The translations under genes were made by a program, and so were the position numbers. A DNA stretch of 64,000 nucleotides, taken from assembly GCA_025526935.1 (NCBI GenBank), contig JAHLKD010000007.1, positions 62,001-126,000 on the forward strand. Direction: 5' to 3'. Positions 1 to 64,000 of this stretch are shown here, piece by piece. The notes beneath the pieces are model-generated. The model made no database searches and was not told the DNA's origin. It saw only the letters and a list, made by a program, of their open reading frames with translations. Source of the stretch: Cladochytrium replicatum. Taxonomy: Eukaryota; Chytridiomycota; Chytridiomycetes; Cladochytriales; Cladochytriaceae. How positions within the stretch are numbered: position 1 is the first letter of the stretch; each line of letters begins with the position of its first letter.

Positions 1-179
1 CTCTTCTCGCTTGCCCATAAAACTTCTCGAATTGGTTGTTCTTCGTGCAACTTCAAATAGTGAGCCGGCACAGCTTGTGTGGCTTGAATCTAGCAACCAG
101 TCGCAAATGGTCAACGCATGCAACTATTTTATTGAACGGTAGGGAGCAAAAGAAGACGTGCGCGCTTAGGTTCTTAACA

Positions 180-424
180 GGGAGTGGCTGTCCATGCAGT
201 TACAAAGGCATGTCAGGAGGAAGTGGCAGTCAGGAAAGAACAACAGATTTTTCGGCGTCAAAGGCAAAATGGTGGCCGTCTGCATACTGTTCACAAACTA
301 GAAGTGCTTCTTGCATCTCTGCACGGGATTTAGCAATAATGACTGAATCATCAGCATAAAGAAAAGAATTGTCGTGATGCAGGGGCGGGGGGTAAACATT
401 GTGAAGGACGGTGCTAATGGACAA
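180..424 (-). pseudogene. Relic of a LINE reverse transcriptase
   Basis: The minus strand encodes a short piece with the RT catalytic motif LYADDSVIIA followed by a helix and an FDAEKSVVLS-like segment. This matches the FADD-box region of the intact LINE ORF2 at 2395-5775 in order and spacing. No start or continuous frame exists and the frame breaks again below 240, so this is debris. The match is visible from motifs; the clade cannot be fixed from so short a piece. Confidence 0.6.
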
Positions 425-1009
425 AGAATGGATGGTAAAGGATTAAGGAAGGTGATGTAAGCAAAGGACTTAGAATCGAAACTTGGAACAGAGTTGGGGG
501 AAGATAAAGGTCAGAAGTATGTTGATAACTCTTACGAATATCTGCATTTTTGAGCAGACTAATGTTCCAGGTAGGCAGAGGTAGGCACTCGAGAGTGAGG
601 TTTTTAATGACACGCTTCTACGTTTATGTTTTGTATGCTTGCTATTGTGACTTTGTGTGTTGAACCTTTATGCCTTAAATTCTTTTGTTCCTTATATTTT
701 CTGGCAACGTTGGTTTACATCGTAGTTGTTTGGACTTTTATGTTTTGGCGATCCTAAGGCATATTGGGGTTGGTAGCATTTCCTAGGCCTTGAGATTTTC
801 TGTTTGGCACATAGCTCACACACTACAGTCTTGTTGTATCTAGCCTACGACATATCCCTGCCTTGACACTCCCAAAATTGGGATCTCAAGTGATCTTCTA
901 TTGTTACACTCATTTTGTGGTTGATATCAACTTTACTAGGCCAATCGGTACTAGTTTGGGGCTGCTGTTGTCTACACACTCACGCTTGCAGACAAAAACC
1001 CCTTGGTTT
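425..1009. other. No gene seen
   Basis: This AT-rich stretch has no open frame or repeat that I can assign. It lies between LINE relics on the minus strand and is probably decayed retroelement sequence. Confidence 0.4.
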
Positions 1010-1188
1010 AACACCCTAGCACTTTGAGAAAGAAAATTGAAATATCCCATCAGTATAACTGGAGCATCTAAAGAAGGCACATATTGAGGAAACTCAGAAA
1101 GTGCAATGAGATTATGGGACACACAAGGAGGAAAGTAAGAGCCACTAACAGCAGCACATCTGAAAATGAAACCGAAGGGCACCGCCAA
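1010..1188 (-). pseudogene. Relic of a LINE APE-type endonuclease
   Basis: The minus strand carries GSYFPPC...PQYVPSLDAPVILMGYFN, which lines up with GGYYLPPC...PQHVPSSPCPVLLLGDFN in the endonuclease of the intact LINE ORF2. The catalytic GDFN is changed to GYFN. It lies on the same strand as the RT relic at 180-424 and on its 5' side, so both may come from one decayed copy. Confidence 0.55.
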
Positions 1189-1505
1189 GGTTGGTGAAGT
1201 AAAATACCACCAGACTCTTGAGTCATGTCAAGGCCCAAGCAGTATGAGGATTGTCCCAAATTCTTGATCTCAAATTCACTTGAGAGTGATACTTTAGTAT
1301 CAGGAGTCCCAATGATATTCAAACCATCAACATAGTGCCACTTCTGGAGTTTGGGTTCATCTTGGTCTTTCTCAACAACTTCGGCCGCAAATAGCAACAT
1401 TGATTTGTGGTCTCTTGCACTAGAACCATCCCACAGAGTCTTGGTGAAGATGAGCGCAATTTTTATCTCAATCTCAGCAGTCTTAGAAACGTAAGTAGAA
1501 ATCAC
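1189..1505 (-). pseudogene. Relic of a Ty1/Copia Pol gene
   Basis: The minus strand encodes YVDGLNIIGTPD, then SSEFEIKNLGQSSYCLGLDM, then GGILLHQ. This is the order seen around the YVDD box and connection of Ty1/Copia reverse transcriptases; the catalytic DD is DG here. No LTRs, integrase or intact frame are visible. Confidence 0.6.
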
Positions 1506-1668
1506 TTGACCAAATCCTGCGCCACTTCTTGCTGTAAATTATAGTATTTGTTCAATGTGAACAATTGCTGCGGATCTTCTGGGTAAAAAGAGCGGAAGAT
1601 TCCAATAATTAATCCATTAATTTCAGGAACGAAACGTTTTAGATTACTTCCAAATTGAACTTAGTCTT

Positions 1669-1750
1669 CGTCAGCAACAGGATTTGAACCTGTGAGCGTA
1701 GAACGCAACAGATTTCAAGTCTGTCTCCTTAACCACTCGGACATACTGAC
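1669..1750 (-). tRNA. tRNA-Ser (anticodon UGA)
   Basis: The minus strand folds as an 82-nt class II tRNA. The acceptor stem is GTCAGTA with TGCTGAC and discriminator G. The anticodon stem ACAGA/TCTGT encloses the loop CTTGAAA with anticodon TGA. A variable arm precedes the T arm with loop TTCAAAT. Length and structure fit serine tRNA, and no intron is seen. Its 5' end lies only 5 bp from the SINE-like element at 1756. Confidence 0.93.
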
Positions 1751-1755
1751 TTGGA

Positions 1756-2059
1756 GTCTCATAGTGGCTCAGTCGGTACGAATGCGACTTTTCGAAGCTA
1801 AACTCCGCGGTTCGAATCCTATAGGGGACTGGATTCGAATTTCCTACGAAATATATCTCTCGCAATATCGTGTCACGTGCAAGTACCGCGCCACACCTCC
1901 TTCGATTCGCCATTGCCTTCGCTCCTCTTTCCTACGGCTCGCACGGCTCCCCAAGTACTGAAGATTCCAAATCTTGGTTGAAGTACACGTGGGTGACATG
2001 TACTGATTAAGCATTGTCAATACATGTTATAACATTCAAAAAAAAAAAAAAAAAAAAAA
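1756..2059 (+). mobile_element. SINE-like element: tRNA-derived head, LINE-derived tail, poly(A)
   Basis: The first 75 nt (1756-1830) are tRNA-like. Box A (TGGCTCAGTCGG) and box B (GGTTCGAATCC) match the pol III consensus exactly, and the acceptor ends nearly pair, but the D, anticodon and T stems are degenerate (closest to a UCG anticodon). A body of about 90 nt follows. From about 1931 the sequence shares its start (TTTCCTACGGCTCGCACGG), an internal GGTGAYATGTAYTG block and the terminal ...TTCA(n) with the 3' UTR of LINE family A. A 22-nt poly(A) closes it. Head, body, LINE tail and A-tail is classical SINE architecture. The alternative is a decayed tRNA gene that happens to lie beside a LINE 3' fragment. 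Confidence 0.65.
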
Positions 2060-2063
2060 CTCT

Positions 2064-2398
2064 GCCACATCAGTTTCGTTGGTCACAACATTGCTTCCTT
2101 TATCTGTATTCGCTCAACCGCAATTGCTCTCCGTGCGCACTTCTCCACCCAGGAAGCTTCCACTGACGAATCAAACCCTGACTTTCTTCGCCGAGCCTCT
2201 ACTCTGCCTTTGGAGCAGCGGGAGGCTGCGGTCAGGGAAGTTGTTCACAAGAGATATGCACATATCCTCAGTTCAGTTACTGATCCTGCTATTTTCCTGT
2301 ATGTCCGTGGTCAGCTCCCCATGGATGCTCAGGAAACTGTGCTGGACAGTGCCCGCGGGATTGCGCGTCAGCCTCGCTCAACCCATCTTCGTCAATGA
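2064..2398 (+). pseudogene. LINE A ORF1, C-terminal remnant
   Basis: These codons match the last ~110 residues of the intact 465-residue ORF1 at 34427-35824, including the end ARGIARQPRSTHLRQ. The N-terminal three quarters are absent because of 5' truncation. The stop TGA overlaps the ORF2 start as ATGA, the same arrangement as in the full-length copies. Confidence 0.85.
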
Positions 2399-5300
2399 TT
2401 AGTGTTCGAGTTGGTACCTTCAATTGTCGCAATTTGAGCTTTGGAGTTCTTGATTCACTGTTTCGTTTTATGAGAGCAAATCACATTGTTTTTCTGCTCC
2501 TGACTGAAACACACCTTTTTCCTTTAGACCCGCTGCCTTCTCCAGATTTGATTTTTGACACTCGTTTTTCTCCTGGGTCATCGGGCACACGACGGGCTGG
2601 TGTGGGAGTCTTGATCAATCGCAGTCTTTGTAGAGCTTCTGATTTCCGTCTCGTTTCTAGTTATGGTGGCACCTCTCTATGGTTTACATTTCGTGGGCTT
2701 TTGGTTGGAGGGTATTATTTGCCTCCGTGTGGTATTGCTCAGGACCCCTTCCTTGAAGAGTTTATTGCTTCACTTCCTCAACATGTCCCGTCGTCTCCGT
2801 GCCCTGTTCTTTTGTTGGGCGATTTCAATGCCCGTTTTTTAGCTACTGGTGATCATTCTTCAAATCGTAGGGGTAGGTTGTTTGAGCAATTTATTTCTGC
2901 CGCTAGTTTCTCTCTAGTTAAGCACCCTTCCTGTCATAACCCCACATTTTCTTCTCGCAATGGTGACTCCATTATCGATTTGTTGTTTGTCAATCCTCTG
3001 CTTCAATGTGATCCTATTTCTTACATAGTTCATAGTCGTCTAGCCGACGGCGAGTTTATGCCTTGGGCTTCTGACCATTTTCCGGTTACAGCTGTTTTTT
3101 CTTTTGCTCCTCCCAATGCCAGCGCTCCCTCTGCTGCACCCCCCCACAAGCGCTGGGCTGCTCATCTGTTGCGTGAACCTGCTGTCTTTCAAGCAATGGA
3201 GGATGTGGGACATTTGTTTTTTGATCCCACCCTTGCTGATGTCAATGCTGCACTCAGTCCAATTTTAGAAGCTCCCGCCTTTGCCCAAATGTCTGTGGAT
3301 GTTGCACAGGGATGTATTGACTCTGCATTGGATATTATTTTGTCCTTTGTTACTTCATGTGCTGCTTGTGTCATTGGACCCCCCAGTTTAGTTCGCCGTC
3401 GCCCTGCCCTGCCATTGTTGCCGCCGCATTTAGTGGCCTTGCGACGGAGCTACTTACTTGCTCATAAGCACTATTTAGCTGTTTCTTCCTGTGATGATCC
3501 TGATCCTGGTTTAGTTGAGTATTGCCGCTTGGAGCGTGACCGGCTATCGCGTGAGCGTGTCAAAGCTTTTCGTACTTGGTCTCTTTCTCTGCGAGCTCGA
3601 GAGGCTTCTGGCGACAATATGTTTAGTTCTTCTCCTAGTTCTTTAACCGAGGTTAGCAAAGTTCTTTCCACCGCGCGTAGGTGTCATCAACGGCGCTCAG
3701 CTGCAAGTGGTTTATTGTCTGATCCTGCCTCTTTATCTCATTATCGCAATCACTTTGCCTCCGTTTATCAGACTCAGTTTGCACAATCCTCTGCCAGTGC
3801 AGAACACGTTCGTCTACATGCGCTGAATGATTCTGTGTCAGTTAGTGTTAGTGACTTTGTTTGTGCTATTCGTTCTTCCCCAAACAACTCTGCTCCTGGC
3901 CCAAACCATATTCCAGCTGAGTTATTTAAGCCGTTAGCTTCTGATGTTGCTATCCTTTTTGTTCAACTTTCAAACGCTATTTTCCGTTCAGGTTTGTCGC
4001 CCTCTGCCTGGAATTCTGGCTTGTTGTTACCTGTTTGGAAGAATAAGGGTTCCATTGGTGATATTAGTCAGTACCGCCCCATTACTTTAACCAATGTTGA
4101 TAGAAAAATCTTTGAGCGTACCCTGCTTCCTATGCTTGTAGCTCATGTTGGTAAACTTGATCCCGCCCAAGCTGGTTTCCAGGCCAATCGTTCAGGTGTT
4201 GAGTGTGTTTTTGCATTAGATGCTACCCTTCGACGGGCTTCCCGCACTGCTCTGCCTTATTGTGTTACTTTCTTAGATATTAAAGCAGCGTATGATACTG
4301 TGCATAGGCCTCTTTTGTGGGAACGTCTTCGTCAATTTCCCAGAATTCCAAACCGTTTGATCTCTGTTTTGATGAGTATGTTTGATCGTTGTTCTTCTCA
4401 GGTTGTTATAGAGAATCGTTCTTCTGATTTGTTTTCGCTTCCACGAGGTCTTTTTCAAGGTTCTGTTTTGTCTCCGTTCTTGTACTCAGTTTTCATCAAT
4501 CCTTTAGCACAGCTCCTTCGTCGTGAATCTTCTCATCTTGCTAGGTTTTCTTATAACACTCCTGTTTTCAATTCGTTGTTTTTTGCTGATGACATAGCTT
4601 TGTTTTCTGCCACCCCTGAGCAAGCCCAACGTGCATTGAAAATTTGTGAAGATTTTGCTTTAGCTTCTCATTTTGTGTTTTCACCTTCAAAGTGTGCTGT
4701 GTTATCTTCTCAACGGTTACCCACCCCCTTGAAGCTTCATGGCTCTGCCCTCCCTGTAGAGGTTTCATTTAGATACCTTGGTCACTATTTTACTATTGAA
4801 GGGTTTGATCTTGCTGCAACTATTGATCATCGCTTAGAGAAAGCTCGTGCCTCATTGTATCTTTTTGCACCTTATGTCTCGTACTTTGGTGGGTCTGCTC
4901 CTCGTGTTGCCAGGTTGTTGTTTTTGTCTTTTATTAGACCTTCACTTGAGTTTGGTTTAGCACTTATTCGGCCATCCACTGCTCAGCTTCAGGTACTCGA
5001 GCGTTTTTGTTATCATGCACTGTGTCGTCTGTTTTCGATAGCCCATACCACTTCGCGTGTTGGTTTGTTGCTGTTAGCGCAAATTCCTACTTTTGAGTTC
5101 AGGCTGAAGTACCTTCAGGCACGTATGTTTGCTCGCTGGTCTAGTGATTCCAGCCCTCTGTTACCAGCTGCTGTGTTGCAATTCTATCGGTCATCTCCAG
5201 TCGGTTATGGTTCATCTCCTTATTTTTCCGCTTGTCACAATGATCTCATTGTTCCTATGCCTGTTGTGCCCCCACTTCATCCGTTGATGTTGCATTTTCA

Positions 5301-5775
5301 GTCTTTAGCTGTTGCACATAATGGACCAATTGCAGTTTCGTTTGCCCCTGTCCGCAATTTGAAACTTCGCCACCCTTTGTTGCTACCCCCACACCAACAT
5401 CTCCCAACAGTATGTCTTCGTTTGTTCCTGCTATATCGGCTTGGCCGCCTGTTTCCAAACCCCCGACCTTATTGTAGGAACTGTCATGATGCCCCTGAAA
5501 TGTCGCGTGCCCATGTCTCTGTGTGTCTACATTTGCGTGCTAGTTTGTCTGCTAGTTTTGATCTAGGCCCACCTGATGATCCCCGCCTACCTCTTGACAT
5601 TGCAATTGATATGCTTTCACCACGGCCTTTTTATCCTTCCCCTGCTTTTTCCCAGTGGGTTCTTGTTCTTCGTGCACTTAACCGCATTTGGTCAAACTGT
5701 CTTGGTTATGAGTTAGTTTTGTCTCCAGCTCCTGATTGTATCTTGTCTGCTTTTGTTGATTTGGATATGCCTTAG
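2395..5775 (+). CDS. LINE A ORF2: APE endonuclease and reverse transcriptase
   Basis: This 1126-residue polyprotein would nick target DNA and copy the element RNA by target-primed reverse transcription. The endonuclease (residues ~5-240) shows VGTFNCRN, LLTETHLF, LLLGDFN and WASDHFPV, so the catalytic Asn, Glu, Asp and His are present. The RT (~500-800) shows FLDIKAAYD, GSVLSPFLYSVF and LFFADDIALF. Near the C terminus is a Cys/His cluster, CRNCHDAPEMSRAHVSVC, of the zinc-knuckle type seen in LINE proteins. No RNase H domain is evident. It is the only ORF2 in the window without frameshifts. The frame opens with ATG inside the ORF1 stop, which suggests termination-reinitiation. Clade placement among fungal APE-type LINEs would need a tree. 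Confidence 0.92.
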   Translation: MISVRVGTFNCRNLSFGVLDSLFRFMRANHIVFLLLTETHLFPLDPLPSPDLIFDTRFSPGSSGTRRAGVGVLINRSLCRASDFRLVSSYGGTSLWFTFRGLLVGGYYLPPCGIAQDPFLEEFIASLPQHVPSSPCPVLLLGDFNARFLATGDHSSNRRGRLFEQFISAASFSLVKHPSCHNPTFSSRNGDSIIDLLFVNPLLQCDPISYIVHSRLADGEFMPWASDHFPVTAVFSFAPPNASAPSAAPPHKRWAAHLLREPAVFQAMEDVGHLFFDPTLADVNAALSPILEAPAFAQMSVDVAQGCIDSALDIILSFVTSCAACVIGPPSLVRRRPALPLLPPHLVALRRSYLLAHKHYLAVSSCDDPDPGLVEYCRLERDRLSRERVKAFRTWSLSLRAREASGDNMFSSSPSSLTEVSKVLSTARRCHQRRSAASGLLSDPASLSHYRNHFASVYQTQFAQSSASAEHVRLHALNDSVSVSVSDFVCAIRSSPNNSAPGPNHIPAELFKPLASDVAILFVQLSNAIFRSGLSPSAWNSGLLLPVWKNKGSIGDISQYRPITLTNVDRKIFERTLLPMLVAHVGKLDPAQAGFQANRSGVECVFALDATLRRASRTALPYCVTFLDIKAAYDTVHRPLLWERLRQFPRIPNRLISVLMSMFDRCSSQVVIENRSSDLFSLPRGLFQGSVLSPFLYSVFINPLAQLLRRESSHLARFSYNTPVFNSLFFADDIALFSATPEQAQRALKICEDFALASHFVFSPSKCAVLSSQRLPTPLKLHGSALPVEVSFRYLGHYFTIEGFDLAATIDHRLEKARASLYLFAPYVSYFGGSAPRVARLLFLSFIRPSLEFGLALIRPSTAQLQVLERFCYHALCRLFSIAHTTSRVGLLLLAQIPTFEFRLKYLQARMFARWSSDSSPLLPAAVLQFYRSSPVGYGSSPYFSACHNDLIVPMPVVPPLHPLMLHFQSLAVAHNGPIAVSFAPVRNLKLRHPLLLPPHQHLPTVCLRLFLLYRLGRLFPNPRPYCRNCHDAPEMSRAHVSVCLHLRASLSASFDLGPPDDPRLPLDIAIDMLSPRPFYPSPAFSQWVLVLRALNRIWSNCLGYELVLSPAPDCILSAFVDLDMP

Positions 5776-5918
5776 TGTTTTGAAACATTTTACTTTTCCT
5801 ACGGCTCGCACGGCTCCCCATGTGCTGCCAATTTACGTGTATATTTACACTTGTATTTGGATTTTGCACCAGCGGGTGATATGTATTGGTTGGACAATAA
5901 ATACATATTATGAAGTTC

Positions 5919-5946
<28 letters not shown>

Positions 5947-5950
<4 letters not shown>

Positions 5951-7220
5951 GCCATGATCATTTGCACCTCACCTCCGGTTATCCATCGCAACTGTGAGCC
6001 TTGTACCCCTGCTGCCCTTCTTTTCACCTCTGCTCCTCTCTCCCTTAGCTCTCCATTGACCCTCTCACCTGCTTCTCTTCTGAGCAGTCTGCTGACTAGC
6101 AGGGGCTACTCCTCTGCTCATCCCTTATCTCTCTCACTTGCCTCTGCTCTGCCTTCTGACTTTGCAAGTTCCCTGACCTTCCTAAAGTGCTCTGCACTTC
6201 TATTGCGCTCCATTTCTGCTCTCTCCCCTGCTACCCTCAACCCTGATCTGCTTCCAACTCTCCCTGCTTCTCCTCCACATTTACACGTCGCTGCCACCTG
6301 TGCCCTTGGTGCCACCAACACTGCCACCAGCACTGCCCCTGGTGCCACCCACACTGCCACCACCACTCTTGACAGTTCAGCCACCTGCTCAGCCCCATCT
6401 CCAGCCTCATCACCTGCCACCAATGATTCCATGAATGAGCTTACTTGTTCGCACTTCCTCTTGGACGACCTGCCGACCTCGCATAGAAGCTTCAAATTTG
6501 TCAAAGAATGTGCCGAATCCTTCACTACTCTCCGATTTTCTGGTTTTACTCGTCGCCCAATCAGGGACCTTCGTGTGTTGCTTCGCAAAGATCTTCCGTA
6601 TACCGCTTACCATGGCATCCGCTACATCTCATTTCTCGGCTCTGATTCTGTTGAATTTCTTTGTCGTTCTTATGCTGCTGATCTGATCCGCAAACACATA
6701 CCTGGTCGAGAAATCACTGATTTGGATGTGTCCCCTCCTTCGTATTCTGACAGTTCCGACTCTCTGCAACGCTATGACTCTCTGCTCCATCGAAGTGCCA
6801 AGGCGATTGCTACTACGTCTGAGCCAGCTGTTGCATTGTTCTACCGCAATCTTGTTGATCCGTCTCATCTTTCTACGCTGTTGCATCTCGCTCGATTATA
6901 TGCCCCTTCGATGACCTCAGCTTCTGACCTTCGTTTGACCCAGTGATTTGCTCTTTGCTGTTATATTCTTCACAATGTTGAGTGTTCTTTCTTTTCTTTA
7001 TCCCTCACCTGTATTTGACACCTGAGCAGAGCCTGACGGGTAGTCACAGGAATGAGTTTTTAAGATCTCTGATTTCTATTTCGCTTTGCCCTCCGACTTG
7101 CGCGCTTCCCTATGTGCTGGTCCACGACCATCTTGTAAGGCACTTTGGGTGTTGTTTATTGTTATGCATTGTATGTGCAAATAAATAAATAATATTGTTC
7201 AAAAAAAAAAAAAAAAAAAT
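5947..7220 (+). mobile_element. LINE family B, internally deleted (ORF1 plus 3' UTR only)
   Basis: The element holds a full ORF1, then about 30 nt including ATGTTGAGTGTT that resembles the ORF2 start of family A. It then jumps straight into the family B 3' UTR (GACGGGTAG..CACAGG, CTTCCCTATGTGCTGGTCCA, AAATAAATAAATAATA) and a poly(A). Essentially all of ORF2 is missing. The same 3' UTR ends the family B copies at 7395-8545 and 41341-43140. It begins directly after the poly(A) of LINE A copy 1. Confidence 0.75.
5954..6946 (+). CDS. LINE B ORF1 protein
   Basis: This 330-residue open frame has a Ser/Thr/Ala/Pro-rich N-terminal half and a more conserved C-terminal half. The stretch LRVLLRKDLPYTAYHGIRYI followed by SFLG matches MLRALLGDEVVRGIRHISFV in the family A ORF1, so the two are homologous. 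LINE ORF1 proteins usually bind element RNA; no RRM or zinc knuckle can be seen, so RNA binding is inferred only. The start ATG is 7 nt inside the element. With ORF2 deleted, the copy could move only with enzymes supplied in trans. Confidence 0.7.
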   Translation: MIICTSPPVIHRNCEPCTPAALLFTSAPLSLSSPLTLSPASLLSSLLTSRGYSSAHPLSLSLASALPSDFASSLTFLKCSALLLRSISALSPATLNPDLLPTLPASPPHLHVAATCALGATNTATSTAPGATHTATTTLDSSATCSAPSPASSPATNDSMNELTCSHFLLDDLPTSHRSFKFVKECAESFTTLRFSGFTRRPIRDLRVLLRKDLPYTAYHGIRYISFLGSDSVEFLCRSYAADLIRKHIPGREITDLDVSPPSYSDSSDSLQRYDSLLHRSAKAIATTSEPAVALFYRNLVDPSHLSTLLHLARLYAPSMTSASDLRLTQ

Positions 7221-7394
7221 TTGGAGAATGTTCAATACATATAATGTTACTATACGAAGTTGAGCATATGGCTTTTGTTTTACGTTGGATGCATTTAATC
7301 TAATTATCCTTATACTGTAATTAGATGGCCTATTATTAAGCAGCTATTAACGGCATTAAGAGGGTTTAAGACATTAGATAATATCCAGGAAAGC

Positions 7395-8545
7395 TATGCG
7401 GGTTCTTCTCTTTGTTTGTGAACAGTTTGCCCAAGCTCGTGAGATTCTTTGCTCCATTGAAGTCAGTAATTCTCACAAGAATTCCCATTCCTGCTAATTC
7501 GCCTTTGCTTCTTCATGTTCAAACCCTGCCAGTCAAGCCTTTATTTTTATTTGGGATGCCTTTTCAGAGATATTGGATCTGATGTTTCACTGACCGTTTC
7601 CCATCAACTTACTAAAGCGCGTGCAGCTTCTTTTGCTTTGCTTCCTTTTTCAAGGATGTTTGATTCTCATTCTCTGGTTCTGGTTTGTCATTTGCTATTG
7701 TCTTTTATTTGAACTGCACTTGAATTTGGTTTATTATATGTTATTCTTCCCACTGTTGCTGTTTGCAGACCAGTTTCGGACTTTTATTCACAAAAGCATT
7801 TTTGTTGTTCTCCTGTTCCTTTCAACAATCCCTTCCTTCCCGGCTGCTAATGTCGTCGTTCCCAAACCTTCTGATGTTATTGCAAATCACTTTCACCAAT
7901 TAGCCTCATCTGCCTATGGTTCTATAGCTGCTTGCTTTGCTCCCCTTGCATCTGCCCACCCCCATGCGCTAGCAATTGCTCCTCTATGCTACCCTATTTT
8001 GTCAATCTTGAGGCTTCTGCAGTATCATCTTGGACGTTTGTTTTATCACCAGTGTTGTCACTGCCATGCAGCAACTCTCTCTAAATCTCATGTTTCGGAA
8101 TGTTTGCGTCTTGATCTATTGTTGCCTCCTGTTCCTGTTCCTGTTTTACAGCTTCCACTTGATGTTGCAATTGATAGCCTTCGCATTGTCAACCCAGGAA
8201 ATCTTGCACCGTGGTATCTTGGCTTTCGTTGTCTTCATAAGATTTGGCTTCACTGTATGAGCCTGCCATTTAGAATTTCTCCTTCAAACTCCCTCTTCTG
8301 CCCTGCATTTGTTGATCTTTAACGTCTCTTTTTTCATTATTTATTGCTCGCCTGTTTTTTGGCACCTTAGCAGTATCTGACAGGTAGCCACAGGTTTTGA
8401 GTTCACTTCTTCTGTTTTTCTTTGTTGCTTTTCCCTTACGCTGCACGCTTCCCTATGTGCTGGTCCATGACCATCTTGTAAGGCACTTTTGGTGTTGTTC
8501 TTGTATGCATTGTATGTTCAAAATAAATAAATAATACTGTTCAAA
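7395..8545 (+). mobile_element. LINE family B, 5'-truncated and internally deleted RT fragment
   Basis: The sequence follows the family B ORF2 C-terminal half found at 41341-43140, from FVCEQFAQA to the final PAFVDL stop at 8322. A gap of roughly 250 bp occurs near 7775-7815, and several frame breaks are present. The 3' UTR with CTTCCCTATGTGCTGGTCCA follows, but only a very short A-tail remains. It is older than the copy beside tRNA-Ile. Between 7221 and 7394 I see nothing assignable. Confidence 0.75.
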
Positions 8546-9307
8546 AGCTTGTCTGCTCCACCTACAATTCCACTTCTGGCTTCTCATTCCGTGTGTCATG
8601 GCGATCAACCTGACTTTTCCCCAACCTTTTTATGGGGTGGCTTGCCAGACTTTGCTTGCCCCTGAGCTGGCCTACTCCACTATATCTTCCCTCCATTTTG
8701 CAGTATCTCAGCTTATACCTGTTTGCTTAATCTGGCTTTTACCCCCTGTCCTATCTCTGCTTCTCGTGACTACATCAGATCGCAGTTGGCTTACCATGCC
8801 ACTTGCTATATTAGTTTCATTGTGGAACTTCTCTGTGGTGCTCACTTTGTTCCCTCCACTCATGAGCATTTTGTTTCTTGTGAAGTCTCCGAGTTTGATG
8901 ATTTTGATTCTGCCTATTGTAAAGCAGCCTTTCATGCCTCTTCGCGCATTGCATCTCAGGCTTTGGTTCGTGATGTAGTCTATTGCTGTTATGCTCACGC
9001 TATGGCTTATTCTTCTGATCCTCTTGTTATGCCCACGCTATGGCTCATTCTACTGATCCTCTTGTCATGTTGTATTTTGGACTTCTTATTGAGCCCAAGC
9101 TTTTATCTTCAATTCTTGATCTTGCCCTTCAGCTTAGGTCAAATAACCATTCCTTCTCCGCATTAGTTACCCACTACACTTCCCCTATGTATGGCTTCCC
9201 ATGTGCTGCCAATTTACATCTTTGTGCCAATGCATGTATTTTGGGTTGTGCAAGAGGGGGTGATTTGTATTGATTTTTAACGAGTAACTATATGTCATGA
9301 AATTCAA
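8546..9307 (+). mobile_element. Decayed element with a LINE A-like 3' tail
   Basis: The last ~140 bp share the tail layout of family A (CCCATGTGCTGCCAATTTAC, then GGGGGTGATTTGTATTG, then ATGAAATTCAAAAAA), with many changes. The part before it has no long intact frame. Two 38-bp direct repeats (8991-9028 and 9029-9066; ATGCYCACGCTATGGC...) lie in it. It may be a third LINE subfamily or an old family A copy. Confidence 0.5.
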
Positions 9308-9339
9308 AAAAGAGACAGAATTATGGAATTATGAAAAAG

Positions 9340-9760
9340 AACAAAAATATGTTCACATTATTTTTTACTCTCTGTTTCAACTTCCCATTGTTTCGTAAGG
9401 TCCTCAAGCAGTTCAACATGGAGGTTTGCAAACCTTGCTCAACATTGTTGAACATTCGCTATCTTGAACCTTCCAAAGATATCTATGGTCTAGACCTGAG
9501 GAGATCAGCCATTAGGATCGAAATATCTCACCTTGCTGCAATGTTGAAAGGAACTTCTATACCTTGGAGATCCGCCAAGCAGAAAATACAACTTATTCTA
9601 CTGCACCATCTGAGTTGGTAGCCCTGTATGAGGCAACCAAAGAATGAATTTGGTTAAATGGCATTACGTCTAATCTTCATGATGGGTTGATGACAATCCC
9701 AAGTTAACCTGTCCAGAATCACATTGGCGATTGTCATGCTGATGCAATGAAGAGTCAGGG
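9340..9760 (+). pseudogene. Relic of a Ty1/Copia Pol gene (RT end and RNase H)
   Basis: The plus strand encodes VLKQFNMEVCKPCSTLL and, in another frame, YSTAPSELVALYEATKE followed by a stop and IWLNGI. In intact Copia elements these are the FNMxDCKPVSTPL segment after the RT and the SEAEYxALSEAxKExIWL segment of RNase H. Stops and frameshifts make it nonfunctional. Confidence 0.65.
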
Positions 9761-9847
9761 GAGAGTGTATTTAATCAACTGTACATCACAATCAGAACTG
9801 GTCAAACTTGAAACACTACCACATAACAGTTACGGCAGAATTTTCAT

Positions 9848-12800
9848 TCAAATGGTTTCCACTGATCCCATTCCACCAGTACCTTCATTTCGCTCTTCTT
9901 GCCCGGTCTTCCACGCCTCTCTCAAATCACTCCTCGAAAGGGTTGATGCACCCGTTGCTTTCTGTCTCCTCAATTGACCACCACCACCAGACTCATCTCC
10001 ATCGGCACTTCCGCTACCAGGTGGCAGGGAAGTCGATATACTCACTCCCAGCATGTCCAATACCGTCGAAGGTGGTCTCACTGGTGACGCTCCTTGTGCA
10101 GGTGCTGATGATGACAATGGGGCTGCAGCGGGGCTACTCGGAAACCGAGTCTTCCAAGCCTGAGGGCCGGCCTGAGGCGGCGAAACGCCCTCGCGTCGGA
10201 ACGGTGTTGGTACAGACTCGCGACATGTTGGATGCACACCGGGGGTCGGAAAGTTGTTGTACATGTTCACGGGTCGGTCACTACGGAGCCGTGGGAAGCT
10301 GGCGCGTTGCGGGAGGGATCTGTTCGGGGTATGTGCAGCAGCCGCGGAAAGTGTAGGCTCTGGCGTGGACGGTGCAGACCGACTACCTTCTCCGAAACCA
10401 CCACCTCCAACGCGCTCAATCGCAAAATCAAGCAACTCGTTCGCCGCCGCTGCAGCAGCAGCCGCAGCCGCCGTCGCAATGTCGTCACGCTGTGCCCCCT
10501 CGCCCGCGGCGCTCGGTGCGGCAGACGTAGATGACACCACGCTGATTCCAGACGGCTCGCGCTGCTTTGTAAACAGCGAGTTGTTCATCTGCACTTGCTC
10601 ATCGTTGATAGGAACCACAACTCCCGCAACCTCCAGAAGCGATACTGTGGATGTCATCGCTCGAGCTGCCAGATACCCAGCTGTGCGCGCTACAGTGCTT
10701 GTTGCATCGCGAGTCCGAGGGCTGGAAAGAATCTGAAGCGCTCTGGAGCTCCAAGTGTGTGCAGGAGAGGCAGTCGCTGTCGTTGACTCAGATGCGGGCT
10801 CAGTGGCTGGCGCTGAGCTCGAACCACCAACGTTGAGCTCTCCAGGTGTTACAGGGCTCTGCTCCCCTTCCCTCTCCTCCCCGCCCTCGTCGTCAGCTTC
10901 GACACCCTCGTCATTGTCCCCGTCATCGCGGTAGTACACACTTCCAACATCGCTATCTTCGTCATCTGCCGGCTCTGCATCACCTGTGTCCACAATCCTA
11001 TCCCGAACCCATTCTTCCACGCTCCTTGCCCTTTCTGAATCCATCACGTCGCTAGTTGGACGAATAAGCTTCTTGACTGCTTCGTTCACCGTGGCAGCTG
11101 GAGGTGCCCCAGGTTCCGAGAAGCCACGCGGCCGTCTACGTCTAACCACCGGCGTCAAATCACCATCATCTCCATCCTCGCCACCCTTCGTCCAACTTCC
11201 CGACCGTCTTGAGAATTCCCCCACCTTGGTCAGATCAACTACAGTCTCCCCCATGTCATACTCGTAACGACTTCGCGATCCACCATTAACGAGTTCCTCT
11301 CTTTGAGTTTCCGCCGTCGTGCTTCGACTCCTCGAGGATGGAACGATTGTGCCGGTCACTGTGCTCGAAATTGCAGTCCTTGGAGGGGTATGATACATCC
11401 CATTGACCAATCCATTGATTCTAGCCCGCTCGTCCGCAAGCTCATCGATCTCCGACCGAGTTTCCTCCCGAATCCGTCCCATATTTCGTCTCAGCCAACC
11501 GTTCACGTCGTCCAACCGTCCACCATCCTCTCCATCAGTGATGGCATCATCGGTATCATCCTCATCGTCTTCCACGGGGTCGTCACCCCAGAAGATCCCG
11601 CCTTTGCCTTCGGGAAGCGGCCAGAAGCTCCAATCGTCCATGTTGGGCAACATCACAAACTCCTCGAGGGCGTCAATAACCCGACGCTCGATGACTTGGT
11701 TGACGAGGTGGAGCTTAATCAGCTTGTTTGAAATGATCGGTTCCACTTTCAAACAATGATTTCAGAATCCCTGTTCATGACAGCGGTAACGCTTATGTAC
11801 TCACCATCAAGCTCAAGCTGGATACCAGGGTCCCGGTAAAATCCCACCCAGACACGATTCGTTTCCCAGTACGGCTTGATCTTCAACAGGACTCGCGCAG
11901 CAAATCTCTTCACTCTGATCGCAACCACAAGCGGCACCTGGAGAGGCTTCACACCGTACCGGTCCAAACTTGGAACACTAATCGTCGCCAACGTCGCAGC
12001 CTGAACCCTCGCACCGCCCGTATACTCGATGTCCATCTCGATCCTCATGTCCCCATCGACGCTGAGATCCAGAAGCTTTGGATTTGAAAGCACCGGTATC
12101 GAATCCCCCACATCGATGTCCTGAATCACAATGTCACCAAGAAAGCCAAACTGTTGCTGATGCTGCTGTTGTTGCTGTTTTGGGTCAAGGTTGACCGTCG
12201 AACCGATTCTTGAGAACCAGCTTTTTGCTGACGATACTCCGTCTTTGAAGGAGGACACCACCGGCACAGCGTGTTTTGTTCTTCTCGACAGCTTTGCAAG
12301 CAACCATTCTTTGATGCGCAGGTTTGAATGGATTGCCACAAACGCTCGGCCTACAAGCGCATTCAGCCACGCCGTTGCCATGAACGATTCACCGCTCATA
12401 GACTGCGGTGATCCCGATACAGGTGACGATGTCGCCCCAGGTTTCTTCTCCCCCGACTCCCCCTCCGCCTCTCCAACCCCCTTCACCCTCTCCACAAGCT
12501 TTTGCATGATTCGTCTGTAATTCTTCATTGCAATGCTCTCGACCCTGCCTGTCATACCGCTCCCGCTGCTATTGCTCCCAGTGTCAGTTCCAGCTCCCGA
12601 GCCGTGTCTGGTGCGTAGCCTTGACGACCTTCGAAGCATCAAATACCAATCCTCCTTGTCACACCCCGTTGGCGCGTACACGTACATCGTCAGCATCCGC
12701 TGCGTGGAGAACTCCAAACCCGCCGACCCTTCCGCCACACTCACATCACCCGAAGACGGTCCCGACGACCCGTTCCTCTTTCTTCGTCCCCTCTGTAGAT

Positions 12801-13650
12801 CAAGAAGCGCTTTGCTCCGGATCCGGACGGGATTCTCACGAGCATAGATTTCGTTGTCGGGGAGGTTCTCGGGGTACAAGTCGACACGGTATTGAGGCAG
12901 CAGTAATACGTCCGTGCATTCGCGCTCGTCGTCGGATTCGTACAATAGCAGCGTCTTCTGCTTCAAAACGCCACAGACATCTCTGTAAGGTTTTGGCAGT
13001 GGCTCGGAGGGTGTGTCTGCGGGTGATGCTGGTGGAGACGTTGGTTCTGTTGGGGTATCGGCAGGTGTGGAGAGCCCGAACCGCTGTACGACTCCGAGCG
13101 ACTGTGGGATAAAACGGGATGCTAGAGTAGTCGCAATGGAGGCAGTCGAGAAGGCTGCGGAGACGGTTGCGGAAAGGACTCGCCCACGGAGAGTTGGTGT
13201 GGTGGTGTTAGGAGCTGTGGATGCAGGTTGTGCGAGAGGGGGCGGAGGAGAGCTACCCCCGCCTGTATTGTTCCCAGCATGAGCAGGGAGATCAGAAGAC
13301 GCTTCTGCTGCTGGCGGTGCGGCGGGAACGTCACGAGAGCTGGATGAATGTGGGCCAAAGTCTGCTAATTCTTCCGGCGTGAGTGGGCGAGTTGCCATAC
13401 GGATCCATCCAATTTTGCCAAGTTGGACATCCCGTAAATCGTTGGGTCGAATATTGACGTCTTTCGAGCTGTTGGTGGAGCTGAAGATTGGCGGCCTCGG
13501 CTGGGGAAGAGCCAAATCTGACTTTTCAGGTGTGAGGTAATATGGAAGCCAGTAAACGAAGAGTACTATGCACAGAACCAGAGAGCACAGCGATAGCGCA
13601 CCTCCCAGCGCAAAAGCAAGGAGGTGAGAGGCGACCGTCCACAGCGACAT
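9848..13650 (-). CDS. TEX2/Nvj2-family ER membrane lipid-transfer protein (PH and SMP domains)
   Basis: Two exons (13650-11805 and 11745-9848) join across a 59-nt GT-AG intron to give about 1247 residues. The join restores QLELDVEPIISNKLIKL, which is the expected SMP continuation. A signal anchor lies at residues ~10-35 (LLAFALGGALSLCSLVLCIV), a PH-like region starts near 225 (GVLKQKTLLLYES), and the SMP domain spans ~420-670, ending in VMLPNMDDW. SMP proteins of this family move lipids at ER contact sites (Nvj2 in yeast, TEX2 in animals). The last ~550 residues are acidic and Ser/Thr/Pro-rich and look disordered, far longer than the usual tail. The start ATG sits just before the anchor segment. 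The family call is firm; the contact site served is unknown. Confidence 0.85.
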
Positions 13651-14484
13651 ACCTCCTCCCAATAGTCTGACATTGTGGGTTAGCAGACCGACAGGATATC
13701 ATCGTACTACGAACGTTCTTACCACAGAAATTATGTCCCGTCACAGTCACACCAGTTTCGGTCCAGGGAAGTATTCTTATTGAGCAAAGTTGGATATTTA
13801 ATACACACGGGGATGGACTTGGAGAGGAAATGGGCTTCTTTTCAGTTAAGATCGGGATCAAGTTTGGGAAGGAGCCGCCCCGGAGGTTTTTGTGTGTTGC
13901 GGTGGTCTGCAATGTTGTTTCTGTTGGTGCAACCAATTTCAAGAAATTGATCCTCGACGGAACGCTTAGAAAGCGCACACAGCAGTGCTAGAACTCGTAA
14001 AGTTTTAAAGGGTTCCAGTCGCTCCAAGGTGTTTAGAATCGAGCTGATAATGATTGGACTGGCTGCTGCAGGGAGAGAAGATTGGGGGCCGTGGACGGTC
14101 GGACAAACAAATTGACAGAGCGACGAGGTGTGAATATCTGAACTTAGCAGCAAGAATTGCGCAACGATGTATCAGTGCCCACTCTTATACTAAGCTCGAT
14201 CACTGGCGGTTCAGCTGAAGACGGTCACTGCAGTTCCGATAGGGCCCTGATAGGGCCGGGCCACCCACCAGTTGTGATCTTTGGTTTGTTTGTGGATTGT
14301 GGGGTTTTCCACATTTTTGCTTAGCGACAGTATTGTCGGACTTCGCAACAACAAAAGATCCTTTGCATATTAACAATAAACAATTGTAATCATAAACATG
14401 TTCGAATCTCAGTCCTTACACAGGACTTTGTTCCTACGGTACACGGTTCAGGTACGGCCCTGCCGTCGTAAGTTTTCCAAGCAC
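13651..14484. other. Intergenic region, no gene seen
   Basis: This lies between the 5' end of the TEX2-like gene and the 3' end of the SR-protein gene, both on the minus strand. It should hold the TEX2 promoter. Only short frames without family resemblance are present. Confidence 0.5.
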
Positions 14485-15589
14485 TCAGCGAGAGCCAGAA
14501 CGGGACCTGCTTCTCCCGCTTCCACGCCTTTTGTAATCACGATCATCATCTCGGTCGCGACGACGGGCAGGACTACGACTGCGCGAGTACGATCTGCGTC
14601 GCCCGCTGCTTCCGTATCGGTCTCTATCTCTGTCGCTCCTATCACGACTCCTCGAGCGACTGCGGCTGCAGCATGGGGGTAAATTTCTCACTTTTTAGAA
14701 ATGATTGCAGGACTCACCCTCCACGAGGACGGTAACGATCCGAGCTTCGATCGCGGCTCCTGCTGCGGTCTCTCCTGCTGCTAGTCCTGTCACGCGCACG
14801 CATTTGGGCAGGTGCCTGCCGCTCCCCCTTCGCCCATTCGACCGTGAGTTTACGGTTATTGATAGTCAGATATTCGATCTTCTCGAACGCCTTTTCGGCA
14901 GCTGGGGTATCGGCGAACTCGATGTAAGCTGTTGAAACATTCACGTAAGGTACAAAATGGACAGCGATGCCAGAGCTTTTACCGAATCCCCTGATTTCCT
15001 TGGTGTAGTAGTCGCGAGGAATGTACACTGAAAGGGCATATCGGCAACGATCGAACAAGCGAAATTCAAATTGGTGAGTTCAGTGATCTTCCAAGTGGAA
15101 GTCTTGAAAAAAATAGGATATATCTTGATGGAGATGGAATTTTGAAGGGAATGCGAAAAGGTTCCGGGGATGTCTCGACTCAAGCGGTGATAGCACACAA
15201 AGAAAGGTGAAAAAAAACTTGATGACCAGAATGTCTTTCAAACAAGTACAGATCCGTCGCAAAGACTCCGAAATAAACAACCCACTCTCTGTTCTTGGTG
15301 AAATGATCTTGCCTTTTCTTGGCTTCTCTAATGGCAGCTCCTTTTCTGCAACATGTGGCATCCGCCTTGGAACCACATTGACTTGCAACTTGATGCTTCA
15401 TGCCAAATGCACACCATCTCGTGTGCTCACCCACACCCGCCCTGGCACACTTGAACTCTTGTAGCTTGTATCTATCGTCAACATACCGTCCCTGACCTCT
15501 CCGTACTTCTCAAATGCCTCACGCAGCGAGTCTGCGTTTGTCGAGTTGTCGATCCCCCTGACGTGCAGCGACTTCCTCCGTGCCGACAT
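14485..15589 (-). CDS. SR-type splicing factor, SRSF10-like
   Basis: Four exons (15589-15487, 15027-14983, 14928-14718, 14665-14485) give 179 residues. One RRM (residues ~7-85) has SLHVRGIDN as RNP2 and RGFAYIEF as RNP1. It is followed by VEWAKGERQAPAQMRARD, which parallels the IQFAQGDRKTPNQMKAKE segment of SRSF10. The C terminus is rich in RS, RD and RG repeats. Such proteins bind exonic RNA in the nucleus and guide splice-site choice, with RS phosphorylation controlling activity. Intron 1 is 459 nt, against 54 and 52 nt for the others, so it may be regulated. The gene is divergent from the globin gene at 15789. Confidence 0.9.
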
Positions 15590-15788
15590 TGACTGTGTTG
15601 CTCCCCAGCCACCGTGACTGGTTTTGATTGGGCGTACGGACACCCTCCACAGCCACCACTCGCGCTGGCGTGCTCGCGCCCAAGTAACTGCCAAAAGCGG
15701 GCATATTACGTGTGTGTGGGCGTGCTGCACTTCCCTCCCACACACAAAACAAACCCAAAAGTCTCTTTCTGATCTCCGCCCGGCCCCC
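15590..15788. promoter_or_regulatory. Shared divergent promoter region (SR protein / globin 1)
   Basis: About 200 bp separate the start codons of the SR-protein gene (minus) and the globin gene (plus). Both promoters must lie in or overlap this interval; no specific site is recognised. Confidence 0.4.
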
Positions 15789-17914
15789 ATGCTGTCGTTC
15801 ACCTCGTCGACACACTCCGCGCGCTCCACCCGCTCGTTCAGCGGCATGTCGCGGAAGGAGCGCGAGAAGATTGCTTCCCGGGACACCACCCTCGTGGGCC
15901 AAGAGGATGATCTGTACCGCTATCCCACCGCGGACGAATGCCGCATCATCAGGGACACCTGGAAGCTCATTTCAGACCCAAACAGATTCAGATTGCTCAG
16001 TCTGCAGCTGCGAGGGAACATTCCGCCTGTTCCTGCCGTCCCCGCTCCCAACCCCCATGACGCAACCTCCATCAACACTTTCACCTCGACCACTCAGGTC
16101 AACCCGAATCTGAACGCTCAGCTGATGTCGATTTCAGCAAGTGTCAGCGATTTTCCTTCCAAAAGTGCCACCAACAACGCTATCAACAACGGTGCTCCAG
16201 GTGAAATAACTTTCCGTGTCGTGTGTTTTCTTACGATACTGTTCCTGATCTTTCGAACCAGGCGCGGCTCCGATGCGTCGCATTCCCTCTACTCGGTTTC
16301 GGGACTCGCCTTACCCGTATCCTAACGGTGGATCGAGTACTACAACATCGGTTGCTGACGACCCCCCTGGGTCCAACTTTGCATCCCCAACTACAGGTAA
16401 TTATCTTTCTTTTTCATTTTTGTTGCGCCTGTGCTGTGAGATGCTCCTGCGCCAACACACTCCCACTTTCGCCCAAATTCCACTTAGCCAACGGGGCTCT
16501 CCCAATCTCCCTCGACGAGCCACCCCCACCCCCGATCGTCAATCCGTACAGACACCACACAATGTCGACATTTGAACGTCCAACCAAAGTTCCCCCTGCC
16601 CCTGCTTCCGCTCCACCAGAGCAAGGCCATCGCTATGTCGTTAGCGGAGGACACTACCGCGACAACAGTGGCTTTTCTTTCAATGTTCGGAGGGATTCCT
16701 TTGGATACATCCCCGTTCCTGCTCCAGTGAGCCATCTAATTAACTATTCTGCTCCTGTTCCTCCTATGCCCAACTCTCATCCACCCTCGGTTGTATCTTG
16801 TAAGTTGAAAGCAATGCCATTTTTGTTTACTAACGACTATTTCCGATTCGTTAGTCGCAGGAAATTATGATTCGAACCGCGACACGGAGTCTATGAATAG
16901 TTTCAGCGACAACGGCTCATCGGCTGCCGCGCGACCACCGCATATGCAACATAATGGCTCACGGGCACCGTCTACTTCAAATTCTACGCAGGGAAACAAC
17001 CCCTTCAGCGGTCTGACACCGGAACAACTCGCCCAAATCTCTCCTGCTACGCAGTTCACTATGCAGTTCTTCCAGAATCTCATTGACTCGTACCCATACA
17101 TGTAAAGAATTTATTTGCTCCAAATTCCGCGCCGTGTTCTAACATTTCTTTCAAATAGGGGAGGAATATTTTCGGATGTCGTGAAGTATGTGTGTTATCT
17201 CCAACTGTTTTAGATGCTAAGTTAGTTCACATTTATTCAACAGGCAAAGTACAATGTTCAGTGGACTTCTGTAAGCTTGAGTATATTACTTCTCGTCCTA
17301 TTTTTGCTTACGCAATGTTATTAGGGGGAAAATGGTACTCGAGAAGTGACAAGATTTCTTTGCACTTCTTTTTTCTCTAACCATGTGTCAAACAGGTGCG
17401 CGACGTCTACAACCTCAGAGACCCGAACCTCGCCGCACAGGTTCGCAAGCTCGGATATCGTCACCGTGTACTGTACCACATTTCGGACTCAATGTACGAT
17501 GCCCTAGGAACATCACTCGTCCGCACTGTTCGTCACTGGCTTTTGCAAGATGGTATCTGGACACCTGAGATTGATTGGGCGTGGATGGCAGTGTACAACC
17601 TCTTAGCGACATGGATGAAGGAGGGAGGAGCGTGGGAGCACACGGGTCCTCCACCCCAAGCGTCCCAGCCTTCGCAGCCTGCGCAACAGCAAACGAGCAG
17701 CAATGTCCGATACAGGAGAAGTGGAAGCGTTGCGGCGCCAAAGTCGACGGACGGAGCTGGGCCAAACGATGGGTGGGAGAGGTACCGTGATATGTTCAAA
17801 GCCCAGCAGGCGTCACAGAGGAACAGGTCCACCAGTGTTGTGAGTGAGGACGCCGGTCGTAGGAGGCGAGAGAAGAAGAGGAAGGAAGCTGAGAGCAAAT
17901 GTGTGATCAGCTGA
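15789..17914 (+). CDS. Single-domain globin with C-terminal CaaX box (globin 1)
   Basis: Eight exons (15789-16200, 16262-16396, 16488-16799, 16855-17101, 17159-17185, 17244-17270, 17325-17334, 17396-17914) give 562 residues. Helix A is CRIIRDTWKLI. Then come ~300 Pro/Ser/Asn-rich residues, and the globin resumes with QFTMQFFQNLIDSYPYM. CD1 Phe lies in GGIFSDV, distal Gln in VVKQSTMF, and proximal His (F8) in LGYRHRVLY. Helices G and H follow (SMYDALGTSLVRTVRHWL, EIDWAWMAVYNLLATWM). This matches the bacterial/flavohaemoglobin type of globin without reductase domain. After a basic linker (RRRREKKRK) the protein ends in CVIS, a CaaX prenylation signal. Exon 7 is only 10 nt, needed to restore LLGKMVR. 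Haem binding is likely; the ligand reaction (NO or O2) is unknown. A paralogue lies at 24826. Confidence 0.85.
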
Positions 17915-18692
17915 AGAGTTGTGTTCTTGAATCGGTACCGTCCTCGGCCTGCGAGTTCGATTATTTGCTTTACTCTAGAGTACAGCATTTTTCTTGGTAT
18001 TTCTGTGCCCAAAATTCTGCGTTAGCGCTGGCGCAAGCATGAATCTGAACTCTCCATTCTTATTTACGGGCTTTCCTTGTGTTTAAACTATTTTTTCATT
18101 TGCTTGGAACACTGTACTGAAAGCACGTTTGCAGGGATTCAGAGGATCCATTGCCTCGCTAGCGATCTCATGTTTTATTCCCTCTGTTTAAAAGAACAAG
18201 CGGACACACCGTGACCTCTCTTAAAGGTATTTATGGTAATTGATTAAGCGAGATTTGCATTAGGACCTAAAGAATTGCCTGTGCCATTTGTACTTGAGAT
18301 TGTATTTTCTTTTGCGTTTTTGTTTCCCAAGTTAAAAGTAGTTCTTTTATACCAGTTCGGTAGTATGGGTCTTCCAGTGTGCTGAGACTGTGGTCGCCTT
18401 AAGGATTTCGACGGAAAACTCAGTTGTTCAACGCAGTTTTGTGAGTTTCCTCTCTTTCCAGTTCAGGTTTGATGGGGACAAGCATGCATACCTCGCTGCC
18501 TGTAGAGGAAGAGACTGAAGATTGTCTATTGAGATTGATTCCGATGCAGTTTCCTGAAACGTTTTTCGGGGTTCTGCCTGCCAGGAAAGTATTCTACATT
18601 CTCAAACAAGGGACATTTATTATGAGAGTGAATGTAAACTGTGAATCATCTTAACGTCAGCACTGTCTCGAGAAATATTAAACACCCCTCGG
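17915..18692. other. Intergenic region, no gene seen
   Basis: Both flanking genes end here (globin 1 on plus, BTB gene on minus). No frame with family resemblance is visible; it should hold two 3' UTRs. Confidence 0.5.
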
Positions 18693-19523
18693 TTAATCGT
18701 ACTGGTTGCGCTTAACCATCGCAATCGCATCCCTCACATCCTTAATTTTCATGCGTTGCATGTCCTTAGCTTTCTCACACACGTCACCATCACAGCTATT
18801 ACATTCCATTCCCGATCTTTTGTTCATGACAAGCGATCCGAAAATGAGCGAGTGACCCCCGCATCTGTTCATCGAGCGATAAGCTTTGCGCGCGTTGCAT
18901 TGAATTACCGAGAACGGCAAATCCTGAAGATCGTCCATGAGGTGTAATGAATCCGCCTCTTTCGTTTCCAGTTCGCGCACTCTCTCTTGCAAACTGGATG
19001 TCCGCTCATTGAGCTCGGCGATTCGAGAGAGCAGTGCGTCACGTTCGGTAGCAATCACATTCAATGCGGAAACGATTTCATCGCAAAGCAAGTAACGAGA
19101 CGTTGAAATCAACAATTCTAGGTCGGGTCCAGAAAGACGGCTCGCAAGATCGTTTGGGTGTGCGATTCGTTGAAGAAATGCAACGATCATTCGGAAGGAT
19201 GCCGGGTCTGCGTCGAGGTACAGTTTGCCGTTCAGTTTCAGGGACGGGACCTCGGACGTAATCATCTTTGCGAGCATCCAGTCGTGATCGAGGACAAACT
19301 GGCGTTGCAGAACAAAGTCGCACCCTTGAACGCAAAAGGTCACGAAGAGATCGTCATCGAGGAGGGTTTGTGTGGTCTGTGAGCGATCGATGGGATCCCC
19401 AAGCAACAGCTGCTTCAACTGATCAATGGCTTCCGTGATGCGTCGAGAATGACGTTGATCGCCATCATTGAGGTTTTCGATTTGTGACGGGTGCTGAACC
19501 TGATCTGTATCATTGGACGACAT
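18693..19523 (-). CDS. BTB/POZ-like (T1-type) domain protein
   Basis: This intronless frame gives 276 residues from the ATG at 19523 (an in-frame MM pair lies 10 codons further up). Residues ~55-140 show the BTB/T1 layout: DLFVTFCVQGCDFVLQRQFV, then DHDWMLAKM, then LYLDADPASFRMIVAFLQ. A heptad-rich stretch follows (RIAELNERTSSLQERVRELE), suggesting a coiled coil. The tail has a Cys group (CNSCDGDVC). BTB folds of this class oligomerise, and many recruit cullin-3; which applies here cannot be told. Family assignment is good, function unknown. Confidence 0.7.
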   Translation of the reverse strand: MSSNDTDQVQHPSQIENLNDGDQRHSRRITEAIDQLKQLLLGDPIDRSQTTQTLLDDDLFVTFCVQGCDFVLQRQFVLDHDWMLAKMITSEVPSLKLNGKLYLDADPASFRMIVAFLQRIAHPNDLASRLSGPDLELLISTSRYLLCDEIVSALNVIATERDALLSRIAELNERTSSLQERVRELETKEADSLHLMDDLQDLPFSVIQCNARKAYRSMNRCGGHSLIFGSLVMNKRSGMECNSCDGDVCEKAKDMQRMKIKDVRDAIAMVKRNQYD

Positions 19524-20144
19524 GGAAAACACGACCACAGTTCGGGCCATCATCCTTCGTTTAAATTTGCCACGGTCGGGTAACGGAGGTGATGTAATGC
19601 CTCTCAAACCATCTCCCAAATGCATAAATTGTATCACGATCTTGCAATTAGGGTTTGATTTGACACCGCTTTGCAGGGCAGCAAATGCGTCCAAATTTGA
19701 GTTTTGGATACATGAGGTAGGTAGTGTTCAAGCAAGTTCCTAGCTGTCTTTTCCGACGATCATCGTCTTCACTCGCGATTCCGTGCACAGAGTGGATCCA
19801 GGTGTTGAAAGATGGGATCATCCTGAGCTGTCCCGCTTGAGGGGATCGAATTAGTCGGACTGTGATGCCACAAACAATATTTATCGATTAAACAAGTTCA
19901 TGCCATGAATTTGATATTTGGTGGAATCGAGTTTTCACACGCTCATCCTGGCGGTTTGAATGTAGGAATCTGTTTATTTGGAGTGAAACACAGGGTATCC
20001 AGCGTGATCTTCAGAGTTTCCCAATAAGGCACCACTATACCGTGATCACCAAAAGTTCCCCAAAAACTTCATGAGAGTGTAGATCCCACAGAAAAAAAAG
20101 TTGAGAACATAAGAAAAATCGAGGCTACCGTCACAGCTCTCCTG
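19524..20144. other. Intergenic region, no gene seen
   Basis: This lies between the 5' end of the BTB gene and the 3' end of the MRH-like gene, both on minus. It should contain the BTB promoter; nothing else is recognised. Confidence 0.45.
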
Positions 20145-21308
20145 CTAAACTGGGCATCCCGTCTTGTGCGAAAAGTAGACATTGAAAACGCAGAGGCTTG
20201 CTGCATTGTCTGCGGTGTTGTCAAACCTCGTGAACGTTGGGACAGCCGAGGTACTCGTCGAGCACAGCAAAATAATGGAGACCTGACGATTGCAGAAGAC
20301 GCTCGCTTGAGCACCTGTTACAAATCACATCAATCGGTTTGCCTTATTGATCTACATATGGCGACCACCTTACCAAACGTCATCTGCAACCCTTGTGTCC
20401 CGTTCACCGTCACCGCAGTCGACGAGAACGACTTGATCTGCCCGCCGCTGTACACATTCGGTAAGATGGACACTTGCGTCGTCTCGCGCTGGCACAGCAC
20501 CACGGTCGCATCAGCGCAGTAATTGTAGGTGTACGGTGGATTCGGGTACGTTCGTTCGGCGGTCGACAAGCTCCGTGCAAACGAAACCTTGTACTCGTAA
20601 GCAGTGACGTTGAAGATCGCAACGCTGTTCTGGATTGAGGTGAGGTTGTAGGTCTGTCCGGGATTGTTGGAAGGACGCACGATGGGATCGACCAGAACTG
20701 CACCGTTGGAAAGTGTGAGTGGATATACAGTCGCAGCGGGTCCCGGTGCGGACGATGTTGTTGTCCTTGGAGCAGAAGATGCCGTTGATCCGCTACTAGA
20801 GCCGCTGCTGCTGCTGCCGCTGGTATCATTTCCTTTGTTAAGCACAACAATGGCAGTCGGGATAATGATCGCTGCGAGTACGACTATAGCACCTACTGCG
20901 CACACCCAAGTACTCAATTTTAGCATGTTCGGGTTCTGGCGGTAACCGTCACGCATCCTCACCAACGACAATCCATCTATATTTCTGCCACCATGTCTTC
21001 TTCGTGTTGCCCGCGTCTCTGTTTGGTGAGAATTCCGCTGGTGCCGTGGGGACGTAGTAGGGCGGCTGCAGAAACTGGTTGCTGTTCGAGATGAACGTAT
21101 TCTGGTTGCTGTTGGAACTCGACAATGGAGTGTATGACATGGGAGGGACGGTATTCGACTCTCTCAGCAAGACAACCCCACGCGCAGCACCATCCCCCTC
21201 TGGGATGCTCATGGCGGAGTTGAAGGGGACCGAATAGGGCATACTCTCAGATCGCGGCGGTACGCCGAACGCCCCGTCCGACTGAGAATGGGAAGGGTGC
21301 GAGTTCAT
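20145..21308 (-). CDS. Type II membrane protein with MRH-like lumenal domain
   Basis: Three exons (21308-20963, 20895-20374, 20314-20145) give 345 residues. A Ser/Asn/Pro-rich N-terminal region of ~112 residues is followed by one membrane segment that forms only after splicing (WIVVVGAIVVLAAIIIPTAI). A Ser/Thr-rich stalk (~145-165) leads to a C-terminal domain with Cys at YNYCADATVVLCQ, SVFCNRQVSIILLC, ASLCVFNVYF and KTGCPV. The Cys spacing, the CQ near the start and NR before the next strand resemble mannose-6-phosphate-receptor homology (MRH) domains. The usual Glu near the end is not obvious, so sugar binding is uncertain. Topology would place the domain in the lumen or outside the cell. 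The exact start is chosen as the ATG nearest the conserved part. Confidence 0.65.
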
Positions 21309-22053
21309 TTTAGTCCTGCGGTTTAAGCTCGTCAACAACTCTCCCACGCGTTTTAGAATGGTTTGCGGGCATTGGCTAATAATAAAATTATCACCAGCAT
21401 TGGTTAAAATATTCACGTTGGAAGAAGAGGGCCGGGGTTGGAGTTGGCTGTTGTCGTCGCACTTGTGTGTATTATAGGTGATAAGTCTTACCGCTGTGAT
21501 CACATCAAGCGTATTCTGTCCGTCACCTCGGTGCAGTGCAATCCATTCCACAATAAGAGCATACACAATCCATCTTTTGCACGTCCTACCATTCGACAAT
21601 CTCCATGTGTCCATTTGCAAGAGCCTGTTGCCTCACACTCACACTCTGCCAATCCACATCGAGCCCACTCCCCGCCCACCACTCCAGCACAACAAGCTGC
21701 CCCGTCCACGCCGCATCGTTCAGCACCTCCTCGTCCCAAACCAACTCCAATCCAGCACTGCCACATGTCCACGCATGCTCGCTTCCCGCCGGCACCAACT
21801 TGTGAGCTCGTTGAAGCCCGCTGGTCTTCCATCACTCGAGAACATTTACGTGCCCTGCGCACTGGCTTCCTCCATGGCAGTGTCTGCCCGTTCTAGCTCG
21901 CTTCATCCATCGCTTGGCAGGTGTAAGTTGGGGGCGCGATGGATTGGAGGAACAGGTCGAGTTACCGAGATCGTCTCACTTCATCATCGACATAGATTAA
22001 AAAAATACACCTTCCAAAAATATGTTACACTTCTCCCAATACAAAGCTGCCCG
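21309..22053. other. Intergenic region, no gene seen
   Basis: The interval separates two minus-strand genes. Open frames on the plus strand here run on antisense into the Cache gene and have no family resemblance. It should hold the promoter of the MRH-like gene. Confidence 0.5.
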
Positions 22054-23893
22054 CTAATGCGATCCACTCGGCCCCGCAACACCGTTCTGTCCTGCCGCAG
22101 CTTCCGAGTAACTCGGCGGCGGCGCGTCAGGCAGCATCTCTGTTACCCCATCCACGTCCTTCCATTTCGGCATCGCGCTGTTCCTAAAGTACGGGTTCGT
22201 CCCCACGACTTCCGCCTTCGCCGCCGCCTCTTTCACCTTCTCTACCATCGCGAAGAACCGCCTCTCGAGCTCCTCAGTCTCCTCCACCCTGGTGCCCCCG
22301 GCACGTTGCCCATCGCCCTCCTTCACGCCGTCAAACAAGTCCTTGTTTCCAATGTTGTTCGAGATGCGCTTGCTCTCCTCGATCAGGTTCTCGAGGGGTC
22401 GCACGGACGCGCGGGCGAGCGATAGGACAAGGACCAGGACGAGGGCGAGGACGACGAGGAAGGCGCCGAGGGAGGACGAGGCGAAGAGGGCGAGGGCGCG
22501 GTCCATTGCGGAGGAGGTGTCGCGGACGGGGGCGTCGATTGCGGAAGTTGGGTAGGCGGACAGGACGAAGAGGTAGGATGTTCCGCGGGAGGTTGGGAGC
22601 GCGAGGCGGCGGGCGACGAGGGCGTACGGAGTCGATGTGATTGGGTCGGTGTAGAGTTGCGAAAACGTTGCGTTAGGTGAGGGGTTGAGGGACGACAGAA
22701 TCGAGTTCCAGAGGTTGTCCGAGATCATGGGCAGTCGCGAGTCGTTGTACCTTAAGAAATATCATCGGTTTTCAGCTCAAACGCACAATACATTACTAGC
22801 ATCTGCTCCCACCTAAAGTTGCGCGGCTCCGTCCACGACACCGGATTCCAAAACGGATGCGCGACCGCGTTCCCGCTCGAACTCCACAGCGACACCTGCG
22901 CACCCACCGGCGCCGTCGTGTTCAGCCTGTCCATGACGCTGTTCACAAGCACATTGCAAGCCGCCACACCCTTCTCCCCGCCACCTTCCACCGGCGCCGA
23001 GATCGTAAGGACGTACCCCCTTCCCTGGAAATCCGCGTACGGCTCGCTGACCACGAACCCCGCCGAAGTGCCTCTGATCTTCACTGCGTCGTTGTACCAC
23101 GACCGCTGGCGGTGGTCGTAAGCGCCGTAAAAACGCACACGGTCGCCCGCGGTGCCCGGGAACGAGCGGAACACGCCGTTGTCAAAGCCGATGTAGATGG
23201 AGAGGAGGTCGTGGTCGGCAGCGAAGGAGGTGCGGAAGGCAGGGTCGACAGCTGTCGTGCGGTCGAGGGTGGTTTGCTGGGCTGCAGAGAGCGTTGGTGC
23301 GACGTCAGTTGAGGTCGTGCCGGCGAGGAGCCAGGTGCTGTGTTGGAGGGAGATGGTTTTGGTTTCGTACCGTTGTCCTGCAAAATAAGGATGAAGCTGA
23401 AGTTGTAGCGGTCGGGTCTCACACATACCCGCTGTTGGGACGATTGAGCCTGCGACAGCGACACCGGCGGGACTGTCAAAGTAGGATGCGGAAGCGGCGA
23501 AGGGGAAGTCCGCACGGAAGGAGTCTTGTGCGGAAGTAGCGACTGGGTACAGCGACGACTCGATCGCTCTTCGTAGGAGCATCTCGAAAAGGGTCGCGCC
23601 ATCTGTCGACGAGGCTACGAGCGTCGATTGAATCTGTGTTAAAATGTGGTTCAGCTCACTTATGGCCAATGTGGAGTTCACCTACATACCTGAGAGTTGA
23701 GAAGGTCTGTTGCGGTGCCTTTGATGTTGAATATGATTGCGATGAGGAAGATGAGTGCGATGATGTAGACAGAGAAGAGCGAGAGCGACACTGCGCACGA
23801 GAACACGATGGAGAGCTGTTTCCGTAGCGAGAATGAGTGCCAATCCTTGAAGAATCGCGACGGGTGAAAGCGAGAGGGTTGATTCGACACCAT
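22054..23893 (-). CDS. Double-Cache membrane receptor without enzymatic output domain
   Basis: Four exons (23893-23690, 23633-23429, 23377-22813, 22750-22054) give 556 residues. TM1 is at ~30-55 (VFSCAVSLSLFSVYIIALIF). The extracellular part (~65-410) has Cache hallmarks: YIGFDNGVFRSFPG, FYGAYDHRQRSWYNDAV, SEPYADFQGRGYVLTISAPV. TM2 is at ~418-445 (LGAFLVVLALVLVLVLSLA), followed by an R..RPLENLIEESKRI segment like the start of a HAMP linker. The cytoplasmic tail is only ~110 residues with a short coiled-coil-like stretch and a PPPSY motif, a possible WW-domain ligand (PPxY). Cache receptors sense small molecules outside the cell. No kinase, cyclase or methyl-accepting domain is present, so output must go through a partner. 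Ligand unknown. Confidence 0.8.
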
Positions 23894-24825
23894 TCTGATT
23901 GGGGAGTGATTCCTCCGGGTGTGGGTGTTGTTTTTAAAGGTCGTTAAGCAAACAAATTTTCGTGTGTGCGTGTGTGTGTCTGAGTTGTCTCAAATTTACA
24001 CCAGCCAATCACACAGCAACGTGCGTCGGTGGAACATGGCGCACTGCACTACGGATACTCAAGAAAGCATTGCAATGATCTCACACGCATTCACGGCTAC
24101 ACTCAAACCGCCTTCAGTGGAACGTACCGTGAAGCGATTTGAATATATCGTGAAGCGGTTGGACATGGGAATGAAAGGATGTCACCGCTTCGAGGTGATC
24201 ACAAACACTTTGGATAACAAACCCACTGCAACACACCAGCAGCAACAACAACCGCAATACACGACTTACGGGCAGCGAGACATGCACATGCACGCCGAGG
24301 TGTTCCATCGCTCCGCGGTGGTTACCATGTTTTTACTTTGTCCCGCTTCCGCCCTCCACTACTGCATTGATTTTGATTCTGCTGATCTGCTGGCAACCGC
24401 ACGTGAGTTGTCGTGAGAAGTGAGTGAGTGAATCATGTGCCGTGAGTGATTGAATCATTCATTCATTTTTGTGGAACGTGAAACATCCCCGATCACATCC
24501 GAAGTGGTTGGGGTTGCCCGGGTATCTGGTATGTGCTCAATTTTGCTTTTGCTTCATGACGTATTGTTTAACAATGTCTGTCGTACAGATAGTGTGCTAC
24601 ACTGTATAATTAATCCGTAGTAGGATATGCTGCGTTATCTCTCCACAACCACCAGAGTGTGGTCTGCCCTCACAGTATTACTACTATTATAATTGTAATT
24701 ATAATCATCATCATCACAAATTTTCCGTTGGCTTGCTGTGCTTCCCCACTGACTCACGTTGCCAGTCTCTTATTATAAATTTGCTGCTTTTCTTCTTACG
24801 CCCTCCCTCTCGCCGTTCCAATCCA
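23894..24825. other. Intergenic region; one doubtful small frame
   Basis: This is the divergent upstream region of the Cache receptor and globin 2. A 126-codon plus-strand frame from ATG 24036 to 24416 contains a short poly-Gln run and resembles nothing known; I do not call it a gene. The stretch near 24680-24720 is AT-rich with repeated ATCATC. Confidence 0.35.
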
Positions 24826-26318
24826 ATGGCTCAGAGCATCTCCGCTTACAGATATCCCTCCGACCAAGAATGCCGAATCATCACTGACACCTGGGCAATG
24901 ATCTCAGACCAGAACAGATTCAAGCGTCTCGGCCTCACTGTCTTCCAGCAGGATCTTGTCGACAGACCAATCCGCCCGGTCATCGACTCGACAGACGCTC
25001 CTCTCCCGCCATTCGAAAGCAGCCTAGCCCCGTCATTCCATCCAAACTCAATCTCTGCTTCCGTCGTCGCTGGTAAATACTGCAACGGGGCCCCCGAAAC
25101 CCACACATATCTTACCGTGCTGACCTTCCCATCCACTAGCTGCAAACGCCCGCAGAACGTTCCGCGACTCTCCGCACCCACACTTCGCCAACCCGCCCTC
25201 GAATGCACCCCCAGTCCACTTTGCCTGTATTTTAATTCCACAACAGCCCCCACTCCAACAAGAGCACTTACATCAACTCTTTTCCCCAGCCAATGTCGCT
25301 CACCACATTGACGCTCCCGCCGTCATCAACCCATACAGACACCACACAATGGTCCAAAAGGACCCATCCGCTCTTTCAGCAGACTCGGAATCCGTCAACA
25401 GCTCCTCATCAAGCAGCGACGCTACCACTTCAACGACTCCACAGACCCAGCACAACAGCTCGCCGCCGCAACCAGAGCAAAAGGGCGGATACAAACATCC
25501 GCTGAGCGGTCTCACACCAGCCCAGGTCGACCAAATCTCCCCCGCGACACAGTTCATCATGCAGTTTTACCAAAACTTGATCGACTCCAACCCTTACATG
25601 TAAGCGTTTAGCACGAGTGGGGATTTGAATGTGCATGTGCTGACAATAGTCGACTGATGCATCATATTGTCCGCTTTCTTTTCTTTTATCCCAAGGCAAG
25701 GAATATTCACCGACATACTCAAGTGAGTTTCCAAAATAGAAATCCATTTTCACACCGTCTAGTTCCCCCTGCTCATTTTTTCCCCCCAGACAATCCACCA
25801 TGTTCAGCGGCCTCCTCGGCAAAATGGTCCGCGAAGTCCACAACCTGCGCGACCCGTCCTTGGCCTCCGAAGTCCGCAAACTCGGCTACCGCCACCGCGT
25901 CGTCTACCGGATCTCCGACCCAATGTACGACGCTCTCGGCGCCTCCTTGGTCCGCACCGTCCGGCACTGGCTCCTCGCCGACGGCTCCTGGGCGCCCGAG
26001 ATCGACTGGGCCTGGATGTGCGTGTATAGCCTCCTCGCGACGTGGATGAAGGAGGGCGGCGCGTGGGAGCACACCGGCCCGCCGTCGCATCAGCAGCCGA
26101 GACGCAGCGGGAGCGTGTCTGCGGGATTGGACGCCGGGGGCGGGGGAGAGGACCAGAGGGCGTTGGAGGAACGGTATGCGGATATGATGCGGCAGAAGCT
26201 GGGGGGTGGAAGTACCAGCGGGAGTGGGAATAGTAGCCTGGCGGCGAGCGATGAGTATGGTGGGAGCCCGAGGAAAAAGTGGTACAAGAGCGACCATGAT
26301 CGTTGCGTTATTTCTTGA
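24826..26318 (+). CDS. Single-domain globin with C-terminal CaaX box (globin 2)
   Basis: Five exons (24826-25072, 25140-25226, 25290-25599, 25696-25722, 25790-26318) give 399 residues. It is a paralogue of globin 1: helix A CRIITDTWAMI, the shared VINPYRHHTM block inside the insert, then QFIMQFYQNLIDSNPYM, CD1 Phe in GIFTDIL, distal Gln in LKQSTMFSGLL, proximal His in LGYRHRVVY and helix H EIDWAWMCVYSLLATWM. It also ends in CVIS after a basic stretch (RKKWYKSDHDR). Intron positions after PYM and after the IFTDILK codons are shared with globin 1, but the two introns around the 10-nt exon are absent. The insert between helices A and B is shorter (~190 residues). Membrane anchoring by a prenyl group is inferred from the CaaX box alone. 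Confidence 0.85.
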
Positions 26319-26944
26319 GTTGAGCTGATCGCGGGCGGGTATTGATCTGTTTTCGGGAGCGGGATTCACCAACCTTGGGAAATGCTTTCCACAGTATTTC
26401 TTTTTTCATGATTATAATTTCGGGCCTTTTTTGTGGCTCCTAGTTAGCACTTTGGCAACTATTCGGAGTTGCTGCAGCCAGAAAGCTCTCTAGATCTGTC
26501 TCAATCTGCATCTTCCCCCCTGAAAGCATGACCCCGCTTTGCGTTGTTCTGTACGCATCGAGTTAGATTTAGATTGCAGCTTAAATATGATCGAAAGTAA
26601 CAGCTACCATCTTTTCTTTTTTTTTGAGCTCAGTTTATATTACTACCCATTTCAATTCATTCGGTTTCCCAATTATTAGTGCGGTTTAGAAGAAATTGCA
26701 AGTGAATTTCTTTGTCATTATTCTTCGACTCCTTTGATGGACTTTGTCATCTCTTGTCTTTCATTCTTCATGGACTCCACAACTGCATCATCCAACCAGT
26801 GGCAGCATGTCTGCGTTTCTGTGTGTTTTTCGTCGCTACCACATTAACAACAGCAACCTCCATCCATCCAAAATGCGAATCAAATGATAAAACCTCCTAC
26901 CAATTGTCCATAGAATTCTCCCCACAGCAGGGAACTCTTTTGTG
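26319..26944. other. Intergenic region, no gene seen
   Basis: The interval separates the 3' ends of globin 2 (plus) and the adenylate kinase gene (minus). It is AT-rich and without a recognisable gene. Confidence 0.5.
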
Positions 26945-28036
<1,092 letters not shown>

Positions 28037-28165
28037 CACAAGGCGGGACTGAGCGACGGATGTGGCTTAGAATGATGGATGGGAACAATACCCCAGTAGC
28101 AAAGGTGCAGCCAACGTCATGGGGGATGGTACAGGTGTGTATGACTGATGGTGTGCATGCAAGGA
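28037..28165. promoter_or_regulatory. Divergent promoter interval (adenylate kinase / MFS transporter)
   Basis: About 130 bp separate the adenylate kinase start from the first supported MFS codon. Part may be an unrecognised first exon of the MFS gene. Confidence 0.35.
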
Positions 28166-29975
28166 ATGCATGGCGAATATGCTACATGCCGGGCTAAATC
28201 GTGTTCGTTTGGCACTTGTCACTGGCAGATTGGTGCGTTCTGGTTCTCATATCACTTGTTTGGTGGGTAAATTTACATGAACGAGTATGACGGAAGTTGC
28301 AGTTTCTGATTCATTATGTGATTGCGTAGGATTCCTCTTGACGGTTGTCATCGTGCCGGCACAGGTGGAGAGGATCGTCGGCGACGAGAATAAGGGCACA
28401 GGACTGAGTTTAGCGACGGTATGGGCAGGGATCGTTTCTCTTTTCCTCGGCATCGTTCTTGGCAAATGGAATGGCATGTGATTCCAAAAGTTATTCCTTT
28501 ACCCTGACTAACTCTCTACAAAACAGACCGCTTCACATCACCGTACGGCCGAAGAAGACCCTGGATCCTCGCCGGAACCCTCCTCACCTGCCTCTCCACC
28601 CTCCTCCTTCGACCTCCATTCGCTCTCTACGCAATAGGCTACGTGATCCTCCAATCCAGCATGCTCGTCGCCTCCGTGCCATTCAACGGCCTAGTGGCAG
28701 ACATCACCTCCGCATCTCCAAACCCCTCCGTCGCATCTTCGGCGTTTTCGGCTATCCTGGGAGCGCTCAACCTCGCTGCGTATCTTGCCGGCGCGCTGTT
28801 GGGCATCGCGACTGACGGATTGGGTTTCTCAGGAACTTTTGCGGTGATCTCGGGGATCCATGTGGTGGGCACTCTGGTGACGACGTTTTCGGCGGATGAG
28901 GAGAGGTTAGGAAAACCGACGCTGGGGTATGAGAGGATCGAGGATCAGGAAGATGAGAGAGACGACATCGGTCAAGACCAAGCGCGCGTAGAGATCGAAT
29001 CTGGGGAGACTGATGTGCAGCATAACCTGGAACCTGGGGGGTACTCACAGGTTTCGTCTTCGAGAGCGTCTCCCTTTCCTCCACGACCAACTCCTCGTCA
29101 GTCGGAAGATCCACATCAGCAACCAAGGCCCAATTCAAATCGCAATCGCTTTCAACAGTTTTACGCGTTCTGGCAGGACAATCTCCGTCCGTTGGTCCAA
29201 CATCGCAACTTTCGCCTCGTCTTCATAAGCCGACTCCTTTTCCAGCTCGGGGTCTTCACAGTGCAACAATTTCTCCAATAGTACGCTCACATACACCGGG
29301 ATTAAATTCTATCCACGCTAACTCTTCTCTACAGCTGGGTAGCGGATTGCGTCGACACAAAGCTCCCAAGTACACAAGCTGTATCACTCGCACTCCTCCC
29401 TCTACTCATCGTGAGCCCGATCGGTGCGGCTGCCGTTGCGCGCGGAAAATTTGCGCAGAGGCGGAAGCCTATCATATATGCTTCCGCGTCCGCGATGGCC
29501 CTTGCGTGCGTGCTCATGCTTGGGACAACGACATTCACCGGAGCGCTGGCGGCTTCAACTATCTTTGGAATAGGCTATGGCCCATTCCTTAGCGTCGGTA
29601 AGTCGAATCAATCATCATCGAATCGATCAGTTTTGTTTGTATTACAGAGCTAACTTCTTTGATTTGCAGAGTTCGCTCTGCTCATGGATGTCCTCCCGGA
29701 CGCGCAAAACGCTGCGCGCGATATTTCCCTCTGGCACACTGCACTCGTTCTACCTCAAGGTCAGTTGGTTCGATATTTCGCATGGTTGATTCTCATTTGT
29801 TTTGATAGTGTTAGCAACACCTGTGATCGGTTGGGCGAGGGACTTTTTCCAGATGCTCGGAGACCCTGCTCATCTGGATATCCATTGTCTAGGATATAAA
29901 GTAGTGTATTCCACATGCTTGGGATATTTCATCGCTGGTGCCTGGGTCACATTCCTAATTTTCGGTGTTGAATAA
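28166..29975 (+). CDS. Major facilitator superfamily transporter, sugar-cation symporter-like
   Basis: Six exons (28166-28262, 28330-28461, 28527-29280, 29335-29597, 29670-29759, 29809-29975) give about 500 residues. TM1 reads WQIGAFWFSYHLFGFLLTV and leads into VPAQVERIVGDENKG. The loop after TM2 has DRFTSPYGRRRPWIL, the DRxxxxxGRRRPW signature of GPH/SUC-like MFS carriers. A charged loop (~215-310) splits the two halves, and the second half ends AGAWVTFLIFGVE. Substrate is unknown, with sugars the family-based guess. The intron after VLD starts with GC (GCAAAT) rather than GT, and phase supports it. The first exon is uncertain; an upstream exon ending at the AG before ATTGGTGCG is possible. 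Confidence 0.75.
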
Positions 29976-30000
29976 CTTACACGTGACACCATAAAACCAA

Positions 30001-30255
30001 ATGTTCCTTGCGCTGGTCACAAACTTTGCGAGGACAGCAAGCAGAGCGACACCGCATGTAACCACGCTCTTTCGAAGATGGCCTACCCTGAACAACACGT
30101 TGCCGTCTGCACCGCTGCAGCAGATCGCTCAGAAGCACGTCCCCGCCCGCGACAGCAGCAACAAGAAACTGCCTGGTTACCTTCTCCCAAAGCAAAAGGC
30201 CCGGACAGAAATCCTGAAGACAATGCTCAAGGTAAAGAAAGCACAAATCATTTGA
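30001..30255 (+). CDS. Possible small basic protein, unrecognised
   Basis: An 84-residue frame begins MFLALVTNFARTASRATP, which is amphipathic and free of acidic residues like a mitochondrial presequence. It continues with a Lys-rich segment LPKQKARTEILKTML. I do not recognise the family. A second frame downstream (to 30389) contains LFLEYKNLYRRLGEIL, slightly LYR-like, and may be a further exon, but no phase-consistent splice was found. It could also be noise. Confidence 0.3.
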   Translation: MFLALVTNFARTASRATPHVTTLFRRWPTLNNTLPSAPLQQIAQKHVPARDSSNKKLPGYLLPKQKARTEILKTMLKVKKAQII

Positions 30256-30560
30256 AAAAGGTCCCCCTTAGGGTATCCTTGTTTCTCGAGTACAAAAACT
30301 TATATAGGCGGTTAGGCGAAATTCTTCAGGATGAGAATCGGGAAGACTGGGCAGAGACCCAAGCGACCACGATATGGAAGGGACGATAGAGTGGTTTCAA
30401 AAATGAACATTTGATTAATATACTTTCGAATGTGCTGTTTGTTGCTAAACGGTAGCAAGCTTCTTGCATAATTTTTTTGTTTCAAAAAATGAAATCAGAG
30501 TAAATTACTGTCCTCTTTTACCTCAGTTTTTTAACTTATTATAACATACGAACAATTTCT

Positions 30561-30846
30561 TTTTTTTTTTTTTGAACTTCATAATATGTATTTATTATCC
30601 AACCAATACATATCAGCCGGTGGTGCAAAATCCAAATACAAGTGTAAAAAATACACGTAAATTGGCAGCACATGGGGAGCCGTGCGAGCCGTAGGAAAAG
30701 TAAAATGTTTCAAAACACTAAGGCATATCCAAATCAACAAAAGCAGACAAGATAGAATCAGGAGCTGGAGACAAAACTAGTCATAACCAAGACAGTTTGA
30801 CCAAATGCGGTTAAGTGCAATAAGAAAAAACCTACTGGGAAAAGGT
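30561..30846 (-). mobile_element. LINE A 3' fragment (distal end of minus-strand array)
   Basis: On the minus strand this is the last ~285 bp of family A: the end of ORF2, the 3' UTR with TTTCCTACGGCTCGCACGG, and a poly(A) at the 30561 end. It has more changes than the neighbouring copies (for example an ORF2 end altered by a 2-nt loss), so it is older. Unique sequence lies beyond it. Confidence 0.85.
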
Positions 30847-30879
30847 TTTTTTTTTTTTTTTTTTTTTTGAACTTCAGCT
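30847..30879 (-). mobile_element. Ultra-short LINE tail: GCTGAAGTTC plus poly(A)
   Basis: In the minus-strand sense, the full copy ends ...TGAAGTTC-A(n). GCTGAAGTTC and a second A-run follow before the next fragment starts. Eight of the ten bases equal the element's 3' end. It looks like an insertion truncated almost to nothing, or a reduplicated tail. Confidence 0.5.
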
Positions 30880-31046
30880 TTTTTTTTTTTTTTTTTTTTT
30901 TTTGAACTTCATAATATGTATTTATTGTCCAACCAATACATATCACCCGCTGGTGCAAAATCCAAATACAAGTGTAAAAATACACGTAAATTGGCAGCAC
31001 ATGGGGAGCCGTGCGAGCCGTAGGAAAAGTAAAATGTTTCAAAACA

Positions 31047-34000
31047 CTAAGGCATATCCAAATCAACAAAAGCAGACAAGATACAATCAGGAGCTGGAGA
31101 CAAAACTAACTCATAACCAAGACAGTTTGACCAAATGCGGTTAAGTGCACGAAGAACAAGAACCCACTGGGAAAAGGCAGGGGAAGGATAAAAAGGCCGT
31201 GGTGAAAGCATATCAATTGCAATGTCAAGAGGTAGGCGGGGATCGTCAGGCGGGCCTAAATCAAAACTAGCAGACAAACTAGCACGCAAATGTAGACACA
31301 CAGAGACATGGGCACGCGACACTTCAGGGGCATCATGACAGTTCCTACAATAAGGTCGGGGGTTTGGAAACAGGCGGCCAAGCCGATATAGCAGGAACAA
31401 ACGAAGACATACTGTTGGGAGATGTTGGTGTGGGGGTAGCAACAAAGGGTGGCGAAGTTTCAAATTGCGGACAGGGGCAAACGAAACTGCAATTGGTCCA
31501 TTATGCGCAACAGCTAAAGACTGAAAATGCAACATCAACAGATGAAGTGGGAGCACAACAGGCATAGGAACAATGAGATCATTGTGACAAGCGGAAAAAT
31601 AAGGAGATGAACCATAACCGACTGGAGATGACCGATAGAATTGCAACACAGCAGCTGGTAACAGAGGGCTGGAATCACTAGACCAGCGAGCAAACATACG
31701 TGCCTGAAGGTACTTCAGCCTGAACTCAAAAGTAGGAATTTGCGCTAACAGCAACAAACCAACACGCGAAGTGGTATGGGCTATCGAAAACAGACGACAC
31801 AGTGCATGATAACAAAAACGCTCGAGTACCTGAAGCTGAGCAGTGGAAGGCCGAATAAGTGCTAAACCAAACTCAAGTGAAGGTCTAATAAAAGACAAAA
31901 ACAACAACCTGGCAACACGAGGAGCAGACCCACCAAAGTACGAGACATAAGGTGCAAAAAGATACAATGAGGCACGAGCTTTCTCTAAGCGATGATCAAT
32001 AGTTGCAGCAAGATCAAACCCTTCAATAGTAAAATAGTGACCAAGGTATCTAAATGAAACCTCTACAGGGAGGGCAGAGCCATGAAGCTTCAAAGGGGTG
32101 GGTAACCGTTGAGAAGATAACACAGCACACTTTGAAGGTGAAAACACAAAATGAGAAGCTAAAGCAAAATCTTCACAAATTTTCAATGCACGTTGGGCTT
32201 GCTCAGGGGTGGCAGAAAACAAAGCTATGTCATCAGCAAAAAACAACGAATTGAAAACAGGAGTATTATAAGAAAACCTAGCAAGATGAGAAGATTCACG
32301 ACGAAGGAGCTGTGCTAAAGGATTGATGAAAAACTGAGTACAAGAACGGAGACAAAACAGAACCTTGAAAAAGACCTCGTGGAAGCGAAAACAAATCAGA
32401 AGAACGATTCTCTATAACAACCTGAGAAGAACAACGATCAAACATACTCATCAAAACAGAGATCAAACGGTTTGGAATTCTGGGAAATTGACGAAGACGT
32501 TCCCACAAAAGAGGCCTATGCACAGTATCATACGCTGCTTTAATATCTAAGAAAGTAACACAATAAGGCAGAGCAGTGCGGGAAGCCCGTCGAAGGGTAG
32601 CATCTAATGCAAAAACACACTCAACACCTGAACAATTGGCCTGGAAACCAGCTTGGGCGGGATCAAGTTTACCAACATGAGCTACAAGCATAGGAAGCAG
32701 GGTACGCTCAAAGATTTTTCTATCAACATTGGTTAAAGTAATGTGGGGCGGTACTGACTAATATCACCAATGGAGCCCTTATTCTTCCAAACAGGTAACA
32801 ACAAGCCAGCATTCCAGGCAGAGGGCGACAAACCTGAACGGAAAATAGCGTTTGAAAGTTGAACAAAAAGGATAGCAACATCAGAAGCTAACGGCTTAAA
32901 TAACTCAGCTGGAATATGGTTTGGGCCAGGAGCAGAGTTGTTTGGGGAAGAACGAATAGCACAAACAAAGTCACTAACACTAACTGACACAGAATCATTC
33001 AGCGCATGTAGACGAACGTGTTCTGCACTGGCAGAGGATTGTGCAAACTGAGTCTGATAAACGGAGGCAAAGTGATTGCGATAATGAGATAAAGAGGCAG
33101 GATCAGACAATAAACCACTTGCAGCTGAGCGCCGTTGATGACACCTACGCGCGGTGGAAAGAACTTTGCTAACCTCGGTTAAAGAACTAGGAGAAGAACT
33201 AAACATATTGTCGCCAGAAGCCTCTCGAGCTCGCTGAGAAAGAGACCAAGTACGAAAAGCTTTGACACGCTCACGCGATAGCCGGTCACGCTCCAAGCGG
33301 CAATACTCAACTAAACCAGGATCAGGATCATCACAGGAAGAAACAGCTAAATAGTGCTTATGAGCAAGTAAGTAGCTCCGTCGCAAGGCCACTAAATGCG
33401 GCGGCAACAATGGCAGGGCAGGGCGACGGCGAACTAAACTGGGGGGTCCAATGACACAAGCAGCACATGAAGTAACAAAGGACAAAATAATATCCAATGC
33501 AGAGTCAATACATCCCTGTGCAACATCCACAGACATTTGGGCAAAGGCGGGAGCTTCTAAAATTGGACTGAGTGCAGCATTGACATCAGCAAGGGTGGGA
33601 TCAAAAAACAAATGTCCCACATCCTCCATTGCTTGAAAGACAGCAGGTTCACGCAACAGATGAGCAGCCCAGCGCTTGTGGGGGGGTGCAGCAGAGGGAG
33701 CGCTGGCATTGGGAGGAGCAAAAGAAAAAACAGCTGTAACCGGAAAATGGTCAGAAGCCCAAGGCATAAACTCGCCGTCGGCTAGACGACTATGAACTAT
33801 GTAAGAAATAGGATCACATTGAAGCAGAGGATTGACAAACAACAAATCGATAATGGAGTCACCATTGCGAGAAGAAAATGTGGGGTTATGACAGGAAGGG
33901 TGCTTAACTAGAGAGAAACTAGCGGCAGAAATAAATTGCTCAAACAACCTACCCCTACGATTTGAAGAATGATCACCAGTAGCTAGAAAACGGGCATTGA

Positions 34001-34430
34001 AATCGCCCAACAAAAGAACAGGGCACGGAGACGACGGGACATGTTGAGGAAGTGAAGCAATAAACTCTTCAAGGAAGGGGTCCTGAGCAATACCACACGG
34101 AGGCAAATAATACCCTCCAACCAAAAGCCCACGAAATGTAAACCATAGAGAGGTGCCACCATAACTAGAAACGAGACGGAAATCAGAAGCTCTACAAAGA
34201 CTGCGATTGATCAAGACTCCCACACCAGCCCGTCGTGTACCCGATGACCCAGGAGAAAAACGAGTGTCAAAAATCAAATCTGGAGAAGGCAGCGGGTCTA
34301 AAGGAAAAAGGTGTGTTTCAGTCAGGAGCAGAAAAACAATGTGATTTGCGCGCATAAAACGAAACAGTGAATCAAGAACTCCAAAGCTCAAATTGCGACA
34401 ATTGAAGGTACCAACTCGAACACTAATCAT
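31047..34430 (-). pseudogene. LINE A ORF2, frameshifted
   Basis: Compared with the intact 1126-codon ORF2 at 2395, this copy is 3 nt longer. A 2-nt insertion near 32744 breaks the frame before the core RT motifs, and one extra A lies in an A-run near 32325. The endonuclease part (565 codons) is open; the RT is not read in one frame. The breaks are simple and recent. Confidence 0.88.
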
Positions 34431-35824
34431 TGACGAAGATGGGTTGAGCGAGGCTGACGCGCAATCCCGCGGGCACTGTCCAGCACAGTTTCCTGAGCAT
34501 CCATGGGGAGCTGACCACGGACATACAGGAAAATAGCAGGATCAGTAACTGAACTGAGGATATGTGCATATCTCTTGTGGACAACTTCCCTGACCGCAGC
34601 CTCCCGCTGCTCCAAAGGCAGAGTAGAGGCTCGGCGAAGAAAGTCAGGGTTTGATTCGTCAGTGGAAGCTTCCTGGGTGGAGAAGTGCGCACGGAGAGCA
34701 ATTGCGGTTGAGCGAATACAGATAAAGGAAGCAATGTTGCGACCAACGAAACTGATGTGGCGGATACCACGCACCACCTCATCGCCCAAGAGAGCCCTCA
34801 GCATGGTCCGCACAAAGCCGAGCCGCTGTCTCATGATGTCCTTGATGTACACAGTGGTCAAATCATCCACACGGGCCTGAAGATCAGCAGGTGGGGAGAC
34901 CAGCAGCGGAGAGGTCGGAGGATAGAATACGACAGGCCGAGGGCCACGAAGGCTGACATTCGAAGTGGGGTCACGACCAGCAAGGGCAGTCCTGACAGCT
35001 TCTGTACGAGATTCAGCACTCAGTGTGGGGAGACTCTCAAGCACACGGGCACGGGCATTGGCAGCAGCAGCGGCATAAGTGCGTGGACCACGAGGTCCAC
35101 GTGGGGCAGGTCGACTAGACGGGGGGCGAGGGCCAGGAGCACCAGAGTTCCCAAGATCGTCCTGAATTGGAGGATTACCATGCAGTTGTCTAGGGGGAAG
35201 GCACACAGGCGCAGCCACATCATCATGGCGGGAGACTGGGGCAACTGGAGGTGAAGGCGAAGGCAGCGGCCTCCCAAAGCGACCCACCAGATCCTCGGCC
35301 ATATCACGACAAACACTAAAAAATTCAGCAGGAGTGTCCCTCGGCAAATGTGCAAGCATAGGATCCAGCATCGCCAACGGATCAAAGGTTGCACAAACAG
35401 ATCGCATCTGAGTGAGAACGACACGGAGATCGGCCAGAGATGCAACACTCGAGGGAGCAGCCACAGCAGCAAGAACCCGGACACCCGGCAGATGTGATCG
35501 GGAACGAGAACGGGAGCGACCACGGGGCAATTCATGTTCAGCAGGTCTTTTGGCGCGTCGGTCACGTGATTGGAAGTCACGTGATTCGGCATTTTCATCC
35601 TCCCCCATATTCACATCATCGGCCCAGTGAATTGGAGAGGCAGGAGCGGAGAATGGAAGCTGTGGAGCGGAATTTTCAACAGAGGAGGCACGGGGGTGCG
35701 AACGGGCCTCAAAAATCACGGTGCCACCAGAAAGTCCATCAGGGGGCACAGCGGGGGGTGCGGCGGGCGGCGCGGCATGCGGCGCATCAGGCGGCTGCGC
35801 ATGCGGAGCGCTGGGAGGCGGCAT
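34427..35824 (-). CDS. LINE A ORF1 protein
   Basis: The 465-residue frame starts MPPPSAPHAQPPDAPHAAPP. It has a Pro/Ala-rich N terminus, an acidic segment (DDVNMGEDENAESRD), a basic RS stretch (RGRSRSRSRSHLPG) and a C-terminal half conserved with family B ORF1 (RGIRHISFVGRN...). No zinc knuckle or RRM is recognised. It presumably packages LINE RNA, by analogy with other LINE ORF1 proteins. The stop overlaps the ORF2 start (ATGA). Confidence 0.75.
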   Translation of the reverse strand: MPPPSAPHAQPPDAPHAAPPAAPPAVPPDGLSGGTVIFEARSHPRASSVENSAPQLPFSAPASPIHWADDVNMGEDENAESRDFQSRDRRAKRPAEHELPRGRSRSRSRSHLPGVRVLAAVAAPSSVASLADLRVVLTQMRSVCATFDPLAMLDPMLAHLPRDTPAEFFSVCRDMAEDLVGRFGRPLPSPSPPVAPVSRHDDVAAPVCLPPRQLHGNPPIQDDLGNSGAPGPRPPSSRPAPRGPRGPRTYAAAAANARARVLESLPTLSAESRTEAVRTALAGRDPTSNVSLRGPRPVVFYPPTSPLLVSPPADLQARVDDLTTVYIKDIMRQRLGFVRTMLRALLGDEVVRGIRHISFVGRNIASFICIRSTAIALRAHFSTQEASTDESNPDFLRRASTLPLEQREAAVREVVHKRYAHILSSVTDPAIFLYVRGQLPMDAQETVLDSARGIARQPRSTHLRQ

Positions 35825-35827
35825 TGA

Positions 35828-35829
<2 letters not shown>

Positions 35830-35876
<47 letters not shown>
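35830..35876 (-). repeat. (CT)n microsatellite forming the LINE A 5' leader
   Basis: In the element's sense, ~45 nt of pure CT dinucleotide lie between the upstream neighbour's A-run and ACATCA-ATG of ORF1. The other full-length copy has the same arrangement. Confidence 0.85.
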
Positions 35877-35882
<6 letters not shown>

Positions 35883-35901
35883 TTTTTTTTTTTTTTTGAA
35901 C
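35877..35901 (-). mobile_element. Ultra-short LINE tail: GTTC plus poly(A)
   Basis: In the minus-strand sense the next copy ends GAAGTTC-A(n), followed by GTTC and another A-run of about 20, then the CT leader of full-length copy 1. Only the last four element bases are present. Confidence 0.45.
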
Positions 35902-36063
35902 TTTTTTTTTTTTTTTTTTTGAACTTCATAATATGTATTTATTGTCCAACCAATACATATCACCCGCTGGTGCAAAATCCAAATACAAGTGTAAAAATAC
36001 ACGTAAATTGGCAGCACATGGGGAGCCGTGCGAGCCGTAGGAAAAGTAAAATGTTTCAAAACA

Positions 36064-39000
36064 CTAAGGCATATCCAAATCAACAAAAGCAGACAAGATA
36101 CAATCAGGAGCTGGAGACAAAACTAACTCATAACCAAGACAGTTTGACCAAATGCGGTTAAGTGCACGAAGAACAAGAACCCACTGGGAAAAAGCAGGGG
36201 AAGGATAAAAAGGCCGTGGTGAAAGCATATCAATTGCAATGTCAAGAGGTAGGCGGGGATCGTCAGGCGGGCCTAAATCAAAACTAGCAGACAAACTAGC
36301 ACGCAAATGTAGACACACAGAGACATGGGCACGCGACACTTCAGGGGCATCATGACAGTTCCTACAATAAGGTCGGGGGTTTGGAAACAGGCGGCCAAGC
36401 CGATATAGCAGGAACAAACGAAGACATACTGTTGGGAGATGTTGGTGTGGGGGTAGCAACAAAGGGTGGCGAAGTTTCAAATTGCGGACAGGGGCAAACG
36501 AAACTGCAATTGGTCCATTATGCGCAACAGCTAAAGACTGAAAATGCAACATCAACGGATGAAGTGGGAGCACAACAGGCATAGGAACAATGAGATCATT
36601 GTGACAAGCGGAAAAATAAGGAGATGAACCATAACCGACTGGAGATGACCGATAGAATTGCAACACAGCAGCTGGTAACAGAGGGCTGGAATCACTAGAC
36701 CAGCGAGCAAACATACGTGCCTGAAGGTACTTCAGCCTGAACTCAAAAGTAGGAATTTGCGCTAACAGCAACAAACCAACACGCGAAGTGGTATGGGCTA
36801 TCGAAAACAGACGACACAGTGCATGATAACAAAAACGCTCGAGTACCTGAAGCTGAGCAGTGGAAGGCCGAATAAGTGCTAAACCAAACTCAAGTGAAGG
36901 TCTAATAAAAGACAAAAACAACAACCTGGCAACACGAGGAGCAGACCCACCAAAGTACGAGACATAAGGTGCAAAAAGATACAATGAGGCACGAGCTTTC
37001 TCTAAGCGATGATCAATAGTTGCAGCAAGATCAAACCCTTCAATAGTAAAATAGTGACCAAGGTATCTAAATGAAACCTCTACAGGGAGGGCAGAGCCAT
37101 GAAGCTTCAAGGGGGTGGGTAACCGTTGAGAAGATAACACAGCACACTTTGAAGGTGAAAACACAAAATGAGAAGCTAAAGCAAAATCTTCACAAATTTT
37201 CAATGCACGTTGGGCTTGCTCAGGGGTGGCAGAAAACAAAGCTATGTCATCAGCAAAAAACAACGAATTGAAAACAGGAGTGTTATAAGAAAACCTAGCA
37301 AGATGAGAAGATTCACGACGAAGGAGCTGTGCTAAAGGATTGATGAAAACTGAGTACAAGAACGGAGACAAAACAGAACCTTGAAAAAGACCTCGTGGAA
37401 TCGAAAACAAATCAGAAGAACGATTCTCTATAACAACCTGAGAAGAACAACGATCAAACATACTCATCAAAACAGAGATCAAACGGTTTGGAATTCTGGG
37501 AAATTGACGAAGACGTTCCCACAAAAGAGGCCTATGCACAGTATCATACGCTGCTTTAATATCTAAGAAAGTAACACAATAAGGCAGAGCAGTGCGGGAA
37601 GCCCGTCGAAGGGTAGCATCTAATGCAAAAACACACTCAACACCTGAACGATTGGCCTGGAAACCAGCTTGGGCGGGATCAAGTTTACCAACATGAGCTA
37701 CAAGCATAGGAAGCAGGGTACGCTCAAAGATTTTTCTATCAACATTGGTTAAAGTAATGGGGCGGTACTGACTAATATCACCTATGGAGCCCTTATTCTT
37801 CCAAACAGGTAACAACAAGCCAGCATTCCAGGCAGAGGGCGACAAACCTGAACGGAAAATAGTGTTTGAAAGTTGAACAAAAGGATAGCAACATCAGAAG
37901 CTAACGGCTTAAATAACTCAGCTGGAATATGGTTTGGGCCAGGAGCAGAGTTGTTTGGGGAAGAACGAATAGCACAAACAAAGTCACTAACACTAACTGA
38001 CACAGAATCATTCAGCGCATGTAGACAAACGTGTTCTGCACTGGCAGAGGATTGTGCAAACTGAGTCTGATAAACGGAGGCAAAGTGATTGCGATAATGA
38101 GATACAGAGGCAGGATCAGACAATAAACCACTTGCAGCTGAGCGCCGTTGATGACACCTACGCGCGGTGGAAAGAACTTTGCTAACCTCGGTTAAAGAAC
38201 TAGGAGAAGAACTAAACATATTGTCGCCAGAAGCCTCTCGAGCTCGCTGAGAAAGAGACCAAGTACGAAAAGCTTTGACACGCTCACGCGATAGCCGGTC
38301 ACGCTCCAAGCAGGCAATACTCAACTAAACCAGGATCAGGATCATCACAGGAAGAAACAGCTAAATAGTGCTTATGAGCAAGTAAGTAGCTCCGTCGCAA
38401 GGCCACTAAATGCGGCGGCAACAATGGCAGGGCAGGGCGACGGCGAACTAAACTAGGGGGGTCCAATGACACAAGCAGCACATGAAGTAACAAAGGACAA
38501 AATAATATCCAATGCAGAGTCAATACATCCCTGTGCAACATCCACAGACATTTGGGCAAAGGCGGGAGCTTCTAAAATTGGACTGAGTGCAGCATTGACA
38601 TCAGCAAGGGTGGGATCAAAAAACAAATGTCCCACATCCTCCATTGCTTGAAAGACAGCAGGTTCACGCAACAGATGAGCAGCCCAGCGCTTGTGGGGGG
38701 GTGCAGCAGAGGGAGCGCTGGCATTGGGAGGAGCAAAAGAAAAAACAGCTGTAACCGGAAAATGGTCAGAAGCCCAAGGCATAAACTCGCCGTCGGCTAG
38801 ACGACTATGAACTATGTAAGAAATAGGATCACATTGAAGCAGAGGATTGACAAACAACAAATCGATAATGGAGTCACCATTGCGAGAAGAAAATGTGGGG
38901 TTATGACAGGAAGGGTGCTTAACTAGAGAGAAACTAGCGGCAGAAATAAATTGCTCAAACAACCTACCCCTACGATTTGAAGAATGATCACCAGTAGCTA

Positions 39001-39445
39001 AAAAACGGGCATTGAAATCGCCCAACAAAAGAACAGGGCACGGAGACGACGGGACATGTTGAGGAAGTGAAGCAATAAACTCTTCAAGGAAGGGGTCCTG
39101 AGCAATACCACATGGAGGCAAATAATACCCTCCAACCAAAAGCCCACGAAATGTAAACCATAGAGAGGTGCCACCATAACTAGAAACGAGACGGAAATCA
39201 GAAGCTCTACAAAGACTGCGATTGATCAAGACTCCCACACCAGCCCGTCGTGTACCCGATGACCCAGGAGAAAAACGAGTGTCAAAAATCAAATCTGGAG
39301 AAGGCAGCGGGTCTAAAGGAAAAAGGTGTGTTTCAGTCAGGAGCAGAAAAACAATGTGATTTGCGCGCATAAAACGAAACAGTGAATCAAGAACTCCAAA
39401 GCTCAAATTGCGACAATTGAAGGTACCAACTCGAACACTAATCAT
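36064..39445 (-). pseudogene. LINE A ORF2, frameshifted
   Basis: Against the intact ORF2 this copy has one extra base near 38454 (A before a G-run), one near 38311 (an added A or G) and one lost A near 37878, net +1. The endonuclease is open for 330 codons and the RT half for 593 codons, in different frames. The RT motif FFADD is unchanged. Confidence 0.88.
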
Positions 39446-40839
39446 TGACGAAGATGGGTTGAGCGAGGCTGACGCGCAATCCCGCGGGCACTGTCCAGCA
39501 CAGTTTCCTGAGCATCCATGGGGAGCTGACCACGGACATACAGGAAAATAGCAGGATCAGTAACTGAACTGAGGATATGTGCATATCTCTTGTGGACAAC
39601 TTCCCTGACCGCAGCCTCCCGCTGCTCCAAAGGCAGAGTAGAGGCTCGGCGAAGAAAGTCAGGGTTTGATTCGTCAGTGGAAGCTTCCTGGGTGGAGAAG
39701 TGCGCACGGAGAGCAATTGCGGTTGAGCGAATACAGATAAAGGAAGCAATGTTGCGACCAACGAAACTGATGTGGCAGATACCACGCACCACCTCATCGC
39801 CCAAGAGAGCCCTCAGCATGGTCCGCACAAAGCCGAGCCGCTGTCTCATGATGTCCTTGATGTACACAGTGGTCAAATCATCCACACGGGCCTGAAGATC
39901 AGCAGGTGGGGAGACCAGCAGCGGAGAGGTCGGAGGATAGAATACGACAGGCCGAGGGCCACGAAGGCTGACATTCGAAGTGGGGTCACGACCAGCAAGG
40001 GCAGTCCTGACAGCTTCTGTACGAGATTCAGCACTCAGTGTGGGGAGACTCTCAAGCACACGGGCACGGGCATTGGCAGCAGCAGCGGCATAAGTGCGTG
40101 GACCACGAGGTCCACGTGGGGCAGGTCGACTAGACGGGGGGCGAGGGCCAGGAGCACCAGAGTTCCCAAGATCGTCCTGAATTGGAGGATTACCATGCAG
40201 TTGTCTAGGGGGAAGGCACACAGGCGCAGCCACATCATCATGGCGGGAGACTGGGGCAACTGGAGGTGAAGGCGAAGGCAGCGGCCTCCCAAAGCGACCC
40301 ACCAGATCCTCGGCCATATCACGACAAACACTAAAAAATTCAGCAGGAGTGTCCCTCGGCAAATGTGCAAGCATAGGATCCAGCATCGCCAACGGATCAA
40401 AGGTTGCACAAACAGATCGCATCTGAGTGAGAACGACACGGAGATCGGCCAGAGATGCAACACTCGAGGGAGCAGCCACAGCAGCAAGAACCCGGACACC
40501 CGGCAGATGTGATCGGGAACGAGAACGGGAGCGACCACGGGGCAATTCATGTTCAGCAGGTCTTTTGGCGCGTCGGTCACGTGATTGGAAGTCACGTGAT
40601 TCGGCATTTTCATCCTCCCCCATATTCACATCATCGGCCCAGTGAATTGGAGAGGCAGGAGCGGAGAATGGAAGCTGTGGAGCGGAATTTTCAACAGAGG
40701 AGGCACGGGGGTGCGAACGGGCCTCAAAAATCACGGTGCCACCAGAAAGTCCATCAGGGGGCACAGCGGGGGGTGCGGCGGGCGGCGCGGCATGCGGCGC
40801 ATCAGGCGGCTGCGCATGCGGAGCGCTGGGAGGCGGCAT
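39442..40839 (-). CDS. LINE A ORF1 protein
   Basis: A 465-residue frame almost identical to the ORF1 at 34427-35824; the only difference I noticed is RGICHISF for RGIRHISF. It has the same Pro/Ala N terminus, RS stretch and ATGA overlap with ORF2. Its conservation in two copies with broken ORF2 fits recent insertion rather than selection. Confidence 0.75.
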   Translation of the reverse strand: MPPPSAPHAQPPDAPHAAPPAAPPAVPPDGLSGGTVIFEARSHPRASSVENSAPQLPFSAPASPIHWADDVNMGEDENAESRDFQSRDRRAKRPAEHELPRGRSRSRSRSHLPGVRVLAAVAAPSSVASLADLRVVLTQMRSVCATFDPLAMLDPMLAHLPRDTPAEFFSVCRDMAEDLVGRFGRPLPSPSPPVAPVSRHDDVAAPVCLPPRQLHGNPPIQDDLGNSGAPGPRPPSSRPAPRGPRGPRTYAAAAANARARVLESLPTLSAESRTEAVRTALAGRDPTSNVSLRGPRPVVFYPPTSPLLVSPPADLQARVDDLTTVYIKDIMRQRLGFVRTMLRALLGDEVVRGICHISFVGRNIASFICIRSTAIALRAHFSTQEASTDESNPDFLRRASTLPLEQREAAVREVVHKRYAHILSSVTDPAIFLYVRGQLPMDAQETVLDSARGIARQPRSTHLRQ

Positions 40840-40846
40840 TGATTTT

Positions 40847-40854
<8 letters not shown>

Positions 40855-40915
<61 letters not shown>

Positions 40916-40916
40916 G
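40855..40916 (-). repeat. (CT)n/(CA)n leader of LINE A copy 2
   Basis: In the element's sense the leader reads GGACCTACC, then ~45 nt of CT with one interruption, then CACACACACA-AAAATCA before the ORF1 ATG. The added CA run shows that the leader has diverged between copies by microsatellite change. Confidence 0.8.
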
Positions 40917-40920
40917 GTCC

Positions 40921-41340
40921 TTTTTTTTTTTTTTTTGAACTTCATAATATGTATTTATTGTCCAACCAATACATATCACCCGCTGGTGCAAAATCCAAAT
41001 ACAAGTGTAAAAATACACGTAAATTGGCAGCACATGGGGAGCCGTGCGAGCCGTAGGAAAAGTAAAATGTTTCAAAACACTAAGGCATATCCAAATCAAC
41101 AAAAGCAGACAAGATACAATCAGGAGCTGGAGACAAAACTAACTCATAACCAAGACAGTTTGACCAAATGCGGTTAAGTGCACGAAGAACAAGAACCCAC
41201 TGGGAAAAGGCAGGGGAAGGATAAAAAGGCCGTGGTGAAAGCATATCAATTGCAATGTCAAGAGGTAGGCGGGGATCGTCAGGCGGGCCTAAATCAAAAC
41301 TAGCAGACAAACTAGCACGCAAATGTAGACACACAGAGAC
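40921..41340 (-). mobile_element. LINE A 3' fragment, 5'-truncated
   Basis: About 420 bp: the last 84 ORF2 codons, 3' UTR and poly(A). The 5' end abuts the poly(A) of the family B copy. The sequence is nearly identical to the full copies, so truncation was probably at insertion. Confidence 0.88.
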
Positions 41341-43140
41341 ATTTTTTTTTATTTTTTTTTTTTTTTAACAATATTATTATTTATTTTGCACATACAATGC
41401 ATAACAAAAAACAACACCCAAAGTGCCTTACAAGATGGTCATGGACCAGCACATAGGGAAGCGCGCGCAGCATAAGGAAAACCAACAAAGCAAAACAGAG
41501 AATGTAAACTCAAACCTGTGGCTACCCGTCAGATACTGCTAAGGTGCCAAAAAAACAGGTGAGTAATAAATAATGAGAAAAGAAAACGTTAAAGATCCAC
41601 AAATGCAGGGCCAAAGAGGGAGTCTGGAGGAGAAACTTCTAATGGCAGACCCATACAGTGAAGCCAAATCTTATGGAGACAACGAAAAACTAGATACCAC
41701 GGTGCAAGATTCACTGGGTTGACAATGCGAAGTGGACGAAGGCCATCAATTGCAACGTCAAGCGGAAGTTGTAAAACAGGAACAGGAACAGGAGGCAACA
41801 ATAGGTCAAGACGCAAACATTCTGAAACATGAGATCTAGAGAGAGTTGCAGTGCGGCAGTGACAACACTGCTTGCGGGGGTGATAAAACAAACGTCCAAG
41901 GCGATACTGCAGAAGCCTCAAGATTGACGAAATAGGGAAGCATGGAGGAGCAATTGCTAGCGCATGAGGGTGTGCAGATGCAAGGGGAGCAAAGCTAGCA
42001 GCTATAGAACCATAGGCAGATGAGGCTACTTGGTGAAAGTGATTTGCGATAACATCAGAAGGTTTGGGAACTACAACATTTGCAGCCAGGAAGAGGAAGT
42101 GATTGTTGAAAGGGACAGGAGAACAACGAAAGTGCTTTCCCTGGTGAAGAAAGAATGACAACATAGAGTGAACCATATCAGGGGCATCATCATCCAGCCA
42201 ACGTTGAAACATCTGAAACTGCAGATATTGAAGCCGAAACTGAAGGTCAGGAAACTTAAAAAACAGTAAAACCCCAGCAATTGAAGTGGAAAATGAAAGG
42301 CGAAGAAATCGACACAAACATTGGTGAATAAAAGTCCGAACTGGTTTGCAAACAGCAACAGAGGGAAGAATAAAATATAAACCAAATTCAAGCGTAGGTC
42401 GAATAAAAGACAAAAACAAATGACGAACCACAACCAGAGAATGAGAACCAAACATCCTTGAAAAAGAAAGCAAAGCAAAAGAAGCTGCGCGCGCTTTGGC
42501 AAGTCGATGGGAAATAGTCAGTGAAACATCAAATCCAGTATCTCCAAAAAAGCAACCCAGATAACGAAATGAAGGCTTGACAGGCAGAGGTTGACCATGA
42601 AGAAGCAAAGGCGAATGAGCAGGAATAGGAATTTTTGTGAGAATCACAGACTTCAAAGGAGCAAAAGAAAAACCACGAGCTTGGGCAAACTGGTCACAAA
42701 CAGAGAGAAGAACCTGCATAGCATCCAAAGTAATTGCAAACAAGGCCAAATCATCTGCAAATAAAAAAGAATTATATCGTGGTTTGGCAGGATGAAAGAG
42801 TGTTATAGGTGGGGCAAATGGTCGGAGGAGCCCAGGTAGAGGATCAAGAAAAGTGATATAGAGAAGTGGACTGAGAACAGAACCTTGAAACAAACCTCTA
42901 AACAAATCAAAAGCATCTGAAAAACAATTTGCAACAACCACTCTGGAAGAACAAAAATCAAACAGAGACTTCAAAACAAAAACAAATGGCAACGGTACTC
43001 CCCTAGAAAGAAGCTCAGCCCAAAGAATTGCACGATTTGTGGTGTCATAAGCTGCTTGAATATCTAAAAAACCAGCAACCCAAGGAACCTTGGCATTAGA
43101 CGCACGGGAGATACATGCCTGAAGACCAAAAACATGACCA
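41341..43140 (-). mobile_element. LINE family B, 5'-truncated copy abutting tRNA-Ile
   Basis: The copy contains the C-terminal half of ORF2, the family B 3' UTR (CTTCCCTATGTGCTGGTCCA in sense) and a poly(A) with one interruption. The 5' truncation point lies at or within about 5 bp of the mature tRNA-Ile 5' end at 43145. It is the best preserved family B copy here. Confidence 0.88.
41589..43140 (-). pseudogene. LINE B ORF2, C-terminal half (RT), truncated
   Basis: The frame is open from the truncation point to a stop at 41589 (about 515 codons). It includes FLDIQAAYDTTNR, GSVLSPLLYITF and LFADDLALF of the RT, and a C-terminal Cys/His cluster CCHCRTATLSRSHVSEC. The endonuclease and RT start are missing. 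It is clearly homologous to family A ORF2 but distinct in sequence, so the two families are separate lineages. Confidence 0.85.
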
Positions 43141-43144
43141 GCGA

Positions 43145-43218
43145 GCTCTATTAGCTCAGCTGGTTAGAGCGTGGTGCTAATAACGCCAAGGTCACAGGTT
43201 CGATCCCTGTATGGAGCA
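43145..43218 (+). tRNA. tRNA-Ile (anticodon AAU)
   Basis: A 74-nt cloverleaf: acceptor GCTCTAT/ATGGAGC with discriminator A, D arm GCTC...GAGC, anticodon stem TGGTG/CGCCA around loop CTAATAA (anticodon AAT), and T arm ACAGG-TTCGATC-CCTGT. Boxes A and B are canonical. No intron. LINE B ends about 4 bp upstream. Confidence 0.96.
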
Positions 43219-44034
43219 CTTACTTAGATGAGAATTCCCCTCCAAATTTGGAGTGAACAGTTTTCATTTCAGCGATCTTACGAACAGCTCTGTAGTTTTT
43301 GTTTCCTTCCCAATCAATATCCTAGGAGTTCTGTAAAAATAAAGTGTTTTCGCATATCCGTCAGACCACTTCGGGGTAAAAGCCAACATTGTCCTTTTTG
43401 GCGGAAGCCCTTTGTCATCATGGCGTTTCTCTCCGTTCACGAGTTAAATATATCACCGCCTACTGAAGAAACGGACTGTGTGCACATCTCTTTTGATTGA
43501 TTGTGTCTCAGTTTCTTCAGAAATAGAAGTGATCGACAACCTATCACTTTGTGCCAAAAAACGAAGGGGACGTTTATAATCAGGCCTATACAGTCCAACC
43601 TATACAGTCCAACCTCGAGCTTGCCATAAATAGCTGAACTAGGTTGTTCAATTGCAATGAATGATGGTTCGCAATACTTTAGAACAAAGTCGACCGGGCC
43701 GTGCACAAGAATGCACAAGATAGTCCGGCATGATTCCCCTAGTTTGCATGATTGTTGTTGCTGGGAGACGGGAGCGATTTCGGAGATCGGAAGAAGAAAG
43801 AACCAGCGGAAAGCTTTCAATCTGATGAGTGGAGCAATGGCTTCAGAGAGGGCGGAACGAGTACACAATTTTTTGTTTATGGAGATTCGATAAGAGGGGA
43901 GAAACAACAGGTAGTTATACCAAAATAGACATAAAAAAGAAAGACAAGCGGATTGAGACACAGCTAGTATCCTTGCGAGCATTTATTCAGAACATTATTA
44001 TTCTGTTGTTTAACGACGCGTCGCCCACCTCCCG
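43219..44034. other. Intergenic region, no gene seen
   Basis: Downstream of tRNA-Ile and upstream of the p47-like gene. A frame of 181 codons on minus has no family resemblance. A short tandem repeat of CCTATACAGTCCAA lies near 43586-43612. Confidence 0.45.
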
Positions 44035-45659
44035 ATGGACAACAACAACCTCATCGAACAGTTCGTCGCTGTCACTTCGGCATCAGACACTGACGGTAAC
44101 TGCATTCATTCTCAGCTGCTAATAACACTGATCATTGGGTCTACACAGCAAGGAAATTCCTCGAGAGCGAACACTGGGACCTCCAGGAAGCATTGACAGC
44201 ATTCTACGACGTGGGCGCTACCCCTCTCCAACTACCTGCCCAATCTTCATCGAGCGCTCAGTCGGTACCAGCAGCTTCATCGTCAAGACCGATTGCTTCG
44301 ACTTCACGGCCCAGTGGTTCGAGGGGAGCTCCGAGGAATGTGCGGACTTTCAGCGAGTTGGCAAATGCTGATTCGAATAGCGAAGACGATGGGGAGGATT
44401 ATTTTGCCGGTGGCGAGAAATCGTGAGTCCCCCGGAAACGATTTGCTGGGGTGGTACTTATCTTGTTTAAGGGGGATTTTGATGAAGGGCGGCGCGGGAA
44501 AGAAGCCTGAGCCATCGGATCTTGTCAAGCAGATTCTCGAGAAAGCGTCAAAGTACGTTGATCACTATGTGAGAATTGGGGTTGGTGTAATTCATAAATT
44601 TCGCAGAGCTGGCCCTCCCCCAGAAGACTTTGAGAAGAAGGAAAAGAAGAAGCCTGCGTTCATTGGATCGGGTATGTTAAGTAGTTTGTTTAACTTCTGT
44701 GTGTTTTATTGAACTTTCTCAGGATATAGATTGGGAAGCGAGGATGAACCGCCCGCGCAAACTCCGCAAGCTTCATCTTCATCTTCAGCTCGTGTCCCGG
44801 CCACCCCTGCTGGCCAAGACATGGAAGTGGTATATAACACTGCTATCATAAAATTTCCAATTGTTTGATCTGATGAATCCTCTAGGTTGAGCGGCAGCTA
44901 ACGTTCTGGCGCAATGGATTCAGCATCGATGACGGCCCTCTCATGTCCCACGACGACCCTCAGGCCCGGCAGTTCCTAGAAGCAATCAATTCTGGGTAAC
45001 CATCTCCATTTCCCAATTGACTTATGGATCTCACGGTGTTTCTACTTCCAGTCGCGCACCCCCGCAACTGCTGAACGTCGCCTACGGCCAACCCGTTGAA
45101 ATCAAAGTCGCTCACCGCATGGAGGAAGACTACAAGCCCCCGCCAAAGAAGCCGCTGAAGGCTTTCAGTGGCGGCGGACAGCGCCTTGGTGCGCCCATTC
45201 CAGGTGAAACCGTCAGCGCACCAGCAGTGTCGAGCATCCCGGGCAGTTTTCCAGGCTCGGCGCCTGCTGCTGCGATCGAGAGTTTGGGACCGGTGGTTGT
45301 TGTGGACGAGAGCGTTCCGGTGACTAGCATCCAGGTGCGGCTTGCGGACGGATCTAGGTGAGCGAAGGATTTGCGCGGGAGATTATGTTTGGCTGATGGA
45401 ACTTTTGTAGGGCGGTATACAAGTTTAACGATACACACACTGTAGGAGACATTCGGAATCAGATCAATAGGTGGGACGCACGTCCACTGCGGATTGTGAG
45501 TTAGGCTGACGTGATGTCTGAAAAAGGAACCGACCTGGAGATGCGGACCGTAACTATGCGTTGATGACGACGTTCCCGAACCGCGAGCTGACGGACAGTT
45601 CTGCTACAATCAAGGATGCAGGACTTGTGAATGCTGTGATTGTGCAAAAGTACAACTGA
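44035..45659 (+). CDS. Shp1/p47-type Cdc48 cofactor (UBA, SEP and UBX domains)
   Basis: Nine exons (44035-44095, 44149-44422, 44472-44552, 44607-44671, 44723-44829, 44886-44995, 45052-45357, 45411-45470, 45527-45659) give 398 residues. The UBA-like start has [20 protein letters not shown] and [12 protein letters not shown]. The middle has YFAGGEKSG, a known p47 signature. The SEP domain shows [15 protein letters not shown] and [15 protein letters not shown]. The UBX domain at the end has [20 protein letters not shown] and [10 protein letters not shown]. These proteins guide the AAA ATPase Cdc48/p97 to ubiquitinated substrates in membrane fusion, phosphatase control and degradation. Order and length agree with the family. 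Confidence 0.95.
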
Positions 45660-45882
45660 ATTTTGAAACGGCAGATAGCAACGATGGTCACAATATGGCC
45701 CGCCCGGCCGGTCATCCTCAAACGAAATCTCAATATATTCACTCAGCAGCGTCTCCATTGATTGCTATAACACACTGAACTAGACAAGTATAATATTTAT
45801 TTTTTGTATTGCTGTGCAGAGTGCCAGGCAACCCGCCGGGAACGAGTGCTACCACAGCTACGAGCGGACGTACCGTTCCCAC

Positions 45883-48875
45883 ATGGGCAAGTCAGCCTAC
45901 ATCTCGGAGCTGCCGACAGTGCGCTGCAGGTATTTGCACTCCCCCATTTCCCCTTTCCATCATCGCCCCAAACTTGTCAACGCTTTTTCACAGGGACTGC
46001 GGCCTAATCATCGACTGGTCGGGCGAGCACTACTGCTACGCAACAAACTCGATAAACTCAAACAACCTCGACTTTGGCTCCACACAAGAGCCCGTGCCTC
46101 CGCAGCAGCAGCAGCAACAACAGGTGCCAAGGGAGCGTCCGTCGTCTTTGAAGCCGCAGCGACGGAGTGTAGGCGGAAACCCTTCGTCGAGCTCGTCGCG
46201 GAGGGATAAAGATAGAAGACGGGAGAGGGATGGGGAGGATAGGAGACGAGACCGGGAGAGTCGGAGGGAGCCGAGAGATAAGGACAGGGATAGAGATAGG
46301 GATAGGGATAGAGAGAGAGATCGGGAGAAGGACAGGGAGCGTGATAGGGATAAGGATAGGGAGAGGGACAAGGACCGCGAGGATAGGGACAGAGATAGAG
46401 ATAGGGATAGGGAAAGAGATCGCGAGCGACGACGTGAAAAGGTGAGAAGAATCAAAGAAACATGAAGTGGTTGGAGGTTGACTATGGAATGCATCTTAGG
46501 AACGTGACCGAGAGCGAGGAGGGTCAGATCGTGACAGGGACAGAGACCGAGACCGGGACCGCGAACGTCGGGACAAGGAGCGCGATCGTCGAAGCAGAGT
46601 AAAATCTCGCGATGGGAAGAGCAGTCGTCGGAAAGAAGAGGATTTCGACTCTTCTTCCGGTCAAGGTACAATTGACAAAACTCAGTTTTGACTTTTCTAT
46701 TCTCAACAACATATTTGTCAAAAGTTCCATTGGGACAGTCTCCGGCTTCAGAAATTCGCAAGGAGTACGACAGCCCCTACGGAACGCCTCAGCTGGCGCC
46801 CACTTCGCCGCCTAAGAACAGCTCAGCACCCAACGACGGGTACAAACCCAACAACAATGGCAGCGGTCCCAACAGTCCGTTCGGGCTGAACGTGGCGGGT
46901 AGTACCGGATACGGCACGCCGCAAATGAACAATGCGTTTCCGCCGATGCAGGGCGGTGGCGGCGGTGGGTACGGCACGCCGCAGATGGGCAACGCGGTTC
47001 CGCCTGGACAGGGATACGGCACGCCACAGATGGGTGGGTACGGAGGGAAGAATGATGGGTATGGAGGTGCGGGGAAGGGGAATAATCAGCAGCAGCAGTG
47101 GGATGGCGGTAACTATGGTGGCGGTGGTGCTGGAGCTGGACGTGGAGGAGGGCAGCAGCAGCAGGGAGGGAACACGGGGAACTTGTCGAATGAGATTGAT
47201 GCTATCATGGCGGATTTGATGATGGACATGAGCGTTGGTGGTGGGGGTGGGAAAGGGGGATCTGGAGGAAGGTTGGATGCGCCTGGAGGACCTCCGGGCG
47301 GTGGACCTGGTGGGAGGTTCGATGGACCTGGTGGGCCTCCTGGTGGTGGACCTGGAGGAAGGTTCGACGGACCAGGCGGACCAGGTGGGTATGGTGGTGG
47401 GGGTCCGCAGGGTCCTGGGTATGGTGCGCCGTTAAAGCAAGTTTCGACAAGCACGACGGGATCTGGTTACGGAGATCCGAGGTCAGGGCTTGCAAGGCAG
47501 AACTCGACGGCGTCAAGTAACGATCGGTTTGGGAACGATGGTTTTGGGCAGAGCGGGTGGCAGGGTGGACCGAGTGGGCCGGGTGGAATTGGAGGACAGA
47601 GGGGTTGGGATGGGCAGCAAGGAGGGCCGATGGGCGGACCTGGTGGGCTTGGGCCTGTGGGTGGACCAGGCGCGCCGATGGGGGGACCTGGACCGATAGG
47701 TGGACCAATGGGCGTACCCCAAGGGGGATGGGATGGACCTCAAGGTGGACCGGGGGACCCACAAGGGGGACAGCGTGGTTGGGATAATGGACCCGGGATG
47801 GGACCAGGTGGTGGACCGATAGGTCTAGGTGGAGGACCAATGGGACCCGGTCCTCGCAACTGGGGAAGCGGACCTGGCGGGAAGCCATATGTACAGGAGC
47901 CCCAACAGGATTACCAGGACGAGATTGAGATCTGTGCTGGGTGTAACAAGGAAATTGTAGATGAAAATGATGCGTTTGAGATCGAGGCCCTTCAGAAGGT
48001 AACACACAAAAACAACAATTTATTCAGGAAGAAACCTGACATTTTTGTGTTTGTCCAAGCTATTCCATGTGGACTGCTTCAGGTGTTGCGTGTGCAATGT
48101 TGTGTTTAGCGACGATGTGCCATACATACCTCACAACGGGGAAGCGTACTGCGAGACCCACTACGAGGAAGTTGTGTTCACTCCGACCTGCTTTGGCTGG
48201 TACGTACCAAATCCTTGTCACTTGATCAGTGCATCTCATTCCTCTCCCACAGCAAAAAGCCAATCTTTGAACGACCCGTGCACGCTCTCGGACGGGTCTG
48301 GCACGCCGAACATCTGATCTGCGCAGCGTGCCAGAAACCCATCCAAGGGAACCTCTTCGAGCACAACGGGAACGTGTACTGTGCTGCCGACTATGCGCGC
48401 CAAGTCGCGCCGACGTGTCGGGCGTGTAACCGGCCGATCCAGGGCGAAACGATCTGTGCGCTCGGCGGGACGTTCCACGTGCAATGTTTCCGGTGCGCGA
48501 TGTGCGGGACCGGGTTCCCTGACAAGACCTTCTATGTGAATGAAGACTTGCCGTACTGTCGGCAGCATTATCATGAACGGAACAACAGTTTGTGCGGTGG
48601 TTGCGGGAGACCCATTGAAGGTAAAAATGAAGAGATCAAAGGGAAGAGATGGTGTGCTGATGGTGTTGTTGATAGGTCCGTGTGCAGAGATTGGGGAGTT
48701 GGGGAAACGGTTCCACCCGCCTTGCTGGAGCTGCGGAATCTGTCGCGAGCCGCTCACGGCGACGTATTATGCATACATGGGGGTGTCGTACTGCGAGCGG
48801 GATATTGTGCATGTGTACAATTCGGCAAAGGCGCAGAAGGCGAGCAAGCGCCGGACGTTGCTCACCAACATTTGA
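45883..48875 (+). CDS. Paxillin-like protein with four LIM domains
   Basis: Seven exons from the first in-frame ATG (45883-45929, 45994-46441, 46500-46665, 46725-47998, 48060-48199, 48253-48620, 48676-48875) give 880 residues. The same frame stays open upstream to CYHSYERTYRSHM without an ATG, so an extra 5' exon is likely. The N-terminal part has a CRDC...HYC cluster, then ~130 residues of RD/RE repeats, then a Gly/Pro/Gln-rich region with GYGTPQM repeats. Near 440 is NEIDAIMADLMMDM, LD-motif-like. Four LIM domains fill ~625-865, from CAGCNKEIV...HVDCFRCCVC to CWSCGICREPL. Paxillin proteins scaffold adhesion and actin or septation sites. The RD-rich block is unusual for the family. Confidence 0.8.
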
Positions 48876-49093
48876 AATGACAGATGGGATCGTCGAATTT
48901 TTGTGGACTATGTTTTTTGTTTATGAGTGTTTTTTACAAAGATATTTGAAGGCTCTTTGTTATTTGCTTCCGATTCGGCATTACTGTCGAAATGTTGTTA
49001 GTTTTCTTTTGTCAGAGCTTCAAGTTGACTGGGAATACAAAAAGTCTTCTTTCTTTACTAGAAAATAACAGCTTCGCCAGCTACGCCATCGCC

Positions 49094-52000
49094 ATGTCCC
49101 AGTCGCACCAGCTGCCGAACGTGGAAATCGACCCGAGGACATTGGGTGAGTTACTCTTGAGACTGAAGGGCTGTTTACATTCTGTAGTGTGATTGTATTG
49201 ATTGTATCGCTCACACCGCATTCTCGGTTGCGTTTGCGTTGGATGTTTGCCAGACCTCTGGTGCCTGGAGTACCTCTTCCACGTCGGCGCAATGTCGTCG
49301 GATCATGTCGTGGAACGGATCGAAGAGCTGTTCAGCTCGAGCCTGGACGCAAGGCGGGATAATGTGAACAGAAATGATGGAACACGTTCGGCTGAGAATG
49401 AGTCACTTGATGCGCTCGCGGCGGCGGAAGATGCTCGAAATTGGTCATATAAGCTTGGTGTGATCAAGGTGAAGTTTTTGGGAACCGTTAGCAGTTTGTT
49501 TTGATGCTCATTCGACAGTTTTGGCTCACCTCCGAATAACAGAATGTTTTGTCCTGGGTCATGGATGGGAATATCGAGAAGGCTTTGGAGGCAATACGGC
49601 GTGATGCACCCGAAATTCTAAAGAACCAAAGGCTGGGCTTCCTTCTTCACAAGCAACAGGTTGGGATAAACGCTGGATTCGGATCGTGCGGACGCTGATG
49701 GTAGTTGGGGTTTAAAGTTCACAGAGCTGGTGCGGACAGCCAACGGCGATCCGTCATCGATCCAGGAAGCCATCACGTACCTCCAGACACATCTGGCCCA
49801 AAACGATCTTGCTTCGTCAGCGTATCCGAAAGAGTACGCTCAATTGAAGCGTGCAATGCTGATGCTGTTGTTTCAACCGCGTCCGGGCTCGAAGGAGATT
49901 GACGTTAGAGGAGGTGGGGCGACTCCGATTGATGAATGGCTTGGGAACGAATGGTAAGGTTAGGAACGTGGATGGAAGTCCCTTTTTGGCACTCAATTCT
50001 TGAATCGAACTCCGAATGGGTATGGTGGGGGTGATAGGTCTCTCGATAGTCGGGAACAACTGGCCGGCATGCTTCGGAAAGGTTTGCTCCAATACTTTGG
50101 TATCGGCGAGCCGAAACTGTCGCTACTACTAAGGTGAAGAACTTTACCATAGCCTCCATTTTTGTATCCGGCGTACTTACACAAAAGACATTCACAGATA
50201 CCTCACTTTGTCCCACAACATGTTTTACATCCTTTACGCAAACGGGGATCAGTCGCCAGTGCAGCAATACTCGGACTTTTTCCTTATATCACATGATGGG
50301 GTTGACAATGATGATTTGGATCTAGATTTTCCCGAAGAGAAAGGGAAGGCTGTTGGGAGTGCGGATAGTTGTTCATCAAGGTAAGTTTTGTGCAACTGTG
50401 TCGAGCAGGAACGTGGAAGCGCTTATTGTTCTCCTGGGCAGTATATCAGATCGCGAAATTTCGGTCCTCGCCCAATCTGCTGGGATCTCTCCTCAAAAGG
50501 CTCGAAGTTCCCTGACACGAGCAGCATCTCAGTTGCTACAAGGACACAGCCAAATGAGCGTAGATGAGCCTGACACTGCAGGTGGGGAGTCTGCGATGTT
50601 TATGATGCTTTGGAAGCAGGACCCGAGAGGTTTCTCGGGATTGGAGATAGCGATGAAAGCGGAGGTTTCGCGGATGAGAATAGGACACACCCAACTCATT
50701 GATTTAGTTAAAAGGTTCGACTCTACAGTGATCGGACGCAAATTTTTTACTCTGGATTTACTCAATATTTGTTTCGTTCCTAGTTATTGCCAAAGAAGAG
50801 GGCTCCTCTCGCCTGAAGAAGTGATGCCCCTTGACAAAAGCTTGAATCTGCTGGACGTGCGGCGATCCCAGCACATCAGGTGTTAGCTTAATGCCTCATT
50901 TCCGTTGATCTACTTCTTATCCATCATGCGACAGGAATTGTCGCACTGCGATGCAAGCAACAATAGATGATTTAATTAAAACCCTCCCGACCTATGCAGT
51001 TGATGAAGGCGCCCCGATTCGCCCGGGAGGAAGGAGTGGCACGGTCACCCAACGTCTTGTAGAGCTCGTGGACCGTTTCCTGACGCAGGAACTCGTATCT
51101 GATCACCCTTCGAACACCAACCCCATCGATGAGCTTTCCGCTCCTTTGTCGAAGATATCCGTTTCAAATGGACGCAAACGGTATGACATTACCGAGTTTG
51201 CTGTTTCTTCCAGTTCAAACGGGTCCACAAGCCAACCTTCTCTTCCTCTCTCTGATGCCCCTTTCATGCAATTGGTTGAACCCACATCTGCTACGGTCGA
51301 AATTAGGAAGCGCGACGACGATAGCCACGATAAGTCGGACGAAGAGGTCGCGTTTCAAGAACGGAAGTCGAAGCGTTCTGTGGTTCTAGCTGAATCCATA
51401 ACGGAGGCTGCGACCGGTGTGCCACGGAAGAGCTGGAGGGAGCCTCGGTCGGACGATCGTGGCACGGACGACGAGTATATGGACTGGACCCTTGCGAAGG
51501 CGTGTGCGAGGGGATGGAGCGAGTCTGTGGTGCTAGCGATGATGAGGGCAAAAGTAATTGAATGCTGTCTGTGCGCGGCATACGCGGAATGTGAAAATGA
51601 GATAAGAACAGCGAATCAAGGTGAAAGCGAGTCGATAGACAGGGCGGAGAACAATAAGGACAGTTTGTCGATGAGTGGGATGGTTGGGTCTGCGCATGGC
51701 TGGGCAGGGGTGTACTGGGAGCTTGCGTTGATGAATCTCCGGGATCTAAGTAAGTTCGATTTTCCTTGAATTGTCGGACTGTGTAGTGATTCTTGTTTAG
51801 CTAATGCCACAGCAGAGGCTGACGTCAATCGGACGATGTACGCTGAGGCTATACGTGAAGCATCATCATTAGTTGCACTAAGATATCATACTGCATTCAT
51901 GGTCAGCAGCAATAACCCCGAGGGTCCCGAAAAAGCGAAAACAAGGAAGGCAACGGTATATATAAATTCTTGTCCCATTCAACCCCTCTCTGACGAAACT

Positions 52001-53021
52001 CCCCAGCTGTCGCATCACTTCAGACTGCTACATGGCCTATTGACAAAGCTGGTCGATGGGCCCATCTGTAACATGATCAGCGCAAAGCATTTTGGTGAGG
52101 AAGCGGCGGAAAGCGTCACACCGTCGCTGTCGTCTCCAACAAGCGAACAGCCTGCGCCTGATTCTGTCGCAGAGGATCTGACAGATGATGAAGGACGTCA
52201 GCGCGGGAGAGCGTTGCTGGATGCGGGTCGCGTCGCGGCGGAAAGGTCTCCGCGGGGAAGGCCAAGAAGACGGCGGGGAAGGGGTGGGAGCACTTCCGTC
52301 AGCTCAAAGAAGGCGACTCCGCCGACGATCACGGATATGGATGGAATATTTGACGGAGAAGACTCGCAGGACGAGGGCAATGAGATTGAAGAAGACACGC
52401 TTGTGTGGATTTTGAAGAGCATGCTTGGGATACACGTTCGACTCTTCCAGCTGAAATGGGAGAACGATCCGTATGCAGCAAGATAAATAGTTGCTCGTCA
52501 GTTTAAGACTAATTGTAGGCTCTGTATAGGTTTGAATTCGTCTTCTGCATCGACGAGCTGCGAAACACGAACGATTTGGAGATGTTTCTTTCCGGCGAGC
52601 CGCTTTTAACGTTCTTGCGGAAGGACAGTGCGAACATATCGGAACGCAAGGCTGCAGCGAGTGCTGGAGGATCTTCATCAGCTCTGCTAGGTCGGTCAAC
52701 GGTCGTGTCGACATCCGAGTCGACGTGGGGCTCCCGACAAAGAAGAACGGATTCGACGCAAGCTCCTGTAGAAAATCCGAGGAACGAAAGTGCGGATGAT
52801 GATTCGGAAGACGGTACGGATCTCCGCTCATATAGAAGCAGTAGAACTAACTCTGAAATGATGATTGCGCCCCCGGATTACACTTAGGTGAAAATGACCT
52901 GGATGAAGGCAGCATATCGCTTCTCATGGAGATGATGGCATTCACAAGGCCGGAAGCGGTACGGACGTTGATGGACCATGGTGGGGATGTTATGTCTGTG
53001 ATTTCTGCGTTGATTACATAG
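49094..53021 (+). CDS. Large LisH-CTLH protein with C-terminal UBA-like domain
   Basis: Thirteen exons (49094-49145, 49254-49468, 49543-49659, 49718-49953, 50038-50133, 50198-50380, 50442-50714, 50784-50879, 50935-51749, 51801-51955, 52007-52470, 52530-52813, 52888-53021) give 1039 residues. A divergent LisH (~18-45) is followed by a CTLH-type region with VLSWVMDGNIEKALEAIRRD, FLLHKQQFTELVRT and AITYLQTHLAQ. The middle (~240-750) is unrecognised and carries acidic, Ser-rich loops. An RRGRGG-type basic patch lies near ~825. The end, SLLMEMMAFTRPEAVRTLMD followed by HGGDVMSVISALIT, is UBA-like. CTLH proteins often belong to GID/CTLH E3 ligase or related complexes, but length and UBA do not match a GID subunit I know. 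Function unknown. Confidence 0.7.
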
Positions 53022-53091
53022 TAGTAATAGTATCCCAAAGGAGAATCCAGCATCGAAAAATTACAGCTCATTTATGTTCTTTTTTTTGTGC

Positions 53092-55000
53092 TCATCGCCT
53101 GAACTGTTTTCGCTGTTTTGGCGGTCTCTTTGAAACCTTTGCGCTCATCGTGTCCCCGTCATCATCCTCAACCTCGTTGCGCTTTCCCCTTCCGCCATCG
53201 TCATCTTCACCATTCTTCTTACGCTTACGGTTCGCCCTGTGGTTTGCGTCTTCCTCTCGCATTTGGATGGTGGCCAGACGGACAGCTTCTGCAACACGCT
53301 CCTGAAGCACCATCACTGCCTCTTTGCCCTGCCCGATCGGGTATTCTTCAAGTTTTTTGCCGATCGCATGCTCAACGCGTTGATACCACTCCAAATCGTA
53401 TCTGGGCACAAGCAAACTAAATCAGAATGTGTGGCTCGCTGAGCGCTATAGCAGAACTCACTGATTCACAAGTGTGATGGACTTTCCAGCCTTCCCAGCA
53501 CGAGCCGTGCGACCCACACGATGGATATACAGCTTGCTGCTCTGCGGCACATCGTAGTTCAGCACAACATCGACTCCTTTGATATCCAACCCTCGCGCCG
53601 CGACGTCGGTCGCGATCAAGATGTTGCGGTCGCCACTCTTGAATTTCTGGAGCGCGCCGAGACGGTTCTGTTGCGACATTTTGGCGTGGAGGCAGACTGC
53701 TGGGAAGCCGAGGTTGCGTAGGAAGAGGGCGAGCTTTTGCGCGGAGACTCGGGTCATTGTAAATACGATGATGGTTTGGCCGGCGAATTCGTTGAGGAGG
53801 TAGGCGAGGTAGCAGTCTTTGAACTTGAAGGGGATGAAGAGGTAGTATTGGAGCAGAGTCGACACTGTGGAGTATCTGTGAAACGACATGTGTTGATCGC
53901 TTAGGCCAACATTTCATACACTTCAGATACTCACTTTGTCGAGATCTCAACCTTCACGGGGTTGCGAAGACAAGCTCTCTGCAACTTCTCGACTTTTGTG
54001 GTCATCGTCGCCGAGAACAAGTACGTATGCCTCTCCTGCGGCAGCACTTTCAACACTTTCTCAATATCTGCGCCGAAATCGTTATCCAGCAAACGATCTG
54101 CCTCGTCCAGAACGAGATACTTGAGGTTTTTCATGTGGAAACCTTTCGTGTTTTCCAGGTGATCGATGATACGTCCTGGTGTACAGATGACGATGTGCGG
54201 ACGTTTTGAGAGCGCAATGGCTTGCTCCATGCGCTCGAAACCACCGACTATGATAGCGCAACGGACACCAATGGTTGATCCGAGGGCTTCAAATTGCTCG
54301 GCGATCTGCACTGCCAGCTCACTGGGGATTATGAATGAGTTATATCCCAAGGAAATGTGTAAACTTTAACATACCGGGTGGGCGCCATGATACAGGCGAA
54401 GAGCGGTTGCGGATCGTTCCATAGTGCTTGAAGGATAGGCAAGGCGAAGGCAGCGGTCTTTCCGGAACCAGTTTGGGCAAGACCAATGATATCTCGACCT
54501 TTTTAAAGATATTTATGAGCATCAATTCTCGCGACATTTTTCTCACAGTACACCCACCTTCCAATGCTGGCGGGATGGCTTTTACTTGGATAGGGGTTGG
54601 CTTCTTGAAGCCGAGGGTTGTGCACGCCTCGGATATCTGCGGGATGATACCCTGGTCAAAGAGGGACGTTAGAGAATTGAAGCAACTTTGAGCTGTGTAA
54701 TGCCCGCACGAGAGTCTCGAAAGTGTGATTCGTGTTTTGAATATCGTCACCGCCTTCTTCTTCATCTCTGTCCATTCCATCTCGTGGGTTATGCTCTTCA
54801 TCGTCAAATTCTTCGCTCTCATCGTCATGCACCAGTTCTGATCAAGAAATAAGCAACATGTTGCTATTGTTTATCAGGTTTGGCTCACCTGTGGTTGGGT
54901 TTACACTTTTTATCTTCTTCTCTTCTGACATCGACGCAGATTCTCTTCCCTTGGCAGCGAAATCCCCCACTTTTCCTGTCGACTTCGTTTTCGTCTTCAT
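53092..55000 (-). CDS. RRP3: DEAD-box ATP-dependent RNA helicase Rrp3/DDX47
   Basis: Seven exons (55000-54889, 54837-54710, 54651-54558, 54498-54375, 54321-53935, 53875-53462, 53401-53092) give 522 residues. Motifs in order: Q motif [18 protein letters not shown], Ia APTREL, Ib [46 protein letters not shown]. The segment [20 protein letters not shown] is characteristic of Rrp3/DDX47, which acts in 18S pre-rRNA processing in the nucleolus. Acidic N-terminal and Lys/Arg-rich C-terminal extensions are typical. The gene is convergent with the LisH-CTLH gene, 70 bp apart. Confidence 0.93.
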
Positions 55001-55403
55001 TTTCTGAGAAACTGACAGGGTGTGGCGCACGGGAGAGAGAGTATTAAAAAATAAGCGTGGGAATCACAGAAATCCGTTTCCTCCGCCCGTCTTGCAATGT
55101 GTGAACCGCCTCTATTCATTGGAGTGATCGTCGTTAGCGCTAAAAGGATCGGGTAAACTGCGTAGGGGAATTGGACAATGAATTGGTGAAGCAGCGAATC
55201 AAGGCCATCATCTTGTACACCATAGGACCAAAAGTTTGGTTTCACACCCCTTCTTAACCTCCACACCGTTCTGCCCCTCAGCTTTTCTCTTTCGACACCT
55301 TTGATAGCACTAATATGCTTATGCTTCCTCACACTCTCGAGAAACTCGTCGAAACCAGAAAAAGAGCATGCGCAGTATATTTTAGTGTCACCACTCTCTG
55401 ATT

Positions 55404-55556
55404 TTTTTGGAAATTTTAATCCATAGAAAAAACATCCGCTCGTCATTTCACAGCTATATTCACAATGTGGGTGATCAAGCTTTTTGGAAATTTTAATCCA
55501 TAGAAAAAACATCCGCTCGTCATTTCACAGCTATATTCACAATGTGGGTGATCAAG
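55404..55556. repeat. 77-bp tandem duplication
   Basis: Two near-perfect direct copies (55404-55480 and 55481-55556) run from TTTTTGGAAATTTTAATCC to CACAATGTGGGTGATCAAG. They lie in the ~590-bp gap between the RRP3 start and the P450 stop. The rest of that gap (55001-55403) shows no gene. Confidence 0.9.
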
Positions 55557-55594
55557 TATTTGATCCTGAACAACGCTCTTTAGAGCAAAGTTCT

Positions 55595-57567
55595 TTAGAG
55601 AGCTTTCTCGCGTCGCTCGATCCGACACATGATCGGGACCTTCATCGGGAGTGTGACAGAAGGTTGATCTGGTGGAAACAAAGTTTGGGTCAACGTGTGC
55701 TCCGTAATTTGAGTGGCATTCAAACTTACAGGTCACTTTATCAATGTTCATGCATTCCACGTTGTATTTTCTCAAGATCGAGACGATCACATACACGCCT
55801 TCAAGTTGCGCCATGGTCTTGCCTGAAAAGTATTGCTAAGCTCAGATCATAGATTGAAACAAAAGCATTGTGTTTTGCCCATACCAAGGCACAAGCGGGG
55901 TCCACCCTGGAACACGGGATACTCGAATTGGGAAGGTGCAGTGGAGCGTTCAAACCAACGCTCGGGACGGAATTCCGCCGCATCTTCGCCCCAGATATCC
56001 TTCGAGCGTCCCATTGCCTGAAAACAGCACCCCAAAAAAATCAGGCTCTTTCAATCGTCAAAGTTCATGAACGTCACTAACGTAAGGCGACCAGAGCACC
56101 ATGGCTCCTTTTGGAACAACCGTGCCGTCGGGGAACGTCTCCTCCTTGACGCACTCCTTGATGTTGGTAGGAACTGATGGGTACAATCGAAGGGTCTCGG
56201 TGAATACGGCGTTGGCGTATCGAAGGTTCTTAAGCTCTTCGTACGACGGGAACGCGCTGACGTTGCTGTTCTTGATTTCCTCCAGAAGCGGCTCGACTTT
56301 TTGAGGATTTTTGGAAAGGAGATAGAAAGTCCACGAGAGAGCCTGGGCAGTGGTGTCGCGACCTACGAATAGCGTTAGACAATTGAAAAACAAATACTCA
56401 TATGGCTCCACAAGCTTACCGGCGATGATGAAGTTGAGAACATGGTCAGCGAGTTCCTCGTCCGTGAGCACTTCGCCGTGATCCTCCGCGTGCTTCAGGA
56501 ACATCTGCAGGATATCAGAGTTCTTGAAAATGGTGGACTGGTTTCGGAGATCCTCGCGACGCTTGCGCACGACATCCATAGCGAATGCTCGGACGAATGA
56601 CATGTCCTTCTTTAGCGAGGGGTTTGTGATCCACTCAGTTTGCTTCCAGAAAGGCCACTAGAGAAAAAATGATTGAGCATGCGACGAATGCATTATTTCC
56701 CAGCATACCAAGAAGCGATCCTGCACGGCGGCCTGTGCACGGTCGAAAGCGAGGGCGAAAGGAGTCTGACTAGCGGCCAGCATACTGTTCAACTCGATCG
56801 AGAATGCAATTTGCGCAAACCCGTCCAAGGTGAATCTATATTGACAATATCAGGAGGTGTTAAAAATCGTACTTACAGAGTTATATACCTGAAAAAGCTA
56901 TCGTGAAGATCGATGAGGGTCCCCTGGTTCGCATGCCTCGACAAGAGAAGATCAAAGTCACCCATCTCGCGTTGGAAAACTTTCTCGACAAAGTCTCGGA
57001 AGTTGTTGACGTTGAAGATATTGGCTGCGGTCTTGCGCTGCTTTCTCCACTGTTCTCCATCCGAGTTAAAAATGCCATTGCCGAGGACGGAGTGGAAGCG
57101 TTCACGGAACTGAGTTCCTTTCTCGAACGACTCGAATTTTGTTCGCAAAACAAACTCGAGGGCCTCGGGCGTGTTAATGAAGAACTGGAGACCTTTTAAA
57201 ATCAAATGTATCAGGTATTGCGATTTATCTAAGTTCAGGATGATTCCATCGCCACAAATGTACCTGAGAACGGAATTGTGTTGTATCGTATCTCGCCATT
57301 GGCTTTGACAGTCATCTCATATGTAAAATCAAGAAGCCGGTCTTTGTTGTTAAGAAGATGGTGAATGTGACCGATTACGGGCAAAGCGTCGGGCGCCAAC
57401 TTGTTTGTAGCGTTAGGCTTGGGGAAGCTTCCAAAAGCTCGACGTCCGTAAAGGAGAACGGAGACGGCAACGAAAGCCGCGGAGAGCAGGACCCAAGAGA
57501 TCATAATTGAAATGAGATCAATGCGGGAGGCGATTGCCCCCAGCGGAACCGAGAGGACGGACAACAT
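55595..57567 (-). CDS. Cytochrome P450 monooxygenase
   Basis: Eight exons (57567-57264, 57192-56889, 56835-56709, 56657-56420, 56362-56082, 56017-55885, 55822-55730, 55668-55595) give 517 residues. An N-terminal anchor lies at ~20-42 ([17 protein letters not shown]). The I-helix has [12 protein letters not shown], the K-helix ETLRLYP, the PERF segment FRPERW and the haem loop [10 protein letters not shown] with the axial Cys. The last exon gives the usual [12 protein letters not shown] end. Layout resembles CYP52/CYP4-like fatty-acid or alkane hydroxylases of fungi, acting at the ER membrane with a P450 reductase. Substrate is not predictable. Confidence 0.92.
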
Positions 57568-59048
57568 TTTGGGAACCCAGTGCGGGTGGGAAACGGGGTT
57601 AAGAAGTTTGATGTTGCTTAATTAGACCGAAAATGGGTTGATGAGAAGCGGGTCACACGGCGGGCGTGGGGAGAACGTGGCATTACCGCTGGAAGGTGGA
57701 GCCATGACAAAAACATCCGGTGGTGATGCAATCACGGCTAAAGATACGCTATTGGAGCCAGGTAATGCGTTTCTCAAAAGCTCGAGGCAGGGTGGTTGAT
57801 TCAGTCAGTCATCAATGTCGAGTTGCTCATACTGCTTGGTGTTTATTGAATTTCATCATCGGAAAATTTGATGCATAGAGAATTCTACTTCGGCATGTTT
57901 CCCAACATTCAGCCTCGCTCGCCAATGCAAATCTATGCATGTTTTTACGTCATTATCTCACTCGTCCAGTCTTCATCGATGAATGCATAGACGATGCCAT
58001 CTTGGGCTTATATCATCCTTAAACTCGATGACTCCATGATCCTATTCAACAACATGCTCCATCCCACAGATAAATCGCTGCAATCGTCGACCCCTGCCAG
58101 GCTCGCACGGGCTGTAATAACCATCGTATAGAACAACACACGTCGTTGATTCGCTTCGCGTTGCTCTCTCCATGTGCTGGCGTCCTCTTCCTCCTCGCGT
58201 CGTAAATCACCGCAGTGATAACAAGCTCGTCCGAGTTCAGGACCACACGGAGTGCTTGTCTGCAGCACGTTCGAGGGTATATGTGTAGCGACAAGGTCCG
58301 CGTCCAAGTCGCTCACATAGTTGAAATTTTTGACAACGTGCACGGCAAGCGTTGCGAAACCGAATGTGAACCATTTGAATTTGGGTCGGAGGGTGTGAAT
58401 CGTGCTGGAGCGCATGGTTCAAGTGAGCGTGACCCCCCTAGATTCCGACCAGCTGGATCCAACCCGAAAACAGGCTCAGGGGAGCGGACACCAGTGGACC
58501 GTGTACATCAATAGCTTGGGACCTCCAACCAGCAACGAGTTGATGATGGAAGATAACAGATTGTAGGTGACCGGAGTTCTTGTGGACATGTCGTGGAAAA
58601 AATGGATGTGTTTTAAAAAGTTCAACATAACGTTGCTTGACTATCGGTTGTGGTACTAAGAGTGGTATGAAGGTATAGGAGGAAACATGTTCGGTTAGTG
58701 CCCATATTCAAGAATTTATGCAGTCCATTTTTGGATGGTCGGCTCAACCTAAACATTATTGGTTTGGTGTCCTCTTTTGGCGGGATTCGGGCGAGAAATG
58801 CACCCGCACACGGTTTGATGCCACGGTTTGAATCTGGTATATTAGTTAAACCGGTTGGCAGAACAAGTAGAGCCATCGAAATCTAAGACACCGTGGATTG
58901 TCAACATATAACAGTCACTTAATACAGTTGAAGCAGCGATCGGATTGAAGGTTCCCATCAATCGTGGTTGGTGATAGCACTATCCGGATACATGTACAAA
59001 TATATATCCAAAAAAGTCATTGACCTTAGCGAGAAAACCATCATCCCT
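57568..59048. other. Intergenic region; one doubtful small frame
   Basis: About 1.5 kb. A 135-codon minus-strand frame (58415-58008, starting MRSSTIHTLRPKFKWFTFG) has one short hydrophobic stretch and a Glu/Arg-rich middle but resembles nothing known. I leave it uncalled. The P450 promoter should lie near 57.6 kb. Confidence 0.4.
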
Positions 59049-60799
59049 TTACAAATCAACCGTTCTCAACGAATCCTGTCTAGCATACATCACCCCCACA
59101 TCGCTTCCCTTCGCGCTCCCAACCAACGTGCTCCCGGGAGTGCCTCCCGACCGCTGACCGGAACTAACTGCAGAGTACCGCGCCGAGCTAATCGCCGAAA
59201 ACCTCGCTGAGCTGATCGCAGACGCCCTTCTCATCTTTTCCATGTTTTTCTCCTTGATGTTCCAGTACATCACCAGGAAAACCGCGGCGAGAACCGCAAA
59301 GAGCGCAGAGACAGTCACACCAGCTGCGTAGGCGATGATTTGCATGCCCGTTTGGTACGTGTCGGTTGATGATGAGGTGGAATTCGTGGATATGGCGGAT
59401 TCGGTTAGGGTTGAGAGCTCTGTAACTTTGAGTTGGGCGATGCGGTTGAGATTGTCGCTGGATGCGTGGGAGAAGCTTGATACAGAGCTGTTCGAGACTC
59501 CGTTTGCATTGCCTGCGAGGAGACTTTTAGACACACGTCTGTGAGTTAATTGTGGTTTTTAAGTCTTACAGCTATTGGTGAAATCAGAGGTGCACGGACG
59601 AAGCTGTCTTCCAATGCAAGCCGATTCCTCAGCGTTCTCAGCGCAAAATTGGACAGTGTTTACTCGACACTGAGTGAGGAGCTGACTATCGTCTGCTATG
59701 AAGGGCCACTGACCACAGAGGCTGGTGCTCCGAAGATCAATCGTGTCGAGCAAAATGCACTGCCCGAGGGATTGCGGGATAGAACCGCTCAAAGAGTTCC
59801 CAGCCAAAAGCAATTTCCGCAATTCTTGAAACAAGATGGCGGGTTACCGGGTTACCTAGACGAATCGGAATGTCGAAAATGCGGTATTTACCTTGCAATG
59901 AAAGAAAACGATCAGGCAAGGATCCACGTATGTGGTTTCCAGTAAAATCGCTACGGATCACGGTTATTCTGGAGGGATTCGTGATTGTCGTTACAAAACC
60001 CACATCACTCTCAGCAATGAGAAATCGAATAACACAGTAGGAAATATCCCCATAATCGAATTTCCCGCAAAAGCAAGGATTTCCAGCGTGCTCTGTGCTG
60101 ATGTTAAATCGTCCCACGGGAAATCAGTTAGTCGATTCCCTGCCAAATATACTTGTTGTAACTTTCTATTTACCGAGGTTAGAAGATTAAAACTGAACAA
60201 GAAAGAAGAAAGTATATCTACCGTAAATGCTTGAATTTTTCTGGAGGAATTGATCTAATATCGTTGTCGCGGAGATCGAGCACCTCCAGTTGTGTCAGAG
60301 AAAATACCGCTTCAGGAATCTCTTTTAATCTAGCGTTTCGAATGCGCAATGTTGTAAGGTACGGGAAGTTTGTCAGCTCCATCCATGGAACATCATCTCC
60401 ATTCGAGTCTGAGAAGTCGCTGTGTAACAGTCATTCAGCAACCATGAAATCCACGTTTCCCAACTTTTCTAACATTTCTTGTATTTGCGATGACAAAGCA
60501 TTGCACTCGTATCTCCAGCGTTTCTCACAGCACGAAATAATGGGTGGGAGGTGCGGTGAAGGTTGTAGAGCGGAAGCTCTCCACGATTGAAATCGACTCC
60601 GGTCGTAGCGACCAAGTTGGTTTGTTAGCTTGTCCAGCATGGAGACAAGCGCTTCACATGGAGTCTTTGGGGTCTTTGCATTGAGCTGCCCTGGTGCGTA
60701 TTGTTTGATGTTTAGGCCCGAGAACTGTGCGAATGCTGACGGCGAGAGGGTGGCGATTTGAGCAATCAGTGCCAGGGTGAACGTTCCTGTTCTGCGCAT
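59049..60799 (-). CDS. Leucine-rich-repeat single-pass membrane protein
   Basis: Six exons (60799-60465, 60419-60222, 60165-60004, 59950-59892, 59824-59570, 59512-59049) give 490 residues. A signal peptide (MRRTGTFTLALIAQIATLSP) is followed by a Cys-bearing N-cap region. LRRs run from ~120 to ~290: FPYLTTLRIRNARLKEIPEA, LTQLEVLDLRDNDIRSIPPE, LQQVYLAGNRLTDFP, LRVIDFTGNHIRGSLP, LRKLLLAGNSLSGSIP. A Cys-rich cap, a Ser/Thr stalk and one TM (~392-420, AAGVTVSALFAVLAAVFLVM) follow, then a ~70-residue tail with SSAR repeats. It resembles the ectodomain of plant LRR receptors but has no kinase. The first intron (45 nt, GTTGGG donor) is the least certain join. Confidence 0.75.
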
Positions 60800-60985
60800 T
60801 CTTAGCGATCCAACGGAATCTTCACTCCGTTGACGTTGATGGAGTTGTGTGAGCCACGCCACCACCGGTGGATCTTAGCAGTTTTCATTTTTCAGTTTCA
60901 TCAAGTACTGCTTTTTTGTGGTGTATTGCACTTGGTTATTCAAGGAATCATCGCACACCTGAAGTGTTGCCGCTACCATATCTAA
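60800..60985. promoter_or_regulatory. Divergent promoter interval (LRR protein / F-box protein)
   Basis: Only 186 bp separate the two start codons, so regulatory sites are shared or adjacent. No specific motif is recognised. Confidence 0.4.
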
Positions 60986-62377
60986 ATGTCTCTTTCCACT
61001 ATCCCGACGGAAATCCTGCTGCATCTCGCCTCTCTGGTGCTCGCAAACGACTGTCGCTGTCTCTCGCAAACATCCTCCCACTTCAGAAATGTGCTTCTAC
61101 CACTCTACATCGCTCAAATCACAGTTGAATTCCCTCGCCCAGAAACCACTTCCAAGTTCTTCGCTGCAATCGAAAACAATCCCGATCTCGTCACCATGAT
61201 CCGCAAAGTTCACATCAATTGCATCTCGACAGGTTTCGGTGACTCTGATTTATATCCTCCCCGGCGCGATCGCCTCGAATCCCTCTTTATGAATGCTCAC
61301 GAAGTGACCATCGTACTAAATCTACTGGACACCAGAAACGCCTTCCAATTTCACTCCCGCGCACAACTCTTCTCCCGCATAATCGACTCTTTGACTCACA
61401 ACTCCCATCTCTATTCACTCAAAGTCTCGATAAGCACAAATGAATTATCCATGTCGAGCTGGACCGCTCTATCTTGCTTTGCACGTGCACTCCCATCCAT
61501 GCACACTTTGCGTCGTTTATCGTTTTCTATCTCGGGGGTCAATCAGAGCCCCACAGAAGACCTCGAAAAGTTATTTCACAGTGGGATCATGGCACATGTC
61601 GAAACGCTCCATTCGCTGGAATGGGATGCGGTGAGGCTGTTTCCGATCGTTTCGGGATCCTCGGATTCGCCGTTCATTCTGAAGTTTATCGAGCAGGCGA
61701 GAGCATTGAAGGAGCTAAAGTTTGTGCTCGGAGGGTTCGGATGGTCGTTGATGGGATGCTGGCTTCTGATCCGCGCTTTGAGTGGGATTGACGGGCCAAG
61801 ATTGCGCATTTTGACGATCGAAGGGAGTGAAGAGTCTCTCGAAGAGGCATGTACATCCTGTGGCGGAACACTGTCCCTCCACAATCTCGATACCTTGAAT
61901 CTGATCAGCTGCAAAATGAAAGGCGATTTCGGCTACCTAAACGACATCCCGAGACTTCGATCCCTGAGTCTCACACCGGGCTCCTTCGGTATCATCGAAC
62001 TCGAATCATTGGGTACTGCGATTGCCTCACACAAGTCCTTGAGATCGCTCTTCATGGGTGGACTCAACGAGACTCGGCAGAACATGATGGAGTTTATGCA
62101 CACTGTTTCCGCATCTGCATCTCTCCGAACTTTTAGCCTGAGGGGGTTCTCGTTGACTCGAGCTGCAGATCAAGGGGACGGATCAGAGATTCTGTCGCGT
62201 AAAATCTCCCCTGATCTGGAGCAATCAGGTGTGCGAGTGGTCGAGTGGAATGGAGCGGTACTGAAGAAGGGATCGTATGATATGTTGAACAAACTGCTCC
62301 AACCACCACAAGTTCCCAAGGTTCAACCGCAACAAACATCTCAAAGGAACTTTTCTCTATTCCAGTCTTTTTGGTGA
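60986..62377 (+). CDS. F-box protein with LRR-like C-terminal region
   Basis: An intronless frame of 463 residues. The F-box fills residues ~3-45 (LSTIPTEILLHLASLVLAND, then CRCLSQTSSHFRNVLLP). The rest has degenerate leucine-rich repeats, for example LHNLDTLNLISCKMKGDF, PRLRSLSLTPGSFG and SLRSLFMGG. Such proteins link substrates to Skp1 in SCF ubiquitin ligases. The substrate is unknown. Fungal F-box families of this type are large and fast-evolving. Confidence 0.85.
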   Translation: MSLSTIPTEILLHLASLVLANDCRCLSQTSSHFRNVLLPLYIAQITVEFPRPETTSKFFAAIENNPDLVTMIRKVHINCISTGFGDSDLYPPRRDRLESLFMNAHEVTIVLNLLDTRNAFQFHSRAQLFSRIIDSLTHNSHLYSLKVSISTNELSMSSWTALSCFARALPSMHTLRRLSFSISGVNQSPTEDLEKLFHSGIMAHVETLHSLEWDAVRLFPIVSGSSDSPFILKFIEQARALKELKFVLGGFGWSLMGCWLLIRALSGIDGPRLRILTIEGSEESLEEACTSCGGTLSLHNLDTLNLISCKMKGDFGYLNDIPRLRSLSLTPGSFGIIELESLGTAIASHKSLRSLFMGGLNETRQNMMEFMHTVSASASLRTFSLRGFSLTRAADQGDGSEILSRKISPDLEQSGVRVVEWNGAVLKKGSYDMLNKLLQPPQVPKVQPQQTSQRNFSLFQSFW

Positions 62378-63382
62378 CCCACCTTATTTTTAGGGTGCCA
62401 AATTTGTCACTGGGTGGCAGTGTATCCATTTTATCCGTCAACAGAATGCTATAAAAAGGGGTGGTTGGCCCACTTGTGACGCATCGCAGTCACTCTTTCA
62501 TAGAAGACAACCAACGCAGTCTGAAGACCTCAGTTCTGAATCCCACTCTGCATTGAGTTGTCTTTCTATCTAAGGGAAGCAAAGAAGCAATCCATTTCCA
62601 CAGATCCAAGGCTATGAGGTCTTTTTTAATCCTAGACCGTGTTGTCGCTCGCTCAAGGATTGAAGAAGTAAGCTCATTGCAAACTAAATGAAGGAGGTTG
62701 CGTGTGATTGTAAATTGTTTTGGTGGAAGTTGAGTGTGATTGTAAACTGTCTTCGGGGGGGGAAATATAATTAGTTGTAGCCAATACCTAACTTCATTTT
62801 CGGCGTGAAAATAGAAGTCTGCGATTGGACCTGAACACCAACGTCCATTTTGAACAATAAAGTTGTCTATCAAAAAAATCATTACAATCACCAGCACACC
62901 TACTTTCTCCATCCTTTTTCAAGTGACGTATGGCGAAAAACACTGAAACTCTCTCAATCTACATCTTTATCCTCAATCCTGCATTTGACACTATAAGATG
63001 GATAAATTTTCCAAACAACTATATTACATTCCCTCCTTTTTTAGGTGTCTTTACCAACTTGCTATCTACCATCATTAAAAGTATAGTTTTCAACAGAGTA
63101 ACATATTTATGCAGATCAAAAACAAACACAATCTTAACAATTTCATTTACTTCCATCCATGATAAAGGTCGGAGCGGTTCGCGTGCAACTCGAAGTAGTC
63201 TCTACTTCCTTCACGATTGTGAGAGAACATACAGAGAAGATTGCTTGAATTCCGCCCACAACATCATTACGTGAATGAAACAATCTGAAGCGATCAAAAC
63301 AATGTGGTGGCCAAGTCACACCAGTCGCCCCGTTTCCAAATTAGGTAATAATTGCGGCATGTCAACTGGCACAAGCACTCAG
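62378..63382. other. Intergenic region, no gene seen
   Basis: The stretch contains a short duplicated phrase (GTGTGATTGTAAAYTGT near 62702 and 62735). Frames are short and without family resemblance. The first exon(s) of the RAD51 gene probably lie in its last 100-150 bp. Confidence 0.4.
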
Positions 63383-64000
63383 AGACCAAAAGGATGTTGA
63401 GCAGGAGGTCGAGGAGGATTCCACTGGCCCAATCAACATTGTGAAACTCGAGGTGTGAACGTGAATGTTATCGGAGATGATGGCGATGTGTCTCACAACA
63501 CACTTTGTGCTCAGGAGTTCGGAATCTCCATGGCAGACATCAAGAAGCTCGCGGAAAACGGATTTCATACGGTCGAGTCAGTAGCATTCACCCCTAAGAA
63601 GAACTTGATCACAATTAAGGGCATTTCAGAAGCAAAGGCGGACAAAATTTTGGCAGAAGGTTTGGTTTAGAGCATTGAAATCGGAAGTCTCACTCAACCA
63701 AGGCAATTTTGAAAGCATCAAAGCTCGTGCCTATGGGATTTACAACTGCAACCGAGTTCCACCACCGTCGTAGTGACCTGATCACTATCACCACTGGGTC
63801 GAAAGAGTTGGACAAGCTATTGGGAGGTAATTGGAACGCCATCAGGTCCCCCGGATATCACACCAATGGAAAGTGCAGGCGGGATTGAGACTGGTGCAAT
63901 GACCGAGCTATTCGGAGAATTCAGAACTGGCAAGACACAAATCTGTCGCACGCTTGCAGTAACTTGTCAGGTAGGGAAAACGAAGAAAAACCTATTCCAG
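63383..64000 (+). CDS. RAD51: RAD51 recombinase, 5' part (continues past the window)
   Basis: Exons seen: ~63383-63452, 63515-63659, 63716-63826 and 63879-63970, with the next intron starting at 63971. The N-terminal domain reads [20 protein letters not shown] and [20 protein letters not shown]. Then come [39 protein letters not shown] and the Walker A motif GEFRTGKT. This fits RAD51 rather than DMC1 ([22 protein letters not shown]). RAD51 forms the strand-exchange filament in recombination. The true start lies upstream in an exon I could not place, because the frame meets a stop before any ATG. Confidence 0.9.

Follow-up and report, generated by a model that had tools for sequence, protein, structure and literature searches.

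Why do two arrays of retroelements in one stretch of a fungal genome each begin close to the 5' end of a tRNA gene and run away from it? The window, which is the whole stretch of 64,000 nucleotides of Cladochytrium replicatum DNA that was analysed, contains one such array at tRNA-Ser (1669–9312) and another at tRNA-Ile (30556–43219; Table 1). An earlier note, made from the letters of the window, had proposed that the arrays arose by repeated insertion just upstream of tRNA genes. ARAGORN placed both tRNA genes exactly where that note had them, and in each array the elements follow one another head to tail, their 5' ends facing the 5' end of the tRNA, as it had described. The spacers needed adjustment. 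The SINE does adjoin tRNA-Ser, across a gap of 7 bp (its start is at 1758) rather than 5 bp, and LINE B does adjoin tRNA-Ile, across about 10 bp rather than about 4 bp, as longer copies of LINE B (L063, L016 and L068) put its end at about 43134.

Table 1. Features of the two retroelement arrays, in window coordinates.
Feature	Position	Strand	Basis
tRNA-Ser(TGA), anchor of array 1	1669–1750	minus	ARAGORN
Spacer between tRNA-Ser 5' end and SINE, 7 bp	1751–1757	.	Sequence; SINE start set from other copies
SINE, 302 bp	1758–2059	plus	5'-pattern matches across the assembly; tail match to LINE A
LINE A, 5'-truncated, with poly(A)	2061–5946	plus	Sequence comparison
LINE A ORF2, 1126 aa; predicted APE-type endonuclease, reverse transcriptase and C-terminal CCHC-like motif	2395–5775	plus	Pfam; CCHC by motif pattern
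Half-LINE (ORF1-only element), LINE B-like 3' UTR	5947–7219	plus	Sequence comparison
Half-LINE ORF1-like reading frame, 330 aa	5954–6946	plus	
LINE B fragment, diverged, 87–88% to LINE B	7393–8546	plus	
Relic, LINE A 3' end-like	9190–9312	plus	By eye; no tool alignment to LINE A
LINE A fragment, distal end of array 2	30556–30855	minus	
LINE A, full or nearly full length, (CT)n 5' UTR	30879–35877	minus	
LINE A, full length, (CT)n 5' UTR	35878–40920	minus	
LINE A ORF1, 465 aa	39442–40839	minus	Without Pfam family, without CCHC
LINE A fragment, 5'-truncated	40921–41341	minus	
LINE B, 5'-truncated; RT frame 41589–42992	41342–43134	minus	
Spacer between LINE B and tRNA-Ile, ~10 bp	43135–43144	.	Comparison with L063, L016 and L068
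tRNA-Ile(AAT), anchor of array 2	43145–43219	plus	ARAGORN

Judged by their predicted proteins, LINE A and LINE B appear to be L1-like non-LTR retrotransposons, with an APE endonuclease and a reverse transcriptase (RT) in one ORF2. LINE A ORF2 matched the Pfam families PF00078, PF14529 and PF03372 and no RNase H family (E 0.01), and the solved structures most related to it were LINE-1 ORF2 entries and one 'RNA-directed DNA polymerase'. When the LINE A ORF1 protein was used as a query, none of 8000 scored candidates matched at E 1e-3. The RTs of LINE A and LINE B were sisters with support of 100/99, in a tree of 72 rows that held two named Mucor relatives and no reference clades. Protein families encoded in the window told nothing of the organism, for which a piece of RPB2 was used; the host appears chytrid-like. 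Both a poly(A) tail and 5' truncation are present in these LINEs. The third element of array 1 had been described as LINE B. It belongs instead to a family of its own, some 1.27 kb long, whose sole reading frame is ORF1-like and whose 3' end resembles that of LINE B, and we refer to it as a half-LINE. The SINE consists of a tRNA-like head, in which motifs resemble A and B boxes, a LINE A-like tail that shares a 24-base exact match with LINE A, and poly(A), which is the architecture of a tRNA-derived SINE. Its boxes were recognised against the general consensus.

The association of these retroelements with tRNA genes was confirmed and extends beyond the window. The check suggested by the earlier note, the distance and orientation of copies relative to tRNA genes across the assembly, was applied to samples taken from the tRNA side and from the element side, and both gave an enrichment upstream of tRNA genes that was strong, one-sided and in one orientation. 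The genes of the tRNA sample were chosen by tRNA score alone: 62 had been scored, and all but the two lowest-scoring were used, which gave 60; as the 62 came from 2278 first-look candidates, the sample leans to high tRNA scores. LINE A, LINE B, the half-LINE or the SINE lay within 200 bp upstream of 52 of the 60 genes, and within 150 bp downstream of none (0/60). An element started no more than 20 bp upstream of 41 genes, and no more than 40 bp upstream of 45. The median distance among the 52 was 10 bp, with 42 of them at 0–21 bp. Against the 41 observed within 20 bp, about 0.009 would be expected by chance if the 726 counted sites (109 + 270 + 347) were placed randomly in 50.5 Mb. At all 52 genes the element matches pointed away from the tRNA, one gene having in addition a 36-base match in the opposite orientation. 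Three of the remaining eight genes had an upstream protein-level match to LINE ORF2 (E below 1e-3), a level reached in no downstream flank of the 60 (best 0.007), and five had no recognised upstream element. Copies truncated at the 5' end began at distances from the tRNA similar to those of full-length copies. Longer flanks showed a head-to-tail run away from the tRNA at 24 of 25 loci, 24 of the 25 having been picked for holding an element and the other being the window. A position upstream of tRNA genes, in the opposite orientation to them, is that of a tRNA-targeted retroelement.

On the element side, a 31-base pattern from the SINE 5' end had 109 genomic matches with up to three mismatches, and 79 of these copies were read. 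Thirty-three abutted a called tRNA gene, all divergently, and 38 directly followed the poly(A) of another element; in all 11 of the latter whose fetched flank contained a called tRNA, this too was divergent. Three abutted tRNA-like sequence, one of them weakly (C44:173394, where the neighbour was assigned by a B-box-like motif alone and Rfam gives no support). The other five stood head to head with LINE A. The LINE A of one such pair, at C36, has its 3' end towards a tRNA-Ala, which fits the SINE as a target, but insertion in the opposite orientation could also explain it. When the coordinates of 100 listed SINEs were compared with those of the 62 tRNA genes, SINE–tRNA pairs within 6 kb were divergent in 17 of 18 cases, and the SINE of the single non-divergent pair sits 8 bp from another tRNA gene, divergently.

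The LINE A samples pointed the same way. Among 20 ORF1 starts sampled of 172 there were three exceptions, one without a recognised neighbour (C5:758386), one beside antisense LINE A (C6:347576) and one beside a SINE without poly(A) (C62:143296). Of 30 LINE A 3' ends sampled of 270, 14 ran off the fetched piece; among the 16 informative copies, two (L064 and L066) had neither a tRNA nor a tRNA-like head nor an element beside them, and one more (L046) adjoined an inverted LINE A piece. Neither sampling, from tRNA genes or from elements, gave a picture of copies distant from tRNA genes and in random orientation.

Other Pol III units were also considered as targets. Degenerate tRNA-like repeat heads, defined by mutual similarity and by motifs recognised by eye, were counted apart from tRNA genes: an element started 2–15 bp upstream of 18 of 20, and none had a match in the opposite orientation. 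These heads were not called at threshold by ARAGORN or Rfam (L047, L040 and L015 scored 22.5, 20.6 and 20.1 bits against a threshold of 29), and those at L041 and L162 had no match. The SINE itself probably also serves as an insertion target. No element was found at 5S genes (0/6; six of eight hits were examined as loci) or at U6 genes (0/2; a third hit, L199, was excluded as it was below the cut-off and part of a chimera).

Most sampled copies sit no farther than about 15 bp upstream of the tRNA 5' end, with their own 5' end towards the tRNA and in a single orientation, at many tRNA isotypes and at tRNA-like heads. This leads to a reading in which insertion occurs at the Pol III start site. 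Very probably, LINE A, LINE B, the half-LINE and the SINE insert at the start of Pol III units with internal A and B boxes, and their arrays grow outward. We infer that recruitment is via TFIIIB/TFIIIC: an assembled Pol III initiation complex, with TFIIIC on the boxes and TFIIIB at the start site, would bring in the LINE protein. The endonuclease would then nick the DNA beside the complex, the poly(A) tail would prime reverse transcription, and the 5' end of the element would be joined on the tRNA side. Each newcomer would land next to the tRNA and separate it from the older copies, and the array would in this way extend outward in head-to-tail order, its members set apart by little unique DNA or by none. 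The SINE and the half-LINE would use the LINE machinery in trans. An origin of the arrays by repeated insertion just upstream of tRNA genes is supported by the samples.

To look for target-site duplications, the 55 poly(A) junctions of 82 tRNA loci were examined for the longest common substring with the local tRNA and spacer. Six of the 55 junctions shared at least nine bases with their own tRNA and spacer, five of the six being the SINE start matching itself; mismatched pairings gave 0–6 such matches in 20 rounds, so the junction total is not in excess. Target-site duplications are rare, with a single standout at L189, where the 5' part of tRNA-Thr is copied between a poly(A) and the next element (a 21-base match). 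One further putative duplication was seen by eye at C4:7614. In arrays of SINE upon SINE, the copy proximal to the tRNA was closer in sequence identity to the window SINE in six, less close in two and tied in three; this is not significant, and the age order is only suggestive. Arrays of LINE upon LINE (L023 and L062) showed no clear age order.

Arrays might instead grow mainly by template jumping or from multimeric transcripts. Some SINE runs do have common private variants (for example at C43), a U6–LINE A chimera indicates template switching, and inverted LINE A pieces occur at L046 and C6. However, many arrays mix families and truncation points, so separate events are needed, and template jumping would leave the tRNA anchor unexplained. 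We regard it as an unlikely main route.

Could the elements insert at random and survive only beside tRNA genes, as safe havens? One report does treat tRNA genes as potentially safe places for integration in compact genomes of other kinds (PMC5006619). Selection of this kind would hardly fix a single orientation and a one-sided window of about 15 bp. Moreover, first-rank SINE copies next to tRNA genes are 99–100% identical to the window SINE and so too young for strong sorting, although most of their loci had been picked because the first 31 bases matched exactly, which biases the sample to young copies. Copies in unique DNA were few in the samples: by our classes none of the 79 SINEs (one weak case) and two of the 16 LINE A 3' ends. 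Sorting by survival is thus very improbable.

We give a similarly low probability to joint duplication of tRNA genes with their arrays, by which the associations would have been copied from a few ancestral loci. Two pairs among the 60 tRNA loci are identical in their first 60 upstream bases, the LINE B breakpoints at 7 of the 20 tRNA-like heads fall within 8 bases of each other, and some SINE arrays, such as that at C43, have private variants in common. Yet the 60 tRNA genes, of ten isotypes, have 58 distinct upstream contexts that differ in elements and truncation points. This rules out duplication as the main cause, and it accounts for a minority of cases.

Sequence-specific targeting of a single tRNA sequence or microsatellite, in the style of a restriction-like endonuclease, is the least credible alternative: NeSL-1_TV and certain LIN families of planarians are each confined to a single type of tRNA (PMC4640811), but the endonuclease here is APE-type by Pfam and the insertions lie outside the tRNA body, at many isotypes and in spacers without an obvious common motif by eye, so a site-specific LINE of the R2 or NeSL type was rejected.

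From the parts of the published accounts available, the closest known systems are TRE5 of Dictyostelium discoideum and NLTR-A of D. purpureum. TRE5 is a non-LTR element with two ORFs, ORF2 carrying APE, RT and a zinc finger, and it inserts 40–54 bp upstream of tRNA genes in the opposite transcriptional orientation; TRE5-A also uses extrachromosomal 5S genes (PMC5911963). The elements described here resemble TRE5 in being non-LTR with two ORFs, in an ORF2 that combines APE, RT and a zinc finger-like motif, and in their upstream position and opposite orientation. They differ in distance (a median of 10 bp, outside the range of TRE5 proper), in their absence from the six 5S genes, and in having a fungal host with a SINE and a half-LINE taking part. 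NLTR-A inserts 2–6 bp upstream of tRNA genes and has an RNase H domain (PMC5006619). The positions here come near to that range and overlap it but spread more widely, and no RNase H was found in LINE A ORF2; any likeness is one of position.

Among fungal elements, Ty3 of Saccharomyces cerevisiae and Tyl6 of Yarrowia insert at the start site of Pol III or about 5 bp away from it (PMC5911963). These share the fungal host and the position near the start site, but they are LTR retrotransposons with a different insertion chemistry, and Ty3 has an integrase and inserts in both orientations. NeSL-1_TV at tRNA-Pro, LIN15_SM at tRNA-Arg and LIN25_SM at tRNA-Glu, of a NeSL-related lineage (PMC4640811, in part), are likewise non-LTR elements at tRNA genes, but each uses one tRNA type, in contrast to the many isotypes, the insertion outside the tRNA body and the APE endonuclease seen here. 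Zorro (Candida) and Ylli (Yarrowia) are fungal LINEs with poly(A) tails, like those described here; Ylli has an APE-type endonuclease, and Zorro3 belongs to the L1 superfamily. Zorro3, however, targets poly(A) tracts, and the available parts of these sources report tRNA targeting for neither Zorro nor Ylli (PMC7175516, PMC5014426). No fungal LINE or SINE with such tRNA targeting was found in the open literature searched.

We lean, by a little, towards a broader view in which a community of LINEs, half-LINE and SINE occupies the Pol III start site of nearly every tRNA gene in this early-diverging fungus. The SINE would be both passenger and target, so that the system would create its own landing sites, and what is recognised would be the type-2 Pol III promoter complex rather than a DNA sequence or the 5S and U6 complexes. 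Social amoebae provide the best-known cases of non-LTR elements whose targeting of tRNA genes does not depend on one tRNA sequence. If LINEs, a half-LINE and a SINE in a fungus use almost the positions given for Ty3 and NLTR-A, targeting of the Pol III start site would have a further origin, perhaps an independent one. The use of tRNA genes as against 5S and U6 genes, few of which were examined, bears on whether TFIIIC or TFIIIB is the recruiter, and the system would allow us to ask whether a SINE inherits its target choice from its LINE partner. The tandem arrays at most sampled tRNA genes may, in addition, preserve a record of insertion order.

In the samples taken, elements of the families found in the window mostly lie just upstream of tRNA genes, and nearly always point away from them. 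The Rfam tRNA model scored 62 genes among 2278 first-look candidates, and the best 60, ranked by tRNA score independently of their neighbours, were taken together with flanks of 200 bp on the upstream and 150 bp on the downstream side. The upstream flank matched the window's elements in 52 of these 60 genes vs none of the 60 in the 150 bp downstream, and the matches pointed away from the tRNA in all 52 (one adds a 36-base match in the opposite sense). The enrichment just upstream of tRNA genes and the outward orientation proposed in the earlier note are borne out by this tRNA-side sample. Element starts lay within 15 bp of the tRNA in 38 genes, within 20 bp in 41 and within 40 bp in 45 (median 10 bp), and 58 of the 60 upstream contexts were distinct. 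If the 726 counted sites were placed randomly in the 50.5 Mb assembly (198 contigs), a divergent start within 20 bp would be expected by arithmetic for about 0.009 of the 60 genes. Three of the eight genes lacking an upstream nucleotide match did match LINE ORF2 protein (E <1e-3), and no downstream flank gave such a match at that threshold.

Both tRNA genes named in the earlier note, tRNA-Ser and tRNA-Ile, are real, and elements do adjoin both of them; the gaps, 7 bp and about 10 bp, are slightly larger than it had stated. Beyond its LINE B, array 2 continues outward with two LINE A copies of about 5 kb, flanked on either side by a LINE A fragment.

Features of the two retroelement arrays (positions in the window)
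Feature	Position	Strand	Place
tRNA-Ser	1669-1750	minus	anchor of array 1
SINE	1758-2059		array 1
LINE A	2061-5946		array 1
Half-LINE (ORF1-only element)	5947-7219		array 1
LINE B fragment	7393-8546		array 1, then relic
LINE B	41342-43134		array 2, nearest to tRNA-Ile
tRNA-Ile	43145-43219	plus	anchor of array 2

LINE A tails at 30840-30905 and 35878-35930 have double T runs broken by GAAC (in the sense direction, poly(A)-GTTC-poly(A)), which suggests 3'-end slippage or re-priming. The window, which is C7:62001-126000 of the assembly, also holds a 77-bp unit as a tandem pair (55404-55557, 99% identical). A 253-aa piece of RPB2 has as its first named hits Linderina (68% over 98% of the query), Hortaea (65% over 98%) and Dinochytrium (82% over 74%), which points to a fungal and probably chytrid-like host. 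As RPB2 is present at two loci with near-equal scores (contigs C18 and C39; L130/L129), parts of both haplotypes may be present in the assembly, or part of the genome twice.

LINE A ORF2, of 1126 aa, combines an endonuclease of the APE type with a reverse transcriptase and, at the C-terminal end, a CCHC-like motif; a Pfam search found no RNase H family in it. Its closest solved structures are LINE-1 ORF2 entries and one named RNA-directed DNA polymerase. ORF1 (465 aa) matched no Pfam family, and a protein search gave no relative at E 1e-3. In the tree the LINE A and LINE B reverse transcriptases are sisters (support 100/99), with metagenome proteins P0001 and P0002 as neighbours, inside a group (support 95/92) that also holds two Mucor LINEs. 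The half-LINE has an ORF1-like frame of 330 aa and a LINE B-like 3' UTR, with several near-full copies elsewhere in the assembly. The 302-bp SINE has a tRNA-like head and a tail like that of LINE A, and it probably begins at the GAC preceding CTCATAG, since GAC or GGAC is retained there in 36 of 79 copies. Whole-genome pattern searches (≤3 mismatches) gave 109 matches for the SINE 5' end, 172 for the LINE A ORF1 start, 270 for the LINE A 3' end and 347 for the LINE B-type 3' end, a pattern that fits the half-LINE too; reversed-pattern controls gave 0.

The 5' flank was read in 79 of the 109 SINE copies. A tRNA called by ARAGORN stood beside 33 of them, all divergent (element 5' end towards tRNA 5' end), with a gap of 6-14 bp in 31 and of 23 and 31 bp in the other two; the isotypes were Pro, Ala, Val, Ser, Phe, Gln, Arg, Asp, Lys, Gly, Thr, Glu, Leu, Asn, His, Met, Ile and Cys. 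A further 38 SINEs followed the poly(A) of another element (35 by script, 3 by eye), and the fetched flank of 11 of those 35 held a called tRNA, divergent in every case. Three lay beside tRNA-like sequence (C12 and C61 in the tRNA-like-head repeat described below; C44 weak), and five, by reading, were head to head with LINE A, two of these apparently being one duplicated locus. At the head-to-head sites (L200 on C36, a C18/C24 pair, C127:110945 and C80:95352) the two elements are about 10 bp apart.

Among 20 LINE A ORF1 starts, assigned by reading, six adjoined a tRNA (4 called, 2 by eye), nine followed poly(A), two followed poly(A) plus a tRNA fragment and three were other. Thirty LINE A 3'-end loci were taken, of which 14 extended past the fetched piece; the 16 informative copies comprised one at a called tRNA, three at tRNA-like heads (by eye), nine following an element 3' end (7 by script, 2 by eye), one behind an inverted LINE A piece and two other. 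An antisense LINE A piece precedes a LINE A copy at L046 and C6:347576, resembling the inversions given by twin-priming in L1. Where longer flanks were available, the elements at 24 of 25 loci formed a head-to-tail series leading away from the tRNA (the exception being L064); all but the window were chosen for holding an element, so these loci show order and orientation rather than frequency.

What serves as target? No common motif was obvious by eye in the spacers between tRNA and element. A repeat headed by a degenerate tRNA-like sequence gave 20 matches to a 26-base pattern. A LINE A, LINE B, half-LINE or SINE starts 2-15 bp upstream of 18 of these 20 heads, with no match in the opposite orientation, and one further head has an upstream element at the protein level. 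At seven heads the LINE B breakpoints differ by no more than 8 bases and probably represent one insertion that was copied, which leaves about a dozen independent events. The repeat (L040, L041, L047, L162, L015 and L204-L223) has a repetitive body, its head being a landing site, and is perhaps a second SINE. On C36, a LINE A stands between a SINE and tRNA-Ala; its 5' end faces the SINE and its poly(A) side faces tRNA-Ala, as if the SINE had been its target. None of six 5S genes had an element in the upstream flank (235 bases in one, 1.5 kb in the others), nor did either of two U6 genes within 1.5 kb upstream. Insertion thus uses units that carry A and B boxes internally, and not the small sample of other units (six 5S, two U6).

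Five of eight 5S rRNA matches are no more than about 2.3 kb from a contig end (L191-L195, on C53, C25, C142, C31 and C167). The six fetched 5S genes have in common a conserved upstream stretch, beginning GAAAG when read away from the gene, which is perhaps a promoter element. At L199 (C66, ~265138-265226) a U6 snRNA-like sequence is joined to a 5'-truncated LINE A within a tRNA-Lys array, much as in U6-LINE chimeras made by template switching.

The position, side, orientation and isotype spread of the insertions are seen directly in the samples; the steps behind them we infer as follows. The Pol III initiation complex would recruit the element machinery, the APE endonuclease would nick the target, poly(A) would prime reverse transcription, the element 5' end would be joined at the tRNA side, and arrays would grow outward. 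Two observations argue for outward growth: the distance from the tRNA to the start of its proximal element is similar irrespective of what stands behind that element, and at L189 a retained tRNA-Thr 5' fragment separates poly(A) from the element that follows. Counting against it, SINE pairs ranked by identity were mixed (6 for, 2 against, 3 ties), and target duplications were rare, their count not above that of mismatched pairings.

In an open-access library, which covers no preprints and lacks most subscription work, we found no fungal LINE or SINE targeting tRNA genes. The yeast elements covered in a review of such systems are LTR elements (PMC5911963), as are the Ty3-like elements of Rhizopus that frequently co-localise with tRNA genes (PMC2699053), and some NeSL-related elements are described as specific to single tRNA types (PMC4640811). 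In social amoebae, TRE5 is reported 40-54 bp upstream of tRNA genes and TRE3 downstream of them (PMC5911963), with NLTR-A at 2-6 bp and NLTR-B at 39-64 bp (PMC5911963, PMC5006619). The Cladochytrium elements are like TRE5 and NLTR-A in their way of working, a likeness that we claim for the working alone and not for family membership.
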